Assembly (NCBI GenBank): GCA_017522105.1
Contig: JAFXAA010000019.1
Span: 1 to 50,483, forward strand
DNA: 50,483 nucleotides
Source of the DNA: Bacteroidales bacterium
GTDB lineage: Bacteria > Bacteroidota > Bacteroidia > Bacteroidales > P3
Direction of reading: 5' to 3'
Part shown: positions 1-50,483 of the stretch, piece after piece
Layout of the letters: every line of letters starts with the position of its first letter
Position numbering within the stretch: position 1 is the stretch's first letter
Notes under the pieces: model-generated
Seen by the model: only the letters and a program-made list of their open reading frames with translations
Databases searched by the model: none
Told to the model about the DNA's origin: nothing
Translations under genes and position numbers: made by a program

Positions 1-85
1 CCTCGTAGCTGTTCGCTCCACTTAGATACATCGAGACGATTTCATCCCGTTTCTCTTTTGGAGTAATTTCTTTAATTGTTCTCAT
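1..85 (-). CDS. IS3-like transposase OrfA, N-terminus (partial)
   Basis: Open frame of 28 codons starting MRTIKEITPKEKRDEIV and running off the left edge at ...YLSGANSYE. A short basic N-terminus followed by a 'YLSG..SYE' helix is how the helix-turn-helix OrfA of IS3/IS150-type elements usually begins; in that family OrfA binds the terminal repeats and is joined to OrfB by a programmed frameshift. The start lies 30 bases inside a sequence that resembles an IS3 terminal repeat (115-134), which fits the compact layout of such elements. Only the start is in the window, so the family call is by resemblance and whether the element is intact cannot be judged. Confidence 0.6.
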   Translation of the reverse strand, partial: MRTIKEITPKEKRDEIVSMYLSGANSYE

Positions 86-134
86 ACTTTTAACACATTT
101 ATTGTTCCTAAATGTGTCAACCTATTTCAGTACA
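1..134 (-). mobile_element. End of an IS3-family insertion sequence
   Basis: On the minus strand, 134 to 115 reads TGTACTGAAATAGGTTGACA. It has the TG start and the GTTGACA inner end seen in many IS3-family terminal repeats. The transposase start follows 30 bases inside. The other end and the target duplication lie outside the window, so the outer boundary (134, give or take a few bases) is an inference. Confidence 0.55.
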
Positions 135-234
135 AGACATATCACAGCATCATTATCACGTAACTATCTGTCATACAGCCGCTCCCAAACATGCCTACAC
201 ATCCTTATTCCATTTTTACTGACAAAACACCCTC

Positions 235-267
235 TAAACGGCTACTAAACGGCTACAAGACGGCTAC
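235..267. repeat. Three tandem 11-bp units (TAAACGGCTAC type)
   Basis: Units at 235-245 and 246-256 are identical (TAAACGGCTAC) and 257-267 reads AAGACGGCTAC. The unit length equals that of the palindromic repeat family found elsewhere in the window, though the sequence differs. It lies in 86-469, a stretch with no gene that holds only the IS end and short repeats. Confidence 0.8.
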
Positions 268-274
268 AAGACCC

Positions 275-335
275 CCACTATCCACTGTCCACTATCCACT
301 GACCACTGTCCACTGACCACTGACCACTATTCACT
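275..335. repeat. Heptamer tandem repeat (CCACTGW type), 8 units
   Basis: Eight consecutive 7-bp units, CCACTAT, CCACTGT or CCACTGA, from 275 to 330, then a partial unit TCACT to 335. The same unit recurs five times inside the NUDIX gene at 626-660. Read on the minus strand it can encode the heptapeptide SGQWTVD. No start or coding context is seen here. Confidence 0.9.
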
Positions 336-396
336 TTTCGAGTAATTCGCCTTAAAATTGACCTGCGTAGCTTAGCTCCACAAGGTCGCTGACCAT

Positions 397-423
397 AGTT
401 CGCCTAATTCGCCCAATTCGCTG
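397..423. repeat. 9-bp tandem repeat (AATTCGCCC type), 3 units
   Basis: Units AGTTCGCCT (397-405), AATTCGCCC (406-414) and AATTCGCTG (415-423), with a stray AATTCGCCT at 344-352 and a degenerate AATTCTCCC near 433. It is a third short-repeat family in the same gene-free stretch. Confidence 0.75.
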
Positions 424-450
424 TTCCCTTCCAATTCTCCCTCTCCCCCG

Positions 451-485
451 AACTCATAACTCATAACTCCTAACTCATAACTCTC
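451..485. repeat. Heptamer tandem repeat (AACTCAT type), 5 units
   Basis: Units AACTCAT (451-457), AACTCAT (458-464), AACTCCT (465-471), AACTCAT (472-478) and AACTCTC (479-485). The stop codon of the NUDIX gene (470-472 on the minus strand) lies inside this tract, so the last residues of that protein are encoded by repeat DNA. Confidence 0.85.
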
Positions 486-994
486 ACTCTCCTCCCGTTG
501 AGCGTGGCGCTGGTCATCTCGTCGTTCTCGTAGACGAGCTTGAGGGAGAAGAACGGCGTGCCATCGTCGAGCAGCAGGCGCAGGAATATCTTGTCGCCCT
601 CCCAGAGCGGCAACCCAGGCACCGCCCGCTGTCCACTGTCCGCTGTCCACTGTCCACTGATTACCGTCTTCTTTATCCACGCCAGCTCGCCTTCGTCGTC
701 GATGCTCATGTCGGGCTCCCCGTTCCACTTGGTGGCGGTGAAGAGGTGCATGTACTCGTTAGGCCATGTGTCGGAGATGAAGGTGACGATGCCCCTGTAG
801 CGCCACTCCGTGATCTCCAGCCCCGTCTCCTCCTTCACCTCGCGCAGCATGCACTCGTCCGGGCTCTCGTCGGCCTCGCACTTGCCGCCCACGCCGATCC
901 ATTTGCCGTGGCTGGCGTCGTTATCCTTCTTCACGCGGTGCAGCATCAGGTAACTGTCGCCGTTGTCTATGTAGCAGAGTGTCGTCTGTTTCAT
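470..994 (-). CDS. NUDIX hydrolase, probable 8-oxo-dGTP diphosphatase type, with repeat insertion
   Basis: The 174-residue protein has a complete Nudix box at residues 37-59 (GX5E to REVKEETGL), the Mg-binding and catalytic motif that hydrolyses nucleoside diphosphate-X substrates. The N-terminus (TTLCYIDNGDSYLMLHRVKK) and the later LPLWEGDKIFL block resemble MTH1/MutT-like 8-oxo-dGTP pyrophosphatases, so nucleotide-pool cleaning is the likely role. Residues about 112-123 (SGQWTADSGQRA) are encoded by five copies of a 7-bp repeat (626-660) that lies between conserved blocks, and the C-terminus ends inside a second repeat tract. The start is close behind a strong terminator hairpin (1007-1028). 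The frame is open throughout, but folding of the inserted loop is unknown. Confidence 0.85.
   Translation of the reverse strand: MKQTTLCYIDNGDSYLMLHRVKKDNDASHGKWIGVGGKCEADESPDECMLREVKEETGLEITEWRYRGIVTFISDTWPNEYMHLFTATKWNGEPDMSIDDEGELAWIKKTVISGQWTADSGQRAVPGLPLWEGDKIFLRLLLDDGTPFFSLKLVYENDEMTSATLNGRRVRVMS
626..660. repeat. Heptamer repeat inside the NUDIX gene, 5 units
   Basis: Units CCGCTGT, CCACTGT, CCGCTGT, CCACTGT and CCACTGA lie head to tail at 626-660. This is the same family as the intergenic tract at 275-335. Five units make 35 bp, so gain or loss of one unit would shift the reading frame of the C-terminal third of the NUDIX protein. Confidence 0.9.
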
Positions 995-1000
995 GGGATA

Positions 1001-1028
1001 ATAAAAAAGGCCGCACTGCTGCGGCCTT
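1001..1028 (-). terminator. Rho-independent terminator of the 45-residue gene
   Basis: A perfect 9-bp stem AAGGCCGCA (1007-1015) / TGCGGCCTT (1020-1028) with a 4-base loop is followed on the minus strand by six T's (plus-strand 1003-1008) and TATTA. It ends about 7 bases before the ATG of the NUDIX gene. Confidence 0.85.
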
Positions 1029-1045
1029 AACGGTTGGCGGAAAGG

Positions 1046-1183
1046 TTAGTCTTCGGCGTTGATGATGGCTTTGTGCACAGCATTCCAGCCAGCGGCGGTG
1101 ATACCCCAGTTGTTCGTGGAGTTCTTGTTGCCGTTGATGCGGACCTTTCTTCTCTTCACCTTTTTGTTAGCATTGATACCCAT
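1046..1183 (-). CDS. Small basic protein, 45 residues, unknown
   Basis: A 45-residue open frame starts MGINANKKVKRRKVRINGN and ends ...VHKAIINAED. The first 20 residues are strongly basic (eight Lys or Arg); the rest is an Asn/Ala/Trp-containing helix-like stretch. Support for a real gene comes from its signals: a well-formed promoter on the same strand (1259-1290), an A-rich leader before the ATG typical of Bacteroidota, and a perfect terminator just after the stop. I do not recognise the family. Size, charge and strong promoter would suit a small ribosome- or nucleic-acid-associated protein, such as a Bacteroidia-specific small ribosomal protein, but this is a guess. Confidence 0.7.
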   Translation of the reverse strand: MGINANKKVKRRKVRINGNKNSTNNWGITAAGWNAVHKAIINAED

Positions 1184-1258
1184 GGTGTATACTTTTTTGT
1201 TGTTTATAATCTTGAATGTCAGCCTCTAATTGCAATACTCTGCAACAGAAACGCTCGG

Positions 1259-1290
1259 CAAAGATACTAACATTTTTTGAACTGGCCAAA
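1259..1290 (-). promoter_or_regulatory. Promoter for the 45-residue gene
   Basis: On the minus strand TTTG (1290-1287) and TATCTTTG (1266-1259) are separated by 20 bases, matching the Bacteroidota -33/-7 consensus. An A-rich spacer and a GCCA directly after the TTTG resemble the other strong promoters in this window. Confidence 0.75.
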
Positions 1291-1306
1291 TTTTTTTTCT
1301 CCAGCC

Positions 1307-2086
1307 TTAAAAACGCCCCGAGGCACCGCCGCCGCCGAAACTGCCGCCGCCGAAGCCTCCGAACCCGCCGAAGCCTCCTCCCGATGAGTAGCCGCCTCGC
1401 CATGTGCCACCTACGGGGCCGCCGAACAACATGCCGCCGCCTGTGCCTCCGCGACTGTTCCACTGGTCGGGGTGTTTCTTGGCGTAGCGTGCCACAAGGA
1501 TAATTATGACGACGAGCAGCACTATGGACGTCAGGCCTGCTATGGCGGCCTTGCGGTTCTCGTCTTTCTTGTACTGGGCGTAGCTGTATTCTCCTGCCAG
1601 CACGGGCTCTATGATGTCGAGAGCTTGGGTTAGTGCCCGGTAGTAGTCACCGTCGCCCAGCGGGCCTATCATCTCGTCTTCTATGATGCGTTTGCAGAAC
1701 AGGTCGGGCAATGCCCCTTCCACACCGTAGCCGGTGGCTATGGCCACGGCGCCCCAATTCTCCTCCTCTGTTTTGCTCTTGATTAGTATGACGAGGCCGT
1801 TGTCGAACTCCGCCTGCCCCACGCCCCAGGATTCTCCTACGCGCTGTGCAGCGGCGTCCTCGTCGTCGCCCTCTATGGTTGGGGTGATGACTACTACTAT
1901 CTGGTTCGATGTGCTGTCGTTGAAGGCCACAAGCCGTTGTTCCAGAGCTGCATTCTGCTGCTGGCTCAATATGCCGGAGTAGTCGTTCACCAGCCTGTTG
2001 GGTTTTTCTGGCAGCCACTCAGCCTGCGCTGCGAACGGTGCCGTCAGCAGTAACAGCCAAATCGCATATTTGCACCACCGAAGCAT
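1307..2086 (-). CDS. TPM-domain membrane protein (YgcG family)
   Basis: The 259-residue protein has a signal peptide (1-22), a TPM domain (about 28-155, starting RLVNDYSGILS and containing the IVVVITPTIEGDD strand), one membrane helix near 187-205 and a Gly-rich tail rich in GGFGG and ending GGGGASGRF. This is the usual layout of YgcG-type proteins, in which the TPM domain faces the periplasm; their biochemical role is not settled, although some plant TPM proteins act in photosystem repair. The gene lies 23 bases downstream of lemA on the same strand, and LemA/TPM pairs are common in Bacteroidota, suggesting a joint envelope function. The low-complexity tail may aid surface association, which is inference. 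Confidence 0.9.
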   Translation of the reverse strand: MLRWCKYAIWLLLLTAPFAAQAEWLPEKPNRLVNDYSGILSQQQNAALEQRLVAFNDSTSNQIVVVITPTIEGDDEDAAAQRVGESWGVGQAEFDNGLVILIKSKTEEENWGAVAIATGYGVEGALPDLFCKRIIEDEMIGPLGDGDYYRALTQALDIIEPVLAGEYSYAQYKKDENRKAAIAGLTSIVLLVVIIILVARYAKKHPDQWNSRGGTGGGMLFGGPVGGTWRGGYSSGGGFGGFGGFGGGSFGGGGASGRF

Positions 2087-2109
2087 TCTTCTTTTACTAT
2101 ATGCCTGCC

Positions 2110-2706
2110 TTAAAAGTTAAACTCCACCTGTACGGGCTCGTCGCTGCCCTCGGGTGCGGTGAAGTAGCCTTTCTTTTCGAAGCCAAGCATGCCGGCGATG
2201 ATGCTCGTCGGGAAGCGGCGCAGGCTTGTGTTGTAGCCCTGCACGGCCTCGTTAAACTTGCCACGCTCCACGGCGATGCGGTTCTCCGTGCCTTCGAGCT
2301 GCACTTGCAGGTCGCGGAAGCCCTGTGTGGCGGTAAGCTCGGGGTAGCGCTCCACGGTGACCTTGATGGTGTTGGCCAGGGCCTTGCCGAGGTTGTCCTG
2401 AGCCTTCTGGTAGGCGGCGACCTGCTCTTCGCTGAGCTGTGTGGGGTCGACTTTGGCGTTGTCGATGCCGGCACGGGCCTGTATCACCTCGGTGAGGGTG
2501 CCTTTCTCAAAGTTGGCGGCGCCCTGCACGGTGGCCACAAGCTGCGGTATCAGGTCGGCGCGGCGTTTGTAGACGTTCTCCACCTGTGCCCAGGCTTTCT
2601 GCACATTCTCGTCGGAGGAGACAAGGCGATTGTTGACATTCACGCCCCAGAGGAAAATGATGGCTACGACAGCCAAAATGGCTACGATGATTCCTGTTTT
2701 CTTCAT
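2110..2706 (-). CDS. lemA: LemA family protein
   Basis: The 198-residue protein has one N-terminal membrane helix (IIVAILAVVAIIFLWGV, residues 6-22) followed by a helical LemA domain with the characteristic NNRLVSSDENVQKAWAQVEN start and RRADLIPQLVATV segment. LemA proteins are widespread membrane-anchored proteins with most of the chain outside the cytoplasm; their molecular role is unknown. Length and full domain look normal. It is the first gene of a two-gene unit with the TPM protein. A clear -33/-7 promoter upstream (2707-2780) was not found. Confidence 0.93.
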   Translation of the reverse strand: MKKTGIIVAILAVVAIIFLWGVNVNNRLVSSDENVQKAWAQVENVYKRRADLIPQLVATVQGAANFEKGTLTEVIQARAGIDNAKVDPTQLSEEQVAAYQKAQDNLGKALANTIKVTVERYPELTATQGFRDLQVQLEGTENRIAVERGKFNEAVQGYNTSLRRFPTSIIAGMLGFEKKGYFTAPEGSDEPVQVEFNF

Positions 2707-2896
2707 CTTGTTATAATTTTTTCGTTAAATATAGTGTGATAACGTGCAGAATGCCCTCTGTAGTATGTCTGGCTCCCTTTTTTTTGTGGGGCGGTACTCC
2801 CAGTGTGCCAGCTTTGTCCATTGCTTTGCCAGTCTCTTCCCTTTTAGATATTTGGGATGGCGTTGAATAATGATCAGCAGGAATCAGCTATGAAAG

Positions 2897-2951
2897 TTTG
2901 TGTTTGAAGTAGGCTTTTTTTGGTAATTTTGCATTCTTGATTTTACTTTTG
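2897..2951 (+). promoter_or_regulatory. Candidate promoters of the sigma-factor operon
   Basis: Two -7-like boxes lie upstream of the sigma gene: TAATTTTG (2924-2931), with TTTG 17 or 23 bases before it (2903-2906, 2897-2900), and TACTTTTG (2944-2951), with TTTG at 2919-2922 (21-base spacer). The second lies 25 bases before the ATG. Which one is used cannot be told from sequence. The rest of 2707-2976 shows no gene. Confidence 0.5.
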
Positions 2952-2976
2952 GCACCGCCAAGCGTATAACAAGCAA

Positions 2977-3510
2977 ATGAACGCCAATGACGACATAGAA
3001 CTGATGCGTCAGGTGCGCCAGGGCAGCGAGGCTGCTCTGCGCGAACTTGTCGAACGCTACCGCGTGCGCCTCTACAGGCTGGCCTACAACTTGTTGGATG
3101 ACCACGCTTCTGCCGACGATGCTGTGCAGGAAACCTTTATCCGACTCTGGCAGCAGGCGCGACGTTTCCGGCCTGGTAGCAGCGTAAGTTCTTGGTTGTG
3201 TACTGTCTGTGCCAGGCGCTGCTACGACGAATTGCGTCGTCGTCGCCGTCACCTCGAGGCCGTCGCACCGTTTGTGCTTGACGCTGTACGCCCCGATGCG
3301 CTCGAAGCCGACGAACTCATGTCTCTTCTGCAGCGGGTGGTCGCTAACCTGCCGACAAAACAAAGGGTGGTCTATCAGTTGCGTGAAATCGAACAGATGG
3401 ACACCGACGAGGTGGCCGCCGCCACCCGCCTCAGTGTCGACCAGGTGAAGGCTAACCTCTATCTAGCCCGCAATACGGTACGTGAAAAGTTAAAGCAATA
3501 TGGAATATAA
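2977..3510 (+). CDS. ECF-type RNA polymerase sigma factor
   Basis: The 177-residue protein has sigma region 2 (about 10-95, with DDAVQETFIRLWQQ at the core-binding/-10 segment) and region 4 (about 122-172, LPTKQRVVYQLREIEQMDT followed by a helix-turn-helix), and no region 1 or 3. This is the layout of extracytoplasmic-function sigma factors, which redirect RNA polymerase to a small regulon when a membrane anti-sigma factor releases them. The next gene overlaps its last 11 bases and encodes a small membrane protein, as expected for a sigma/anti-sigma pair. The signal sensed and the regulon are unknown; autoregulation is usual in the family. Confidence 0.93.
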   Translation: MNANDDIELMRQVRQGSEAALRELVERYRVRLYRLAYNLLDDHASADDAVQETFIRLWQQARRFRPGSSVSSWLCTVCARRCYDELRRRRRHLEAVAPFVLDAVRPDALEADELMSLLQRVVANLPTKQRVVYQLREIEQMDTDEVAAATRLSVDQVKANLYLARNTVREKLKQYGI

Positions 3511-3814
3511 CGACCTGATAACAAGAATACAACAAACGTCGGTCGACGTGCCCGACACCGATGCCATCCTGGACTCGATGCGCCGCACTGTGCGTCGCAG
3601 GGCGCTCAGGCGTCGCACCATCCTCTCGTCGGTCTTCGTCCTCGTGGCGGGCGTGGCCATGGCCCTTCCGCTGGCTACACCTCGTGAGGCCAATGGGTTG
3701 ACGCTTGCCGAACGTGTCAGCTGTTCGCTCGACGTGCGCCCCAACGATATTCCGGCCCCGCTGCTCGGATACCAACATTCATTGCATAACCGTCAAATAA
3801 TTACCTTGATATGA
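3500..3814 (+). CDS. Small single-pass membrane protein, probable anti-sigma factor
   Basis: The 104-residue protein has a cytoplasm-like N-terminus (1-39) with a dense Arg cluster (RRTVRRRALRRR, 28-39), one membrane helix (about 40-59) and a short external tail. The start lies inside the sigma gene (11-base overlap) and the stop overlaps the next start (ATGA at 3811-3814), so all three genes look translationally coupled. Position and topology fit an anti-sigma factor. It lacks the zinc-binding anti-sigma motif (HxxxCxxC) and is shorter than typical FecR-type anti-sigmas, so this role is inferred from context only. Confidence 0.7.
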   Translation: MEYNDLITRIQQTSVDVPDTDAILDSMRRTVRRRALRRRTILSSVFVLVAGVAMALPLATPREANGLTLAERVSCSLDVRPNDIPAPLLGYQHSLHNRQIITLI

Positions 3815-4785
3815 AACGCAACATTTCCCTCATCGCCTTTGCGACCGTCCTCTTTTTTTCGTGCGGAAGCGAGTACGTGATCACCGACTCGGTCAGCCGC
3901 AACCTTGGCGGAACACGCACCGTCCTCAGCAAGGACACCACCTCGCTGGCCAACACTGTGTACGGCTCGTGGGATCATCGGCCGCTGGACTCCCCGCAAG
4001 CATTTGATTTTCGTGTGCTTACGGATACCATGCGCTACTGCTACGCTGCCCCGATGGCCCGTGACGGTTGGACCCTTGCAGATGACAGTCTCTCCCGTAT
4101 GCTTCGACCGCAAGTGTCTGTCTCCAAGAGTTTCCGATGGTTCACCACCCACTATCGCTACACGGCGCGCTTCCCGAAACTTGACAGTTTGCCTGTACCC
4201 ATCACCGAGTACCTCTCGCCCGACGAGGCCGAGCTCCTGCTTGGTCAGCACGAGTGGCCGGCCGATTGGAACGGCGCCGATATGTACGCCTTGTTGGATA
4301 AGTTGAATACCAAGTATGTACGTTGGTTCTGCCACTGCTTCTTCGAAGCACAATACAAAGAGTATATGAGTGTTCTAGACAGTGTGCAGCGTTCGCTTTT
4401 GGCTCAGCGGCATGACACCCTTCTCGCCATGGTTTTGGACGACCTCGACGACGATACCCAGTCGTCGTTGGCCAGCAAGGCTAAACTCTTTCCAGAACTC
4501 GCCTTTGTGAGCGACTACTATAAGTCGATCGAGATTCAAGGTGTCGTGTCGGAATGGATGGAAGAACTTGGATTCGAGAAACATATTCTCTGGAGCGTCG
4601 AGTTGCCTGGTGGTTGCACCAACGAGCATAAGGTCAGCGTGGACCGCCTGCTGCTGGACGACTATATTATAGAAGAAACAGGCCGCACCATCAACTGGTG
4701 GGCCTGTGGGTTGACATTCCTGCTCGTGATAGCTGCTGCCGTGTGGTTTATCCTTCGCGGTGCTCCTTGCGGAGCAGGTCGTTGA
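3811..4785 (+). CDS. Lipoprotein with C-terminal membrane helix, unknown function
   Basis: The 324-residue protein starts with a lipoprotein signal peptide (lipobox around Cys18 in LFFSCGS) and ends with a hydrophobic helix (about 296-316). The middle has no domain I recognise; it is acidic with several Tyr and Trp residues. The start overlaps the stop of the probable anti-sigma gene by 4 bases, so it is the third gene of the sigma operon and could be a sensor or target of that system. A lipid-anchored N-terminus combined with a C-terminal membrane helix is odd. Its last 38 bases overlap the end of the convergent DUF4301 gene. Confidence 0.8.
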   Translation: MKRNISLIAFATVLFFSCGSEYVITDSVSRNLGGTRTVLSKDTTSLANTVYGSWDHRPLDSPQAFDFRVLTDTMRYCYAAPMARDGWTLADDSLSRMLRPQVSVSKSFRWFTTHYRYTARFPKLDSLPVPITEYLSPDEAELLLGQHEWPADWNGADMYALLDKLNTKYVRWFCHCFFEAQYKEYMSVLDSVQRSLLAQRHDTLLAMVLDDLDDDTQSSLASKAKLFPELAFVSDYYKSIEIQGVVSEWMEELGFEKHILWSVELPGGCTNEHKVSVDRLLLDDYIIEETGRTINWWACGLTFLLVIAAAVWFILRGAPCGAGR

Positions 4786-6274
4786 CTGTCTTTACAGGGT
4801 TGAAGGTCTCCACCGGCACCTCTACAAAGAGGGTTATCCAGTCGGCCATGGCACCATTCCAGAGACCTGGCAACTCTTGCGATTTCAGCGTTGTAGCTCC
4901 TTTGGTCTTTTTGCTGATGAAGCCCGTCTGCGGATCAACGTATTGCCTCAGGTCGAAATAGCGGCCGCGGTAGTTCTTGGTGCAGCACACCAAGTCTACA
5001 GGATTGAAGTGCGTGGAGCCCTGGAAGAGGGCTTCCTGCTGCGGGTCGTTGTGGTTCACCTGCGCCGATTCCACTATCTGCAGGCTGCGGTGTCCGCGGG
5101 TGTCTATGGTGTAGAAGGGGCCGCCGCCGGGTTCACCGAGATTTTTCACCATGCCGCACACGCGCATCGGGCGGTTGAGCAGGCGGTGCAGCTCCGCGGC
5201 GGTGCATTCTGCGGGCACCGTGATGTTCAGCTCTTTGGCAGCAAAGGCGGCAATCTGCGCCACCTCTTTGTCGCCGGGTTTGCCATCGAGGGTGCGCAGG
5301 GCGTTGTCTACCTTGGCTTTGAGTTCCAGCAGCATACCCGCCAGCACCTCCTTGTATGTCACCGTGGCGCCTTTCATCCAGTCGGGCACCACATTGTCAA
5401 TGTTCTTTATGAAGATGATGTCGGCGCGTTGCTCATTGAGGTTCTCTATCAGTGCGCCATGTCCGCCGGGGCGGAAGACGAGGCGCCCCTCCTCGTCGCG
5501 CACGGGCTGGTTCTGCTCGTCCACGGCTATAATGTCGGTATAATGTTTCTGCTCCGACGTTGACACCTTGAGTTTTATGCCCAAGGTGCTCTCATAGTAG
5601 GGTTTCACCTCGGCCAGCTTGCGGCGGAAGGCTGCGCGGTGTTCCGGCGAGATGGTGAAGTGCAGCACCACGGAGTCGTCGTCGTTCTTGGCGTAGAGGG
5701 CCCCCTCCACGATGTGCTCCTCCAACGGGGTGCGCTGCACCTCGCCGTAGCGGTGGAACTTCAGCAACGCTTTGGGCAGCGAGCCGTATCCGAGGTACTG
5801 TTCCTTGAGGAGGAAGTTGATGACCGTACTGAAGTCACCGCGCCGCATGTACTCGTCGATGTCAAGGTCGGCGCGTTTCATGCATGCTTTCAGGTCGTTG
5901 TAGAAAGCGAAGTTGTGCAGGTTGTCCAGAAATTCTTTGACTGACGGGTATTCTTTCGCCATGTTGGCGGCCACGCCGAAATAGGAGGCCGTAAAGGCGT
6001 AGAGGTCTTTGAACATGCGCGTTGCGGCGCCCGATGCAGGCACAAACTTCATTATGCGCTTGCCGCGCCCGAGGGAGAGGTACTGCTTGCGGTAGCGTTC
6101 GGTATCCTCCTTGTCAAGCACGCGTATGCCGCCGTTGGCGGGTGTTGCCGGTGCGTCGATGTGGCTCTTCGGAAAACCGTTCTTGAAATTGTCTATCTGG
6201 GCCTGTACTTGTTCAACATCCAGCCCCTGCTCACGGAGCTGTTGGAGGTCGCTTTCGTTAGGCTTAAATATCAT
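4748..6274 (-). CDS. DUF4301 family protein
   Basis: The 508-residue protein resembles the Bacteroidota DUF4301 family: an early GRGKRIMKFVPASGAATRMFKDL segment (about 69-91), an H-rich middle with HFTISPEHRAAF, and a Gly-rich LVFRPGGHGALIENLN stretch. The GxGxR/PASGAATRM pattern and the later RPGGHGAL look like a nucleotidyltransferase-type fold, but no activity is established to my knowledge. The C-terminus (FDLRQYVDPQTGFISKKTK) is complete. It is cytosolic by sequence. The 3' end overlaps the convergent lipoprotein gene by 38 bases, and a lipoprotein gene lies 17 bases upstream on the same strand. Confidence 0.85.
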   Translation of the reverse strand: MIFKPNESDLQQLREQGLDVEQVQAQIDNFKNGFPKSHIDAPATPANGGIRVLDKEDTERYRKQYLSLGRGKRIMKFVPASGAATRMFKDLYAFTASYFGVAANMAKEYPSVKEFLDNLHNFAFYNDLKACMKRADLDIDEYMRRGDFSTVINFLLKEQYLGYGSLPKALLKFHRYGEVQRTPLEEHIVEGALYAKNDDDSVVLHFTISPEHRAAFRRKLAEVKPYYESTLGIKLKVSTSEQKHYTDIIAVDEQNQPVRDEEGRLVFRPGGHGALIENLNEQRADIIFIKNIDNVVPDWMKGATVTYKEVLAGMLLELKAKVDNALRTLDGKPGDKEVAQIAAFAAKELNITVPAECTAAELHRLLNRPMRVCGMVKNLGEPGGGPFYTIDTRGHRSLQIVESAQVNHNDPQQEALFQGSTHFNPVDLVCCTKNYRGRYFDLRQYVDPQTGFISKKTKGATTLKSQELPGLWNGAMADWITLFVEVPVETFNPVKTVNDLLRKEHREG

Positions 6275-6291
6275 GGTCTATGGGTTTTGGT

Positions 6292-6723
6292 TCAATACTC
6301 CGCTGTTTTTGCAGGGGCCATCCACAGGGTGTCTGTGTTCAGGTGCACGGTCGCTGTCACTGTCTCTCCCTCTTTGAGTCGTGTATGGGTCTCGGGGTCG
6401 TTGCGGCGGTAGCCAATAGAGAGGTCCGGACGTACGGTGTCGAGAATGCGTCTGACTCTCACTGTAAGGATGCCTGGGGCGGGGTATGTGGCCTTGAAAA
6501 CGCCGTTCTCGTCGGTGACGCCGGCGGTGTAGTTGTAGTCAGACGTGTCGCACGCCGTCTGGTAGAGCTCCACCGAAGCGCCCGAAATCGGATTTTCCGT
6601 TGAACCGTTGTAGACCTGCACCTCCAAATAGCAGTTGGTGTCCTTGTCGCAGCTCAAAAAAAGCGTCATTGGTAACAGGCTGAAAAACAGCAAGGCGGCC
6701 AGTGTGGTATTTTTTTTCTTCAT
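6292..6723 (-). CDS. Small lipoprotein with carboxypeptidase-regulatory-like domain
   Basis: The 143-residue protein has a lipoprotein signal (lipobox near Cys25, LFLSCDKD) followed by one beta-sandwich-like domain: CYLEVQVYNGSTENPISGASVELYQ, then GVTDENGVFKATYPAPGILTVRV. This PISGA.V and T.ENG.F pattern is typical of CarboxypepD_reg or Cna-B-like domains, which are often attached to Bacteroidota envelope proteins. No catalytic part is present, so it is probably a structural or binding lipoprotein. It lies 17 bases upstream of the DUF4301 gene on the same strand. Confidence 0.8.
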   Translation of the reverse strand: MKKKNTTLAALLFFSLLPMTLFLSCDKDTNCYLEVQVYNGSTENPISGASVELYQTACDTSDYNYTAGVTDENGVFKATYPAPGILTVRVRRILDTVRPDLSIGYRRNDPETHTRLKEGETVTATVHLNTDTLWMAPAKTAEY

Positions 6724-6736
6724 ATAAGAGTGTTTT

Positions 6737-6772
6737 TTTGTCGCTTTATGTCTTTTTTTCTTCTTACTTTTG
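6737..6772 (+). promoter_or_regulatory. Candidate promoter for the cyclophilin gene
   Basis: TACTTTTG at 6765-6772 matches the -7 box; the nearest upstream TTTG is 6737-6740, giving a 24-base spacer, longer than the usual 19-21. A minus-strand -7-like box (TATTTTTG, 6786-6779) lies just downstream and could serve the lipoprotein gene. Confidence 0.45.
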
Positions 6773-6807
6773 CAGTTGCAAAAATAGTAATTTTTATCGT
6801 ATAACAG

Positions 6808-7491
6808 ATGAAAAAAATATCTTTTCTCGTATTTTTTTTGGCGACAGTGATTCTTGTGTCAGCGCAAAGTGTTGCTAATCATAAGACAAAAGCTGCTCAG
6901 GGTACCATGGTGGAGATGGTCACCTCGCAGGGCAAAATCACCTTCCTCCTGTATGACGAGACCCCGCTTCACCGCGACAATTTTCTGAAATTGGTCAAAA
7001 ACCACACCTACGACGGTCTCCTTTTCCACCGTGTCATCAAGGATTTCATGGTGCAGGCCGGCGACCCCAAGTCGCGTGATGCCAAGCCCGGACAGCCCCT
7101 TGGCGACGGGACGCTCGGCTACACCGTCCCCGCCGAGTTTCGTGCCGACCTGATACACAAGCGCGGTGCGCTCTGCGCCGCCCGCCAGGGCGACCAGGTA
7201 AACCCGAAGAAAGCCTCCTCGGCTTCGCAGTTCTACATCGTCCAGGGGCAGGTGTGGGACGACAAGACCCTCGACATGATGGAGCAGCGTTTCGGCAAGA
7301 AGTTCACCGCCGAACAGCGCAAGGTGTACACCACCGTGGGCGGTACTCCGCACCTCGACGGCGACTACACCGTCTTTGGCGAAGTCGTTGATGGCATGGA
7401 GGTTGTCAACAAGATAGCCGCCGTGCAGTGTGACCGCATGGACCGCCCTCTGCAGGACGTGAAAATCATCAGTGTCAAAGTACTAAAGTAA
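6808..7491 (+). CDS. Secreted cyclophilin-type peptidyl-prolyl isomerase
   Basis: The 227-residue protein has a signal peptide (1-19, cut near VSAQS) and a cyclophilin domain (about 33-227). Recognisable segments are TYDGLLFHRVIKDFMVQAGDP, with the catalytic-site Arg and the FMVQAGDP motif, ASQFYIVQG, and HLDGDYTVFGEVVDGMEVV. Cyclophilins catalyse cis-trans isomerisation of peptidyl-proline bonds and help proteins fold; the signal peptide places this one in the periplasm. The insert around residues 145-175 (WDDKTLDMMEQRFGKKFTAE) is typical of Bacteroidota versions. It lies 10 bases upstream of pheS. Confidence 0.92.
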   Translation: MKKISFLVFFLATVILVSAQSVANHKTKAAQGTMVEMVTSQGKITFLLYDETPLHRDNFLKLVKNHTYDGLLFHRVIKDFMVQAGDPKSRDAKPGQPLGDGTLGYTVPAEFRADLIHKRGALCAARQGDQVNPKKASSASQFYIVQGQVWDDKTLDMMEQRFGKKFTAEQRKVYTTVGGTPHLDGDYTVFGEVVDGMEVVNKIAAVQCDRMDRPLQDVKIISVKVLK

Positions 7492-7501
7492 TCCCACAGA
7501 T

Positions 7502-8548
7502 ATGTCAATGAACAATATTATAGCCCAGTACATTGAGGAGATACGCAACGCCCGTATCGAGGACTTTAAGGACAAGGCCGCCGAAGTGGAGAAGTTCCGC
7601 GTGCGTTTCCTTGGCCGCAAAGGCGTAATGACCGAACTTTTCGAGCAGTTCAAAACACTGCCCAACGACCAGAAAAAGGAGATGGGCATAGCTCTCAACC
7701 AGTTGAAAACCGCCGCTTTGGCCAAGGTGGAAGAGTTCAAGAGCTTTGTGGATCAGTCGGTGGAACTCAACGACACCCACGACCTCACCATGCCCGCCGA
7801 CTTCAGCCAGCGCGGCAGCCGCCACGTGCTCTCGGTCACCATGAACGAGATAGCCGAGATTTTCGCCCGCATAGGCTTCACCGTAGAGGAGAGTGTGGAG
7901 ATTGAGGACGACTGGCACCTCTTCTCGGCCCTTAATTTCCCGCCCGACCATCCCGCGCGCGACATGCAAGACACCTTCTTCGTGCAGAAAGAGGAAGGCA
8001 AGCAAGACATAGCCCTACGCACACACACCTCTTCAGTGCAGGTTCGCGTCATGGAGACCCATAAGCCCCCGATCCGCATCATCGCCCCCGGCCGTGTGTT
8101 CCGCAACGAGGCTATCAGCGCCCGTGCCCACTGCATCTTCCACCAGGTTGAGGCTCTGTATGTTGACAAACACGTCACCTTTGCCGACCTCAAGCAGACG
8201 CTCCTCTACTTCGCGAAGGAGATGTTCGGCCCCGACACTCAGATACGTCTGCGCCCCAGCTACTTCCCCTTCACCGAACCCAGTGCCGAGATGGACATCT
8301 CGTGCAACATCTGCGGCGGCAAGGGCTGCAACATCTGCAAAGGCACCGGCTGGCTGGAAATCCTCGGATGCGGCATGGTTGACCCCAACGTCTTGGAAGC
8401 ATGTGGAATAGACAGCCATGAGTACTCTGGATTCGCCCTCGGCATGGGCGTGGAGCGCATGGCCATGCTCAAGTACCAGATACGCGATCTGCGACTCTAC
8501 TTTGAGAACGATCTGCGCTTCCTGCACCAGTTCGACAACATCATCTGA
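7502..8548 (+). CDS. pheS: Phenylalanine--tRNA ligase alpha subunit
   Basis: The 348-residue protein charges tRNA-Phe together with the beta subunit (PheT, not in this window). The helical N-terminus (1-85) is the tRNA-binding coiled coil; the class II catalytic core follows, with RTHTSSVQVRVM, PGRVFRNEAISARAHCIFHQVE (motif 2) and GFALGMGVERMAMLKY (motif 3). A CNICGGKGCNICKGTGW stretch adds four cysteines. The length is normal for bacterial PheS. The start could be Met1 or Met3 (7502 or 7508). It lies in one unit with the cyclophilin before it and folB 10 bases after. Confidence 0.97.
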   Translation: MSMNNIIAQYIEEIRNARIEDFKDKAAEVEKFRVRFLGRKGVMTELFEQFKTLPNDQKKEMGIALNQLKTAALAKVEEFKSFVDQSVELNDTHDLTMPADFSQRGSRHVLSVTMNEIAEIFARIGFTVEESVEIEDDWHLFSALNFPPDHPARDMQDTFFVQKEEGKQDIALRTHTSSVQVRVMETHKPPIRIIAPGRVFRNEAISARAHCIFHQVEALYVDKHVTFADLKQTLLYFAKEMFGPDTQIRLRPSYFPFTEPSAEMDISCNICGGKGCNICKGTGWLEILGCGMVDPNVLEACGIDSHEYSGFALGMGVERMAMLKYQIRDLRLYFENDLRFLHQFDNII

Positions 8549-8558
8549 CCCTGACACC

Positions 8559-8915
8559 GTGGCTACCATTGCTATCAACGGGATGCGCTTCTATGCGCAT
8601 CATGGCTGCTTTCGGCAGGAACGAGCCATTGGCACGCACTTCACCGTGGACCTCGTCTTCAGCACCGACACCTCGCGTGCCGAGCGGAGCGACGACATCG
8701 CCGACACGGTGAGCTATCTCGATGTCTATCAGGTCGTGAAACGCGAGATGCAACAGCCCTCCAACTTGCTGGAGCATGTGGCCCGCAGGGTAGGGGAGGC
8801 GGTGCTGCATGAGTTCCCCGCAGTGACCAGTGTCAAGGTGAAAGTCAGCAAGTTAAACCCTCCGCTGGGGGGGCAGATGCATTCCGTGAGCGTCGAGCTT
8901 GAGCTTGACGCATAG
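8559..8915 (+). CDS. folB: Dihydroneopterin aldolase
   Basis: The 118-residue protein starts at GTG (8559), which gives the expected N-terminus MATIAINGMRFYAHHGCFRQER; the frame is open further upstream but that part overlaps pheS and has no FolB similarity. The FYAHHGCF and ERAIGTHFTVDL segments, DTVSYLDVY and the C-terminal KVKVSKLNPPLGG are family hallmarks, and the length matches. FolB splits 7,8-dihydroneopterin to 6-hydroxymethyl-dihydropterin and glycolaldehyde in folate synthesis. No other folate gene is adjacent; it rides behind pheS. It is followed by an intergenic repeat and the convergent radC. Confidence 0.92.
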   Translation: MATIAINGMRFYAHHGCFRQERAIGTHFTVDLVFSTDTSRAERSDDIADTVSYLDVYQVVKREMQQPSNLLEHVARRVGEAVLHEFPAVTSVKVKVSKLNPPLGGQMHSVSVELELDA

Positions 8916-8985
8916 CACCACGGAGTCTCTCCGGATTCTGTCCGATTTTGCAATGGCCATAATTCGCTGTTTTTCAGTATGACGG

Positions 8986-9029
8986 CCGTAGAGGGGCCGT
9001 AGGGGCTCCGTAGGGGGTCCGTAGGGGCT
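8986..9029. repeat. 11-bp modular intergenic repeat, copy A
   Basis: Four tandem 11-mers: CCGTAGAGGGG (8986-8996), CCGTAGGGGCT (8997-9007), CCGTAGGGGGT (9008-9018) and CCGTAGGGGCT (9019-9029). It lies between the convergent folB and radC genes. It has only the G-rich half of the longer palindromes, preceded by TTCAGTATGACGG, a possible remnant of the ACTGAA module. Confidence 0.9.
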
Positions 9030-9102
9030 CTGTTTCGGGTGCTGACATTCAGTGTTTTGCAATAGTTGATTTTCTGCAGCGGTGACGATCTGCTCTGTGC
9101 TG

Positions 9103-9816
9103 TCAGATTTCGCCGTTGTCGTGGAAGCTGTAGTAGTCAGGGCGACCGTCGGGGTTGATGGCTATGATGATGTGTTCGGAGAGCTTGATGTCCAGCAGGT
9201 TGCCTGCTTCTGCCAGCCGCCGTGTGAGGGCGCGGTCCTGCTTGCTCGGTGTCAGGGTGCCCGACGGGTGGTTGTGGGCTACGGCTACACGTGTGGCCTT
9301 GGCTTCAAGAGCGCCGCGGAAGATGATGCGCTGATCGACATCGGTGGCGGTCTGGCCACCCATTGATATGCGCTGGCGGCCAAGCACTTTGTTGCGATTG
9401 TTGAGATAGACAGCCCAGAACTCCTCGTGGTCGAGGTCGACGAGTTGCGGCAGCAGGAGGGTGAAGAGCGATTTGCTGTCGGTCACGACGCTCTCCTGCC
9501 GGTCTTTGGCCTCGCTGTGCATGCGCCACCCGAGTTCGAGCGCGGCCATGAGTGTGGCGGCTTTGGCGGCGGCCATGCCCTTGAAAGTGCGCAACTGGCT
9601 GTAGTCGAAGCGCGAAAGGGTGACGAGGCTGTTGCCTGCGGCGGCGAGGATTTCTTTGGCCAGTTCCACAACGCTTTTGCCCGGCACGCCGGTGCGCATG
9701 AGGATGGCAAGGAGTTCGGCGTCTGTGAGTTGCTTTTTGCCTTGTGAAAGCAGGCGCTCGCGGGGTTTGTCTTCGTCGGCCCAGTCCTTGACGGTCAGAT
9801 AATTTTTTTCGTTCAT
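9103..9816 (-). CDS. radC: RadC family JAMM-domain protein
   Basis: The 237-residue protein has the N-terminal helix-hairpin-helix-like region (1-105, DKPRERLLSQGKKQLTDAELL) and a C-terminal JAB/MPN domain with the metal motif: Glu131 and H181-N-H183-PSG...SKQD194. JAMM proteins are Zn hydrolases, but RadC has no proven activity; its old name as a DNA-repair protein is doubtful, and it is often tied to genome plasticity. The length is typical. A minus-strand -7-like box TAACTTTG (9852-9845) lies 29 bases upstream of the start. It is divergent from secDF and convergent with folB across a repeat element. Confidence 0.95.
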   Translation of the reverse strand: MNEKNYLTVKDWADEDKPRERLLSQGKKQLTDAELLAILMRTGVPGKSVVELAKEILAAAGNSLVTLSRFDYSQLRTFKGMAAAKAATLMAALELGWRMHSEAKDRQESVVTDSKSLFTLLLPQLVDLDHEEFWAVYLNNRNKVLGRQRISMGGQTATDVDQRIIFRGALEAKATRVAVAHNHPSGTLTPSKQDRALTRRLAEAGNLLDIKLSEHIIIAINPDGRPDYYSFHDNGEI

Positions 9817-9872
9817 ATCTCGCTGTTATTCTATAATTTTTGTGCAAAGTTACACCTTTTTTTTCAAATTTC

Positions 9873-9903
9873 GTTGCCATGTCAATAAAATTTGCTATTT
9901 TTG
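9873..9903 (+). promoter_or_regulatory. Candidate promoter for secDF
   Basis: TATTTTTG (9896-9903) is a -7 box, with GTTG (9873-9876) 19 bases before it as an imperfect -33 box. It lies 47 bases upstream of the secDF start. TATTTTTGCA matches the usual sequence around the Bacteroidota -7 element. Confidence 0.55.
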
Positions 9904-9950
9904 CACATTCAAAGTAGAGTAAACAAAAAACAATAATATATACATAAACT

Positions 9951-12900
9951 ATGCAGAATAAAGGACTTATCAGATTTTTGGCATGGGCATTCGCATTGGT
10001 ATGTTTGTTCCAATTGTCGTTTACCGTTGTGACGAGCAGTGTCCAGAGCAAAGCCAGAAAGACAGCTGAAAACTACATCAAGAGCGAGCAGGTGCAGAGT
10101 TTTGTGGCCAACCGCACCGAGAACAGCGGCGACGCCCAGGTGCTTTTGGATTCGCTGCGCAACGCCAGCGAGGCACACTACCTTGACTCCATGGCCACCG
10201 AGAAAGTCTACCTCGGCTACACCTATCGTCAGTGCCAGAGTCGCGAAATCAGCCTCGGCCTCGACCTTAAGGGCGGTATGAACGTGATGCTTGAGGTTTC
10301 GACAGTGGATGTGGTGCGCGCTTTGGCCGACCACACCGAAGACACCCTCTTCAACCACGCCATCGACATCGCCTTGGCTAACCAGAAACGCACCACCAAC
10401 CGCGACTTCGTGTCGCTGTTCTACGATGCCATCCGCAGCCTCGACCCCAATGTGCAGCTCGCGTCCTATTTCAGCGGCCAGCTGCGCGACCAGATTAAAC
10501 TCGGCGACGACAACGACGCCGTCATCAAGGTGGTCCGCGAGGAAGCCGCCTCGGCTTATGACCGCACCTATCAAGTGCTGAGCCAGCGTATCGACAAGTT
10601 CGGCGTGGCGCAGCCCACCATACAGAAACTCAGCGCCTCGGAGCGTATCCTCGTGGAACTCCCCGGTGTCAAGGAGCCCGAGCGCGTGCGCAAACTCCTG
10701 CAGGGTACTGCCCAGTTGGAGTTCTGGCTGACCTACGACAACACTGAGGCCGCCCGCTACCTGATAGCCGCCGACGAGTATCTCGGCTCCATCAACAAGG
10801 GTGAGACCGTCGACACCGCCGCCGCTGCCGCCGAGGCCGAGGCTTTGGCCGAAGCCAAAGACAGCACCGAGGCTCTGCTCGACCAGCTGACCGCCGACAA
10901 CACCACCTCCGCCAGCGCCAGCAGCGTCGACCGCGAGGCTTTCGCCAAGGAGCACCCGCTGGTGGCTAAGCTGCAGCTCTATGTCGACAACAACGGCCTC
11001 CCCCTGCAGGGTCCCATCGTGGGACTGGCAGCAGGCAAAGACCGCGAGGCCATCAACGAGATGCTGGCCACGGCTGCCGCCAAGAAGGTGTTTGACACCC
11101 GCACCGTCAAGTTCCTTTGGTCGGCCAAGCCCGACGAGAACTTCGGTGGCGACGTCTATACGCTCTATGCTATCAAGATCACCACACGCGACGGTTCGGC
11201 CCTGCTCGACGGCGGCTGCATCAGCGACGCCCGTCAGGACTTCTCCAACGTGGGTGGCAATGAGATATCGATGACCATGAACAACGAGGGCGCCCGCGAG
11301 TGGAAACGCATCACTGGCGAGAACGTGGGCAACTGCATTGCCATCGTCCTCGACGATCAGGTCTATTCGGCACCGCGTGTCAACGGCGAGATTGCCGGCG
11401 GCCGCTCGTCCATCACCGGCGACTTCACCCTTGAGGAGGCCAAGGACTTGGCCAACATTCTGAAGAGCGGTAAGCTCCCCGCCCCTGCCGTCATCGTGCA
11501 GGAGGCTGTCGTTGGACCGTCGCTCGGTCAGGAATCCATCCGCAACGGTTTGCTGTCGTTCATCCTCGCCTTCGTCATTGTGATGGCTTACATGGTGTTC
11601 TTCTATAACCGTGCAGGCTGGGTGTCGGTGGCGGCCCTTATTACTAATGTATTCCTTCTTATTGGTGTGCTGGCATCCATCGGCACGGTGCTCACGCTGC
11701 CCGGCATCGCCGGTATAGTGCTGACCATGGCAATGGCTGTGGACGGCAACGTCATCATCTACGAGCGTATTAAGGAAGAGCTGCGTAGCGGCTCGAGTAT
11801 AGCCAATGCTGTGGAGGCCGGTTTCAAGAATGCCTATTCGGCCATCATCGACGGCCAGGTGACGACCTTCCTGCTGGGTTTGGTGCTCATCATGTTCGGC
11901 AGCGGTGCCGTGCAGGGCTTCGCAGTGACCCTCTGCATCGGTATTGTCACTTCGCTCTTCACATCCATCTTCATCACCCGTCTGATTATCGACAGCCGCG
12001 TGGACAAGAAGCGTACGATGACCTTCTCGTTCCCCTTCTCGGAGAACTTCCTGCGCAACGCCCACATTGATTTCCTCGGCAAACGCAAGACCTTCTATAT
12101 CATTGCCTGTGTTGCCATCCTGATTTGTGTCGGCAGCTTCGTTGCCCGCGGCCTGAGTTTCGGCATTGATTTCACTGGTGGCCGCACCTATGTGGTGCGC
12201 TTCGACCAGCCTGTCAACGCCGTCGATGTGCGTTCCGACCTGGCCAAGGAGTTTGAAGAGGCCCCCGAGGTGAAGACCTATGGCCCCAGCAACCAGCTGA
12301 AGATCACCACTAAGTATAAGATTGCCGAAGATGGTGACAATGTGAAGAACGAGATTGTGCAGAAGTTGTATAACGGCACGAGCAAATACTACAAAAACCC
12401 CATCAACATCGATGGCTTCAAGAGCACGGAAACAAACCCGCTGGGTATCATCCAGGCCGACCAGGTCGGCGGCACCATCGCTCACGACAACCTGATGCAC
12501 TCCATCTGGGCTGTCATCGGCGGTTTGCTCGTGATGTTTGTCTACATTGGCCTCCGCTTCCGCAGCTGGCGCTTCGGCGTGGGCTCCGTGACGGCTTTGG
12601 CTCACGATACTATTCTGGTTATCGGTATCTTCTCGCTGCTCTATGGTCTGCTGCCCTTCAACCTTGAGGTGGACCAGTACTTCATCTCGGCTGTGCTGAC
12701 GGTCATCGGCTACTCAATCAACGCCACGGTGGTTATCTTCGACCGCGTGCGTGAGTACCGCAAGCTTTACCCGAAGCGTGACCTCCGCACCCATATGAAC
12801 GATGCAATCAACTCCACGTTGGCGCGTACGGTGAACACATCCGGCACCACCTTCGTCACCCTGCTGATGATGTTCATCTTCGGCGGCGAGGTTATCCGTG

Positions 12901-13025
12901 GCTTCATCTTTGCCCTGCTGGTTGGTGTGCTCGTCGGCGTCTTCTCGTCGCTGTGCATCGCCTGCGCCGTGGTGTATGAGATTTCCGGCAAGCAGAAAAC
13001 CGCTGAAACCAAGGAGTTGGCATAA
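9951..13025 (+). CDS. secDF: Protein translocase subunit SecDF (fused)
   Basis: The 1,024-residue protein combines SecD (about 1-670) and SecF (about 690-1010) in one chain. SecD has the conserved LGLDLKGGMNVMLEV motif (residues 102-116), the large periplasmic region with P1 domains and the AGIVLTMAMAVDGNVIIYERIKEE membrane segment; SecF has LSFGIDFTGGRTYVVRF and a second NATVVIFDRVREY. SecDF uses the proton gradient to pull proteins out of SecYEG on the periplasmic side. Fused SecDF is usual in Bacteroidota. An Ala/Glu/Asp-rich stretch near residues 288-310 is low-complexity. It heads a run of five same-strand genes reaching the PorV-like gene, all of which depend on export. Confidence 0.97.
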   Translation: MQNKGLIRFLAWAFALVCLFQLSFTVVTSSVQSKARKTAENYIKSEQVQSFVANRTENSGDAQVLLDSLRNASEAHYLDSMATEKVYLGYTYRQCQSREISLGLDLKGGMNVMLEVSTVDVVRALADHTEDTLFNHAIDIALANQKRTTNRDFVSLFYDAIRSLDPNVQLASYFSGQLRDQIKLGDDNDAVIKVVREEAASAYDRTYQVLSQRIDKFGVAQPTIQKLSASERILVELPGVKEPERVRKLLQGTAQLEFWLTYDNTEAARYLIAADEYLGSINKGETVDTAAAAAEAEALAEAKDSTEALLDQLTADNTTSASASSVDREAFAKEHPLVAKLQLYVDNNGLPLQGPIVGLAAGKDREAINEMLATAAAKKVFDTRTVKFLWSAKPDENFGGDVYTLYAIKITTRDGSALLDGGCISDARQDFSNVGGNEISMTMNNEGAREWKRITGENVGNCIAIVLDDQVYSAPRVNGEIAGGRSSITGDFTLEEAKDLANILKSGKLPAPAVIVQEAVVGPSLGQESIRNGLLSFILAFVIVMAYMVFFYNRAGWVSVAALITNVFLLIGVLASIGTVLTLPGIAGIVLTMAMAVDGNVIIYERIKEELRSGSSIANAVEAGFKNAYSAIIDGQVTTFLLGLVLIMFGSGAVQGFAVTLCIGIVTSLFTSIFITRLIIDSRVDKKRTMTFSFPFSENFLRNAHIDFLGKRKTFYIIACVAILICVGSFVARGLSFGIDFTGGRTYVVRFDQPVNAVDVRSDLAKEFEEAPEVKTYGPSNQLKITTKYKIAEDGDNVKNEIVQKLYNGTSKYYKNPINIDGFKSTETNPLGIIQADQVGGTIAHDNLMHSIWAVIGGLLVMFVYIGLRFRSWRFGVGSVTALAHDTILVIGIFSLLYGLLPFNLEVDQYFISAVLTVIGYSINATVVIFDRVREYRKLYPKRDLRTHMNDAINSTLARTVNTSGTTFVTLLMMFIFGGEVIRGFIFALLVGVLVGVFSSLCIACAVVYEISGKQKTAETKELA

Positions 13026-13069
13026 AGAAATGACAAGCCTGTTGTAAGATACAGTAAAGGAAAAGATTA

Positions 13070-13429
13070 ATGAAGGCGATTTGGTTTATACTCATCGTGG
13101 TGCTTAGCTTCCTGCCGTCGCTTCTGGCCACTGCCAAGAAGTCGCGGATGGCTTCGGCTCCCGTGCTGGATGACGAAGAGGAAAGCAGCGATGAGCGCGA
13201 GGACGACGGCTTCTTTAGTTTTGACGATGAAGAGCCGGAGGTCGTGGCGCAACCGTCGTATGTCGCCTATGAGGCTCCCCAGCCCGAGGTGCAACGCACC
13301 CCGAAACCTGCTCCTGCATCGGTACAGGTTGAGCCGGAGGAGCTCCAGACAAGACCGGCTTTTGATCTTCGTCAGGCTGTCATCTATCAGACACTGTTGA
13401 ACAACAGGTATATAAATGCGGAAAATTAA
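13070..13429 (+). CDS. Small acidic single-pass membrane protein, unknown
   Basis: The 119-residue protein has one N-terminal membrane helix (about 3-21), a very acidic segment (32-58, DDEEESSDEREDD), a Pro/Val-rich linker (60-95) and a short C-terminal FDLRQAVIYQTLLNNRYI helix that looks like the conserved part. It sits 44 bases after secDF and 32 bases before the receptor gene on the same strand. I do not recognise the family. An acidic linker with a conserved tail suggests a tethered interaction peptide; any link with SecDF is inferred from position only. Confidence 0.75.
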   Translation: MKAIWFILIVVLSFLPSLLATAKKSRMASAPVLDDEEESSDEREDDGFFSFDDEEPEVVAQPSYVAYEAPQPEVQRTPKPAPASVQVEPEELQTRPAFDLRQAVIYQTLLNNRYINAEN

Positions 13430-13461
13430 CAGAATCAATAATATCTATACATGTAAACGCA

Positions 13462-16400
13462 ATGAGAATGTTTAGAAAAGTACTATTGACACTCGGACTC
13501 TTGCTGCTGGCGGAAGTGACCGCTTTGGCACAGGGCACGATGAAGGGTACGGTTGTAGACGCCAAGTCGAAGGAGCCGATGCCTTTCGTCAATGTTATTG
13601 CCAAGCAAGACGGCAAACAGGTGCTTGTCGGTGTGACCGACTTTGATGGTATCTATACCATTAAGCCGTTACCCGTCGGCAAGTATGACCTTGAAGTCAA
13701 GTTCGTCGGCTATGCTACCTACGTGCGTACCGGCATCAACGTGACGGCATCGGGCTTCACGATTGTCGACGTTGAACTCAACCCTTCGGCCACCGTGCTT
13801 GACGCTGTGGAGATTGTTGAGGAAAAGGTGCCTGTCATCGAGATTGGTACCGCAGAAAGCGGCCAGCGCCTTTCGAGCGACGATATCGCCCGCATGCCGG
13901 GTAACTCTGTCGAGAGCATCGTCGCTGCTGTGGGTGGCGTGGGCTACTCTGACGGCGGTACAGGCTCGGCCCGCGGTGAGGGCGGCATGGTGACCATGCA
14001 GGGCAATGTGCGTAAACGTACCAGCGTGAACGTGCCGAAGGACGCTATCGCCGAAATTCAGGTTATCCTCGGCGGTACGCCTGCCAGCATTGGTGAGGCT
14101 ATCGGCGGCACGCAGATTATCACCCTCAAGCCGCCAACGAGCCAGTTCAAAGGCATGGTGCGTTGGGAGGGCTATCTGGACTATCGCCTGCTCAACACAT
14201 TCATGGTTTACCTGACCGGTCCGGTGATCAAGAAGAACATAAAAAACAGCGACGGCTCTTCGCTGGAGCGCACGCTGGTGGGCTTCCGCTTCACTGGCCA
14301 GGCTCAGTATGAGAACTCGCCCTTCTACCGTGTCAAAGGGTACCGTTACCAGATTGTCAACGACGAGAAGGTGCGCATGATTGAGCAGTCGCCGCTGTCG
14401 TATGATCCCGTGTCGGGTGCTGTACGCTATACTGGTGAGACCTCATTGCGTGGTTCCGACTTCCATGAGATTACCCGTCTCACGAAGAAGGACTTTGACG
14501 GCGATGCCAGCCGTGTGCCGAACCTTCAGTATTACGGTGTGGCCATGGAGGGTGCCTTGGATTTCCGTTTCTCGGATTACGCCACTCTGACACTCACTGG
14601 AGAGTTCAGCGCCAGTCATTCGCCCAGCGCCTCCATCTCGCCTCTCACCATGCCTCTCACTGGCTCCACGGTCAGCGAGGGCATGAGCATGGGTCTGACT
14701 GTGGACTTCACGCAGCGCTTCCGCGACCCGGAGGTCTCCAATGAGGATGAGGCCAAGGCTTCGTCGCCCATCAAGAATGTGATGTACAACATCACTGGTA
14801 TGGTGCAGCGCAGCACAGCCAAGTCGTACAACGAGAACTACGGCAAGTCTATCAACGACATTTTCAAATACGGTTACATTGGCAAGTTTATTACGGAGAA
14901 ACAGCGTACATACGAGGAAAGGACTATAGATTATAATGGTGTGACGCGTACGGCAATGGTGCAGAACAACTGGAACGACAATGTCACTTATGTGAGTGGG
15001 TCTGAGTACAACCCCCTCCTTTCCAACTACAATGAGCAGCTGTTCCACAGCGATGAGTTCCGGGACATCCGCCCCTATCTCACGATGAAAGAATATATAC
15101 AGCAGTTCTACGGCTTGTATAATGGTGATTCCCCGGGAAGCATTTACGGCATGCTCTCCAATGTCGGCGTGCAGGGCGGCAGCTACGCCCTGTCCCAGAG
15201 CGACGCTCTGTATCTGCAGGCCAAAGCATCCGCCGATGTCCTCGGCCATGAAATAGAAATTGGCTTCCAGTATGACCAGCTTTGGGAGTCTTCCTACAGC
15301 TTGAGCGCCTACGGCCTGTGGGGCTTGATGCGCCAGAACGCCAACCGTCATATCCTGCAGTTGGATCTCAACAACCCCATCTACAGAACTCAGGGTTCGC
15401 AGCTTTATGTGGATTATAACCGCCTGCTGGATGCTTCGCAGCAGACTCCCTTTGATGCGGCCTTCCGTCAGTATCTGGCAAGCAACGGTCTCCTTGGCAG
15501 CGACCCCTCGCGCGAATGGATAGACATTGACCGTTTCATGCCCGAAGACTTCGTCAATGCCGGCGGTATAAACATGTTCTCGGCCAATGAGCTTATCAAT
15601 AGCGGCAACCCCTATGTCTCCTATGTCGGTTATGACCACACCGGCAAGAAGTACAATGGTGCCAACTGGTCGCTTGAGGAATACTTTAACCCTGGCGACA
15701 GCAAGTATATGAACCTCCCCTCGTTCTCTCCCATCTATATGGCTGGTTATATCCAGGATAAGTTCTACTTCCAGGATCTTATCTTCAATGTCGGTGTCCG
15801 TGTTGACTATTTCGACGGTAACCAGTACGTGATGAAAGACCCGTATCTGCTCTATGAGTCATACACTGTCGGCCAGTTGCGCGAACGTATCGCCAGCGGC
15901 ACGGCAATGTCGACAAATGCCATCTATGCGGGTGCTGGCGACAACTGGGTGCCTTATGTGGACTTTGTGCAGGATGAGACTACCACGTCGCTGCCCACCA
16001 TCAAGGGTTATCGTGATCCCGAAGGTAACTGGTATGACGCCACTGGTACGCAGGTCGCTTCTCCCAACAGCGTGAGCGGTAATTCGGGTAAACCCACTCC
16101 TTATCGTACTGCCGCTGGCCAGAAGTCTGTGACCGACGGTAAGGTGCATGTCGATGGCGTCTTTGAGCGCTATAAGCCGCAGATTGTGGCCATGCCACGT
16201 ATCGCCTTCTCTTTCCCCATTGGTGACAAGTCTCAGTTCAAGGCCAGCTACGATATTATTGCGCGCCGTCCTTCTTCCGGTTGGTCGGCAAGCTATTTGA
16301 GCTACCTCTATATGAGCCAGATTTCTTCAATCTCTAACCCCAACCTGAAGCCCGAACGCATCACCAACTATGAGTTGGGCTTCCAGCAGGCTCTAAACCA

Positions 16401-17250
16401 ATCGTCGGCTGTCAGTGCCTCGGCTTACTACAAGGAGACCCGCAACCTTATTCAGCTTGTCCAGTATGCTGGTGCTGACCCCAACACCAACTACTACAGC
16501 TACGACAACAAGGACTTCCGTACTATTAAAGGTATAACGCTGGCTTACGACCTCCGTCAGACGAAGAATATCCGTATCAATGCCAACTACACCTTGCAGT
16601 ATGCTGAAGGTACGGGTCTGTCCACTACTACTATGACCGAGCTTATCAAGGAAGGCTATACCACTTTGAAGATGCTCAATCCTATCAGCGACGACCGTCG
16701 ACATGAGTTTAAAGCAAATGTTGACTTCCGTTATGCATCTGGTGCCAAGTACAATGGACCCACCATCACTCGCGTTGTCACTGACAAGGAGACTGGCGAA
16801 AAACGCAAGAAAGAAGTCAAGCTCCTTGAGAACTTTGGTATCAACTTTATGGCTGTTGCACAATCAGGCCGTCCTTACACCCGTGCCTATTCCAACACCC
16901 GTACAACCATCGTTGGTGGCTATCGTGGTGCCCGACTGCCATGGGGTTTCTATTTCAATGTTGTTGCTGACAAGACATGGCCTATCAAGGTTGGTAAGAG
17001 AGAAACGTATCTCAATGTCGCCGTCACTATCAACAACCTCTTTGATATTCGCAACGTCGTCGGTGTCTTCGCCGTTACCGGTAATCCCGAGGATAATGGT
17101 TATTTGACCGACCCCGAGACACAGGTCAACATTAACAATGAACTTGACCCCACCGCTTATCGTGAACTCTATGCTATCACACTGCGCAACGGCACGTGGA
17201 ACTATTCCTCGCCGCGTACAATAAGATTGTCTCTGTCTTACAATTTCTAA
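13462..17250 (+). CDS. TonB-dependent outer-membrane receptor
   Basis: The 1,262-residue protein has a signal peptide (1-24), a carboxypeptidase-regulatory-like domain (about 26-110, GTMKGTVVDAKSKEPMPFVNV), a plug domain (about 120-235, with MPGNSVESIVAAVGGV) and a long beta-barrel ending in IRLSLSYNF with a terminal Phe, as outer-membrane barrels do. Such receptors import large ligands or act as export partners, powered by TonB. The barrel is longer than average. The next two genes encode a giant secreted protein and a PorV/PorQ protein; I recall this trio as recurring in Bacteroidota, which suggests a shared surface task rather than nutrient uptake. It is not a SusC/SusD pair: no SusD gene follows. 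Confidence 0.93.
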   Translation: MRMFRKVLLTLGLLLLAEVTALAQGTMKGTVVDAKSKEPMPFVNVIAKQDGKQVLVGVTDFDGIYTIKPLPVGKYDLEVKFVGYATYVRTGINVTASGFTIVDVELNPSATVLDAVEIVEEKVPVIEIGTAESGQRLSSDDIARMPGNSVESIVAAVGGVGYSDGGTGSARGEGGMVTMQGNVRKRTSVNVPKDAIAEIQVILGGTPASIGEAIGGTQIITLKPPTSQFKGMVRWEGYLDYRLLNTFMVYLTGPVIKKNIKNSDGSSLERTLVGFRFTGQAQYENSPFYRVKGYRYQIVNDEKVRMIEQSPLSYDPVSGAVRYTGETSLRGSDFHEITRLTKKDFDGDASRVPNLQYYGVAMEGALDFRFSDYATLTLTGEFSASHSPSASISPLTMPLTGSTVSEGMSMGLTVDFTQRFRDPEVSNEDEAKASSPIKNVMYNITGMVQRSTAKSYNENYGKSINDIFKYGYIGKFITEKQRTYEERTIDYNGVTRTAMVQNNWNDNVTYVSGSEYNPLLSNYNEQLFHSDEFRDIRPYLTMKEYIQQFYGLYNGDSPGSIYGMLSNVGVQGGSYALSQSDALYLQAKASADVLGHEIEIGFQYDQLWESSYSLSAYGLWGLMRQNANRHILQLDLNNPIYRTQGSQLYVDYNRLLDASQQTPFDAAFRQYLASNGLLGSDPSREWIDIDRFMPEDFVNAGGINMFSANELINSGNPYVSYVGYDHTGKKYNGANWSLEEYFNPGDSKYMNLPSFSPIYMAGYIQDKFYFQDLIFNVGVRVDYFDGNQYVMKDPYLLYESYTVGQLRERIASGTAMSTNAIYAGAGDNWVPYVDFVQDETTTSLPTIKGYRDPEGNWYDATGTQVASPNSVSGNSGKPTPYRTAAGQKSVTDGKVHVDGVFERYKPQIVAMPRIAFSFPIGDKSQFKASYDIIARRPSSGWSASYLSYLYMSQISSISNPNLKPERITNYELGFQQALNQSSAVSASAYYKETRNLIQLVQYAGADPNTNYYSYDNKDFRTIKGITLAYDLRQTKNIRINANYTLQYAEGTGLSTTTMTELIKEGYTTLKMLNPISDDRRHEFKANVDFRYASGAKYNGPTITRVVTDKETGEKRKKEVKLLENFGINFMAVAQSGRPYTRAYSNTRTTIVGGYRGARLPWGFYFNVVADKTWPIKVGKRETYLNVAVTINNLFDIRNVVGVFAVTGNPEDNGYLTDPETQVNINNELDPTAYRELYAITLRNGTWNYSSPRTIRLSLSYNF

Positions 17251-17275
17251 AGTCAACGTGAAAAAAAACAACAAG

Positions 17276-20200
17276 ATGAAAAGTATATATAACAAACTAC
17301 TGTTGGTCTCCTTGCTGATGGTAACCTTTACGGGTACGGTTACGGCTCGTGAGTGTACCGAGTGCAAGAAAACCAACTTGAGGAATGCCAGCGTACAGAC
17401 TAAGGCTGCGGTTTGTAAACGTGCACAAAGCACGGCAGAGCTCAACATTAACAATGTACGCACCCAGATTAATGGCTATGGCAACATGTGGTACGACGGA
17501 AGTATTGCCAAGTACTTTGTGCCAAAGAGTGGTAACGCCAGCCCTCTGTATTGCGCTGCCCTCTGGATTGGTGGTACCGATGTTAATGACCAGCTCCGTC
17601 TTGCCGCTCTGCGCTTTGGCCAAAATGGTGACGATTACTGGCCCGGTCCCATTAAGGTTAATGGAACAGCCTCAACAGACCTGCCTGTCTGCAATGCTTA
17701 CGATAAGCATTGGATTATTACAAAGGCAGAGGTCATGGCTCTTAAGTCTCACTTTTCCTATGATACGGGCAATCGTGTCACCCTCATCAACCCGGAACAT
17801 CTTCAGGAGGATATTACCGATGTGATTGCCAATTGGCCTGCAAAGGGTGACGGTGATGACTTGACCGATTTCCTCGCGCCGTTCTATGATGCAGACGGTG
17901 ACTTGGAGTATAATCCTGCCAGTGGTGACTATCCTTACTATGATTTTGACAACAAACTTTGCCCCCGAACCTTGAAGGCAGAATGGGGTGATGCGTATAT
18001 CGACCATGTGACGCCTACTATGGAGGATGATGCCGGTATCGTCTCTGGAGGTCTTCTCTCTGACCAGGTGCTGAAAGGTGACCAGACTATATGGTGGGTT
18101 TTCAATGATATGGGTAACACCCATACCGAATCGGGCGGTCTGCCTATTGGTATAGAAATCCGTGCCCAGGCGTTTGCTTTCGCCACGAACGACGAAATCA
18201 ACAACATGACCTTCTACTCGTACGAGATTATCAACCGTTCTACTTATGAACTGCGTGAGACCTATTTCAGCCAGTGGGTTGATCCAGACCTTGGCAACGC
18301 TCGCGATGACTATGTCGGATGTGATGTCCGTCGTGGACTGGGATACTGCTACAATGGTACGAAGACCGACCTTGCCGGTGCCGGTAGCTACAGCGGCATT
18401 CCTCCTGCGGTTGGTATTGACTTCTTCCAGGGCCCCTATATGGATCCTGATGGCAAGGATAATCCCAAGATAAACATTCCTTGGATTTTGGCCAGTGGCA
18501 GCGATGCTCTCAAGCAGCGCCTGAGTCGTTATCTCCGTGCAGACGGCACTTATGACACCATTGCTATCACCGATGATGCAGACGGCTTCTTCAATGCTGC
18601 TGATGACGGTTACAAGAGTTGGTACTTTGTGCCGGGTGACGAGGTGGGCAACTGCGCTATCAATGGTGTCAACTTCGGTAACAATATCGTTGATGATGAA
18701 CGTTTTGGTATGCGTCGCTTCGTTTACTACCTGAACAGCGGCAGTGGACGTAATGCGGAGCCTTCGAAAGCTGTAGACTATTACAACTACCTTCGTGGCT
18801 ATTGGCGTGACAACACCCGTATGACCTTTGGCAATATGGGTCTTGACGGTAGTGTGACATGTGACTTCATGTTCCCTGGCGACTCTGACCCCTGGTTATG
18901 GGGTACCAATGGTGTCAATCCTGGCAATGACATTAAAGACCACTGGACTGAATATGAGATGCCCAACAACCCGCCGGACGACCGTCGTTTCATGCAGTCG
19001 GCAGGCCCCTTCACGCTGAAGCCCGGTGCTCTTAACTATATTACTGTCGGTATTCCTTGGGCGCAAGCAGCCTCTGGCGACCAGTGGTCGTCTGTCGAGC
19101 TGCTTCGTCAAGTCGATGATGTCTGTCAGGCTCTTTTCGAGAACTGCTTCAAGGTTCTTGACGGTCCCGATGCTCCGACGCTCACAGCCCAGGAACTCAA
19201 CAACGAGATTATCCTCTATGTCTCCTACGAGAATCCCGAGTCCAACAACTATGGAGAAAGGTACAATGAGGAAGATCCTTCTATCATGAAGAGTTATTCT
19301 GTGGTGACATCGAGGGATACCACCATCAATGGTGTCACGTATACAACTACCACTACTACCTCGAAAGACTATACCGACGATCAGCGTAGTTATAAGTTTG
19401 AGGGTTATCAGATATTCCAGCTCGTTGACGCTAATGCGTCCATTGCAGATATCCGCGACTACAGTAAAGCCCGTCAGGTTGCGCAGTGCGACATTGAAAA
19501 CTACTACGACAGTACTGGCGATAGGAACCAAGCTATATCGAAGCTTGTCAACTATGACATCATTGACGGTATCGTTGTCGGCAATGTTATGGTTAATGGT
19601 ACTAACTCTGGTATCCAGCATGCCTTCCGCATCACGCGTGACATGTTCGCGACGGGTACTAATACCTCACTTGTCAACAATCGTGAGTACTATTATATAG
19701 CTGTTGCTTACGCTCAAAACCGTTACAAGGAGTATTCCCAGACTGAGGCCACCAAGCTTGATGGTCAGATGACCCCATACCTTGCAGGACGTATGAATGA
19801 GTGGGGTGGTAGCATAGCTCCTATAACTGTTATTCCTCACAATCCCGTTTCCGAAGCCGGTGGCAAGATTCCGCAGTCTGAGTTTGGCATGTGTCCAAGC
19901 ATTACTCGTCTTGAAGGATATGGTAACGGCGGATATACACTTCGTTTGACGGATGCTTCCATTAACAGTTTGATGGGAGCCTACGGTGTTGCAGGTGTTG
20001 CTCCAGGCGAGTTTGTTGACTCTGTTGCTGCGAATGGAATGGCTGACTTCTCGTATATGAAAAATCCTTGCATTATTGTTAATCCCCAGTATCAGGAGAA
20101 TTATGGCCCAATCAATGTCCGTGTTATAGATCCTCTCAAAGTTAAGGCTGGCCAGTATAACGTATGCTTCTGGAATGGTAGTTTTGACACAACAGTTACG

Positions 20201-22330
20201 CCTAATGTATTTGTTCCGACTCTGGCTGACACGGTTAAAGGAGTGGTCAACAATACTCGTTGGTGTATTGTCCGTGCAGACGGATCTGGTATACCAGTAC
20301 ATTCGAATGGTAATACGGTTCTCGTAGACACTGTATGGTCTGATTTTTCAATCGGTCGTTATAACGAACAGCTCTTCCTTGAACTTGGCTTTGCAGTATC
20401 ACTCAAAAATCCTGTACCCGCTGCAACAGACCTCTCCGACTCAACCAAAATTGGCCCTCGTACATACAATACGTTTTACAATGGATTTGTAAACGATGGC
20501 GCTATGTTAAGTTCAGAAATGTTTTTTAGCGACGAGAGACTTCAGTGGCTAAGTGGTATTGCTGATAACGACAACTCAACACTAACAAACTGGATTCGTT
20601 CTGGTGCTCAACATTCAAACTCGCCGTCTATATTTGGAGGCACATCAGGTGAAGTCTCGCTTTCTGAGCCATATCTTGACGATGACTATTATAAAGAGTA
20701 CTATGATTCGGCAAGTGCGCGTATGCATACTGTCTCAATGGATAAAGGCGAGGTGTTTGAGGATGTTGTGAGCGGCTTATGGTCTCCCTATGCACTTGTC
20801 TCTACTATGCCATATCATCCAGGTTTCAACTTCTCTCATTATATGCCATCACAAGAGTTGATAGATAGTATGCAGGCTTTGACTTCTGGCAATCCGGGTT
20901 ATGCTGAGTTTAGACCTAATAGAATTATCAGGTATAAACGAGACCTTATGCGCAATGACAAGAATCAGGCACTGAATTATAGTGATATGTCGCAGTTGCC
21001 CAGCGTTCACATTGTACTTACTGCCGACACTTCCAAGTGGACACGTTGTCCTGTTATCGAAATGTGCGATGACTACACGCAGGCTGAAGGAAATGCTCGC
21101 AAGTTCAGCGCTCGTGCCCATAAGTCAGTCGACAAGAATGGTGACACCTTGGTCGGCAATACCCCTGCCTCAGCAGCTCAGTTGGCTGACCCCAATAGCC
21201 CTGCCTATATATCAGAGTATGGTATGGGCTGGTTCCCGGGCTACGCTATCAATACTGTCACTGGCGAACGTTTGAATATCATGTTCGGTGAAGATTCTCG
21301 CTACGTACAGTTCAATGGGCGTGACATGATATGGAATCCTGTGAGCAACATAGTTGATGGTACGCAAGACTATGTTTTGGGAGGTCGTCACTTTATTTAT
21401 GTGCTTAATGCAGGCAACATTCCATTTCATAACATGAAGGAGGCCAAAGCCCAGCTTTTCAAAATCAAGCGCTACCATACTCCTTCTTATGATGCTGGTC
21501 GTTGGGCTAGAAAGATGCTTGCTTCTGTAGATAATCTGATGAGTTTCGTTGATACTGCTGCTGGTAGTGGTATGCCTCTTCTTTGGAAGGGTATTATCAG
21601 TGGAGAGGATTTGGGTAACCCGTTGCGCGATTCGATAGCCATGCTGTACTCCTCCGTTGCGTGGGTCAACATGCCGTTGGTCAATTCGCGCTATGCATTC
21701 AAGCACCCCGGTCGCAGCGCGATGAACGATGGCTACGCCTCTAACGGTATCCCCACCGACGTGACCATCAACATCGACATCCGCACCCCCTATGGGCGCT
21801 TCATGGGGCCCAATGGTACAACCTATAGTAACTGCGGTCGCCCCAATCTCAACGGCAACATGCCTGCCTATCAGTTCACGCTCTCGTCGTCCGACGCCGT
21901 GCTTGAGAACCTTGCCATCAACAGCGATGACAAGAAGGCCTATGCCGACTCTTTGCTCAACCTCATCAGTGTGGTCCCCAACCCCTACTACAGCTATTCC
22001 AACTATGAGACCTCCAGCCAGCTGGAGACCAAGGTGCGCATCATCAATCTGCCCACCGGCGAGGAGAATGGCGTCAAGGTTGGTTGCACCATCAACATCT
22101 ACACCGTCGACGGAACCCTTGTACGCACCATAGGCCCCACCGCAGTTATACGCGACAACGACCTCGGTGCCGAGGCAACCACCGTCGACTGGGATCTCCA
22201 CAACCACACTGGCATTCCTATCGCCGGCGGCATGTATCTCATCCATGTATCTGTACCCGGCATCGGCGAGAAGGTCATCAAGTGGTTCGGCACCATGCGT
22301 CCTGTCGACCTGAACTCGTACCAATTCTAA
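17276..22330 (+). CDS. Giant secreted protein with C-terminal FlgD-like/T9SS-type domain
   Basis: The 1,684-residue protein starts at ATG 17276, which gives a clean signal peptide (MKSIYNKLLLVSLLMVTFTG...); a GTG at 17258 would add six residues. The mature N-terminus (NINNVRTQINGYGNMWYD..., ALWIGG, GDDYWPGP) is one I associate with large proteins encoded beside PorV genes. The C-terminus (about 1565-1684) has VVPNPYYSYSNYE, INIYTVDGTLVRTIG, VDWDLHNHTGIPIAGGMYLIHV and ends GTMRPVDLNSYQF, a FlgD-Ig/T9SS-sorting-like fold. It is probably surface-exposed or secreted; no enzyme motif is seen. The centre (around 20400-20760) is about 43% GC against about 56% near 21721-21960, hinting at a mosaic gene. 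Confidence 0.85.
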   Translation: MKSIYNKLLLVSLLMVTFTGTVTARECTECKKTNLRNASVQTKAAVCKRAQSTAELNINNVRTQINGYGNMWYDGSIAKYFVPKSGNASPLYCAALWIGGTDVNDQLRLAALRFGQNGDDYWPGPIKVNGTASTDLPVCNAYDKHWIITKAEVMALKSHFSYDTGNRVTLINPEHLQEDITDVIANWPAKGDGDDLTDFLAPFYDADGDLEYNPASGDYPYYDFDNKLCPRTLKAEWGDAYIDHVTPTMEDDAGIVSGGLLSDQVLKGDQTIWWVFNDMGNTHTESGGLPIGIEIRAQAFAFATNDEINNMTFYSYEIINRSTYELRETYFSQWVDPDLGNARDDYVGCDVRRGLGYCYNGTKTDLAGAGSYSGIPPAVGIDFFQGPYMDPDGKDNPKINIPWILASGSDALKQRLSRYLRADGTYDTIAITDDADGFFNAADDGYKSWYFVPGDEVGNCAINGVNFGNNIVDDERFGMRRFVYYLNSGSGRNAEPSKAVDYYNYLRGYWRDNTRMTFGNMGLDGSVTCDFMFPGDSDPWLWGTNGVNPGNDIKDHWTEYEMPNNPPDDRRFMQSAGPFTLKPGALNYITVGIPWAQAASGDQWSSVELLRQVDDVCQALFENCFKVLDGPDAPTLTAQELNNEIILYVSYENPESNNYGERYNEEDPSIMKSYSVVTSRDTTINGVTYTTTTTTSKDYTDDQRSYKFEGYQIFQLVDANASIADIRDYSKARQVAQCDIENYYDSTGDRNQAISKLVNYDIIDGIVVGNVMVNGTNSGIQHAFRITRDMFATGTNTSLVNNREYYYIAVAYAQNRYKEYSQTEATKLDGQMTPYLAGRMNEWGGSIAPITVIPHNPVSEAGGKIPQSEFGMCPSITRLEGYGNGGYTLRLTDASINSLMGAYGVAGVAPGEFVDSVAANGMADFSYMKNPCIIVNPQYQENYGPINVRVIDPLKVKAGQYNVCFWNGSFDTTVTPNVFVPTLADTVKGVVNNTRWCIVRADGSGIPVHSNGNTVLVDTVWSDFSIGRYNEQLFLELGFAVSLKNPVPAATDLSDSTKIGPRTYNTFYNGFVNDGAMLSSEMFFSDERLQWLSGIADNDNSTLTNWIRSGAQHSNSPSIFGGTSGEVSLSEPYLDDDYYKEYYDSASARMHTVSMDKGEVFEDVVSGLWSPYALVSTMPYHPGFNFSHYMPSQELIDSMQALTSGNPGYAEFRPNRIIRYKRDLMRNDKNQALNYSDMSQLPSVHIVLTADTSKWTRCPVIEMCDDYTQAEGNARKFSARAHKSVDKNGDTLVGNTPASAAQLADPNSPAYISEYGMGWFPGYAINTVTGERLNIMFGEDSRYVQFNGRDMIWNPVSNIVDGTQDYVLGGRHFIYVLNAGNIPFHNMKEAKAQLFKIKRYHTPSYDAGRWARKMLASVDNLMSFVDTAAGSGMPLLWKGIISGEDLGNPLRDSIAMLYSSVAWVNMPLVNSRYAFKHPGRSAMNDGYASNGIPTDVTINIDIRTPYGRFMGPNGTTYSNCGRPNLNGNMPAYQFTLSSSDAVLENLAINSDDKKAYADSLLNLISVVPNPYYSYSNYETSSQLETKVRIINLPTGEENGVKVGCTINIYTVDGTLVRTIGPTAVIRDNDLGAEATTVDWDLHNHTGIPIAGGMYLIHVSVPGIGEKVIKWFGTMRPVDLNSYQF

Positions 22331-22362
22331 CCGTGTAAGAAACCTCAAAAAACATCACAGAC

Positions 22363-23436
22363 ATGAAAAGAATATTAAAAATATTTGCAGTAGTTGTGAT
22401 TCTGTCGGCCATGTCGGCCCAGTCGGCCATGGCAGGCAACGACGAGCGTCGCGGAACTGCAGGTGCCTCCGAGCTGCTCATCAATCCGTGGGCACGCAGC
22501 ACCGGCTGGGGCGGTGTCAACATCTCCAGCGTGCGTGGCATCGACGCTATGTTCAACAATGCCGCAGGTCTGGCATTCGTCAAGAACATCGAGGTTGCCT
22601 ACACCAACACCATCCTTTATGGTGGCAAATCGGGCTTCAACAGCGGTGCCGCCATCAACACCTTCGGTCTTGGCGTGCGTGTCTTCGAGTCTGGTGTGTT
22701 GGGTGTTTATGTTATGACTCTCAACTTCGGCGACATCCCCGTCACCACCTACGACAGTCCCGAGCCCGGCTCCAACGGCACTTTCGCCCCGAGCTACATG
22801 AACATCAACGTTGCCTATGCCCATAGCTTCACCAACACCATCCATGGTGGTGTCGTCTTCAAGCTGGCCACCGAGACTACCGACAACATCTCCGGCTCCG
22901 GCTTCGCCATTGATGCCGGCATCCAGTATGTTACCGGTGAGAACGATGAACTCAAGTTCGGTATCAGCCTCAAGAACTGGGGCCCCTCGATGAAGTTCGG
23001 TGGTACCGGCCATTCGCTGACCATGGTCAACAACTCCGGCAACGACTTCACCGTCGAGACCCGTGCCGCAGAGATGGAGCTCCCCACCTGCCTCAACATC
23101 GGCCTCTCCTATGATTTCCTCTTCGAAAAGTGGAACCAGCGTCTCACCATCGCCGGCAGTTTCACCTCCAACGCCTTCCTGCGCGACAACTTCACGCTCG
23201 GCCTTGAGTACGGTCTGCTCAACATCGTGCAGCTCCGTGCCGGCTATGTCTTCCAGGAGGGTTTGTGGACCGGCAACGCCGCCACCGCCAACACCGGCAT
23301 CTGTGCCGGTGCCTCGGTGGACATTCCGCTGAGCAAGAAAGAAGATTCCAACCTCGGTCTAACCTTAGATTATTCCTACCGCACGGCAGCTCCGCTCAAG
23401 GGCACCCACGCCATCGGCGCCAGCTTCCGCTTCTAA
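22363..23436 (+). CDS. PorV/PorQ family outer-membrane protein
   Basis: The 357-residue protein has a signal peptide (1-24) and a predicted beta-barrel with alternating polar and hydrophobic strands that ends in GTHAIGASFRF, with a C-terminal Phe. The mature start (TAGASELLINPWARSTGWGGVNISSVRGIDAMFNNAAGLA) closely follows the PorV/PorQ pattern in which AMFWNPAGLA-like motifs follow the start. PorV is the T9SS shuttle that carries cargo from the translocon to the attachment complex. Because this copy lies directly behind a giant cargo-like gene it may be a dedicated partner rather than the main PorV. A strong terminator follows (23461-23496). Confidence 0.85.
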   Translation: MKRILKIFAVVVILSAMSAQSAMAGNDERRGTAGASELLINPWARSTGWGGVNISSVRGIDAMFNNAAGLAFVKNIEVAYTNTILYGGKSGFNSGAAINTFGLGVRVFESGVLGVYVMTLNFGDIPVTTYDSPEPGSNGTFAPSYMNINVAYAHSFTNTIHGGVVFKLATETTDNISGSGFAIDAGIQYVTGENDELKFGISLKNWGPSMKFGGTGHSLTMVNNSGNDFTVETRAAEMELPTCLNIGLSYDFLFEKWNQRLTIAGSFTSNAFLRDNFTLGLEYGLLNIVQLRAGYVFQEGLWTGNAATANTGICAGASVDIPLSKKEDSNLGLTLDYSYRTAAPLKGTHAIGASFRF

Positions 23437-23460
23437 CACGAAAGTAACATAGCAAAATGC

Positions 23461-23496
23461 TGGGAAAGGCTTTCCTATAAGCCTTTCCCACTTTTT
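23461..23496 (+). terminator. Rho-independent terminator of the receptor/PorV unit
   Basis: A perfect 12-bp stem TGGGAAAGGCTT (23461-23472) / AAGCCTTTCCCA (23479-23490) with a 6-base loop is followed by CTTTTT. It lies 24 bases after the PorV-like stop and separates that unit from greA. Confidence 0.9.
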
Positions 23497-23524
23497 AAAC
23501 GTCCGAAAAAAACAACATATCATC

Positions 23525-23998
23525 ATGTCAGAGATAAAGTATTACAGTGAAGAGGGCCTTCAGAAGTTGAAGGACGAGCTGCACCACCTTATTGTCGTAG
23601 AGCGTCCGGCGGCCTCGGCGGCCATAGCCGAAGCACGCGACAAGGGCGACCTCAGCGAGAACGCCGAGTACGACGCTGCCAAGGAGGCTCAGGGCCACCT
23701 CGAAGCCCGCATCTCCAAACTCCAGGAGCTTGTGGCCAACGCGCGCCTGCTCGACGAGAGCAAGATAGACACTTCCAAGGTGCTCCTGCTCTCCATCATC
23801 ACCATCCGTAACACCAAGAACAACGCCACGCAGCGCTACACCATCGTCCCCGAAAGCGAGGCGAACCTCAAGCAGGGCAAGATCAGTATCACCTCGCCTT
23901 TCGCCTCGGCCTTCCTCGGCCACAAGGTGGGCGACATTGTCGAGGTCAACGTACCCGCCGGCAAGATGACGTTTGAGCTAACCAAGATAGAAAGATAA
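23525..23998 (+). CDS. greA: Transcription elongation factor GreA
   Basis: The 157-residue protein has the N-terminal coiled coil (about 5-75) with the basic/acidic tip ARDKGDLSENAEYDAAKEAQ, whose acidic residues reach into the RNA polymerase channel, and the C-terminal FKBP-like domain (about 85-155) ending VGDIVEVNVPAGKMTFELTKIER. GreA stimulates cleavage of backtracked RNA so stalled polymerase can restart. The length is normal. It lies 3 bases before the HIT gene, so the two are probably cotranscribed. No clear -33/-7 promoter is visible in the 28 bases after the upstream terminator. Confidence 0.96.
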   Translation: MSEIKYYSEEGLQKLKDELHHLIVVERPAASAAIAEARDKGDLSENAEYDAAKEAQGHLEARISKLQELVANARLLDESKIDTSKVLLLSIITIRNTKNNATQRYTIVPESEANLKQGKISITSPFASAFLGHKVGDIVEVNVPAGKMTFELTKIER

Positions 23999-24001
23999 CC
24001 T

Positions 24002-24394
24002 ATGGCAAGTATTTTCAGCAAAATAGTGGCAGGCGAAATACCGTGCCACCGCGTCGCCGAGACCGAGCATTGTCTGGCATTCCTTGACGTCAACCCCATC
24101 GTACGCGGCCATGTGCTCTGCATCCCCAAGAAGGAGGTGGACTACATCTTCGACCTTGACGACGAACTCTTCTGCGAGCTGCACCTTTTTGCCAAGCGTG
24201 TTGCCAAGGGTCTCAAGAAGGTGTGCCCCTGCATCAAGGTGGGCGAGGCTGTGGTGGGCATCGATGTGCCGCACACTCACATCCACCTTGTGCCCCTCAA
24301 CAAGCCCGGCGACCTCAGCTTCTCGCACCATGTGGAGATGAGCCAGGAGGAACTCGCGGCCCTTGCCGCCGAGATTAGCGCCGCCATCGAATAG
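24002..24394 (+). CDS. HIT family (Hint-like) nucleotide-binding protein
   Basis: The 130-residue protein has the histidine triad H91-T-H93-I-H95-LVPLN; the SIFSKIVAGEIPCHRVAE start and FLDVNPIVRGHVLCIPK segment are typical of Hint-branch proteins, which hydrolyse adenosine phosphoramidates and related AMP conjugates. The length and motif are complete. It is the second gene after greA, a pairing I know from other Bacteroidota. A terminator hairpin follows its stop. Confidence 0.93.
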   Translation: MASIFSKIVAGEIPCHRVAETEHCLAFLDVNPIVRGHVLCIPKKEVDYIFDLDDELFCELHLFAKRVAKGLKKVCPCIKVGEAVVGIDVPHTHIHLVPLNKPGDLSFSHHVEMSQEELAALAAEISAAIE

Positions 24395-24412
24395 GGTGGA
24401 GGACAGCAGTAT

Positions 24413-24444
24413 AAGCCCGACGACCTGTGGCCGCCGGGCTTTTG
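24413..24444 (+). terminator. Terminator after the HIT gene
   Basis: A 7-bp stem AAGCCCG (24413-24419) / CGGGCTT (24435-24441) with a 15-base loop is followed by TTTG. It lies 18 bases after the stop. It is weaker than the others because the loop is long and the T run short. Confidence 0.6.
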
Positions 24445-24529
24445 TCTTGCCCTGCTGGTGCCGGCCCTGCTGTTTCGCGTCGGTGCCGCGACGGCATCCC
24501 TGCGGGTGTCCTGCCGCTCCGCGACGGCG

Positions 24530-24582
24530 TCCACTGAAGAACGGCCGTAGGGGCTCCGTAGGGGCTCCGTAGGGACTCCGTC
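24530..24582. repeat. 11-bp modular intergenic repeat, copy B
   Basis: TCCACTGAAGAACGGCCG (24530-24547) leads into CCGTAGGGGCT (24545-24555), CCGTAGGGGCT (24556-24566), CCGTAGGGACT (24567-24577) and CCGTC. It has one module of the ACTGAA half and three of the G-rich half, so it reads like one arm of the long palindromes. It lies in the 406-base gap between the HIT gene and rpsA, which otherwise holds the terminator (24413-24444), the rpsA promoter and its leader. Confidence 0.9.
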
Positions 24583-24651
24583 CGGAAACGAGGTCGGCGC
24601 GGCTGCGGATGTGGTGTGGAGGAAAAATATTGTTAAAAGAGTGGTCATGAC

Positions 24652-24682
24652 TTTGCCATGTCGGAAAAAAGATGTATCTTTG
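24652..24682 (+). promoter_or_regulatory. Promoter of rpsA
   Basis: TTTG (24652-24655) and TATCTTTG (24675-24682), 19 bases apart, match the Bacteroidota -33/-7 consensus exactly. The spacer contains CCATGTCGGAAAAAA, near-identical to the spacer of the glycogen synthase promoter at 35565-35595. Confidence 0.88.
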
Positions 24683-24689
24683 CATTTCG

Positions 24690-24800
24690 CTTGTTGCGCC
24701 ATGTAACCTGCCAACGATGTGCAGCACAAGTGTTTATGTGAATAAAAGGTTTAACCCGTGCCCGGGGCAGGAGGCACACAAGAAAAAAGAAACCCTACAC
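24690..24800 (+). other. Long 5' leader of rpsA
   Basis: About 110 bases separate the predicted transcription start (near 24690) from the rpsA ATG at 24801. The leader has a G/C-rich patch (CCCGTGCCCGGGGCAGG, about 24757-24773) and then an A-rich stretch just before the ATG. S1 genes are autoregulated in other bacteria, so a regulatory leader is plausible, but I see no defined structure. Confidence 0.35.
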
Positions 24801-26570
24801 ATGGATTACAAGAATGTGCAACCGCTGGCCGATTTCGATTGGAATGCAGTAGACGAGAAGGCCGGTAAAATCAAACAGCAAGAGTCTGGCGAGAAGAACG
24901 ACGCCTACGAGAAGAGCTTCAACTCGTTCACCGAGCAGGAAGTCATCGAGGGCACCATCGTGGCCATCAACGACCGCGAGGTGGTTGTCAACGTCGGAGC
25001 CAAGAGCGACGGCGTCATCCCCGCAGGCGAGGTGCGCTACAATCCCGACCTGAAGCCCGGCGACAAGATCGAGGTCTTCGTCGAGAGCCAGGAGGATGCC
25101 AACGGCCAGCTGATGCTCAGCCACCGCAAGGCCCGCATCCTGAAGAGCTGGGAGCGCGTCAACCAGGCCTACGACAACCAGGAGGTCATCACCGGTTACG
25201 TCAAGAGCCGCACCAAGGGCGGTCTCATCGTCACCGTCTTTGAGAACATCGAGGCTTTCCTTCCCGGCAGCCAGATCGATGTCAAGCCCATCCGCGACTA
25301 CGACGTGTATGTCGGCAAGCAGATGGAGTTCAAGGTCGTCAAAATCAACCATGAATACAAGAATGTCGTCGTCAGCCACAAGGCTCTCATCGAGGACGAG
25401 ATCGAGGCCCAGAAGGCCGAGATTATCAGCCACCTCGAGAAGGGCCAGGTGCTGGAGGGCGTGGTGAAGAACATCACCTCCTACGGTGTCTTCGTCGACC
25501 TCGGCGGCGTGGACGGTCTGATCCACATCACCGACCTCAGCTGGGGCCGCATCAACCACCCCGAAGAGATTGTGCAGCTCGACCAGAAGATCAACGTCGT
25601 CATTCTCGACTTCGACGAGGCCAAGCGCCGCATCGCCCTCGGTCTCAAGCAGCTCACGCCTCACCCCTGGGATGCCCTCGACCCGAACCTCAAAGAGGGT
25701 GACCACATCAAGGGCAAAGTCGTGGTCATCGCCGACTACGGTGCTTTTGTGGAGGTCATGCCCGGTGTTGAAGGCCTCATCCACGTCAGCGAGATGAGCT
25801 GGAGCCAGCACCTGCGTTCCGCACAGGACTTCCTGAAGGTGGGCGACGAGGTGGAGGCAGTCATCCTGAACCTCGACCGCGAAAACCGCAAGATGAGCCT
25901 CGGCATCCGCCAGCTCATGCCCGACCCCTGGCTCAGCATCGCCGAGCGCTACCCCGTCGGCAGCAAGCACACCGCCACCGTGCGCAACTTCACGAACTTC
26001 GGCATCTTCGTCGAGCTTGAGGAAGGCGTCGACGGCCTTATCCACATCAGCGACCTCAGCTGGAGCAAGAAGATCAAGCACCCCGCCGAGTTCACCAAGA
26101 TCGGCGAGAAGATTGATGTCGTCGTCCTCGAAGTCGATGCAGAAAACCGTCGCCTCAGCCTCGGCCACAAGCAGCTGGAGGAGAACCCCTGGGATGTCTA
26201 CGAGACCCTCTTCACCGTGGGCAGCGTGCACCAGGGCAAGATAGTGAACATGAACGACAAGGGCGCCACCGTCATCCTGCCCTACGACGTCGAGGCTTTC
26301 GCCCCGATGCGTCACCTCGACAAGGAGGACAAGAGCAAGGCCAAGAACGGCGAGACCCTCGACTTCAAGGTCATAGAGTTCAACAAGGACAGCAAGAAGA
26401 TAATCGTCAGCCACACCCGCACCTTCCAGGAGTGCAACGACGGCAGCCGCAGCGAAGGCGACAGCCGCGAGCGCAACACCAAGAAGACGGTGAAGCAGAT
26501 CAACGACAACTTGGAGAAGACCACCCTCGGCGACCTCGACATCTTCCAGAAACTGAAAGAAGAGAAGTAA
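24801..26570 (+). CDS. rpsA: 30S ribosomal protein S1
   Basis: The 589-residue protein starts at ATG 24801 after an A-rich leader; the frame is open upstream, but that part overlaps the promoter and leader. It contains about six S1/OB-fold repeats from residue ~48 onward, with recurring VDGLIHITDLSW, VEGLIHVSEMSW and VDGLIHISDLSW motifs and GFVKSRTKGG-like turns in the N-terminal repeats. S1 binds single-stranded mRNA and helps start translation. It is especially relevant in Bacteroidota, which make little use of Shine-Dalgarno pairing. A strong terminator follows, so it is transcribed alone. Confidence 0.97.
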   Translation: MDYKNVQPLADFDWNAVDEKAGKIKQQESGEKNDAYEKSFNSFTEQEVIEGTIVAINDREVVVNVGAKSDGVIPAGEVRYNPDLKPGDKIEVFVESQEDANGQLMLSHRKARILKSWERVNQAYDNQEVITGYVKSRTKGGLIVTVFENIEAFLPGSQIDVKPIRDYDVYVGKQMEFKVVKINHEYKNVVVSHKALIEDEIEAQKAEIISHLEKGQVLEGVVKNITSYGVFVDLGGVDGLIHITDLSWGRINHPEEIVQLDQKINVVILDFDEAKRRIALGLKQLTPHPWDALDPNLKEGDHIKGKVVVIADYGAFVEVMPGVEGLIHVSEMSWSQHLRSAQDFLKVGDEVEAVILNLDRENRKMSLGIRQLMPDPWLSIAERYPVGSKHTATVRNFTNFGIFVELEEGVDGLIHISDLSWSKKIKHPAEFTKIGEKIDVVVLEVDAENRRLSLGHKQLEENPWDVYETLFTVGSVHQGKIVNMNDKGATVILPYDVEAFAPMRHLDKEDKSKAKNGETLDFKVIEFNKDSKKIIVSHTRTFQECNDGSRSEGDSRERNTKKTVKQINDNLEKTTLGDLDIFQKLKEEK

Positions 26571-26595
26571 GAACCGACAGCGTTTTTTCCGCTTG

Positions 26596-26633
26596 AAAAG
26601 GGAGTGCCACAATGATGGCATTCCCTTTTTTTG
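26596..26633 (+). terminator. Terminator of rpsA
   Basis: Stem AAAAGGGAGTGCCA (26596-26609) / TGGCATTCCCTTTT (26616-26629) with loop CAATGA is followed by further T's. One G-T pair interrupts an otherwise perfect 14-bp stem. It lies 25 bases after the rpsA stop. Confidence 0.9.
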
Positions 26634-26697
26634 TAAAAAAAATCACTCCTGACGGCAACAAAAAGGCGCCTTTTGCGTCTACGCAGTGAAAAGAAAA

Positions 26698-26729
26698 CTT
26701 GCACGGTATGAAAAAAAATACTACCTTTG
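26698..26729 (+). promoter_or_regulatory. Promoter for the T9SS type B gene
   Basis: TACCTTTG (26722-26729) is a -7 box, with CTTG (26698-26701) 20 bases before as an imperfect -33 box. The spacer carries an eight-A tract like the other promoters. It lies 64 bases upstream of the gene. Confidence 0.6.
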
Positions 26730-26793
26730 TAATGTGGAATAATGTGCTGTGTGAGTGTAAGAATATGATAAAGAATTAAATAAGCAGAGTGTT

Positions 26794-29700
26794 ATGATAC
26801 GTAAAACTGCATTTTCGGCTTTGTTGACTATCGCTGTCACCATCATGGCATGCGGCAATGCATCGGCTCAGTGGAGCCAGCGCACGGCCTGTCCGGGCTG
26901 GAACAACCCCGAGTCTTTCGCCACGGGCAGCAATGTTTACAGGTACACTGGGGCTGCTGCTGATGCAGGTAGCAAGGGCCTTCCACAAGTCAGTACCTGC
27001 ACCACCAATCCCAACTGGTCTGGCATTACGTGGCCTTCGAGTGGCTCAAATGTGTATAGTGCTGGGCAGATAGCCTCCCAGCAGTCGTCATGCTCTGCAT
27101 TCGGCTCAAGTTACTATTCGGCTCGTCTGCCCGAGCCGAACAGGCTGTTCCGCATTATGGACACTAACGACGTCGCTACGGGATGCCCTAAGAACCGGGA
27201 TCCATATACGAAGGGTACCGACGGGGTATATCATTTGCCATTTGTGCCTAATCGTGAATATAATACTTATGACACTACGGGTCGCATTATCAACACTATG
27301 CTTTCCTCTTCCATCCGTGTCGGCGATGACTGTCCGGGCAATGGAACCGGCAGTGCCACGGCTCTCTACTACTATCTCCGGCCCAATTCCACGAATGCCT
27401 TGCTGTTCATTTACTACGCTGTCGTTGTATCGGCTCCCACCCACTCCGTATCGGAAAACCCTGCTTTCGTCATAGGTATAGAACACCAAAATGCCGCAAA
27501 TCAATGGGTGGCTCTTTCTGACACGCTGGTATATGCCATTACTGTGGCAAACAATATGCCAGTTAATCCGAACTACAATGAAAACGGATGGCACGACAAT
27601 AATGTGGTTTCCCAGTACAGTTATTATGGCGCAAAGTTCAAGGACTGGACCAAGGTGGTCATTAACTTGGGCAACCATCTCTATGAGAATCTTCGCATCC
27701 ACATATCTATCAGCGACTGTGAATTTCATGCCCACCCTGCATGGGCATATATTGCAGGCGAGTGCCGCGAGATGTCGTTGAAGGATGATGGGTGCCCTGC
27801 AGGTCTCCGTACCGACGTGGCCACCATCATGGCTCCGCGTGGCATGCAGAGGTATCAGTGGGCGGCCTCCGAATATGGCGTCAGTGACCCTGTGGACCGC
27901 CTTGAAGAAGGCGCCGAAGACGACTACTTCTCCTTCCGTACGCTGACCATGCCGGAAGGCAACCTTGCCGCAGGGCGCACCGCTGAAGGCCCCGAGGACA
28001 CGGTGTTTGTGTCCGGCAGTCGTCGCGACACCGTCCGCTTCTGCGACTACCATGTCAAAGCCGACGACTTCCGCATACTTTACCGCCCCAATCCCAACAA
28101 AGTGCGTAACATCTCGGCCCGCAATGCGGCAACAGGTGAGGACTCCGTCGGCAACCGGCAGACCTTCCGCTGCCGTATGACTTCGGCCATAGACCCCTCC
28201 AAGCCCTTTACCTCAGACCTGTATATCAACATCCAGAACACCAAGCCGTCCATGAAGATTGACACGCTGTCCATGTGCGACGGCACGGTGCGCCTGTGGA
28301 ACCAGAGCTATGTGCCCGGCGCCCCCAACCTCGTTGTGGACTCCACCACCAAATGGTCATTCTATAGCCATCTGGGCACCGACGGGCTGCCTTTCGGCGA
28401 CCCTGACACCGTCTTCACGGGCGACAGCATTGACTACCTCGCCGCCAACTCGGACGAACGCTATGTGCTGGTTCGTACCAGCACGCCAGACACGGGCTGC
28501 TACTCTGAAGCCATCTATGCTATACATCCGTTGGAGTCGCCCAAAACCGCCATGACCATAGCCCCCAAGGTGCTGTGCGACTCGGCGTCCACGGTGCTGA
28601 CTGACGTGACCCCGGGCGAGATTCACCACCGCACTTGGCGCTACCTAAAGGCCGACTACAACGGCCCGCTCGACGGGTTGGACTATAGCACCATGCAGGG
28701 CTCTGTAGAAACCGTTTCGGGCTACCTCAACGACAATGCTTCAATCAGCAGAAGTTTCACCCATTCCATTGAGCCCATAGAGCTCACTGTGTGGAACGGC
28801 AAGTACTACCTGAACCGTACTGACCAGACAGACACCATCTGGTGCAGCGCCACCGCGCGCGACACCGTGGCCGTCTTTGTGCACCCCAACCTTGAGGTCA
28901 CTGGCGACACCATTGTCTGCGAAGGCAGCTACACCGACGCCACCGTGCGTACCATCGGCGTGGACGGTTGCTCTTACGAATGGTCGCTCACTCCTGGAGT
29001 GGTCACTGGCAATATCCCCGCCGGCGATCATCTCCGCGTGGTGCCCTACGCCGACACATCGGTCTATTATGTCAAGGTCACCAGCCCGCAAGGGTGCGAG
29101 GCATGGGGCAGTGTGAACGCCTATTATGTGCAGCCCAAGCTGGAGATGTTCCCGCCTGATGGCTTGATATGTCCTGGCGACACAGTGATGCTTGTGGGCA
29201 GCATGGCAGACCACTATTCGTGGAAGGCCGGCTCCTCGAATATCGGCACTGGCGACACGCTCTTCGTCACTCCGAGGAGCACTACGGTCTACACCATGGT
29301 GGGCCACGGCTCCAACGACTGCGACGCCACCCCGCTGACCGAGAAGGTTACCGTGGTGCCGTACCCGACACCGAAAGTACAACTCTCGCCCAAGTATGTG
29401 GACAGTGACGACCCAACGGTGGTGCTCACCAATGCATCGCCCAATGCCACCTCCACAAGCTGGCTCTTCGATGGTGGCGAGACGAGCGAGGAAGTCTCCG
29501 TGAAGCACGTCTTCGAGGAGGCTTATGCCGGTCAGGACTCGGTGGTCAACGTGGTGCTCACCACCTCCAACAGACTTGGTTGCACTGTCGTCCATCCCTT
29601 CACCATCCCCGTGCACCTCTTCACCGCGTGGCTGCCCACGGTCTTCACGCCCGGCAGCGAGGATGTCAACGCCAAGTTCAAGCTCTTCACCATCAACGAG

Positions 29701-29898
29701 TACGAATACTTCCACATCTATATCTACAACCGCGAGGGTATGCTCGTCTTCGAGTCCGATGACCCCGCCTTTGAGTGGGACGGCACCCACAACGGCACCC
29801 CCTGTCCGCAAGGGGCCTACGTCTACGTCTGCAACTACCGCAAGCCCCATACCGGCACCCTCAGCAACCGCAAGGGCACCATCACTCTCCTGAGATAG
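26794..29898 (+). CDS. T9SS type B-sorted secreted protein with PKD/Ig-like domains
   Basis: The 1,034-residue protein has a signal peptide (1-26) and a C-terminal domain (about 945-1034: AWLPTVFTPGSEDVNAKFK, YIYNREGMLVFES, WDGTHNGTPCPQGAYVYVCNYR, ending KGTITLLR) that matches the gliding-motility-type (type B) T9SS sorting domain. Before it are Ig/PKD-like repeats, e.g. VTPRSTTVYTMVGHGSNDC and SWLFDGGETSEEVSVKHVFEEAYAG near 850-920. The N-terminal half has no recognised enzyme motif. It should be exported by Sec, then moved across the outer membrane by T9SS and kept on the surface or released. GC content rises clearly in the second half of the gene. recQ starts 3 bases after the stop. Confidence 0.9.
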   Translation: MIRKTAFSALLTIAVTIMACGNASAQWSQRTACPGWNNPESFATGSNVYRYTGAAADAGSKGLPQVSTCTTNPNWSGITWPSSGSNVYSAGQIASQQSSCSAFGSSYYSARLPEPNRLFRIMDTNDVATGCPKNRDPYTKGTDGVYHLPFVPNREYNTYDTTGRIINTMLSSSIRVGDDCPGNGTGSATALYYYLRPNSTNALLFIYYAVVVSAPTHSVSENPAFVIGIEHQNAANQWVALSDTLVYAITVANNMPVNPNYNENGWHDNNVVSQYSYYGAKFKDWTKVVINLGNHLYENLRIHISISDCEFHAHPAWAYIAGECREMSLKDDGCPAGLRTDVATIMAPRGMQRYQWAASEYGVSDPVDRLEEGAEDDYFSFRTLTMPEGNLAAGRTAEGPEDTVFVSGSRRDTVRFCDYHVKADDFRILYRPNPNKVRNISARNAATGEDSVGNRQTFRCRMTSAIDPSKPFTSDLYINIQNTKPSMKIDTLSMCDGTVRLWNQSYVPGAPNLVVDSTTKWSFYSHLGTDGLPFGDPDTVFTGDSIDYLAANSDERYVLVRTSTPDTGCYSEAIYAIHPLESPKTAMTIAPKVLCDSASTVLTDVTPGEIHHRTWRYLKADYNGPLDGLDYSTMQGSVETVSGYLNDNASISRSFTHSIEPIELTVWNGKYYLNRTDQTDTIWCSATARDTVAVFVHPNLEVTGDTIVCEGSYTDATVRTIGVDGCSYEWSLTPGVVTGNIPAGDHLRVVPYADTSVYYVKVTSPQGCEAWGSVNAYYVQPKLEMFPPDGLICPGDTVMLVGSMADHYSWKAGSSNIGTGDTLFVTPRSTTVYTMVGHGSNDCDATPLTEKVTVVPYPTPKVQLSPKYVDSDDPTVVLTNASPNATSTSWLFDGGETSEEVSVKHVFEEAYAGQDSVVNVVLTTSNRLGCTVVHPFTIPVHLFTAWLPTVFTPGSEDVNAKFKLFTINEYEYFHIYIYNREGMLVFESDDPAFEWDGTHNGTPCPQGAYVYVCNYRKPHTGTLSNRKGTITLLR

Positions 29899-29901
29899 GC
29901 C

Positions 29902-31794
29902 ATGCCCGACAAATACAGCCTCCTGAAGCGCTACTGGGGCTTCGACACATTCCGCCCCATGCAGGAGGAGATAGTAGACTCTGCCGTAGCAGGTCATGAT
30001 GTAATGGTCTTGCTGCCCACCGGCGGAGGCAAGTCCCTCTGTTACCAGCTGCCAACGCTGATGATGGAGGGGCTTTGCCTTGTGGTGTCGCCGCTGATAG
30101 CGCTGATGAAAGACCAGGTGTCGCAGTTGCAGGCACGCCACATCAAGGCGGCCTGCATCACCTCCGGCATGCGCCACGACGATGTCGCCGCGGTGCTCAA
30201 CAACAGCCTCTACGGTGACCTGAAGTTCCTCTATGTGTCGCCGGAACGCCTTCGGCAGCACCATTTCATAGAGTATTTCCGCCGCATGAAGGTGTGCCTG
30301 ATAGCCGTCGACGAGGCTCACTGCGTGTCGCAGTGGGGCTACGACTTCCGCCCGCCTTACCTTCAGATTGCCGACATCAGGGCCTACCACCCCCAAGTGC
30401 CGCTGATGGCCCTCACGGCCACGGCAACGCCCGTGGTGATGGACGACATCTGTCTTCACCTTGGCATGAGGGAGCCCCGCACTTTCTGCGGCAGCTTTGC
30501 TCGCCCAAACCTGGCCTATCGCGTCGTTCGTGACGACAACAAAGAGCAGCGCCTCCTTCAGATTGTGGCACTCGGCGGCGGCAGCGGCATCGTCTACACT
30601 CGCAGCCGTCGCGGCTGCGAGCGTGTGGCAGCGCTGCTGGCGGCCAATGGTGTCACATCCGAATACTACCATGCCGGCCTCACCGCCGCCGAGCGTGACC
30701 GTCGGCAGGGCCTTTGGCTCGCAGGTCAATGTCAAGTGATGGTGGCCACCAATGCCTTCGGCATGGGCATCGACAAGCCCGATGTGCGCTTCGTGGTGCA
30801 TCTCGATGTGCCGGACTCCCTTGAAGCCTACTTCCAGGAAGCGGGTCGCGCCGGACGCGACGGCCAGCCCGCCGCAGCCTACCTGCTCCACAGCCCTGTG
30901 GACAGGCTGCGCCTGCAGAAGAACCATGACGCCGATTTCCCGACCATCAAATATGTCCGCAACGTCTACAGGGCCATCTGCAACTACTATCGTCTGCCTG
31001 TCGGCGGCGGTGCCGACACACGCCATGACTTCGACCTGCAGAAGCTCTGCGGCACCTATGCATTCTCCGTCCGCGAATTCTACGGTGCCTGCCGCTTTCT
31101 GGAGCGAGAAGGACTCATCGCGCTGCCCGATGCCGAAGATGCTGTCTCCACGCTCTCTATCCCAGTGGGGCGTGACGAACTCTACCGCTTCCAGGTGAAC
31201 CATCTGCGCCATGGCGATTTCCTGCAGACCATCATACGCATGTATCCCGGCATCTTCTCCACGCGTGTGCCAATCGACGAGCGGCGCATTGCGGTGCGCT
31301 GCAACCTCGACCTGGCCGATGTGTGCAACATGCTCGGCGAACTCAACGCCATGCATGTGGCCGAATATAGCCCGTGTCCCACCAAGCCGCAGATTGTCTT
31401 CCCATCGCCGCGCATCCCCGAGACCGACATCGTGCTGCTGCCGCAGCAGTATGACCTGCTCAAGCAGGCCGCCCTCGACCGTCTTGAAGCCGTGGTGCAG
31501 TATATAGAGAACGACAGCCAGTGCCGTTCGCTGCAGCTCGCCGCCTACTTCGGGCGTGCCGACGGCATGGAGCCCTGCGGCGTCTGCGACGTCTGCCGCC
31601 GCCGCACAGCCCCCTCTGCCGCCGCCTGCCGTCAGGCCGTGCTGCAGCTGCTGTCCTCGCGCAGACTCTCGCCGCACGATGTATGTTCGTTGTTGGAAGC
31701 CAAAGGCTATGCCGATGTCATGGATGTCGTGCGCGGCATGCTCGACACCGGGGCCGTCAGCCTCGACAGAAACCTGCTGCTCAGCGTCTCATAG
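29902..31794 (+). CDS. recQ: ATP-dependent DNA helicase RecQ
   Basis: The 630-residue protein has a Walker A motif at 39-46 (PTGGGKSL), a DEAH box at 137-140 followed by CVSQWGYDFRP (aromatic-rich loop), helicase motif VI (QEAGRAGRDGQ) and four zinc-type cysteines (541, 559, 562, 565) late in the chain. RecQ unwinds DNA 3' to 5' in recombination and fork repair. No HRDC domain is seen. The start is 3 bases after the preceding stop, so it is probably cotranscribed with an unrelated secreted-protein gene. The last 88 bases overlap the end of the convergent maf gene. Confidence 0.95.
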   Translation: MPDKYSLLKRYWGFDTFRPMQEEIVDSAVAGHDVMVLLPTGGGKSLCYQLPTLMMEGLCLVVSPLIALMKDQVSQLQARHIKAACITSGMRHDDVAAVLNNSLYGDLKFLYVSPERLRQHHFIEYFRRMKVCLIAVDEAHCVSQWGYDFRPPYLQIADIRAYHPQVPLMALTATATPVVMDDICLHLGMREPRTFCGSFARPNLAYRVVRDDNKEQRLLQIVALGGGSGIVYTRSRRGCERVAALLAANGVTSEYYHAGLTAAERDRRQGLWLAGQCQVMVATNAFGMGIDKPDVRFVVHLDVPDSLEAYFQEAGRAGRDGQPAAAYLLHSPVDRLRLQKNHDADFPTIKYVRNVYRAICNYYRLPVGGGADTRHDFDLQKLCGTYAFSVREFYGACRFLEREGLIALPDAEDAVSTLSIPVGRDELYRFQVNHLRHGDFLQTIIRMYPGIFSTRVPIDERRIAVRCNLDLADVCNMLGELNAMHVAEYSPCPTKPQIVFPSPRIPETDIVLLPQQYDLLKQAALDRLEAVVQYIENDSQCRSLQLAAYFGRADGMEPCGVCDVCRRRTAPSAAACRQAVLQLLSSRRLSPHDVCSLLEAKGYADVMDVVRGMLDTGAVSLDRNLLLSVS

Positions 31795-32330
31795 AGGCGC
31801 ACCACAGGCAGCCCCATGACGTTGTAGTAGCAGCCCTCGATGCGCTCCACCCCCACCATGCCTATCCATTCCTGTATTCCGTAAGACCCCGCCTTGTCGT
31901 ATGGGCGGTAGGTGTCCACATAGTGGAATATCTCCTCGTCTGTAAGTTGCCTGAAGTGCACCGCTGTGCTTTCGGTGAACGACACCTCGTCGTCCTGCGA
32001 ACGCAGGCACACGCCGGTGTACACCGTGTGGTCGCGCCCCGAGAGGCTGCGCAGCATCGCCACGGCCTCGTCGCGGCCGGCGGGCTTGCCCAGCACGCGC
32101 CCGTCGAGCACCACCGTGGTGTCGGCCGCCACCAGCACGCAGTCACTGTCAATCTTTTCCTTGGGCCATGCCGCCGCCTTGCGCCGCGCCAGATGCTCGG
32201 CCACCTCGGACGGGGGCAGGGGAGAGGACAGGTGTTCGTCCACGTCCACGCTCACGCACTCCACCTCCAGGCCTGTCTGTGCCAGCAGTTGGCGGCGCCG
32301 TGGCGATTTGGAAGCCAGCAGCAGTCTCAT
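31707..32330 (-). CDS. maf: Maf family nucleotide pyrophosphatase
   Basis: The 207-residue protein has the N-terminal LLASKSPRRRQLL motif (4-16) and VLVAADTTVVLDG with Asp70 as the likely general base, then GKP.GRDEAVAMLRSLSGRDHTVYTGV and GSYGIQEW. Maf proteins hydrolyse non-canonical or pyrimidine NTPs (dTTP/UTP type by these motifs) to NMP and pyrophosphate. The family usually ends soon after LPVVRLYETL (about residue 183); here a ~22-residue tail, RFLSRLTAPVSSMPR..., is encoded entirely by the antisense of recQ. The start overlaps the stop of the MORN gene by 4 bases. Confidence 0.93.
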   Translation of the reverse strand: MRLLLASKSPRRRQLLAQTGLEVECVSVDVDEHLSSPLPPSEVAEHLARRKAAAWPKEKIDSDCVLVAADTTVVLDGRVLGKPAGRDEAVAMLRSLSGRDHTVYTGVCLRSQDDEVSFTESTAVHFRQLTDEEIFHYVDTYRPYDKAGSYGIQEWIGMVGVERIEGCYYNVMGLPVVRLYETLSSRFLSRLTAPVSSMPRTTSMTSA

Positions 32331-33472
32331 TTCACCTCGTGGCCGCCTTTGAAGCGGGCCTTGTACACCTCGCGGCCCTGGTCATACCAAGTCCACTTGC
32401 CGTCCTTCTCGCCGCCGGCGAACTGGCCCTTCTCCACGGGAGCCCCGGCCTCGTTGTAGCGCTCGTATTTGCCTTCGAGCACCCCGTTGCGGAAGTTCTG
32501 ACGCAGCTCCACGGTGCCGTTGGGGAAATAGCGCAGCTCCTCGCCGTCCTTGACGTCCTCGCGGTAGTGTATCACGTAGCGCACGGTGCCGTCGTCGTAC
32601 AGCCCGCGCCACTCGCCGTCTTTCATGCCTTCGGTGAAGTTGCCGTAGTAGTCCACGCGGCCGCTCTCATACCAGGCCGTCCAGCGCCCCTCCTCCATGT
32701 CGTGGGCGTACTCGCCCTCGTGCAGCTTCTTGCCGCTCTCATACCATGTGGTCCACACGCCCTCGCGCTCGCCGGAGCGGTAGTTGCCGGCGCGCCAGCG
32801 CTCGCCGGTCTCGTAGTAGTAGGTCCACAGGCCCACCTCCTTGCCGCCGGCATAGTGGCCTTTGATGCCTAGCTTGCCGGTGGTGCGCCAGTAGAAACTC
32901 CATTCGCCGTCCTGCTGGCCGTTCACCATGGAGCCTTCCATGTCCTTGCGTCCGTCCTCGAACCACCATGTCGCCATACCCTGAAGCTCGTCGCTCTTGT
33001 ACAGGCCCTTGAACCTGATCTTTCCGTTCTCGTGCCACTGGGTCGTCTGCCCTTCGCGGCTGCCGTTGACGTAGGTGATTTCCTCTTCCTGCTGCCCGTT
33101 GGCATACCACGAGCGGTAGACGCCGTTCTTCTTGCCGTCGGTCACGTTCACCTCGCTCTTCAGGTCGCCGTTGCGGTGCCAGCTGCGGTTCACGCCGTTG
33201 CCGAAGCATTCCTCGCTCATGCGGCTCCCGTCGTCGTAGTAGACCGTCCACACGCCGCTCTTCTTGCCGTTGGTGTAGGTGCCTTGCTGCGACACCTTGC
33301 CCGACGGGTACCACCACGTCCAGTTGCCGTTGCGTTTGCCGTTGTCGGCTATGGGGCCCTCCACCGAGAGCTGGTTGGTGCCGCTGTAGTTCTTGCGGTA
33401 CATGGTCTGCCCCTCGGCCAGCGAGGCTGCCGCCATGCAGGCGGCCAGTATGATGACTGATGTCTTTCTCAT
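32327..33472 (-). CDS. Secreted MORN/YwqK-type repeat protein
   Basis: The 381-residue protein has a signal peptide (1-22) and about fourteen repeats of ~23 residues following GxWxxWYxSGxxxxxGxYxxGxxxG (e.g. NGNWTWWYPSGKVSQQGTY, SGVWTVYYDDGSRMSEE). This is the MORN_2 repeat found in proteins annotated as YwqK-family antitoxins, though no toxin gene is adjacent. The repeats form a beta-sheet scaffold; binding partners are unknown. The gene is third in a minus-strand unit: glycogen synthase, DUF4270 lipoprotein (10-base gap), this gene, then maf (4-base overlap). Confidence 0.88.
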   Translation of the reverse strand: MRKTSVIILAACMAAASLAEGQTMYRKNYSGTNQLSVEGPIADNGKRNGNWTWWYPSGKVSQQGTYTNGKKSGVWTVYYDDGSRMSEECFGNGVNRSWHRNGDLKSEVNVTDGKKNGVYRSWYANGQQEEEITYVNGSREGQTTQWHENGKIRFKGLYKSDELQGMATWWFEDGRKDMEGSMVNGQQDGEWSFYWRTTGKLGIKGHYAGGKEVGLWTYYYETGERWRAGNYRSGEREGVWTTWYESGKKLHEGEYAHDMEEGRWTAWYESGRVDYYGNFTEGMKDGEWRGLYDDGTVRYVIHYREDVKDGEELRYFPNGTVELRQNFRNGVLEGKYERYNEAGAPVEKGQFAGGEKDGKWTWYDQGREVYKARFKGGHEVK

Positions 33473-33482
33473 GGCTGTGCTT

Positions 33483-34691
33483 CTATTCGGTGTATATCAG
33501 TTTGATTTTAATCGTCTCGCTTTCGTTGTACCCGTTGAGCAGGGTGCGCTCCGCCGTGCTGCCGCGGGTGTCTATGAGCAGGTGCGTGCCGCCGTCGTGG
33601 CCTGTGCGCAGCAGGTTCTGCACGTGCAGCGGCATGCGCAGGCGGTAGCGGTTGCTGTCGCTGTCATAGTAGCCGTCCACCCCCGCCAGGGCGTAGTCGT
33701 TGATGTAGCGTGTGCCGTTGGTGGCTATGAGGCGCTGCGGATGGCGTGCCGGAGCCTCGGCGGCCACTGGCAGCAGCAGCTCGGCGCGGTGGATCACCGC
33801 CAGGGGGTGCTGCTTGTGGAATGCCTGCAGTTTGCGCCCGAAGCCCACCACAGCGTTGAAGCCCCCCAGGGGGTCGAGGTACAGGTGGCTGGCACCGTCG
33901 ACGCTGTTCTGCCCGTCGAGGGCCGTCCCGGCGTAGTCGTGCACGAAGTGGGTGAAATGCTTGCCGTTGCTGATGGAGAAGTCGTAGTGCGTGGTGTCCG
34001 TCCCGTAGTGGTAGTAGGTGCGCATGCGGGTGCGGGTGTCGGACAGGGCGAAGGTGACCATGCCGTTGTCGCTGCCTGCGGCGGCGATGCTGATGCGCAA
34101 CCCCTTGGTGGCAGCGGCAAACTCGTCGCGCTCGCCAGTGGTGCGCAGTATGTTGTTGATGGGGCCTCCGAGGCGCAGGTTGATGCTGTCGGTGGCCGCC
34201 GACACCGTCAGCGTGCCGTCGTAGAGCACGGCCCCGGCGTCGACAGCGATGCTGTCGGTGGCGTAGTACTGCTTGCTGCCGTCGATGGCCTCGGCCAGCT
34301 GCACCACCTCGAAGCGCAGGGTGTAGCTCTGCGCCGTGTCCGGGAAGAGCCCTTCGGGCACCAGCGTCAGCACCACCGAGTCAATTTCCACGGCCGACAT
34401 CGACACCGACGTCGTGGCGTTGGGCAGCGTGATCTGGGTGAAAAAGCTTGCGCTGACCTTGCCGAAAAGCGGGTCTGCGTAGTTGCCTATGATAATCTGG
34501 CTGTTGCCCGTGGTGAGCAGCGAGTCGTCGCGCAGCGAATAGGCGGTGTCCACGGTCATGGTGTATTCCTTGCCGTCGTACACCGTGCTGCCGTCAATGA
34601 GCGTGGCGCCCATGTCCGTGGCGTCGTCGGAGCATGCCGCCATCGTCAAGAGTGCCAGCAGCAGCGCCGTTGTGTGCAGTGTGTGTCTCAT
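33483..34691 (-). CDS. DUF4270 family lipoprotein
   Basis: The 402-residue protein has a lipobox at Cys20 (LLTMAACSDD) and resembles the DUF4270 family of Bacteroidota: an early SLRDDSLLTTGNSQIIIGNYADPLFGKVSASFFTQI segment, then beta-rich sequence with SVVLTL and, near the C-terminus, LRMPLHVQNLLR. Function unknown. In Bacteroidota the family is often encoded beside a short glycogen synthase, as here (23-base gap), which supports the call. It is probably attached to the outer membrane through its lipid. Confidence 0.87.
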   Translation of the reverse strand: MRHTLHTTALLLALLTMAACSDDATDMGATLIDGSTVYDGKEYTMTVDTAYSLRDDSLLTTGNSQIIIGNYADPLFGKVSASFFTQITLPNATTSVSMSAVEIDSVVLTLVPEGLFPDTAQSYTLRFEVVQLAEAIDGSKQYYATDSIAVDAGAVLYDGTLTVSAATDSINLRLGGPINNILRTTGERDEFAAATKGLRISIAAAGSDNGMVTFALSDTRTRMRTYYHYGTDTTHYDFSISNGKHFTHFVHDYAGTALDGQNSVDGASHLYLDPLGGFNAVVGFGRKLQAFHKQHPLAVIHRAELLLPVAAEAPARHPQRLIATNGTRYINDYALAGVDGYYDSDSNRYRLRMPLHVQNLLRTGHDGGTHLLIDTRGSTAERTLLNGYNESETIKIKLIYTE

Positions 34692-34714
34692 GCAGTGTGT
34701 GTCTGTTGTTTCGT

Positions 34715-35536
34715 TCAGTTCTCTATGCGGCCGGTGATGGTGTCGTAGAATTTGTTGATGCGTGCAAAGAACTCCTCGCGGTCGTCGATGAAGTCAAGCA
34801 CGTTGCGCTTGTTCTCCTTGGCGAAGGCCACCAGCTCCGGGTTGGCGTTCGGCGAGCCGATGACGACGCCCTGCGAGTAGGTGATGGCGGCTTTCATCAG
34901 GCCCAGGTACGTAGTGTCGCCGTAGAGGCGCAGGTCCTTGGCCGTGGCGTTGTCGGTCTTCATCTTGCGCTCCAGGTCGCCGCCGATGTGGCCCTTGAAG
35001 CCGTCGTCCATCAGCGTGATGACCAGCTTGGTGCCGCTGAAGAAGGAGTTCTCCTTGTTGATGCGGCGCAGGTAGAACGGTATCATGGCCGACGACCACC
35101 CCATGAAGTTGATCAGGTGCGGCTGCCATGCCAGCTTGCGCACAGCCTCCAGCGTGCCGCGCCCGAAGAAGAGCAGGCGCTCGTCGCTGCGGTCGTCCAG
35201 CGTGCCGTCAGCCTCGGTGGGGGCGTTGTGCCCCACGAAGTACTCGTCGTTGTCGATGAAATAGACCTGCATGCGTGCCGTCGGTATTGAGCCGACCTTT
35301 ATCAGCAGCTGGTGGTCGCAGTTGTTCACGATCAGGTTCATCCCGCTCAGGCGTATCACTTCGTGCAGCTGGTGGCGGCGTTCGCTGATGTTGGCGAATT
35401 TGGGCATGAACACCCTTATGTCGCGCCCCATCTCCTGTATTTTCGCCGGCAGATAACGGCCCAAAGTGGCCATGGCACTCTCCTCGGAAAAAGGCATAAT
35501 CTCCTGACTTACAAACAATATTCTACCTTTAGCCAT
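34715..35536 (-). CDS. Short glycogen/starch synthase (GT5 N-terminal domain)
   Basis: The 273-residue protein starts MAKGRILFVSQEIMPFSEESAM and continues like the N-terminal half of GT5 starch/glycogen synthases (LPAKIQEMGRDIRVFMPKFANI, DNDEYFVGH). Full-length enzymes have ~480 residues and a KxGGL motif near the N-terminus; here that place reads EESAMATLGRYLP and the C-terminal GT-B domain is absent. This short form is common in Bacteroidota and is often annotated as glycogen synthase, but synthase activity from this half alone is doubtful. It heads a four-gene minus-strand unit with DUF4270, MORN and maf genes. Confidence 0.85.
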   Translation of the reverse strand: MAKGRILFVSQEIMPFSEESAMATLGRYLPAKIQEMGRDIRVFMPKFANISERRHQLHEVIRLSGMNLIVNNCDHQLLIKVGSIPTARMQVYFIDNDEYFVGHNAPTEADGTLDDRSDERLLFFGRGTLEAVRKLAWQPHLINFMGWSSAMIPFYLRRINKENSFFSGTKLVITLMDDGFKGHIGGDLERKMKTDNATAKDLRLYGDTTYLGLMKAAITYSQGVVIGSPNANPELVAFAKENKRNVLDFIDDREEFFARINKFYDTITGRIEN

Positions 35537-35564
35537 AACTTTTTGTATATATTGGTTCCAAATG

Positions 35565-35595
35565 CAAAATTACGTTTTTTTTCCGACATGGCGAA
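35565..35595 (-). promoter_or_regulatory. Promoter of the short glycogen synthase unit
   Basis: On the minus strand a -7 box TAATTTTG (35572-35565) follows an imperfect -33 TTCG (35595-35592) with a 19-base spacer. The stretch GCCATGTCGGAAAAAA in the spacer is identical to that of the rpsA promoter. It lies 29 bases upstream of the start. Confidence 0.75.
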
Positions 35596-35622
35596 ATTTA
35601 TTTTTCATTCCGCCAGCTTGCC

Positions 35623-35777
35623 GCCTCCTCACCCCTGCCTCCGGGCCTCCTCACCCCCGCCTTCCCTACGGAGTCCCTACGGCATTTCTTCAGTAGTTCT
35701 TCAGTAGTTCTTCAGTGTTTGACTGAAGAACTACTGAAGAACTACTGAAGAACTACTGAAGAAATGCCGTAGGGGAG
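35623..35777. repeat. 11-bp modular palindrome, copy C (42-bp perfect inverted repeat)
   Basis: 35675-35716 is the exact reverse complement of 35733-35774, with a 16-base spacer (35717-35732). Each arm has three ACTGAAGAACT-type 11-mers and a CCGTAGGG part. Left of the palindrome the 11-bp register continues: GCCTCCTCACC at 35623-35633 and again at 35645-35655 (22 bases apart), then CTTCCCTACGG and AGTCCCTACGG (35661-35682). The loop reads GTTTG. It lies between the divergent promoters of the glycogen synthase and purM-like units and is the main content of the 389-base gap 35537-35925. Confidence 0.95.
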
Positions 35778-35843
35778 GCGTTGAGGAATGGCTGGCGCGG
35801 CGGGGTGGAGAAGGGGCGGTGTGCGCGGCGGCGGAAAGAAAAT

Positions 35844-35874
35844 TTTGCCAGAATGGAAAAAGTTTGTATCTTTG
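35844..35874 (+). promoter_or_regulatory. Promoter of the purM-like gene
   Basis: TTTG (35844-35847) and TATCTTTG (35867-35874), 19 bases apart, match the consensus; the spacer contains GGAAAAA (35855-35861). It lies 51 bases upstream of the ATG. Confidence 0.88.
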
Positions 35875-35925
35875 CACACTCAAAGCGTACAGACGCATCA
35901 GTGTATCAACGTATCAACGTGTAAT

Positions 35926-37092
35926 ATGGACAAGTACAACCAGCGCGGAGTTTCCGCTACGAAGGAAGATGTGCACAATGCCATCAAGAATATCGACAAG
36001 GGTCTCTTCCCCAAGGCTTTCTGCAAGATTATACCCGACCTGCTGGGCTGTGACGCGCAGTATTGCAACATCATGCATGCCGACGGCGCTGGCACTAAGT
36101 CGAGCCTGGCCTACATGTACTGGCGCGAGACGGGCGACCTCAGCGTGTGGAAGGGTATCGCCGTGGATGCCATCGTGATGAACACCGACGACCTGCTCTG
36201 CGTGGGGGCGCTGGACCACATTCTGCTCTCCTCCACCATAGGGCGCAACAAGCAGCTGGTGCCGGGCGAGGTCATCTCCGCCGTCATCAACGGCACCGAG
36301 GAATTCTGCCAGTCGATGCGCGACATGGGTATCGACATGGTGCTCACGGGCGGCGAGACGGCCGACGTGGGCGACCTGGTGCGCACCATCATCGTGGACA
36401 GCACGGTGACGGCCCGCATGCGCCGCGCCGACGTGGTGGACAATGCCCGCATCAAGGCCGGCAACGTCATCGTGGGCCTCGCCAGCTTCGGCCAGGCCAA
36501 GTACGAGACGGCCTACAACGGCGGCATGGGCAGCAACGGCCTCACCTCGGCGCGCCACGACGTGTTCTCGCACGTCTACGCCGAGAAGTACCCGATGTGC
36601 TACGACCACAACCTGCCCGACAGTGTGGTCTTCTGCGGCACCAAGCTGCTGACCGACCCCACCGAGGTGCCGGGCGTGGACGCCGGCCACATGGTGCTCT
36701 CGCCCACACGCACCTATGCCCCCATAATACGCCGTGTGCTCGACGAGTACCGCCCGAAGATTGACGGCATGATACACTGCTCCGGCGGCGCGCAGACCAA
36801 GGTGCTGCACTTCGTCGAGAACCTGCACGTGGTCAAGGACAACCTCTTCCCCGTGCCGCCGCTGTTCCGCATGATTCACGACGAGAGCCAGACCGACTGG
36901 CAGGAGATGTACAAGGTGTTCAACATGGGCCACCGCATGGAGCTCTACACCGACGAGGAGACGGCCCGCGGCATCATCGACATCAGCCGCAGCTTCGGCG
37001 TCGACGCCCGCGTGGTGGGCCGCGTGGAGGAGGCCCCGAAGGCGCAGGTGACGGTGAAGAGCGAGAACGGTGTGTACGAGTATTTTGCGTAA
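35926..37092 (+). CDS. AIR synthase-related protein (PurM-like)
   Basis: The 388-residue protein starts at ATG 35926; upstream frame is open but crosses the promoter. It has the PurM superfamily layout: an N-terminal HADGAGTKSSLAYMYWRETGD glycine/Asp segment, VMNTDDLLCVGA (ATP/Mg-binding Asp pair), VLTGGETADVGDL, and a C-terminal domain with MIHCSGGAQTKVLHF. PurM closes formylglycinamidine ribonucleotide to AIR in purine synthesis. This is the Bacteroidota version, longer than E. coli PurM (345 residues) and often annotated only as AIR synthase-related. No other purine gene is adjacent, so the assignment rests on sequence. Confidence 0.88.
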   Translation: MDKYNQRGVSATKEDVHNAIKNIDKGLFPKAFCKIIPDLLGCDAQYCNIMHADGAGTKSSLAYMYWRETGDLSVWKGIAVDAIVMNTDDLLCVGALDHILLSSTIGRNKQLVPGEVISAVINGTEEFCQSMRDMGIDMVLTGGETADVGDLVRTIIVDSTVTARMRRADVVDNARIKAGNVIVGLASFGQAKYETAYNGGMGSNGLTSARHDVFSHVYAEKYPMCYDHNLPDSVVFCGTKLLTDPTEVPGVDAGHMVLSPTRTYAPIIRRVLDEYRPKIDGMIHCSGGAQTKVLHFVENLHVVKDNLFPVPPLFRMIHDESQTDWQEMYKVFNMGHRMELYTDEETARGIIDISRSFGVDARVVGRVEEAPKAQVTVKSENGVYEYFA

Positions 37093-37219
37093 AAAAGCAA
37101 AAAAAAATGCATCGCGGCACAATAAACTGCAGCGAGTGCCGTTTTTGGAATATCAATTTGTTATGTGAGTTTCATAACAGCCACCCTTGTTTTATTGGGA
37201 ATTTGGTCAGGGTGGCGAT

Positions 37220-37292
37220 GCGATAGTAGCTCAGTTGGCAGAGCGGCGGCTTCCCAAGCCGCAGGTCGCGGGTTCGACCCCCGTCTATCGCT
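37220..37292 (+). tRNA. tRNA-Gly (anticodon CCC)
   Basis: The 73-base cloverleaf has acceptor stem GCGATAG/CTATCGC, D-arm GCTC...GAGC, anticodon stem GCGGC/GCCGC with loop TTCCCAA (anticodon CCC), and T-arm GCGGG-TTCGACC-CCCGT (one G-T pair). The discriminator base is T and CCA is not encoded. It reads GGG glycine codons. A small hairpin (GTTATG/CATAAC, 37160-37178) lies upstream; no clear promoter box was found. Confidence 0.96.
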
Positions 37293-37300
37293 CACAGCAT

Positions 37301-37329
37301 GAGAGGACGCTCCGGCGCCCTCTTTTTTC
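37301..37329 (+). terminator. Terminator after tRNA-Gly
   Basis: Stem GAGG-A-CGC (37303-37310) / GCG-C-CCTC (37315-37322) with loop TCCG and one mismatch is followed by a T-rich run (TTTTTTCTTTTTG). It starts 9 bases after the tRNA. Confidence 0.75.
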
Positions 37330-37331
37330 TT

Positions 37332-37368
37332 TTTGTTGTGTGTATATTGTAAAATCTTTGTATCTTTG
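37332..37368 (+). promoter_or_regulatory. Candidate promoter for the YitT-family gene
   Basis: TATCTTTG (37361-37368) is a perfect -7 box followed by CA. The nearest TTTG (37332-37335) gives a 25-base spacer, longer than usual; ATTG (37346-37349) is too close. It lies 54 bases upstream of the ATG. Confidence 0.55.
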
Positions 37369-37422
37369 CAGTTCCGCCGCAGCGTGTGGCGCTGTGGTAT
37401 AAGAACTAATTTATAAGCATTT

Positions 37423-38379
37423 ATGACAAATACTGTGTTAAAGAAAGACTGGAAAAAGGAGCTGTGGTCCTATGTGCTCCTCATAGTCGGCAGCGCACTC
37501 TTCGCCGCCGGCGATGTGATGTTCGTCAACCCCTACATGATGGCTCCCGGCGGCACCTACGGCTTGAGCAACGTCTTCAGCACACTATGGGGCGGTAAAA
37601 TCTCCGTGTGGGCTATCTGCATGGATGTGCCCCTGCTCCTCATCGGCACGTGGATCCTCGGCCCCAAGTTCGGCGTGAAGACCATCATCTCCACGTTCCT
37701 CATCTTCGGCTTCACCTTCGCTATCGAGAGCTGGTGGTGGGGCTATAACCCCGTCATCCACGACGGCCCCATCGTGGCCCAGGCCATAGAGGGCATCTCC
37801 ATGGTGCAGACCCACGACGGACTCTGGTTTGTGCCCGACTACTTCCTCAACACCGTTGTGGCGGGCCTCATCTACGGTGTGGCCATAGGCATGATTTTCC
37901 GCAGCGGCGCCACGAGCGGCGGCAGCGACATCATCTCGATGATCCTGCACAAGTACACCAAGATCAGCCTCGGCACGCTGGTGACCATTGTGGACGGCTG
38001 CATCACCCTGAGCACCCTCATCGCTTTCGGCGACATTCGCCTGCCCATCTACTCCATCATCATCATCTTCATCGAGGGCAAGGTCATCGACCTGGTGGTG
38101 GACGGTATGAAGAGTTACAAGACCATGTTCATCGTCACCGACGAGATGGAGGCTGTGCGCAACTACATCCTCAACGACCTCAAGCGTGGCGGCACGTGCC
38201 TCACGGGCACGGGCCTCTACCAGGGCAACGAGCGCAAGATGATATATGTCACCCTTGACCGTGCCGACATGGTGAAGCTCCGCAGCCAGCTGCATGCCAT
38301 AGACCCCAAGGCTTTTGTCAACATCATGGACAGCTCGGAGATTTTGGGCATGGGCTTCAAGGCGTTGCCTAAAGAATAG
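37423..38379 (+). CDS. YitT family membrane protein (DUF2179)
   Basis: The 318-residue protein has five or six membrane helices in the first ~215 residues (YVLLIVGSALFAAGDVMFVNPYMMAPGG..., GAPSGG-like GATSGGSDI at 165-173) and a cytosolic C-terminal DUF2179 domain (about 235-312: FIVTDEMEAVRNYILNDLKRGGTCLTGTGLYQGNERKMI). This is the YitT/YebE layout; the membrane part is a probable transporter of unknown substrate and the tail a possible ligand-sensing module. The length is typical. The next gene follows after 42 bases on the same strand. Confidence 0.93.
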   Translation: MTNTVLKKDWKKELWSYVLLIVGSALFAAGDVMFVNPYMMAPGGTYGLSNVFSTLWGGKISVWAICMDVPLLLIGTWILGPKFGVKTIISTFLIFGFTFAIESWWWGYNPVIHDGPIVAQAIEGISMVQTHDGLWFVPDYFLNTVVAGLIYGVAIGMIFRSGATSGGSDIISMILHKYTKISLGTLVTIVDGCITLSTLIAFGDIRLPIYSIIIIFIEGKVIDLVVDGMKSYKTMFIVTDEMEAVRNYILNDLKRGGTCLTGTGLYQGNERKMIYVTLDRADMVKLRSQLHAIDPKAFVNIMDSSEILGMGFKALPKE

Positions 38380-38421
38380 CCGACAGGGCAATAAAAAGGT
38401 TGTCTGTACGTTAATAGTGTT

Positions 38422-39618
38422 ATGAAGGTTCTTCAGCTCTGCATCAAGCCGCCCTATCCCTCAGTGGACGGGGGCACCATGGCCATGAACAGCATCACCC
38501 AGGGCCTGCTGCGTGCGGGCTGCGAGGTGAGGGTGCTGACGATGGAGAGCGACAAGCACCCGGCCGACATGGCGAAGCTGCCCGCGGACTACCGTGAGGC
38601 GACGCATTTCGAGGCCGTGTATGTCGACCTTGGGGTCAAGCCGCTGGAGGCCGCCGTGGCCATGCTGTGCGGCGAATCATACCATGTCAGGCGCTTCCGC
38701 AGCGAGGCTTTCGCCGGGCGCCTGCGCGCCGTGTTGGAACAGGAGGACTTTGACGTGGTGCACCTGGAGAGCGTTTTCATGACGCCCTACGTGCCCCTCA
38801 TACGACGCTTCTCGAAGGCCAGGGTGGTGCTGCGCGCCCACAATGTGGAGCATGTCATCTGGCGCCGCGTGGCCGAGAGCACACGCCGTGGCATGAAACG
38901 GTGGTATCTGAAGCACTTGGCCTTGACCCTCAGGGTGTATGAGCTGGAGCATGTGAACGACTATGACGGGGTGGTGTGCATCACGCGCAACGATGCCGAA
39001 TATTTCCGCAGCCAGGGCTGCCGCCGTCCGGTGACGGCCATCCCCTTCGGCGTGGAGCCGGAAGAGGTGCCGAGCGTGGATGTAGAGCCTGCCTCGCTTT
39101 TCCACATAGGCGCCATGGACTGGATGCCTAACCGCGAGAGCGTGGCGTGGTTGCTGGAAGAGGTGTGGCCGGTGGTGCACCGTGAGGTGCCGCAGGCTCA
39201 CCTGTATCTGGCCGGTCGCCGCATGCCGCGCAAGTGGATGGACGCCTCGATGGAAGGGGTCACCGTGGTGGGCGAAGTGCCCGATGCGGGCCACTTCATT
39301 GCCGGAAAGCAGATTAACGTGGTGCCCCTGCTCAGCGGCAGCGGCATCAGGGTGAAGATAATCGAGGCCATGGCGGCGGGCAAGGCCGTGGTGACCACCT
39401 CTGTGGGCGCCAGCGGCATAGAGTTCACCGACGGGGAGAACCTGCTTATCGCCGACACGCCGCAGCAGTTTGCCGCCTGCATCAAGCGCTTGGTGGAGGA
39501 TCAGGACTATTGCCGCAGCGTTGGTGAGGCGGCGGCGCACCTGGTGGCAGAGCAGTACGACGTCGGTAGCCTCACGCAGAAGTTGCTACAATTCTACAAC
39601 GAAATATGCGAGCGATGA
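38422..39618 (+). CDS. Glycosyltransferase, GT4/GT1-type (GT-B fold)
   Basis: The 398-residue protein has an N-terminal domain starting MKVLQLCIKPPYPSVDGGTMAMNS, with the Gly-rich acceptor loop, and a C-terminal domain with IPFGVEPEEVP, LFHIGAMDWMPNRESV and KIIEAMAAGKAVVTTSVGASGIE, the last being the nucleotide-sugar-binding E-x7-E-like region of GT-B retaining enzymes. It should transfer a sugar from an activated donor; acceptor and product are unknown. No polysaccharide locus surrounds it. The stop overlaps the next start (ATGA, 39615-39618). Confidence 0.92.
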   Translation: MKVLQLCIKPPYPSVDGGTMAMNSITQGLLRAGCEVRVLTMESDKHPADMAKLPADYREATHFEAVYVDLGVKPLEAAVAMLCGESYHVRRFRSEAFAGRLRAVLEQEDFDVVHLESVFMTPYVPLIRRFSKARVVLRAHNVEHVIWRRVAESTRRGMKRWYLKHLALTLRVYELEHVNDYDGVVCITRNDAEYFRSQGCRRPVTAIPFGVEPEEVPSVDVEPASLFHIGAMDWMPNRESVAWLLEEVWPVVHREVPQAHLYLAGRRMPRKWMDASMEGVTVVGEVPDAGHFIAGKQINVVPLLSGSGIRVKIIEAMAAGKAVVTTSVGASGIEFTDGENLLIADTPQQFAACIKRLVEDQDYCRSVGEAAAHLVAEQYDVGSLTQKLLQFYNEICER

Positions 39619-40139
39619 AAAAGATAGCCAAATTATTGATGCTTGGCGCCATGTTGGCGATGGCGGCAACGGCGGCGGCACAAGTGACCATACCGGGCAC
39701 TCATGTCACCTTCCGCCTCAACAACGAGGATTGGCGCTACCTACGGACATTCGGGCTTGACGACGGTGGCGATGTGTACCTGTACTACTATGTAGGCCAT
39801 GTGCTCGTCGACATGGAGGGCGACACCGTCTTGCCGTGCCTGCGTATCTACGTCAACGAGAACTATGGGGGCGATGTCTACGAGCTGGCATACGACCGCT
39901 ATCTGCTTCAGCCCTTCCAGTCGGTCGAAGAGTACACGCACGGTCCCGGCCTGCCGAAGAGCGGTGGCATAGGCTATATGGGTGCCTATACCAGTCCTGT
40001 GAACCAGAAGGACTACCAGTTCCTGATGACATACTTCAAGGACCGCAACACCGCCGTGGAGTTCAGGCTGGAGACCACCAAAGACACCTTCGAGGAGATG
40101 GAGTTTGAATTCAGAGATATTCTTGGAACGCTAAAATAG
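39615..40139 (+). CDS. Small secreted protein, unknown function
   Basis: The 174-residue protein (start 39615, giving an ATGA overlap with the glycosyltransferase stop; an ATG at 39606 would add three residues) has a signal peptide (1-23, cut after AAAQ). The mature part is beta-rich with many Tyr (DDGGDVYLYYYVGHVL, NENYGGDVYELAYDRYLLQ) and ends EEMEFEFRDILGTLK. I do not recognise the family. The PorE-like gene follows 7 bases later, so it may be an envelope protein made with it. Confidence 0.8.
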   Translation: MKKIAKLLMLGAMLAMAATAAAQVTIPGTHVTFRLNNEDWRYLRTFGLDDGGDVYLYYYVGHVLVDMEGDTVLPCLRIYVNENYGGDVYELAYDRYLLQPFQSVEEYTHGPGLPKSGGIGYMGAYTSPVNQKDYQFLMTYFKDRNTAVEFRLETTKDTFEEMEFEFRDILGTLK

Positions 40140-40146
40140 TAGAACC

Positions 40147-42906
40147 ATGAAAAGACTAATGATGATTTTGTCGGCCTGCGTGCTGACGGCCTGTGCGGTG
40201 GCCCAGGCTCTGCCCGAAGAACTGAAGGGCGACTACCAGGAGCGCTTCACGCGGCTCAACAAGGCCTATGCCAAAGAGCCGGACAATGTGGAGAACCTCT
40301 ACAACATGTCGATGTTCTACTTCGACAACTCGCACCCTATGCGCAACCTGCCTATGGCCATGAAGTACATTCAGCGCGCCGAGAAGAAGCACATCGAACT
40401 GCTGGAGGAAAACAAACTGGGCGAACTCACGCGGTTGGCCCGCAAGAACATCACCCTGACGTCCATCCGTCAGGCCAAACAGGCCATAAGCGATGCGGCT
40501 TACAACACCCTTGAGGTGCGCACGGACATGACCCGCGTGGAGCTTGACACATACCTTGACGCCTTTGGCATAGACATAGAGCTTGTGCGCCTGCTGCGCC
40601 AGCGCCGCATCAATCAGGTGTATGACGAAGACCTGCGCAAGGGTACCGCCGAGGCGTACTACCATTTCATCGACATCTATCCCGGCACCCGCGAGGCAGA
40701 GCAGATGGAGGAACGCCTGGCGCGCCTTGCCCCGGGCTTGTTTGAGGGAGTGAGCACTGAGGCTCAGGCCGACGCCATTGCGGCTGAATACCAGCTCAGC
40801 CCGTCGGTGCAGCGCGCGGCGTCAAAGCAGAAGAGCCGCATAGCTTACGCTGCCGCCAGCCGTCGCAACACCATTGAAGCATACAACGAGTTCCTGTCGA
40901 AGTACCCGTCAGGCGATGAACACCTGCAGGCCCGCGAGAAGTTGGCCTCGCTGCTGGAGGTGAAGTACTCAGGCTTGCACACCGCTCGCGAGTATGCAGA
41001 CTTTGTTGATGCCAATGCCGACAACCCTCTTGCCGACAGCGCGCTCCGGCAGCTGCGCAGGCTCATCAACGAGGAGCGTGACATAGAGGCGGCGCGCCTC
41101 TATCTTGCCAAGTTCAAGCTTGACCAGTATTATGCCGATGTGTACAACAAGTACTATTCATGGCATGCCGAGGAGGGCAATGCCGCTCCCATACTGAAGT
41201 TCAAAAAGGAGAACCCCGACTTCCCGCACCAGCGCGCCCTGGAGGCCGATCTGGAGCGTGCACGCAAGATTGACGCGGAAAACCTGATGGAAGACTATCT
41301 TGAGATGGACTACCCCAAGTATGCAAGCCGAGTAAGGCAGATGACGGGGAAACGCATTGCCATTGTGGCTCTACAGCGCATGCTGCAGTCGCAGCTGACC
41401 ATGCACAATTACAAGGCTGCCCTTGACCGCGTGCGCCAGTTCGAGATCTGCTTCGACAATGTTGCTACGGCGGAGTACAAGGAACTGCAGTCCATCCTCG
41501 CCGCACCCTCCAGCGGGGCCAAGATGTCGCCGATGCTTGCGGCAACGTATAACATACAAAACCCCAGCTACAACAAGGCCGAGGACAGATTGTACTATAC
41601 GCGTGTGGGCAGTTCGCGGCGCATCTGCTATGCCGAAAAGAAGGGTGGCGTGTGGCAACCTGCCGGCGACGCCCGTTTTGAGCCTACGGAAAACGACGGC
41701 CTCACCGTGTATGGTTTCTATGCCAACGGTACCCGCATGCTCCTTGGCAGCGAGGGCGATATATGGATTGCGGAGAAGGAGGGCGACCACTGGCGTGTGG
41801 CCGACATTCCTCCTTACCCGGTCAATACAGACTATATAGAGACCGATGCCTACATGTTGCCTGACGGCAGCGGCATGCTTTTGGCCTCCGACCGCCCCAA
41901 CGGTCAGAACCTCCAGCCTTCTGGTGCCTTTTTCCATGGCGACACAGCCCTCGCCACAGACCTGTATTTCATTCCCTATACCCAGAACGGATGGGGTACG
42001 GCCGTCAACCTCGGCTCGGTGGTAAATACACCGTATTGCGAGCGCTCGCCCATCCTCAGCCGCAATCTCAAGACCCTGTATTATGTCACTGACGGACGCG
42101 GAGGCCTTGGCTACGGCGATGTGTACATGTGCACACGCTCCAATGTGGAAGACTGGACGAGCTGGAGCAAGCCCAAAAACATGGGCAAGGAGCTGAACAC
42201 GGGCTTCAAGGAGGCTTCGGTGGCTTTCGGCAACGACGAGAAGACCCTGATAGTGACCTCCAATTACAAGCTTGGGCGCTTCTCGGCCTACTCTATCCCC
42301 ACGACGCATGACGTGTCCAACTCCTACCAGTCCTATTCCCTCGACATCCTCGGCATGGAGGACTTCCTGTTCAGGGTCAGGGTGGCAGACTTGACACAGC
42401 AGACGCTGACGCAGGTGGTAGAGTATTCCGGGGACGGATATGCGGTAGACCTCAACGTTCACAAGGACAAACGCTATGCCGTGCTTGGCGACGCGGGCAT
42501 GTATTTCGTCCCCGCCGTAATTGTGGAACCTAAAGCCAAGACACGCCAGCGTCTGAAGGGTTACACATTCCCTGTGCTCGTGGGCATGGACAAGCCGCTG
42601 CCGCTGCCCGCTGTGGACTTTGAGAAAGGCACCTCCACATTGACCACCGTGGCCGAGTGGCAGCTTGAGCAGTTGGCACACTTTATCGTGCAGAACCCCT
42701 CGTGCAAGGTGGAGATGGTGATAAACGTTGAGGGCTCCGACGATGCTCCCTGCTACAACCTTTCGCTCGACAGGGGGCGCGCCATACGCGACTTCCTCAT
42801 AGTGTCAGGCGTCGAAGAGGATGCGATATCGGTCTCGGCCTATGGAAACGTGAACACCAAGAAGCGCTCGGCCCCCGGTGTGGCGGCGCAATTCCGCGAG
42901 AAGTAG
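40147..42906 (+). CDS. PorE-like OmpA-family lipoprotein with TPR and beta-propeller
   Basis: The 919-residue protein has a lipobox (LTAC, Cys16), a helical TPR-like region (about 30-430), a WD40/PD40-type propeller (about 455-720; repeats NPSYNKAEDRLYYTR, GSEGDIWIAEKEGDHWRVA, ATDLYFIPYTQNGWGTAVNLGS, SPILSRNLKTLYYVTDGRGG), a short beta region (about 740-800) and an OmpA-like C-terminal domain (about 822-915: PAVDFEKGTSTLTTVAEWQL...SLDRGRAIRDFL). TPR + propeller + regulatory-like + OmpA is the layout of PorE, a T9SS component that binds peptidoglycan. Several paralogues of this type exist per genome, so it may be PorE or a relative. A terminator follows at 42969. Confidence 0.85.
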   Translation: MKRLMMILSACVLTACAVAQALPEELKGDYQERFTRLNKAYAKEPDNVENLYNMSMFYFDNSHPMRNLPMAMKYIQRAEKKHIELLEENKLGELTRLARKNITLTSIRQAKQAISDAAYNTLEVRTDMTRVELDTYLDAFGIDIELVRLLRQRRINQVYDEDLRKGTAEAYYHFIDIYPGTREAEQMEERLARLAPGLFEGVSTEAQADAIAAEYQLSPSVQRAASKQKSRIAYAAASRRNTIEAYNEFLSKYPSGDEHLQAREKLASLLEVKYSGLHTAREYADFVDANADNPLADSALRQLRRLINEERDIEAARLYLAKFKLDQYYADVYNKYYSWHAEEGNAAPILKFKKENPDFPHQRALEADLERARKIDAENLMEDYLEMDYPKYASRVRQMTGKRIAIVALQRMLQSQLTMHNYKAALDRVRQFEICFDNVATAEYKELQSILAAPSSGAKMSPMLAATYNIQNPSYNKAEDRLYYTRVGSSRRICYAEKKGGVWQPAGDARFEPTENDGLTVYGFYANGTRMLLGSEGDIWIAEKEGDHWRVADIPPYPVNTDYIETDAYMLPDGSGMLLASDRPNGQNLQPSGAFFHGDTALATDLYFIPYTQNGWGTAVNLGSVVNTPYCERSPILSRNLKTLYYVTDGRGGLGYGDVYMCTRSNVEDWTSWSKPKNMGKELNTGFKEASVAFGNDEKTLIVTSNYKLGRFSAYSIPTTHDVSNSYQSYSLDILGMEDFLFRVRVADLTQQTLTQVVEYSGDGYAVDLNVHKDKRYAVLGDAGMYFVPAVIVEPKAKTRQRLKGYTFPVLVGMDKPLPLPAVDFEKGTSTLTTVAEWQLEQLAHFIVQNPSCKVEMVINVEGSDDAPCYNLSLDRGRAIRDFLIVSGVEEDAISVSAYGNVNTKKRSAPGVAAQFREK

Positions 42907-42968
42907 GCCGCTGTACGGGTGCTGTTTAGTTTGTCCGTCAGACGGGCAGGCGCGGATTTATTAACAAC

Positions 42969-43009
42969 AGGCTGCGGATTTCTTTTTGAAGTCCGCAGCC
43001 TTCGTTTTG
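42969..43009 (+). terminator. Terminator after the PorE-like gene
   Basis: A perfect 10-bp stem AGGCTGCGGA (42969-42978) / TCCGCAGCCT (42992-43001) is followed by TCGTTTTG. It closes the unit from the YitT-family or glycosyltransferase gene onward. Confidence 0.85.
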
Positions 43010-43055
43010 ACAAATTGCAGTAATTTTGCCGCCGAAAACTATACCTGCCAAGCCT

Positions 43056-43865
43056 ATGGAACAGCATCGCACAATCACAGTGGAAGGTCGTTCAGTCCAT
43101 TACCGCGACGAAGGCCGCGAACATACACGCACCCTTGTTCTGCTGCATGGTTTCCTGCAGAGCCTCGACGTGTGGAGCCTCTATGTGCTGTCATACATGA
43201 ACTCTGTCCGCGTAATCACAATTGACCTGCCGGGTCATGGTCTGACTGAGACCTTCTGTGACGTGCACACCATGGACTTTATGGCCAAAACCGTGAAAGC
43301 CGTGCTCAACGAGGCCGGTGTTGACCAGTGTGTCATGGTCGGTCACTCCATGGGAGGCTATGTGGCGCTCTCTTTCGCCGACAAATATCCCTTCGCGCTG
43401 CGTGGCTTGGGCCTTATCAATTCACACCCCTTGGCGGACAACGAGGAACACCGGCGCCAGAGGGAGGACGTCTGCAGGCAGGTGTCGGCCAACCGTGCCG
43501 CCTTCATCCTCGGCTTCGTGTCCTCGCTCTTCGACTCCTCCAGGCGCGCCGCCCTGTCCAAAGACATCAAGGACCTCCAGGACCAGTGCCTGCTCACCAC
43601 GGCGGCATCCATCATGGCTGCGCAGCACGGCATGGCTGAACGCCCGTCGCGAGTGCAGACCCTCGCCAAGCTCGACGTGCCCACCCTCTTCGTCTACGGC
43701 AAGAACGACCCGCGCATACCCATCGAAATCGCCCTCGGCGCCGCCCTCGTGGCCAAGCGTCCGGAGATTCTGCTGCTTGAAAATGTGGCCCACATGGCTT
43801 TCATTGAGGAGCGGGAGTACCTCAAGCCGCGCCTCCTCGACTTTGTGGAGCGCTGCTACTCCTGA
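43056..43865 (+). CDS. Alpha/beta hydrolase
   Basis: The 269-residue protein starts at ATG 43056; the upstream ATG at 43026 lies inside a likely -7 promoter box (TAATTTTG, 43021-43028). It shows the full fold: oxyanion-hole LVLLHGFLQSLDVW (27-40), nucleophile elbow GHSMGG with Ser98, Asp218 in VYGKNDPRIP and His246 in ENVAHMAFIEE, i.e. a Ser-Asp-His triad. It is cytosolic, as no signal peptide is seen. The substrate is unknown; MhpC/BioH-like esterases share this pattern. No gene is adjacent that would define a pathway. Confidence 0.92.
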   Translation: MEQHRTITVEGRSVHYRDEGREHTRTLVLLHGFLQSLDVWSLYVLSYMNSVRVITIDLPGHGLTETFCDVHTMDFMAKTVKAVLNEAGVDQCVMVGHSMGGYVALSFADKYPFALRGLGLINSHPLADNEEHRRQREDVCRQVSANRAAFILGFVSSLFDSSRRAALSKDIKDLQDQCLLTTAASIMAAQHGMAERPSRVQTLAKLDVPTLFVYGKNDPRIPIEIALGAALVAKRPEILLLENVAHMAFIEEREYLKPRLLDFVERCYS

Positions 43866-43946
43866 CGTTGCCCGCACCTCTTTTGTGCCGATATATGGCG
43901 AACCTTCCATCACGGCACCGCCGCTCCTTGATTTCCCGTCGCAGCC

Positions 43947-44033
43947 GGTACGGAGTCCCTACGGACCCCCTACGGCCGTTCTTCAGTGGAAAGCCGAAAA
44001 TCAGCCGTAGGGACTCCGTGGTGGCTCCGTACC
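43947..44033. repeat. 11-bp modular palindrome, copy D (imperfect)
   Basis: Left arm GGTACGG (43947-43953), AGTCCCTACGG (43954-43964), ACCCCCTACGG (43965-43975) then CCGTTCTTCAGTGG; right arm CCGTAGGGACT (44005-44015), CCGTGGTGGCT (44016-44026) and CCGTACC (44027-44033). Outer ends GGTACGG/CCGTACC pair exactly. The inner CGGCCGTTCTTCAGTGGA is the reverse complement of the start of copy B (24530-24547). It lies in the 381-base gap between the hydrolase and gdhA, whose only other content is the gdhA promoter. Confidence 0.9.
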
Positions 44034-44170
44034 AGAGGCGTCCCTTTTCTCTCCCCGCCACATGCTGCAATCGGATTCCGTCAGCAGGGTCTGCGCCGCA
44101 AAAACCAGCTGCTTACATCCTACCACGCCCACTCATTCGGACCGCCTTATGGCAAAAAAAGAAAAAAAAT

Positions 44171-44201
44171 TTTGTGCAATTGGAAAAAAGGTGTACATTT
44201 G
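44171..44201 (+). promoter_or_regulatory. Promoter of gdhA
   Basis: TTTG (44171-44174) and TACATTTG (44194-44201), 19 bases apart, match the consensus; the spacer contains GGAAAAAA (44182-44189). It lies 45 bases upstream of the ATG. Confidence 0.85.
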
Positions 44202-44246
44202 CTGAACTGAAAAAAAGTTAAAGTTTAACCTAATTAATTAAATACC

Positions 44247-45590
44247 ATGAAAGTAAAAGAAATTATGGCCAACCTGGAGGCCAAACATCCCGGTGAAAAC
44301 GAGTACTTGCAGGCCGTCCGCGAGGTTCTGGAAACCATCGAAGAAGAATACAACAAGCACCCCGAGTTCGAGGCTGCCAAGATCGTCGAGCGCATTGTCG
44401 AGCCCGACCGTATCTTCACCTTCCGTGTGACCTGGGTTGACGATAAGGGCCAGGTGCAGACCAACCTCGGCTACCGCGTGCAGTTCAACGCCGCCCTCGG
44501 TGCCTACAAAGGCGGTCTCCGCTTCCACAAGGCTGTGAACGTCTCCATGCTGAAGTTCCTCGGCTTCGAGCAGATCTTCAAGAACAGCCTCACCATGCTG
44601 CCTCTCGGCGGTGGTAAGGGCGGTTCGGACTTCGACCCCGTCGGAAAGAGCGACGCCGAAATCATGCGATTCTGCCAGGCCTTCATGTATGAGCTTTGGC
44701 GCAACATCGGCCCCGATCAGGACAGCCCCGCTGGTGACGTGGGTGTAGGCGGCCGTGAGATTGGCTACCTCTATGGTGCCTACAAGAAACTCGCCCGCGA
44801 GCACTCGACTGGTGCTCTGACCGGCAAGAGCTACGGCTGGGGTGGTTCCCTCATCCGTCCCGAGGCCACCGGCTTCGGCGCCATCTACTATGTGGAGCGT
44901 ATGGTCAAGCAGCAGGGTGACAAGCTGAAAGGCAAGAAGATTGCCCTCTCCGGCTTCGGTAACGTTGCTTGGGGTGCCGCCACCAAGGCTGTCGAACTCG
45001 GTGCCAAGGTCGTCGCCATCAGCGGCCCCGACGGTGTCTGCGAGATTCCCGACGGTATCAACAAGAAGATGATTGACTACATGCTCGAAATGCGCGCTTC
45101 CAACCGCAACAAAGTCGAGGATATGGCCAAGAAGTTCCCGAAACAGTGCAAGTTCACTGCCGGCAAGAAGAGCTGGGTTGTGAAGTGCGACATCGCCATG
45201 CCCTGCGCCTTCCAGAACGAGCTCGACGAGAAGGATGCCAAGCAGCTCCTGAAGAACGGCGTGCAGTATGTCGCCGAGGTCTCCAACATGGGTTGCCAGC
45301 CCGCCGCCATCGCCGCCATCCAGAAGGCCAAAGTGCCCTTCGGTCCCGGCAAGGCTGTCAACGCTGGTGGTGTTGCCACCTCTGGCCTCGAAATCTGCCA
45401 GAACGCCGAGCACCGCAACTGGACTGCCGAAGAGGTTGACAAGAACCTCCACACCATCATGAACAACATCTATGACATGTGCGTCGAGCACGGCAAGGAG
45501 AAGGACGGTACCATCAACTACGTGAAGGGTGCCAACATCGCCGGCTTCATGCGCGTCGCCAAGGCCATGGTTGCCCAGGGCATCATCTAA
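44247..45590 (+). CDS. gdhA: NADP-specific glutamate dehydrogenase
   Basis: The 447-residue protein has the substrate domain with Lys88 (GAYKGGLRFH), LPLGGGKGGSDFDPVGKSD with catalytic Lys124, and Asp164 (SPAGDVGVGGREIGYLYG), then a Rossmann domain with ALSGFGNVAWGAA (about 234-246). The ~450-residue size and NADP-type sequence fit the hexameric, assimilatory enzyme, which makes glutamate from 2-oxoglutarate and ammonia, an important step for gut-type Bacteroidota. It has its own promoter and terminator. Confidence 0.97.
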   Translation: MKVKEIMANLEAKHPGENEYLQAVREVLETIEEEYNKHPEFEAAKIVERIVEPDRIFTFRVTWVDDKGQVQTNLGYRVQFNAALGAYKGGLRFHKAVNVSMLKFLGFEQIFKNSLTMLPLGGGKGGSDFDPVGKSDAEIMRFCQAFMYELWRNIGPDQDSPAGDVGVGGREIGYLYGAYKKLAREHSTGALTGKSYGWGGSLIRPEATGFGAIYYVERMVKQQGDKLKGKKIALSGFGNVAWGAATKAVELGAKVVAISGPDGVCEIPDGINKKMIDYMLEMRASNRNKVEDMAKKFPKQCKFTAGKKSWVVKCDIAMPCAFQNELDEKDAKQLLKNGVQYVAEVSNMGCQPAAIAAIQKAKVPFGPGKAVNAGGVATSGLEICQNAEHRNWTAEEVDKNLHTIMNNIYDMCVEHGKEKDGTINYVKGANIAGFMRVAKAMVAQGII

Positions 45591-45610
45591 TCGGATATAC
45601 CCGTAAAAGA

Positions 45611-45640
45611 AAAGGCCGTCAGTGTTGGCGGCCTTTTTCT
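45611..45640. terminator. Bidirectional terminator between gdhA and the phospholipid genes
   Basis: Stem AAAGGCCG (45611-45618) / CGGCCTTT (45629-45636) with a 10-base loop has TTTCT on the plus side and TTTTCTTTTAC on the minus side, so it can stop both gdhA and the convergent CDP-alcohol transferase gene. Confidence 0.85.
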
Positions 45641-45649
45641 ATTGTCGCT

Positions 45650-46348
45650 TTATCGCCGTTTCGGCGGGTCTATTTTTGCGTACTTGCGCGCGTCGTTGGT
45701 GATGGTTGCGATGTAGATGACCGTCAGCAAGGCCACGATAGCAGCGGCCACAAGGTCAAGCAGTGTGAAACTGTCGCCGCCAAGGGATATGCTGAAGGTG
45801 GTGACCGATGGCACTGCAATCAGCACCGTGTTGGCGATAATGATGAGCATGCGGAACTCCGTGGGGCCAAGCTTGGCATACGTGAGGCGGAATTCGCTCT
45901 TGAGGTGGGCGTTGATGCTCACGTTAATGGTCATGAACAAGTAGAGGATGAATGCCGCCAGGGCCAAATCCATGTGCATCAGCGGCGACAGGCCGGCGCC
46001 TACGAACATCAGCGCCTCGTTGACGCAGTCGATGGTGTGGTCGAGGTAGTAGCCGTATATTGGGCGCTGGGTGTTGCGCACGCGTGCCAGGGTACCGTCG
46101 AGCGAGTCGCCGTACCAGTTGATGACGAGGCCTGCCGAGCTGAGCCATAGCCAGTCGATGCTGTATCGTGTGAGTACGAAGCCCAGCCCTACAATGAAGG
46201 CTCCAGCGGTGCCGACCAGTGTCAGCATGTCCGACGTAACCCACCGCGGCTGCCTTTGGGCCAGCCAGATGAGGGCTTTGCGCTCCAGTTTGTTGATAAC
46301 GGATGTCTGTATCCGTTCCGCTTGTCTTATTTCGTTGTGTTCTGCCAT
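45650..46348 (-). CDS. CDP-alcohol phosphatidyltransferase family protein
   Basis: The 232-residue membrane protein has the family motif D81-x2-D84-G85-x2-A88-R89...G99-x3-D103-x3-D107, whose aspartates bind Mg and the CDP-alcohol, and about five or six membrane helices. These enzymes join CDP-diacylglycerol (or CDP-alcohol) and an alcohol in phospholipid synthesis. Which alcohol is used cannot be told; the long N-terminal part before the motif suggests a form other than PgsA. Its start lies 4 bases after the stop of the cardiolipin synthase-like gene, so both act in lipid metabolism as one unit. Confidence 0.9.
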   Translation of the reverse strand: MAEHNEIRQAERIQTSVINKLERKALIWLAQRQPRWVTSDMLTLVGTAGAFIVGLGFVLTRYSIDWLWLSSAGLVINWYGDSLDGTLARVRNTQRPIYGYYLDHTIDCVNEALMFVGAGLSPLMHMDLALAAFILYLFMTINVSINAHLKSEFRLTYAKLGPTEFRMLIIIANTVLIAVPSVTTFSISLGGDSFTLLDLVAAAIVALLTVIYIATITNDARKYAKIDPPKRR

Positions 46349-46352
46349 TGTG

Positions 46353-47576
46353 CTAAAGTTGTGATGCTATTGGAAGTGTTATGACCTCGCCGCAGCGTTC
46401 CTTGAGGCTGCGGTGGCGCCATGCGGCTGGGTCGATGTAGGTTGATACGGCCTCGTCGGCGAGGAAGACCTCTTTCAGTTCTGCAGCATAGGCGCTGCTG
46501 TCCACCACAGCGGCTATCTCCTCGCACAGCAGGTGGCTGCGCGGGTCTATGTTGCACGAGCCTACCACTGCCACGCTGTCGTCGGCCACGATTATTTTTG
46601 AGTGGATGAATCCTTCGCCGTAGAAGCCTATCTTCACGCCGTCGGCCATCATCGAAGCGAAGTGGCGGCGCGACGCATACTGCGTTGTCTCTCCGCGGTC
46701 GCCGCGTGGCGGCACGAGCACGCGCACGTCGACCCCTCGCCTTGCGGCGCGGCGAAGAGCGTCCTTCACTTCTTTGGTGGGTATGAAGTAGGGCGTCTCA
46801 AGGTAGACGTAGGATGTGGTCCTGTCGAGCAGGCTCACTGTGAAGTGCATGAGTTGAGGCCCGTTGCCCAGCGGGCCGCTGGTGATTATGCGCACGGGCA
46901 GCAGGCCTGTCGCCGCTGTCACAGGAATGTGCGTCGGTGTGTCGAGTTTTACCCCCGTGGCATACTGCCAGTCCATGGCGAATGATGCCTGCACCGCCGC
47001 CGCCGCGGGGCCCTCGATGCGCACCATCGTGTCGCGCCAGCGTCCCCAGCCTAGCCCTTGGAGGTAGCGGTCGGCGATATTCATGCCGCCGACGTATGCC
47101 ACGCGTCCGTCGATGATGACAGTCTTGCGGTGGTTGCGATAGTATCCGCGCCGTGTGATGAACGGAATGTGCACTCTGCCGAACCCTGCCGTGGCAACCC
47201 CTTGGCGCTCCAGTATGCGGTAATACCAGCGCCACGGATGGCACACCAGGTCGTCGTATAGCAGCCTCGCCTCCATACCGTCGCCGGCGCGCTTTGCCAG
47301 CAGGCTTCCGAGGCGCTGTCCCGTGGCGTCGGGCTCTACCTTGAAAAACTGCACGTAAGTGTGGTGTTTTGCCGACTTGATGTCGGCCAGCATGTCGTCG
47401 AACATCGGGCCGAAAGCCGTGTAGGTGGTTATGCTGTTGCCCTCGGTCGGTGTGTCTATCATATCGTTGTGCTGCAGTGCTCTAAGACCTTTCTCGCGCG
47501 GTGGCCGCGTGAGCCATAGCACCCATGCAGCAAAGCTCAGGACGATGCCGGCAACGAGTATGTACAATATCTTCAT
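46353..47576 (-). CDS. Cardiolipin synthase-like phospholipase D protein
   Basis: The 407-residue protein starts at MKILYILVAG (47576); the frame is open upstream but lacks sense and would run through the aroQ promoter. It has one N-terminal membrane helix (about 3-22) and two HKD motifs: H149-x-K151-x4-D156 (NHRKTVIID...GGMN) and H325-x-K327-x4-D332 (IHSKIIVAD...GSCNIDPRS). This is the ClsA-type layout, with catalysis joining two phosphatidylglycerols (or PG and another lipid). The second N-terminal helix of many Cls proteins is missing. It forms a unit with the CDP-alcohol transferase, 4 bases downstream. Confidence 0.92.
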   Translation of the reverse strand: MKILYILVAGIVLSFAAWVLWLTRPPREKGLRALQHNDMIDTPTEGNSITTYTAFGPMFDDMLADIKSAKHHTYVQFFKVEPDATGQRLGSLLAKRAGDGMEARLLYDDLVCHPWRWYYRILERQGVATAGFGRVHIPFITRRGYYRNHRKTVIIDGRVAYVGGMNIADRYLQGLGWGRWRDTMVRIEGPAAAAVQASFAMDWQYATGVKLDTPTHIPVTAATGLLPVRIITSGPLGNGPQLMHFTVSLLDRTTSYVYLETPYFIPTKEVKDALRRAARRGVDVRVLVPPRGDRGETTQYASRRHFASMMADGVKIGFYGEGFIHSKIIVADDSVAVVGSCNIDPRSHLLCEEIAAVVDSSAYAAELKEVFLADEAVSTYIDPAAWRHRSLKERCGEVITLPIASQL

Positions 47577-47673
47577 CTCTGTTTCATAACGGCGGCGTGT
47601 TGCTTTTATTGTGTGTCTTCGCTTGTGTTTTTTTATGTCGCCGCACCGGTAGCAATGAGTCGTGGAAGGAAAA

Positions 47674-47706
47674 TTTGTGCCAATCGGAAAAAACTTTGTA
47701 TCTTTG
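47674..47706 (+). promoter_or_regulatory. Promoter of aroQ
   Basis: TTTG (47674-47677) and TATCTTTG (47699-47706), 21 bases apart; the spacer reads TGCCAATCGGAAAAAACTTTG, the same pattern as the rpsA and purM-like promoters. It lies 25 bases upstream of the ATG. Confidence 0.85.
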
Positions 47707-47731
47707 CACCGCAAAAAACGATTGACCAACG

Positions 47732-48151
47732 ATGAAACACATAGAGATAATAAACGGCCCCAACCTTAACCTCACGGGGCTTCGCGAGCCGGAAGTCTAC
47801 GGCAAGGTGACCATGGACGAGTGCGTCGGCGCGCTCCGCAAGCAGTTCCCCGAGGTGGAGATAGGCTACTTCCAGAGCAATGTGGAGGGGGAGCTTGTCT
47901 CGCGCATACAGCAGGTCGGGTTCTCGTGCGACGGTATCATCGTTAATCTCGGTGGCTACAGCCATACCAGCGTGGCCTTGCGCGACGCCTTGCTTGCTGT
48001 CCCTGCCCCCAAGGTGGAGGTGCACCTGAGCAATATCTTCGCCCGCGAGGAGTACCGCCACCACTCGCTTGTCACCAGCGCCTGCCGCGGCATGATTTGC
48101 GGCTTGGGCCTGCAGGGCTATTCTTTCGCCCTGCAAGCCCTGCTCGCCTGA
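47732..48151 (+). CDS. aroQ: Type II 3-dehydroquinate dehydratase
   Basis: The 139-residue protein has the active-site signature: NGPNLNLTGLREPEVYG with Arg18 and Tyr23, VNLGGYSHTSVALRDAL with Asn72 and His78, and VEVHLSNIFAREEYRHHS with catalytic His98 and Arg109. It converts 3-dehydroquinate to 3-dehydroshikimate in the aromatic amino acid pathway as a dodecamer. The usual NP(G)AY(T)HTS reads NLGGYSHTS and NIHARE reads NIFARE, but the catalytic residues are all present. It is slightly shorter than the 145-150 usual. It has its own promoter and is convergent with panC (20-base gap). Confidence 0.95.
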   Translation: MKHIEIINGPNLNLTGLREPEVYGKVTMDECVGALRKQFPEVEIGYFQSNVEGELVSRIQQVGFSCDGIIVNLGGYSHTSVALRDALLAVPAPKVEVHLSNIFAREEYRHHSLVTSACRGMICGLGLQGYSFALQALLA

Positions 48152-48171
48152 TGTAGGTGCTGCCTCTGCTG

Positions 48172-49071
48172 TCAGAATTTCACGATGTCGATGAGGCGCA
48201 CGCCGTCGAGCCACACGGCTATGCAGCCCACGGCGCCGAGGTCGCCGGCCTCGCTCCAGTCCGCTATGGGCTGGAGTGTGATGGCGTCGACAATCTCGAA
48301 GTATTCAGGCTCGAAGCGCAGTCCGTCAGGGCAGTCGTTCACCTCGTGCCACGAAGCCAGCGTGTCGAGCACCCATTCCTTCACGTCGTCCACCTCCTCG
48401 TATTCGGCCATCTCGGCGGCCTGTTCCAGAGTGGCGTTGATGGCTGGGGCCATCTGGCGTGCAGCTGGCGAGAGGCGCATATTTCGGCTTGAGAGCGCCA
48501 GGCCGTCGTCGGCCCTCACTATGGGGCATGGCACCAGCTCTATGGGGTATTTGATCTGCGCCAGCAGCGCGCGGATGACGGCAATCTGCTGGTAGTCCTT
48601 CTCGCCGAAGTAGGCGCGCTTGGGCTGCGCCAAGTCGAACAGCCGGCGCACCACCACGGCCACACCGCTGAAGTGGCCCGGACGCCGCGGCCCTTCCATC
48701 ACCTCCTCCACAGGCCCGAAGTGGTACACCTCCTTGGGCTCGCCGTCGGGGTACATCTCGTCGACAGTCGGCGTGAAGGCCAGCAGTTCCTTGGCGCGGC
48801 CCTCCGTGCGGGCAATGAGACCCTCGATGAGCTTCATGTCGGCGTCTATCGTGCGCGGGTACTTCTCCAAGTCCTCTTTGTTGTTGAACTGGATGGGGTT
48901 GACAAAAAGGCTCACCACCACCATGTCGTTTTCCTTCAGGGCACGCTCGATGAGCGAGAGATGCCCCTCGTGCAGGGCTCCCATGGTGGGCACGAGACCT
49001 ATCTCAAGTCCCTGTTTTTTTGCTTCTTCTACTGCCGCTGTAAGCTCTGCGGCCTTTGTTACTTGTTTCAT
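48172..49071 (-). CDS. panC: Pantothenate synthetase
   Basis: The 299-residue protein has the HIGH-type ATP motif H34-x-G-H37 in LVPTMGALHEGHLSLI, VVVSLFVNPIQF, YFGEKDYQQIAVIRAL and the SSRNMRLSP (KMSKS-like) segment. It joins pantoate and beta-alanine with ATP to form pantothenate (CoA precursor). It is slightly longer than the usual 280-285. It is the last gene of a minus-strand unit: TsaC-like gene, holin-family gene, panC, the last two 6 bases apart. Confidence 0.97.
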   Translation of the reverse strand: MKQVTKAAELTAAVEEAKKQGLEIGLVPTMGALHEGHLSLIERALKENDMVVVSLFVNPIQFNNKEDLEKYPRTIDADMKLIEGLIARTEGRAKELLAFTPTVDEMYPDGEPKEVYHFGPVEEVMEGPRRPGHFSGVAVVVRRLFDLAQPKRAYFGEKDYQQIAVIRALLAQIKYPIELVPCPIVRADDGLALSSRNMRLSPAARQMAPAINATLEQAAEMAEYEEVDDVKEWVLDTLASWHEVNDCPDGLRFEPEYFEIVDAITLQPIADWSEAGDLGAVGCIAVWLDGVRLIDIVKF

Positions 49072-49077
49072 ATCGTG

Positions 49078-49542
49078 TCAGTCTTTTATTTCTTCGTATG
49101 GTGTAAACCCCTCGTCGTCGGTGTCGTCGTCCTGGCGTTTGCGGAGTTCTTTGCGTTGCAGGTAGCGGTTGGGCAGCTCCAGCAGGTAGTTCACCGTCGT
49201 GAGCACCAGGCTGAAGAGCAGGGCCGAGCCGAAGTTGCTCACCTCGAAGCCGCCCACGATGCCCGAAGCCATGAGGATGATGATGGCGTTGATGACGAAC
49301 AGGAACAGGCCGAGGGTCACCACCGTCACGGGCAGCGTCACCACTATCAGTATCGGCCGCACCAGGTTGTCGAGCAGCGAGATGACCACCGCTGTCAGGA
49401 GCACGGCCCAGAACGACGTCACCTCGACGCCCGGCAGCAGCCAGGCCCCCACCATCACGGCGATGCCGAGCACGACGATGCGTGTCAGGCAACCTCCGTT
49501 GCCGCTGTAGAACGTGTCTCCATTGTTGATTGTTATTTTCAT
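49078..49542 (-). CDS. Holin-like (YvlD/phage_holin_4_2 family) membrane protein
   Basis: The 154-residue protein has four membrane helices (about 20-38, 44-65, 68-92, 104-124) with the family motif LLDNLVRPILIVVTLPVTVVTLGLF (57-81) and a charged C-terminal tail (PNRYLQRKELRKRQDDDTDDEGFTPYEEIKD). This family is often annotated as phage holin but is chromosomal and widespread, with no proven lytic role. Nothing nearby is phage-like. It lies 41 bases after the TsaC-like gene and 6 bases before panC. Confidence 0.85.
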   Translation of the reverse strand: MKITINNGDTFYSGNGGCLTRIVVLGIAVMVGAWLLPGVEVTSFWAVLLTAVVISLLDNLVRPILIVVTLPVTVVTLGLFLFVINAIIILMASGIVGGFEVSNFGSALLFSLVLTTVNYLLELPNRYLQRKELRKRQDDDTDDEGFTPYEEIKD

Positions 49543-49583
49543 GTTTTTCAGTAGTTAAGTAGATAAGGCAAATGTTTCTGCTG

Positions 49584-50198
49584 CTAATCCATGATTCCTT
49601 TGCCCTGGCGCACCAGCTCTATGCCGTCGCTGCAGTCTATCACCGTCGAGGGGTCGGGGTCTGCTATGCCGCCGTCCACCACCACGTCCACGCGTCCGCC
49701 GAAGCGCTCGTGTATCAGTTCCGGGTCGGTGTAGTTCTCTACCTCGTCGTCCTCGCCGATGGGACGCACGGAGGTGGCTATCAGCGGCATGCCGAGTTCC
49801 TCTACCACCGCACGCAGTATGCCGTTGTCCGGCACGCGTATGCCTATGGTCTTGTTGCTGTTCTGGTAGTTGCGCGGCACCGCGCCCGATGCCTCCATGA
49901 TGAACGTGAAAGGCCCCGGCAGGCAGCGCTTGAGCAGCGCGAACACGTCCTTGTCCATGGCCCGCACATATTCGCTCGCCTGGCTCAGCGAGGAGCACAG
50001 CATCGAGTATTTTGCCTGTTTGAGCTTGAACCCTTTGAGCTGTGCTATCGCCTCCACGCCGCGCTTGTTGTCGAGGGCACAGGCAAAGGCATAGAGGGTG
50101 TCGGTAGGCAGTATGGCCACGCCGCCGTCGCGCAGCATGTCGGCTATGCGCCTCACTTCCCGCACGTTGGGGTTGTCGTTGTAAAGCTTCGTTATCAT
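49584..50198 (-). CDS. Threonylcarbamoyl-AMP synthase (TsaC/Sua5 family)
   Basis: The 204-residue protein starts at MITKLYNDNPNVREV (50198); upstream frame overlaps the promoter. It shows the YrdC fold hallmarks: GVAILPTDTLYAFACALDNKRGVEAIAQLKGF (about 25-56), LPGPFTFIMEASGAVPRNY and TIGIRVPDNGILRAVVEELGMPLIATSV. These enzymes make threonylcarbamoyl-AMP from Thr, bicarbonate and ATP for the universal tRNA modification t6A37. No Sua5 C-terminal domain is present, so it is the short form. A minus-strand TACCTTTG (-7 box) lies at 50229-50222. It heads the unit with the holin-like and panC genes. Confidence 0.94.
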   Translation of the reverse strand: MITKLYNDNPNVREVRRIADMLRDGGVAILPTDTLYAFACALDNKRGVEAIAQLKGFKLKQAKYSMLCSSLSQASEYVRAMDKDVFALLKRCLPGPFTFIMEASGAVPRNYQNSNKTIGIRVPDNGILRAVVEELGMPLIATSVRPIGEDDEVENYTDPELIHERFGGRVDVVVDGGIADPDPSTVIDCSDGIELVRQGKGIMD

Positions 50199-50221
50199 CT
50201 TTTCTGTCGCTTTTCGGCGTG

Positions 50222-50229
50222 CAAAGGTA
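50222..50229 (-). promoter_or_regulatory. Candidate -7 box of the TsaC-like gene
   Basis: TACCTTTG on the minus strand, followed by CACGC, lies 24 bases upstream of the ATG. No TTTG is found at the expected -33 distance, so the promoter call is partial. Confidence 0.5.
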
Positions 50230-50351
50230 CGCAAAAAAATCCAATATATGCCGCCTCCTTGTAAAAATATCACTTGGCATGCCCCAACCGTCTGCCATCC
50301 AGGACCTCCACGCGGGACGGATTCGCCCCCCTATCCAGCCGGTTCCTCCCC

Positions 50352-50483
50352 GGAGTCCCTACGGAGCCCCTACGGCATTTCTTCAGTAGTTCTTCAGTAG
50401 TTCTTCAGTCAAACACTGAAATACTACTGAAGAACTACTGAAGAACTACTGAAGAAATGCCGTAGGGGCTCCGTAGGGGCTCC
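50352..50483. repeat. 11-bp modular palindrome, copy E (45-bp perfect inverted repeat, runs off the edge)
   Basis: 50365-50409 is the exact reverse complement of 50426-50470; with the next module (one mismatch) the pairing reaches 50352 and 50483, the last base of the window. Modules: AGTCCCTACGG, AGCCCCTACGG, then ATTTCTTCAGT and two AGTTCTTCAGT on the left; ACTGAAATACT, two ACTGAAGAACT, ACTGAAGAAAT and two CCGTAGGGGCT on the right. Loop CAAAC (50410-50414), the reverse complement of the copy C loop. It lies upstream of the TsaC-like gene. Confidence 0.95.

Follow-up and report, generated by a model that had tools for sequence, protein, structure and literature searches.

Arrays with a fixed 11-bp period occupy shared intergenic sites with species-specific sequence in a Bacteroidales genus

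Repeat arrays in the window

The window analysed here, 50,483 bases in length, is one whole contig (C16) of the 2.28-Mb, 38-contig genome G000 of a Bacteroidales bacterium. An earlier note on this DNA described five palindromes, all between genes and all built from two 11-mers, CCGTAGGGGCT and ACTGAAGAACT, and we found that each of the five places carries at least one of the two (Table 1). At no more than one mismatch, the window contains 16 matches to CCGTAGGGGCT against 0.71 expected, a number that none of 100 shuffles reached, and 15 matches to ACTGAAGAACT against 0.65 expected; 14 of the former and all 15 of the latter fall within the five copies. Four copies do lie between two called genes. 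The fifth follows the last called gene and runs up to the end of the contig, so that it may be incomplete. DNA folding supported a palindrome at three of the sites, with z scores of −21.0 (50352–50483), −17.2 (35664–35777) and −5.2 (43947–44033), but the other two are one-sided tandem arrays (−0.05 for 24530–24582 and −0.98 for 8986–9029). The joint use of both 11-mers did not hold throughout either: the copy at 8986–9029 has no ACTGAAGAACT within one mismatch, although those at 24530 and 43947 each have a single near-copy of it. The copy originally delimited as 35623–35777 begins with about 40 bases of C-rich flank that hold no modules.

Table 1 Arrays with an 11-bp unit in the window
Position	Strand	Feature	Context
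234–272	+	Extra 11-bp array in a single orientation, ACGGCTACTAA/ACGGCTACAAG	Beside 7-bp arrays
8986–9029	+	Tandem B modules (CCGTAGGGGCT type), one-sided array	Flanked by a FolB-domain gene (+) and a RadC-domain gene (−)
24530–24582	+	One-sided array, a single A followed by three B modules	Flanked by a HIT-domain gene and an S1-domain gene
35664–35777	.	Long palindrome, B2 A3 loop(GTTTG) A4 B1	Between two divergent genes
43947–44033	.	Imperfect palindrome, B modules and one A module	Between two tandem genes
50352–50483	.	Long palindrome, B2 A3 loop(CAAAC) A4 B2; arms called at 58 bp	Truncated where the contig ends

The count of five copies in 50 kb overlooked the array at 234–272. Its unit, which is nearly alike in G000 and in G067, a second genome of the genus, also forms arrays at C10:147858 in G000 and at C4:72463, C8:9887, C8:87395 and C22:33913 in G067, and several of these sites adjoin heptamer arrays. 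Such arrays appear to be a class more conserved than the palindromes, to which they may be related. Tandem arrays with a 7-bp unit (CCACTGT and AACTCAT types) occupy positions 275–335, 451–483 and 626–659 of the window, the last of them within a NUDIX ORF (470–994, minus strand). Distance-7 repeats numbered 125 per Mb in the genus sample described below, against 35 per Mb in other genera, and the heptamers are many and different.

Abundance, module order and spread

The earlier note had proposed searching the complete genome, and this search showed that the family is not confined to the window contig and has far more copies than five. Tandem pairs of CCGTAGGGGCT occur 214 times in the 2.28-Mb genome (at most three mismatches in 22) and tandem pairs of ACTGAAGAA(C/A)T occur 313 times, while the reversed control patterns of both module pairs gave no match in G000. 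We also counted exact repeats at set distances (runs of at least 9) in 823,566 bases of G000, from contigs picked without regard to repeat content, and in 800 kb of G067. At distance 11 there were 168 per Mb in G000 and 182 per Mb in G067, compared with 12 and 8 per Mb at the control distance of 10 and 2 and 9 per Mb at 13. Among long hairpins collected de novo, the best arm lag was 11 (at least 70% match) in 27 of 28 from G000 (824 kb) and 26 of 32 from G067 (800 kb); in 400 kb of other genera this was the case for none of six. The hairpins revealed further modules, ACGGTTGTTCT/ACGGTTGTTTA in G000 and ATCGTTGAAGT mainly in G067. Few arrays lay inside called genes (8 of 66 in the G000 sample and 2 of 79 in the G067 sample), and scaling the sampled 66 gives an estimate of about 180 arrays in the G000 genome; by similar scaling from the samples, we estimate that at least 100 gene spacers per genome hold an array. 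The letters of the family vary far more than such module searches detect. Thus the claim of a dispersed family with constant 11-bp modules in variable number was borne out genome-wide, mostly in intergenic positions, and in relatives. An assembly artefact is unlikely, as other genomes carry the family; some contig ends lie in elements, as repeats would give.

Within the elements, the modules follow a consistent order. We found 109 gaps with at least two modules by exact patterns (49 in G000 and 60 in G067), of which 87 hold both orientations, and in all 87, as judged by eye, minus modules come before plus modules. When one mismatch was allowed, a minus hit closed 3 of 27 module clusters. From the loop outwards, A-type modules are followed by B-type modules, with few exceptions in this order. 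In the commonest hairpin, the loop is flanked by three A modules in either arm (9 of 21 in G000 and 15 of 27 in G067). Arm types at the module junction were alike in 10 of 17 hairpins from G000 (6.9 expected) and 6 of 19 from G067 (9.4 expected), an inconsistent match that leaves arm-by-arm correction, or compensatory changes between arms, unsupported as a general rule.

The letters of these modules are found in a limited set of genomes. The A pair, of the ACTGAAGAA(C/A)T type, was present in 33 of 190 family genomes: 12, all in the genus, had at least 10 matches, 9 had two to six, and 12 had one, near control level. The B pair was found in 9 of the 120 genomes of the genus, and an exact scan for it across 84,980 species genomes, among which the genome itself and very near ones may be absent, returned one other genome, RUG061. 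Exact scans of viral contigs gave no hits for either module pair, Rfam at its gathering score matched no family at the repeats (one tRNA was its only match in the window), and a literature search, judged by titles and abstract openings, found no paper describing such a repeat.

We sampled the genus more widely by taking a 20-kb stretch from each of 20 species (400 kb) and compared these with 20 stretches from other genera. Distance-11 repeats numbered 95 per Mb in the genus and 8 per Mb in the other genera, where there were 3 runs in 2 of 20 stretches. At least one such run occurred in 15 of the 20 genus stretches, a count in which at least one run is of low complexity, and 2 of 23 arrays lay inside called genes. 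Distance-10 repeats were also somewhat raised (38 versus 5 per Mb). The 11-bp period is a trait of the genus. The long palindromic form is well established only for G000 and G067, as 400 kb from the 20 other genus species held five long hairpins (12 per Mb, versus 15 per Mb in other genera), three of them with period 11; long palindromes, which predominate in G000 and G067, were found in only 3 of the 20 species. Some palindromes of the genus are perfect yet quite differently lettered, for example with arms of TGTCCGCTTGT or TGTACGCTATA.

Two further observations concern single genomes. In G087 (L229, 15673–16037), about 360 bp hold seven different 11-bp tandem duplications, as opposed to the usual single-word arrays. 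G108 gave 15 matches to the reversed control pattern; this genome has its own 11-bp word, ACTCCCTGATG, and another 11-bp family may be the source of its control hits.

Shared sites and differing modules

We compared gaps between G000 and G067, where 29 of 156 G000 gaps had an orthologue in the G067 sample. An array was also present in the orthologous G067 gap for 11 of the 13 G000 gaps that hold one, against 1 of the 16 array-free gaps (P = 2 × 10−5). By matched flanks, 12 of 15 arrays had an array in the G067 gap, three being less sure (G067 gap longer than 1.4 kb). At these shared sites the letters are often unlike, for example CCGTAGGGGCT versus CCGAAGGGGGG. The G067 gap orthologous to the one at 8986–9029 holds CCGAAGGGGGG-type units, and the place of 35664–35777 is taken in G067 by a palindrome of D and A modules with the loop GTGGC; the short site C15:6905 is nearly the same in both genomes.

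Site sharing extends across the genus. The gap upstream of the S1-domain gene, which holds the array at 24530 of the window, contains a distance-11 run (at least 8) in 20 of 30 species, mostly with different 11-mers, and other distances gave such runs in 0–3 species, except 22, a multiple of 11, with 17. In a second gap, which precedes the gene at 35926, 7 of 28 usable species had such a run, with 1–4 species at other distances except 22, with 8. This count replaces 9 of 29, after a run of N in G009 was dropped and a poly-A match in G013 was left uncounted; G090 was too short.

The loops differ in the same manner as the modules. CAAAC/GTTTG closes 17 of 21 A-type hairpins in G000 and none of 27 in G067, and GCNGC closes 20 of 27 in G067 and 2 of 21 in G000. 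At one site, with flanks 97–98% identical (above 12 or 13 of the 14 other sites), the loops are GTTTG and GCAGC; this one case fits a transferred stretch that may later have conformed to its new genome. Elsewhere, G000 at C15:33037 and G067 at C13:107660–108069 have flanks that are 98–99% identical around an intervening stretch of about 300–400 bp, including the array, that is largely unlike, a difference that looks like local replacement. The two genomes also differ by presence or absence of an array at C15:20045 and C15:81960, where one flank is merely 74–77% identical, too diverged for a target duplication to be read. The hairpins collected de novo do have inverted arms.

When units from 28 species were aligned, with rotation and strand left free, they had a weak core in common, WCCGWA, of 7.5 bits, compared with at most 6.6 bits in 60 shuffles. 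One unit per species was chosen by us, and G022, G117, G052 and G087 were omitted for units that were of low complexity, in genes or many and different. Given this shared core, the units probably descend from one ancestral word or have related reader proteins. Taken together, the arrays are uniform within a genome and divergent across species at shared sites, the pattern of satellite-like concerted evolution, with uniformity measured in G000 and G067 only. The earlier note was right to see a dispersed family of constant modules but could not have revealed that, at a given site, the letters vary by species and the period of 11 persists.

Position relative to promoters and candidate explanations

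Genes and promoters are predictions here, the latter from a scan for the Bacteroidota promoter box TAnnTTTGC. In G000 and G067 combined, 104 of 162 sides had a box between the element and the gene, and 14 had one on the far side of the element; a side could count in both. Because the box mostly lies between element and gene, the elements are mostly outside predicted transcription units in these two genomes. Predicted terminators preceded only 5/21 and 2/21 of the elements in tandem gaps. Arrays occupied 24 of 46 divergent gaps in G000, compared with 23 of 93 tandem and 3 of 17 convergent ones (divergent versus tandem, P = 0.002); the corresponding counts in G067 were 37 of 47, 21 of 88 and 9 of 17 (P = 1 × 10−9). 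Among gaps of 250–700 bp, the divergent and tandem counts were 18 of 32 versus 20 of 53 in G000 and 32 of 39 versus 16 of 42 in G067. The 20-species sample had no significant divergent bias (6 of 27 versus 5 of 49 tandem gaps, P = 0.18; convergent, 5 of 18). Within divergent gaps, the element centre lay at 0.49 (s.d. 0.16) and 0.50 (s.d. 0.11) of the gap in the two deeply read genomes, and exactly one array was found in 34 such gaps in G067 (17.1 expected) and 22 in G000 (14.8 expected). We rejected the idea that the basic unit is a promoter-oriented half array: where a tandem gap held a single orientation, it pointed toward or away from the promoter in 4 and 1 cases in G000 and 4 and 3 in G067, and most tandem gaps have both orientations.

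The explanation that we favour, at roughly even probability, is that these are genus-restricted, inherited, satellite-like 11-bp intergenic arrays, uniform within a species, that would act as DNA between promoters. It builds on the structure, period, polarity, shared sites and species-specific letters described above and on the promoter-upstream position in two genomes. In G000 and G067, the canonical element is a palindrome with a central 5-nt loop, about three modules of one kind to either side of it and a second kind farther out, with outward polarity. Elements pass by inheritance at set positions in promoter-upstream spacers, most of all those of divergent gene pairs, and within a species their modules and loops are alike, most simply through ectopic gene conversion. 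Because modules and loops would be homogenised within each species, the letters could differ by species while the 11-bp step stays. One possible role is that of phased binding arrays for a lineage-specific protein, with one module per turn; alternatively, the elements may form a cruciform or topological buffer for the negative supercoiling expected between divergent promoters, insulating neighbours. In both cases they would work as DNA, not RNA.

A serious rival to this functional reading, to which we give somewhat less than an even chance, is a neutral or selfish old 11-bp minisatellite, homogenised by recombination and surviving where it is least harmful, with the step merely inherited. Neutral decay together with recent spread would explain much of the pattern. 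The degenerate core common to the species units is what common descent predicts, few arrays lie within called genes (8/66 and 2/79) and most lie outside predicted transcripts, and C15:20045 and C15:81960 differ in presence between genomes. Such a minisatellite is harder to reconcile with the 37 of 47 divergent gaps occupied in G067, where arrays are centred and mostly number one each, and with tandem gaps of similar length (250–700 bp) holding fewer arrays than divergent gaps.

A more specific version of the favoured reading, in which the arrays act as DNA between promoters, is speculative, and we consider it rather unlikely. Each species would have its own 11-bp word, much like a dialect, repeated once per helical turn between promoters, and a fast-evolving putative reader would insulate promoters or organise the nucleoid; word and reader would change together while the step, polarity and sites persist. 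Eukaryotic satellite DNA under concerted evolution has a fixed unit length and a sequence that is uniform within and divergent between species. The present arrays resemble it in keeping the unit length, with letters alike within a species and unlike between species, but satellites form large tandem blocks, whereas the bacterial element is dispersed over many gene spacers. Cyanobacterial STRR (short tandemly repeated repetitive) sequences, which have a conserved 7-bp unit and are not known to have a palindromic grammar, are similar in that short tandem units of fixed length are scattered in spacers. The usual account of extragenic repeats invokes a transposase and a fixed consensus, but in this genus species have sites and unit length in common and differ in the letters. 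Because this combination recurs in an estimated 100 or more spacers per genome, concerted evolution of dispersed bacterial DNA becomes measurable, across a genus of 120 genomes. The pattern also points to a testable DNA-level role between divergent promoters.

It is improbable that the arrays are REP/BIME- or MITE-like elements moved in trans by a RAYT or other transposase. Hundreds of near-identical module pairs, fixed polarity and a modular make-up would suit such movement, G000 and G067 each have one Y1_Tnp gene, and the one in G000 has a B-like array about 1.1 kb away (L112). However, sites are common to different species, and the suggestion that a RAYT-like gene might track the repeat failed: in a search for Y1/RAYT-type genes only, 7 of the 12 genomes classed as repeat-rich by the A module alone had Y1_Tnp, as did 66 of 108 others (P = 1.0). 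The search found none in G034, which is 97% complete and has 286 matches, or in G071, which is 98% complete and has 92. Of 30 Y1 loci, 22 were free of distance-11 runs, and the total of 14 such runs in 94 kb is close to the genus rate. The arrays had been likened to REP/BIME repeats, and like REP/BIME elements with RAYT (GTAG and CGTC families; PMC3733652), they are short extragenic palindromes in high copy, often composite. REPs are reported to lie mainly between unidirectional and convergent ORFs (PMC3733652), whereas the present elements lie upstream of predicted promoters and favour divergent pairs in G000 and G067. They further differ in stepping by 11 bp, in having arms as long as about 58 bp, in mostly promoter-upstream and often divergent sites, in showing no RAYT association and in module letters that vary by species at the same site. 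GTAG or CGTC does not stand at the foot of a 20–40-bp stem–loop: GTAG lies inside the paired arm in G000, many G067 units have GAAG, and about 4 of 28 species units have GTAG (by eye).

BrickBuilt, a MITE/minisatellite of Porphyromonas gingivalis, is reported to consist of 23-nt direct repeats with a leader and tail, in 19 copies in ATCC 33277 (PMC4596501). It shares with our arrays its occurrence in Bacteroidales, its intergenic position and its tandem units in an element with small inverted ends (PMC4596501). The unit here is 11 bp instead of 23 nt with leader and tail, the arrays are palindromic in the two deeply read genomes and occupy an estimated 100 or more sites, and their units vary across the genus. 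The modules abut, in agreement with the earlier remark that there are no CRISPR-like spacers.

RNA hairpins serving as terminators, 3′-end stabilisers or RNase III-type substrates are very improbable, for although fold stability is very high and 11 bp would suit one turn of A-form RNA, which has about 11 bp per turn, the elements are found on the upstream side of predicted promoters and between divergent genes, which also speaks against the 3′-end stability role raised previously, their stems have no trailing T-tract (by eye), and in two aligned gaps (window 24530 and C13:66417) a separate terminator-like hairpin lies ahead of the element.

We also considered the hairpin nuclease SbcD. SbcD (TIGR00619) was absent above the cut-off from G000, G067, G034, G077, G029 and G049, among others, and present in the repeat-rich genomes G071, G043, G024, G031 and G110; by hand count, 57 of the 120 genus genomes have it. 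Distance-11 runs were found in all 10 sampled species without SbcD and in 5 of 10 with it (P = 0.03, kinship ignored), and SbcD was present in 5 of 12 repeat-rich genomes versus 52 of 108 others (P = 0.77; genus counts by hand). As repeat-rich genomes with SbcD exist, we rejected its loss as a requirement. The elements provide naturally occurring long palindromes in genomes where no SbcD was found, and loss of this nuclease may help long palindromes to persist.
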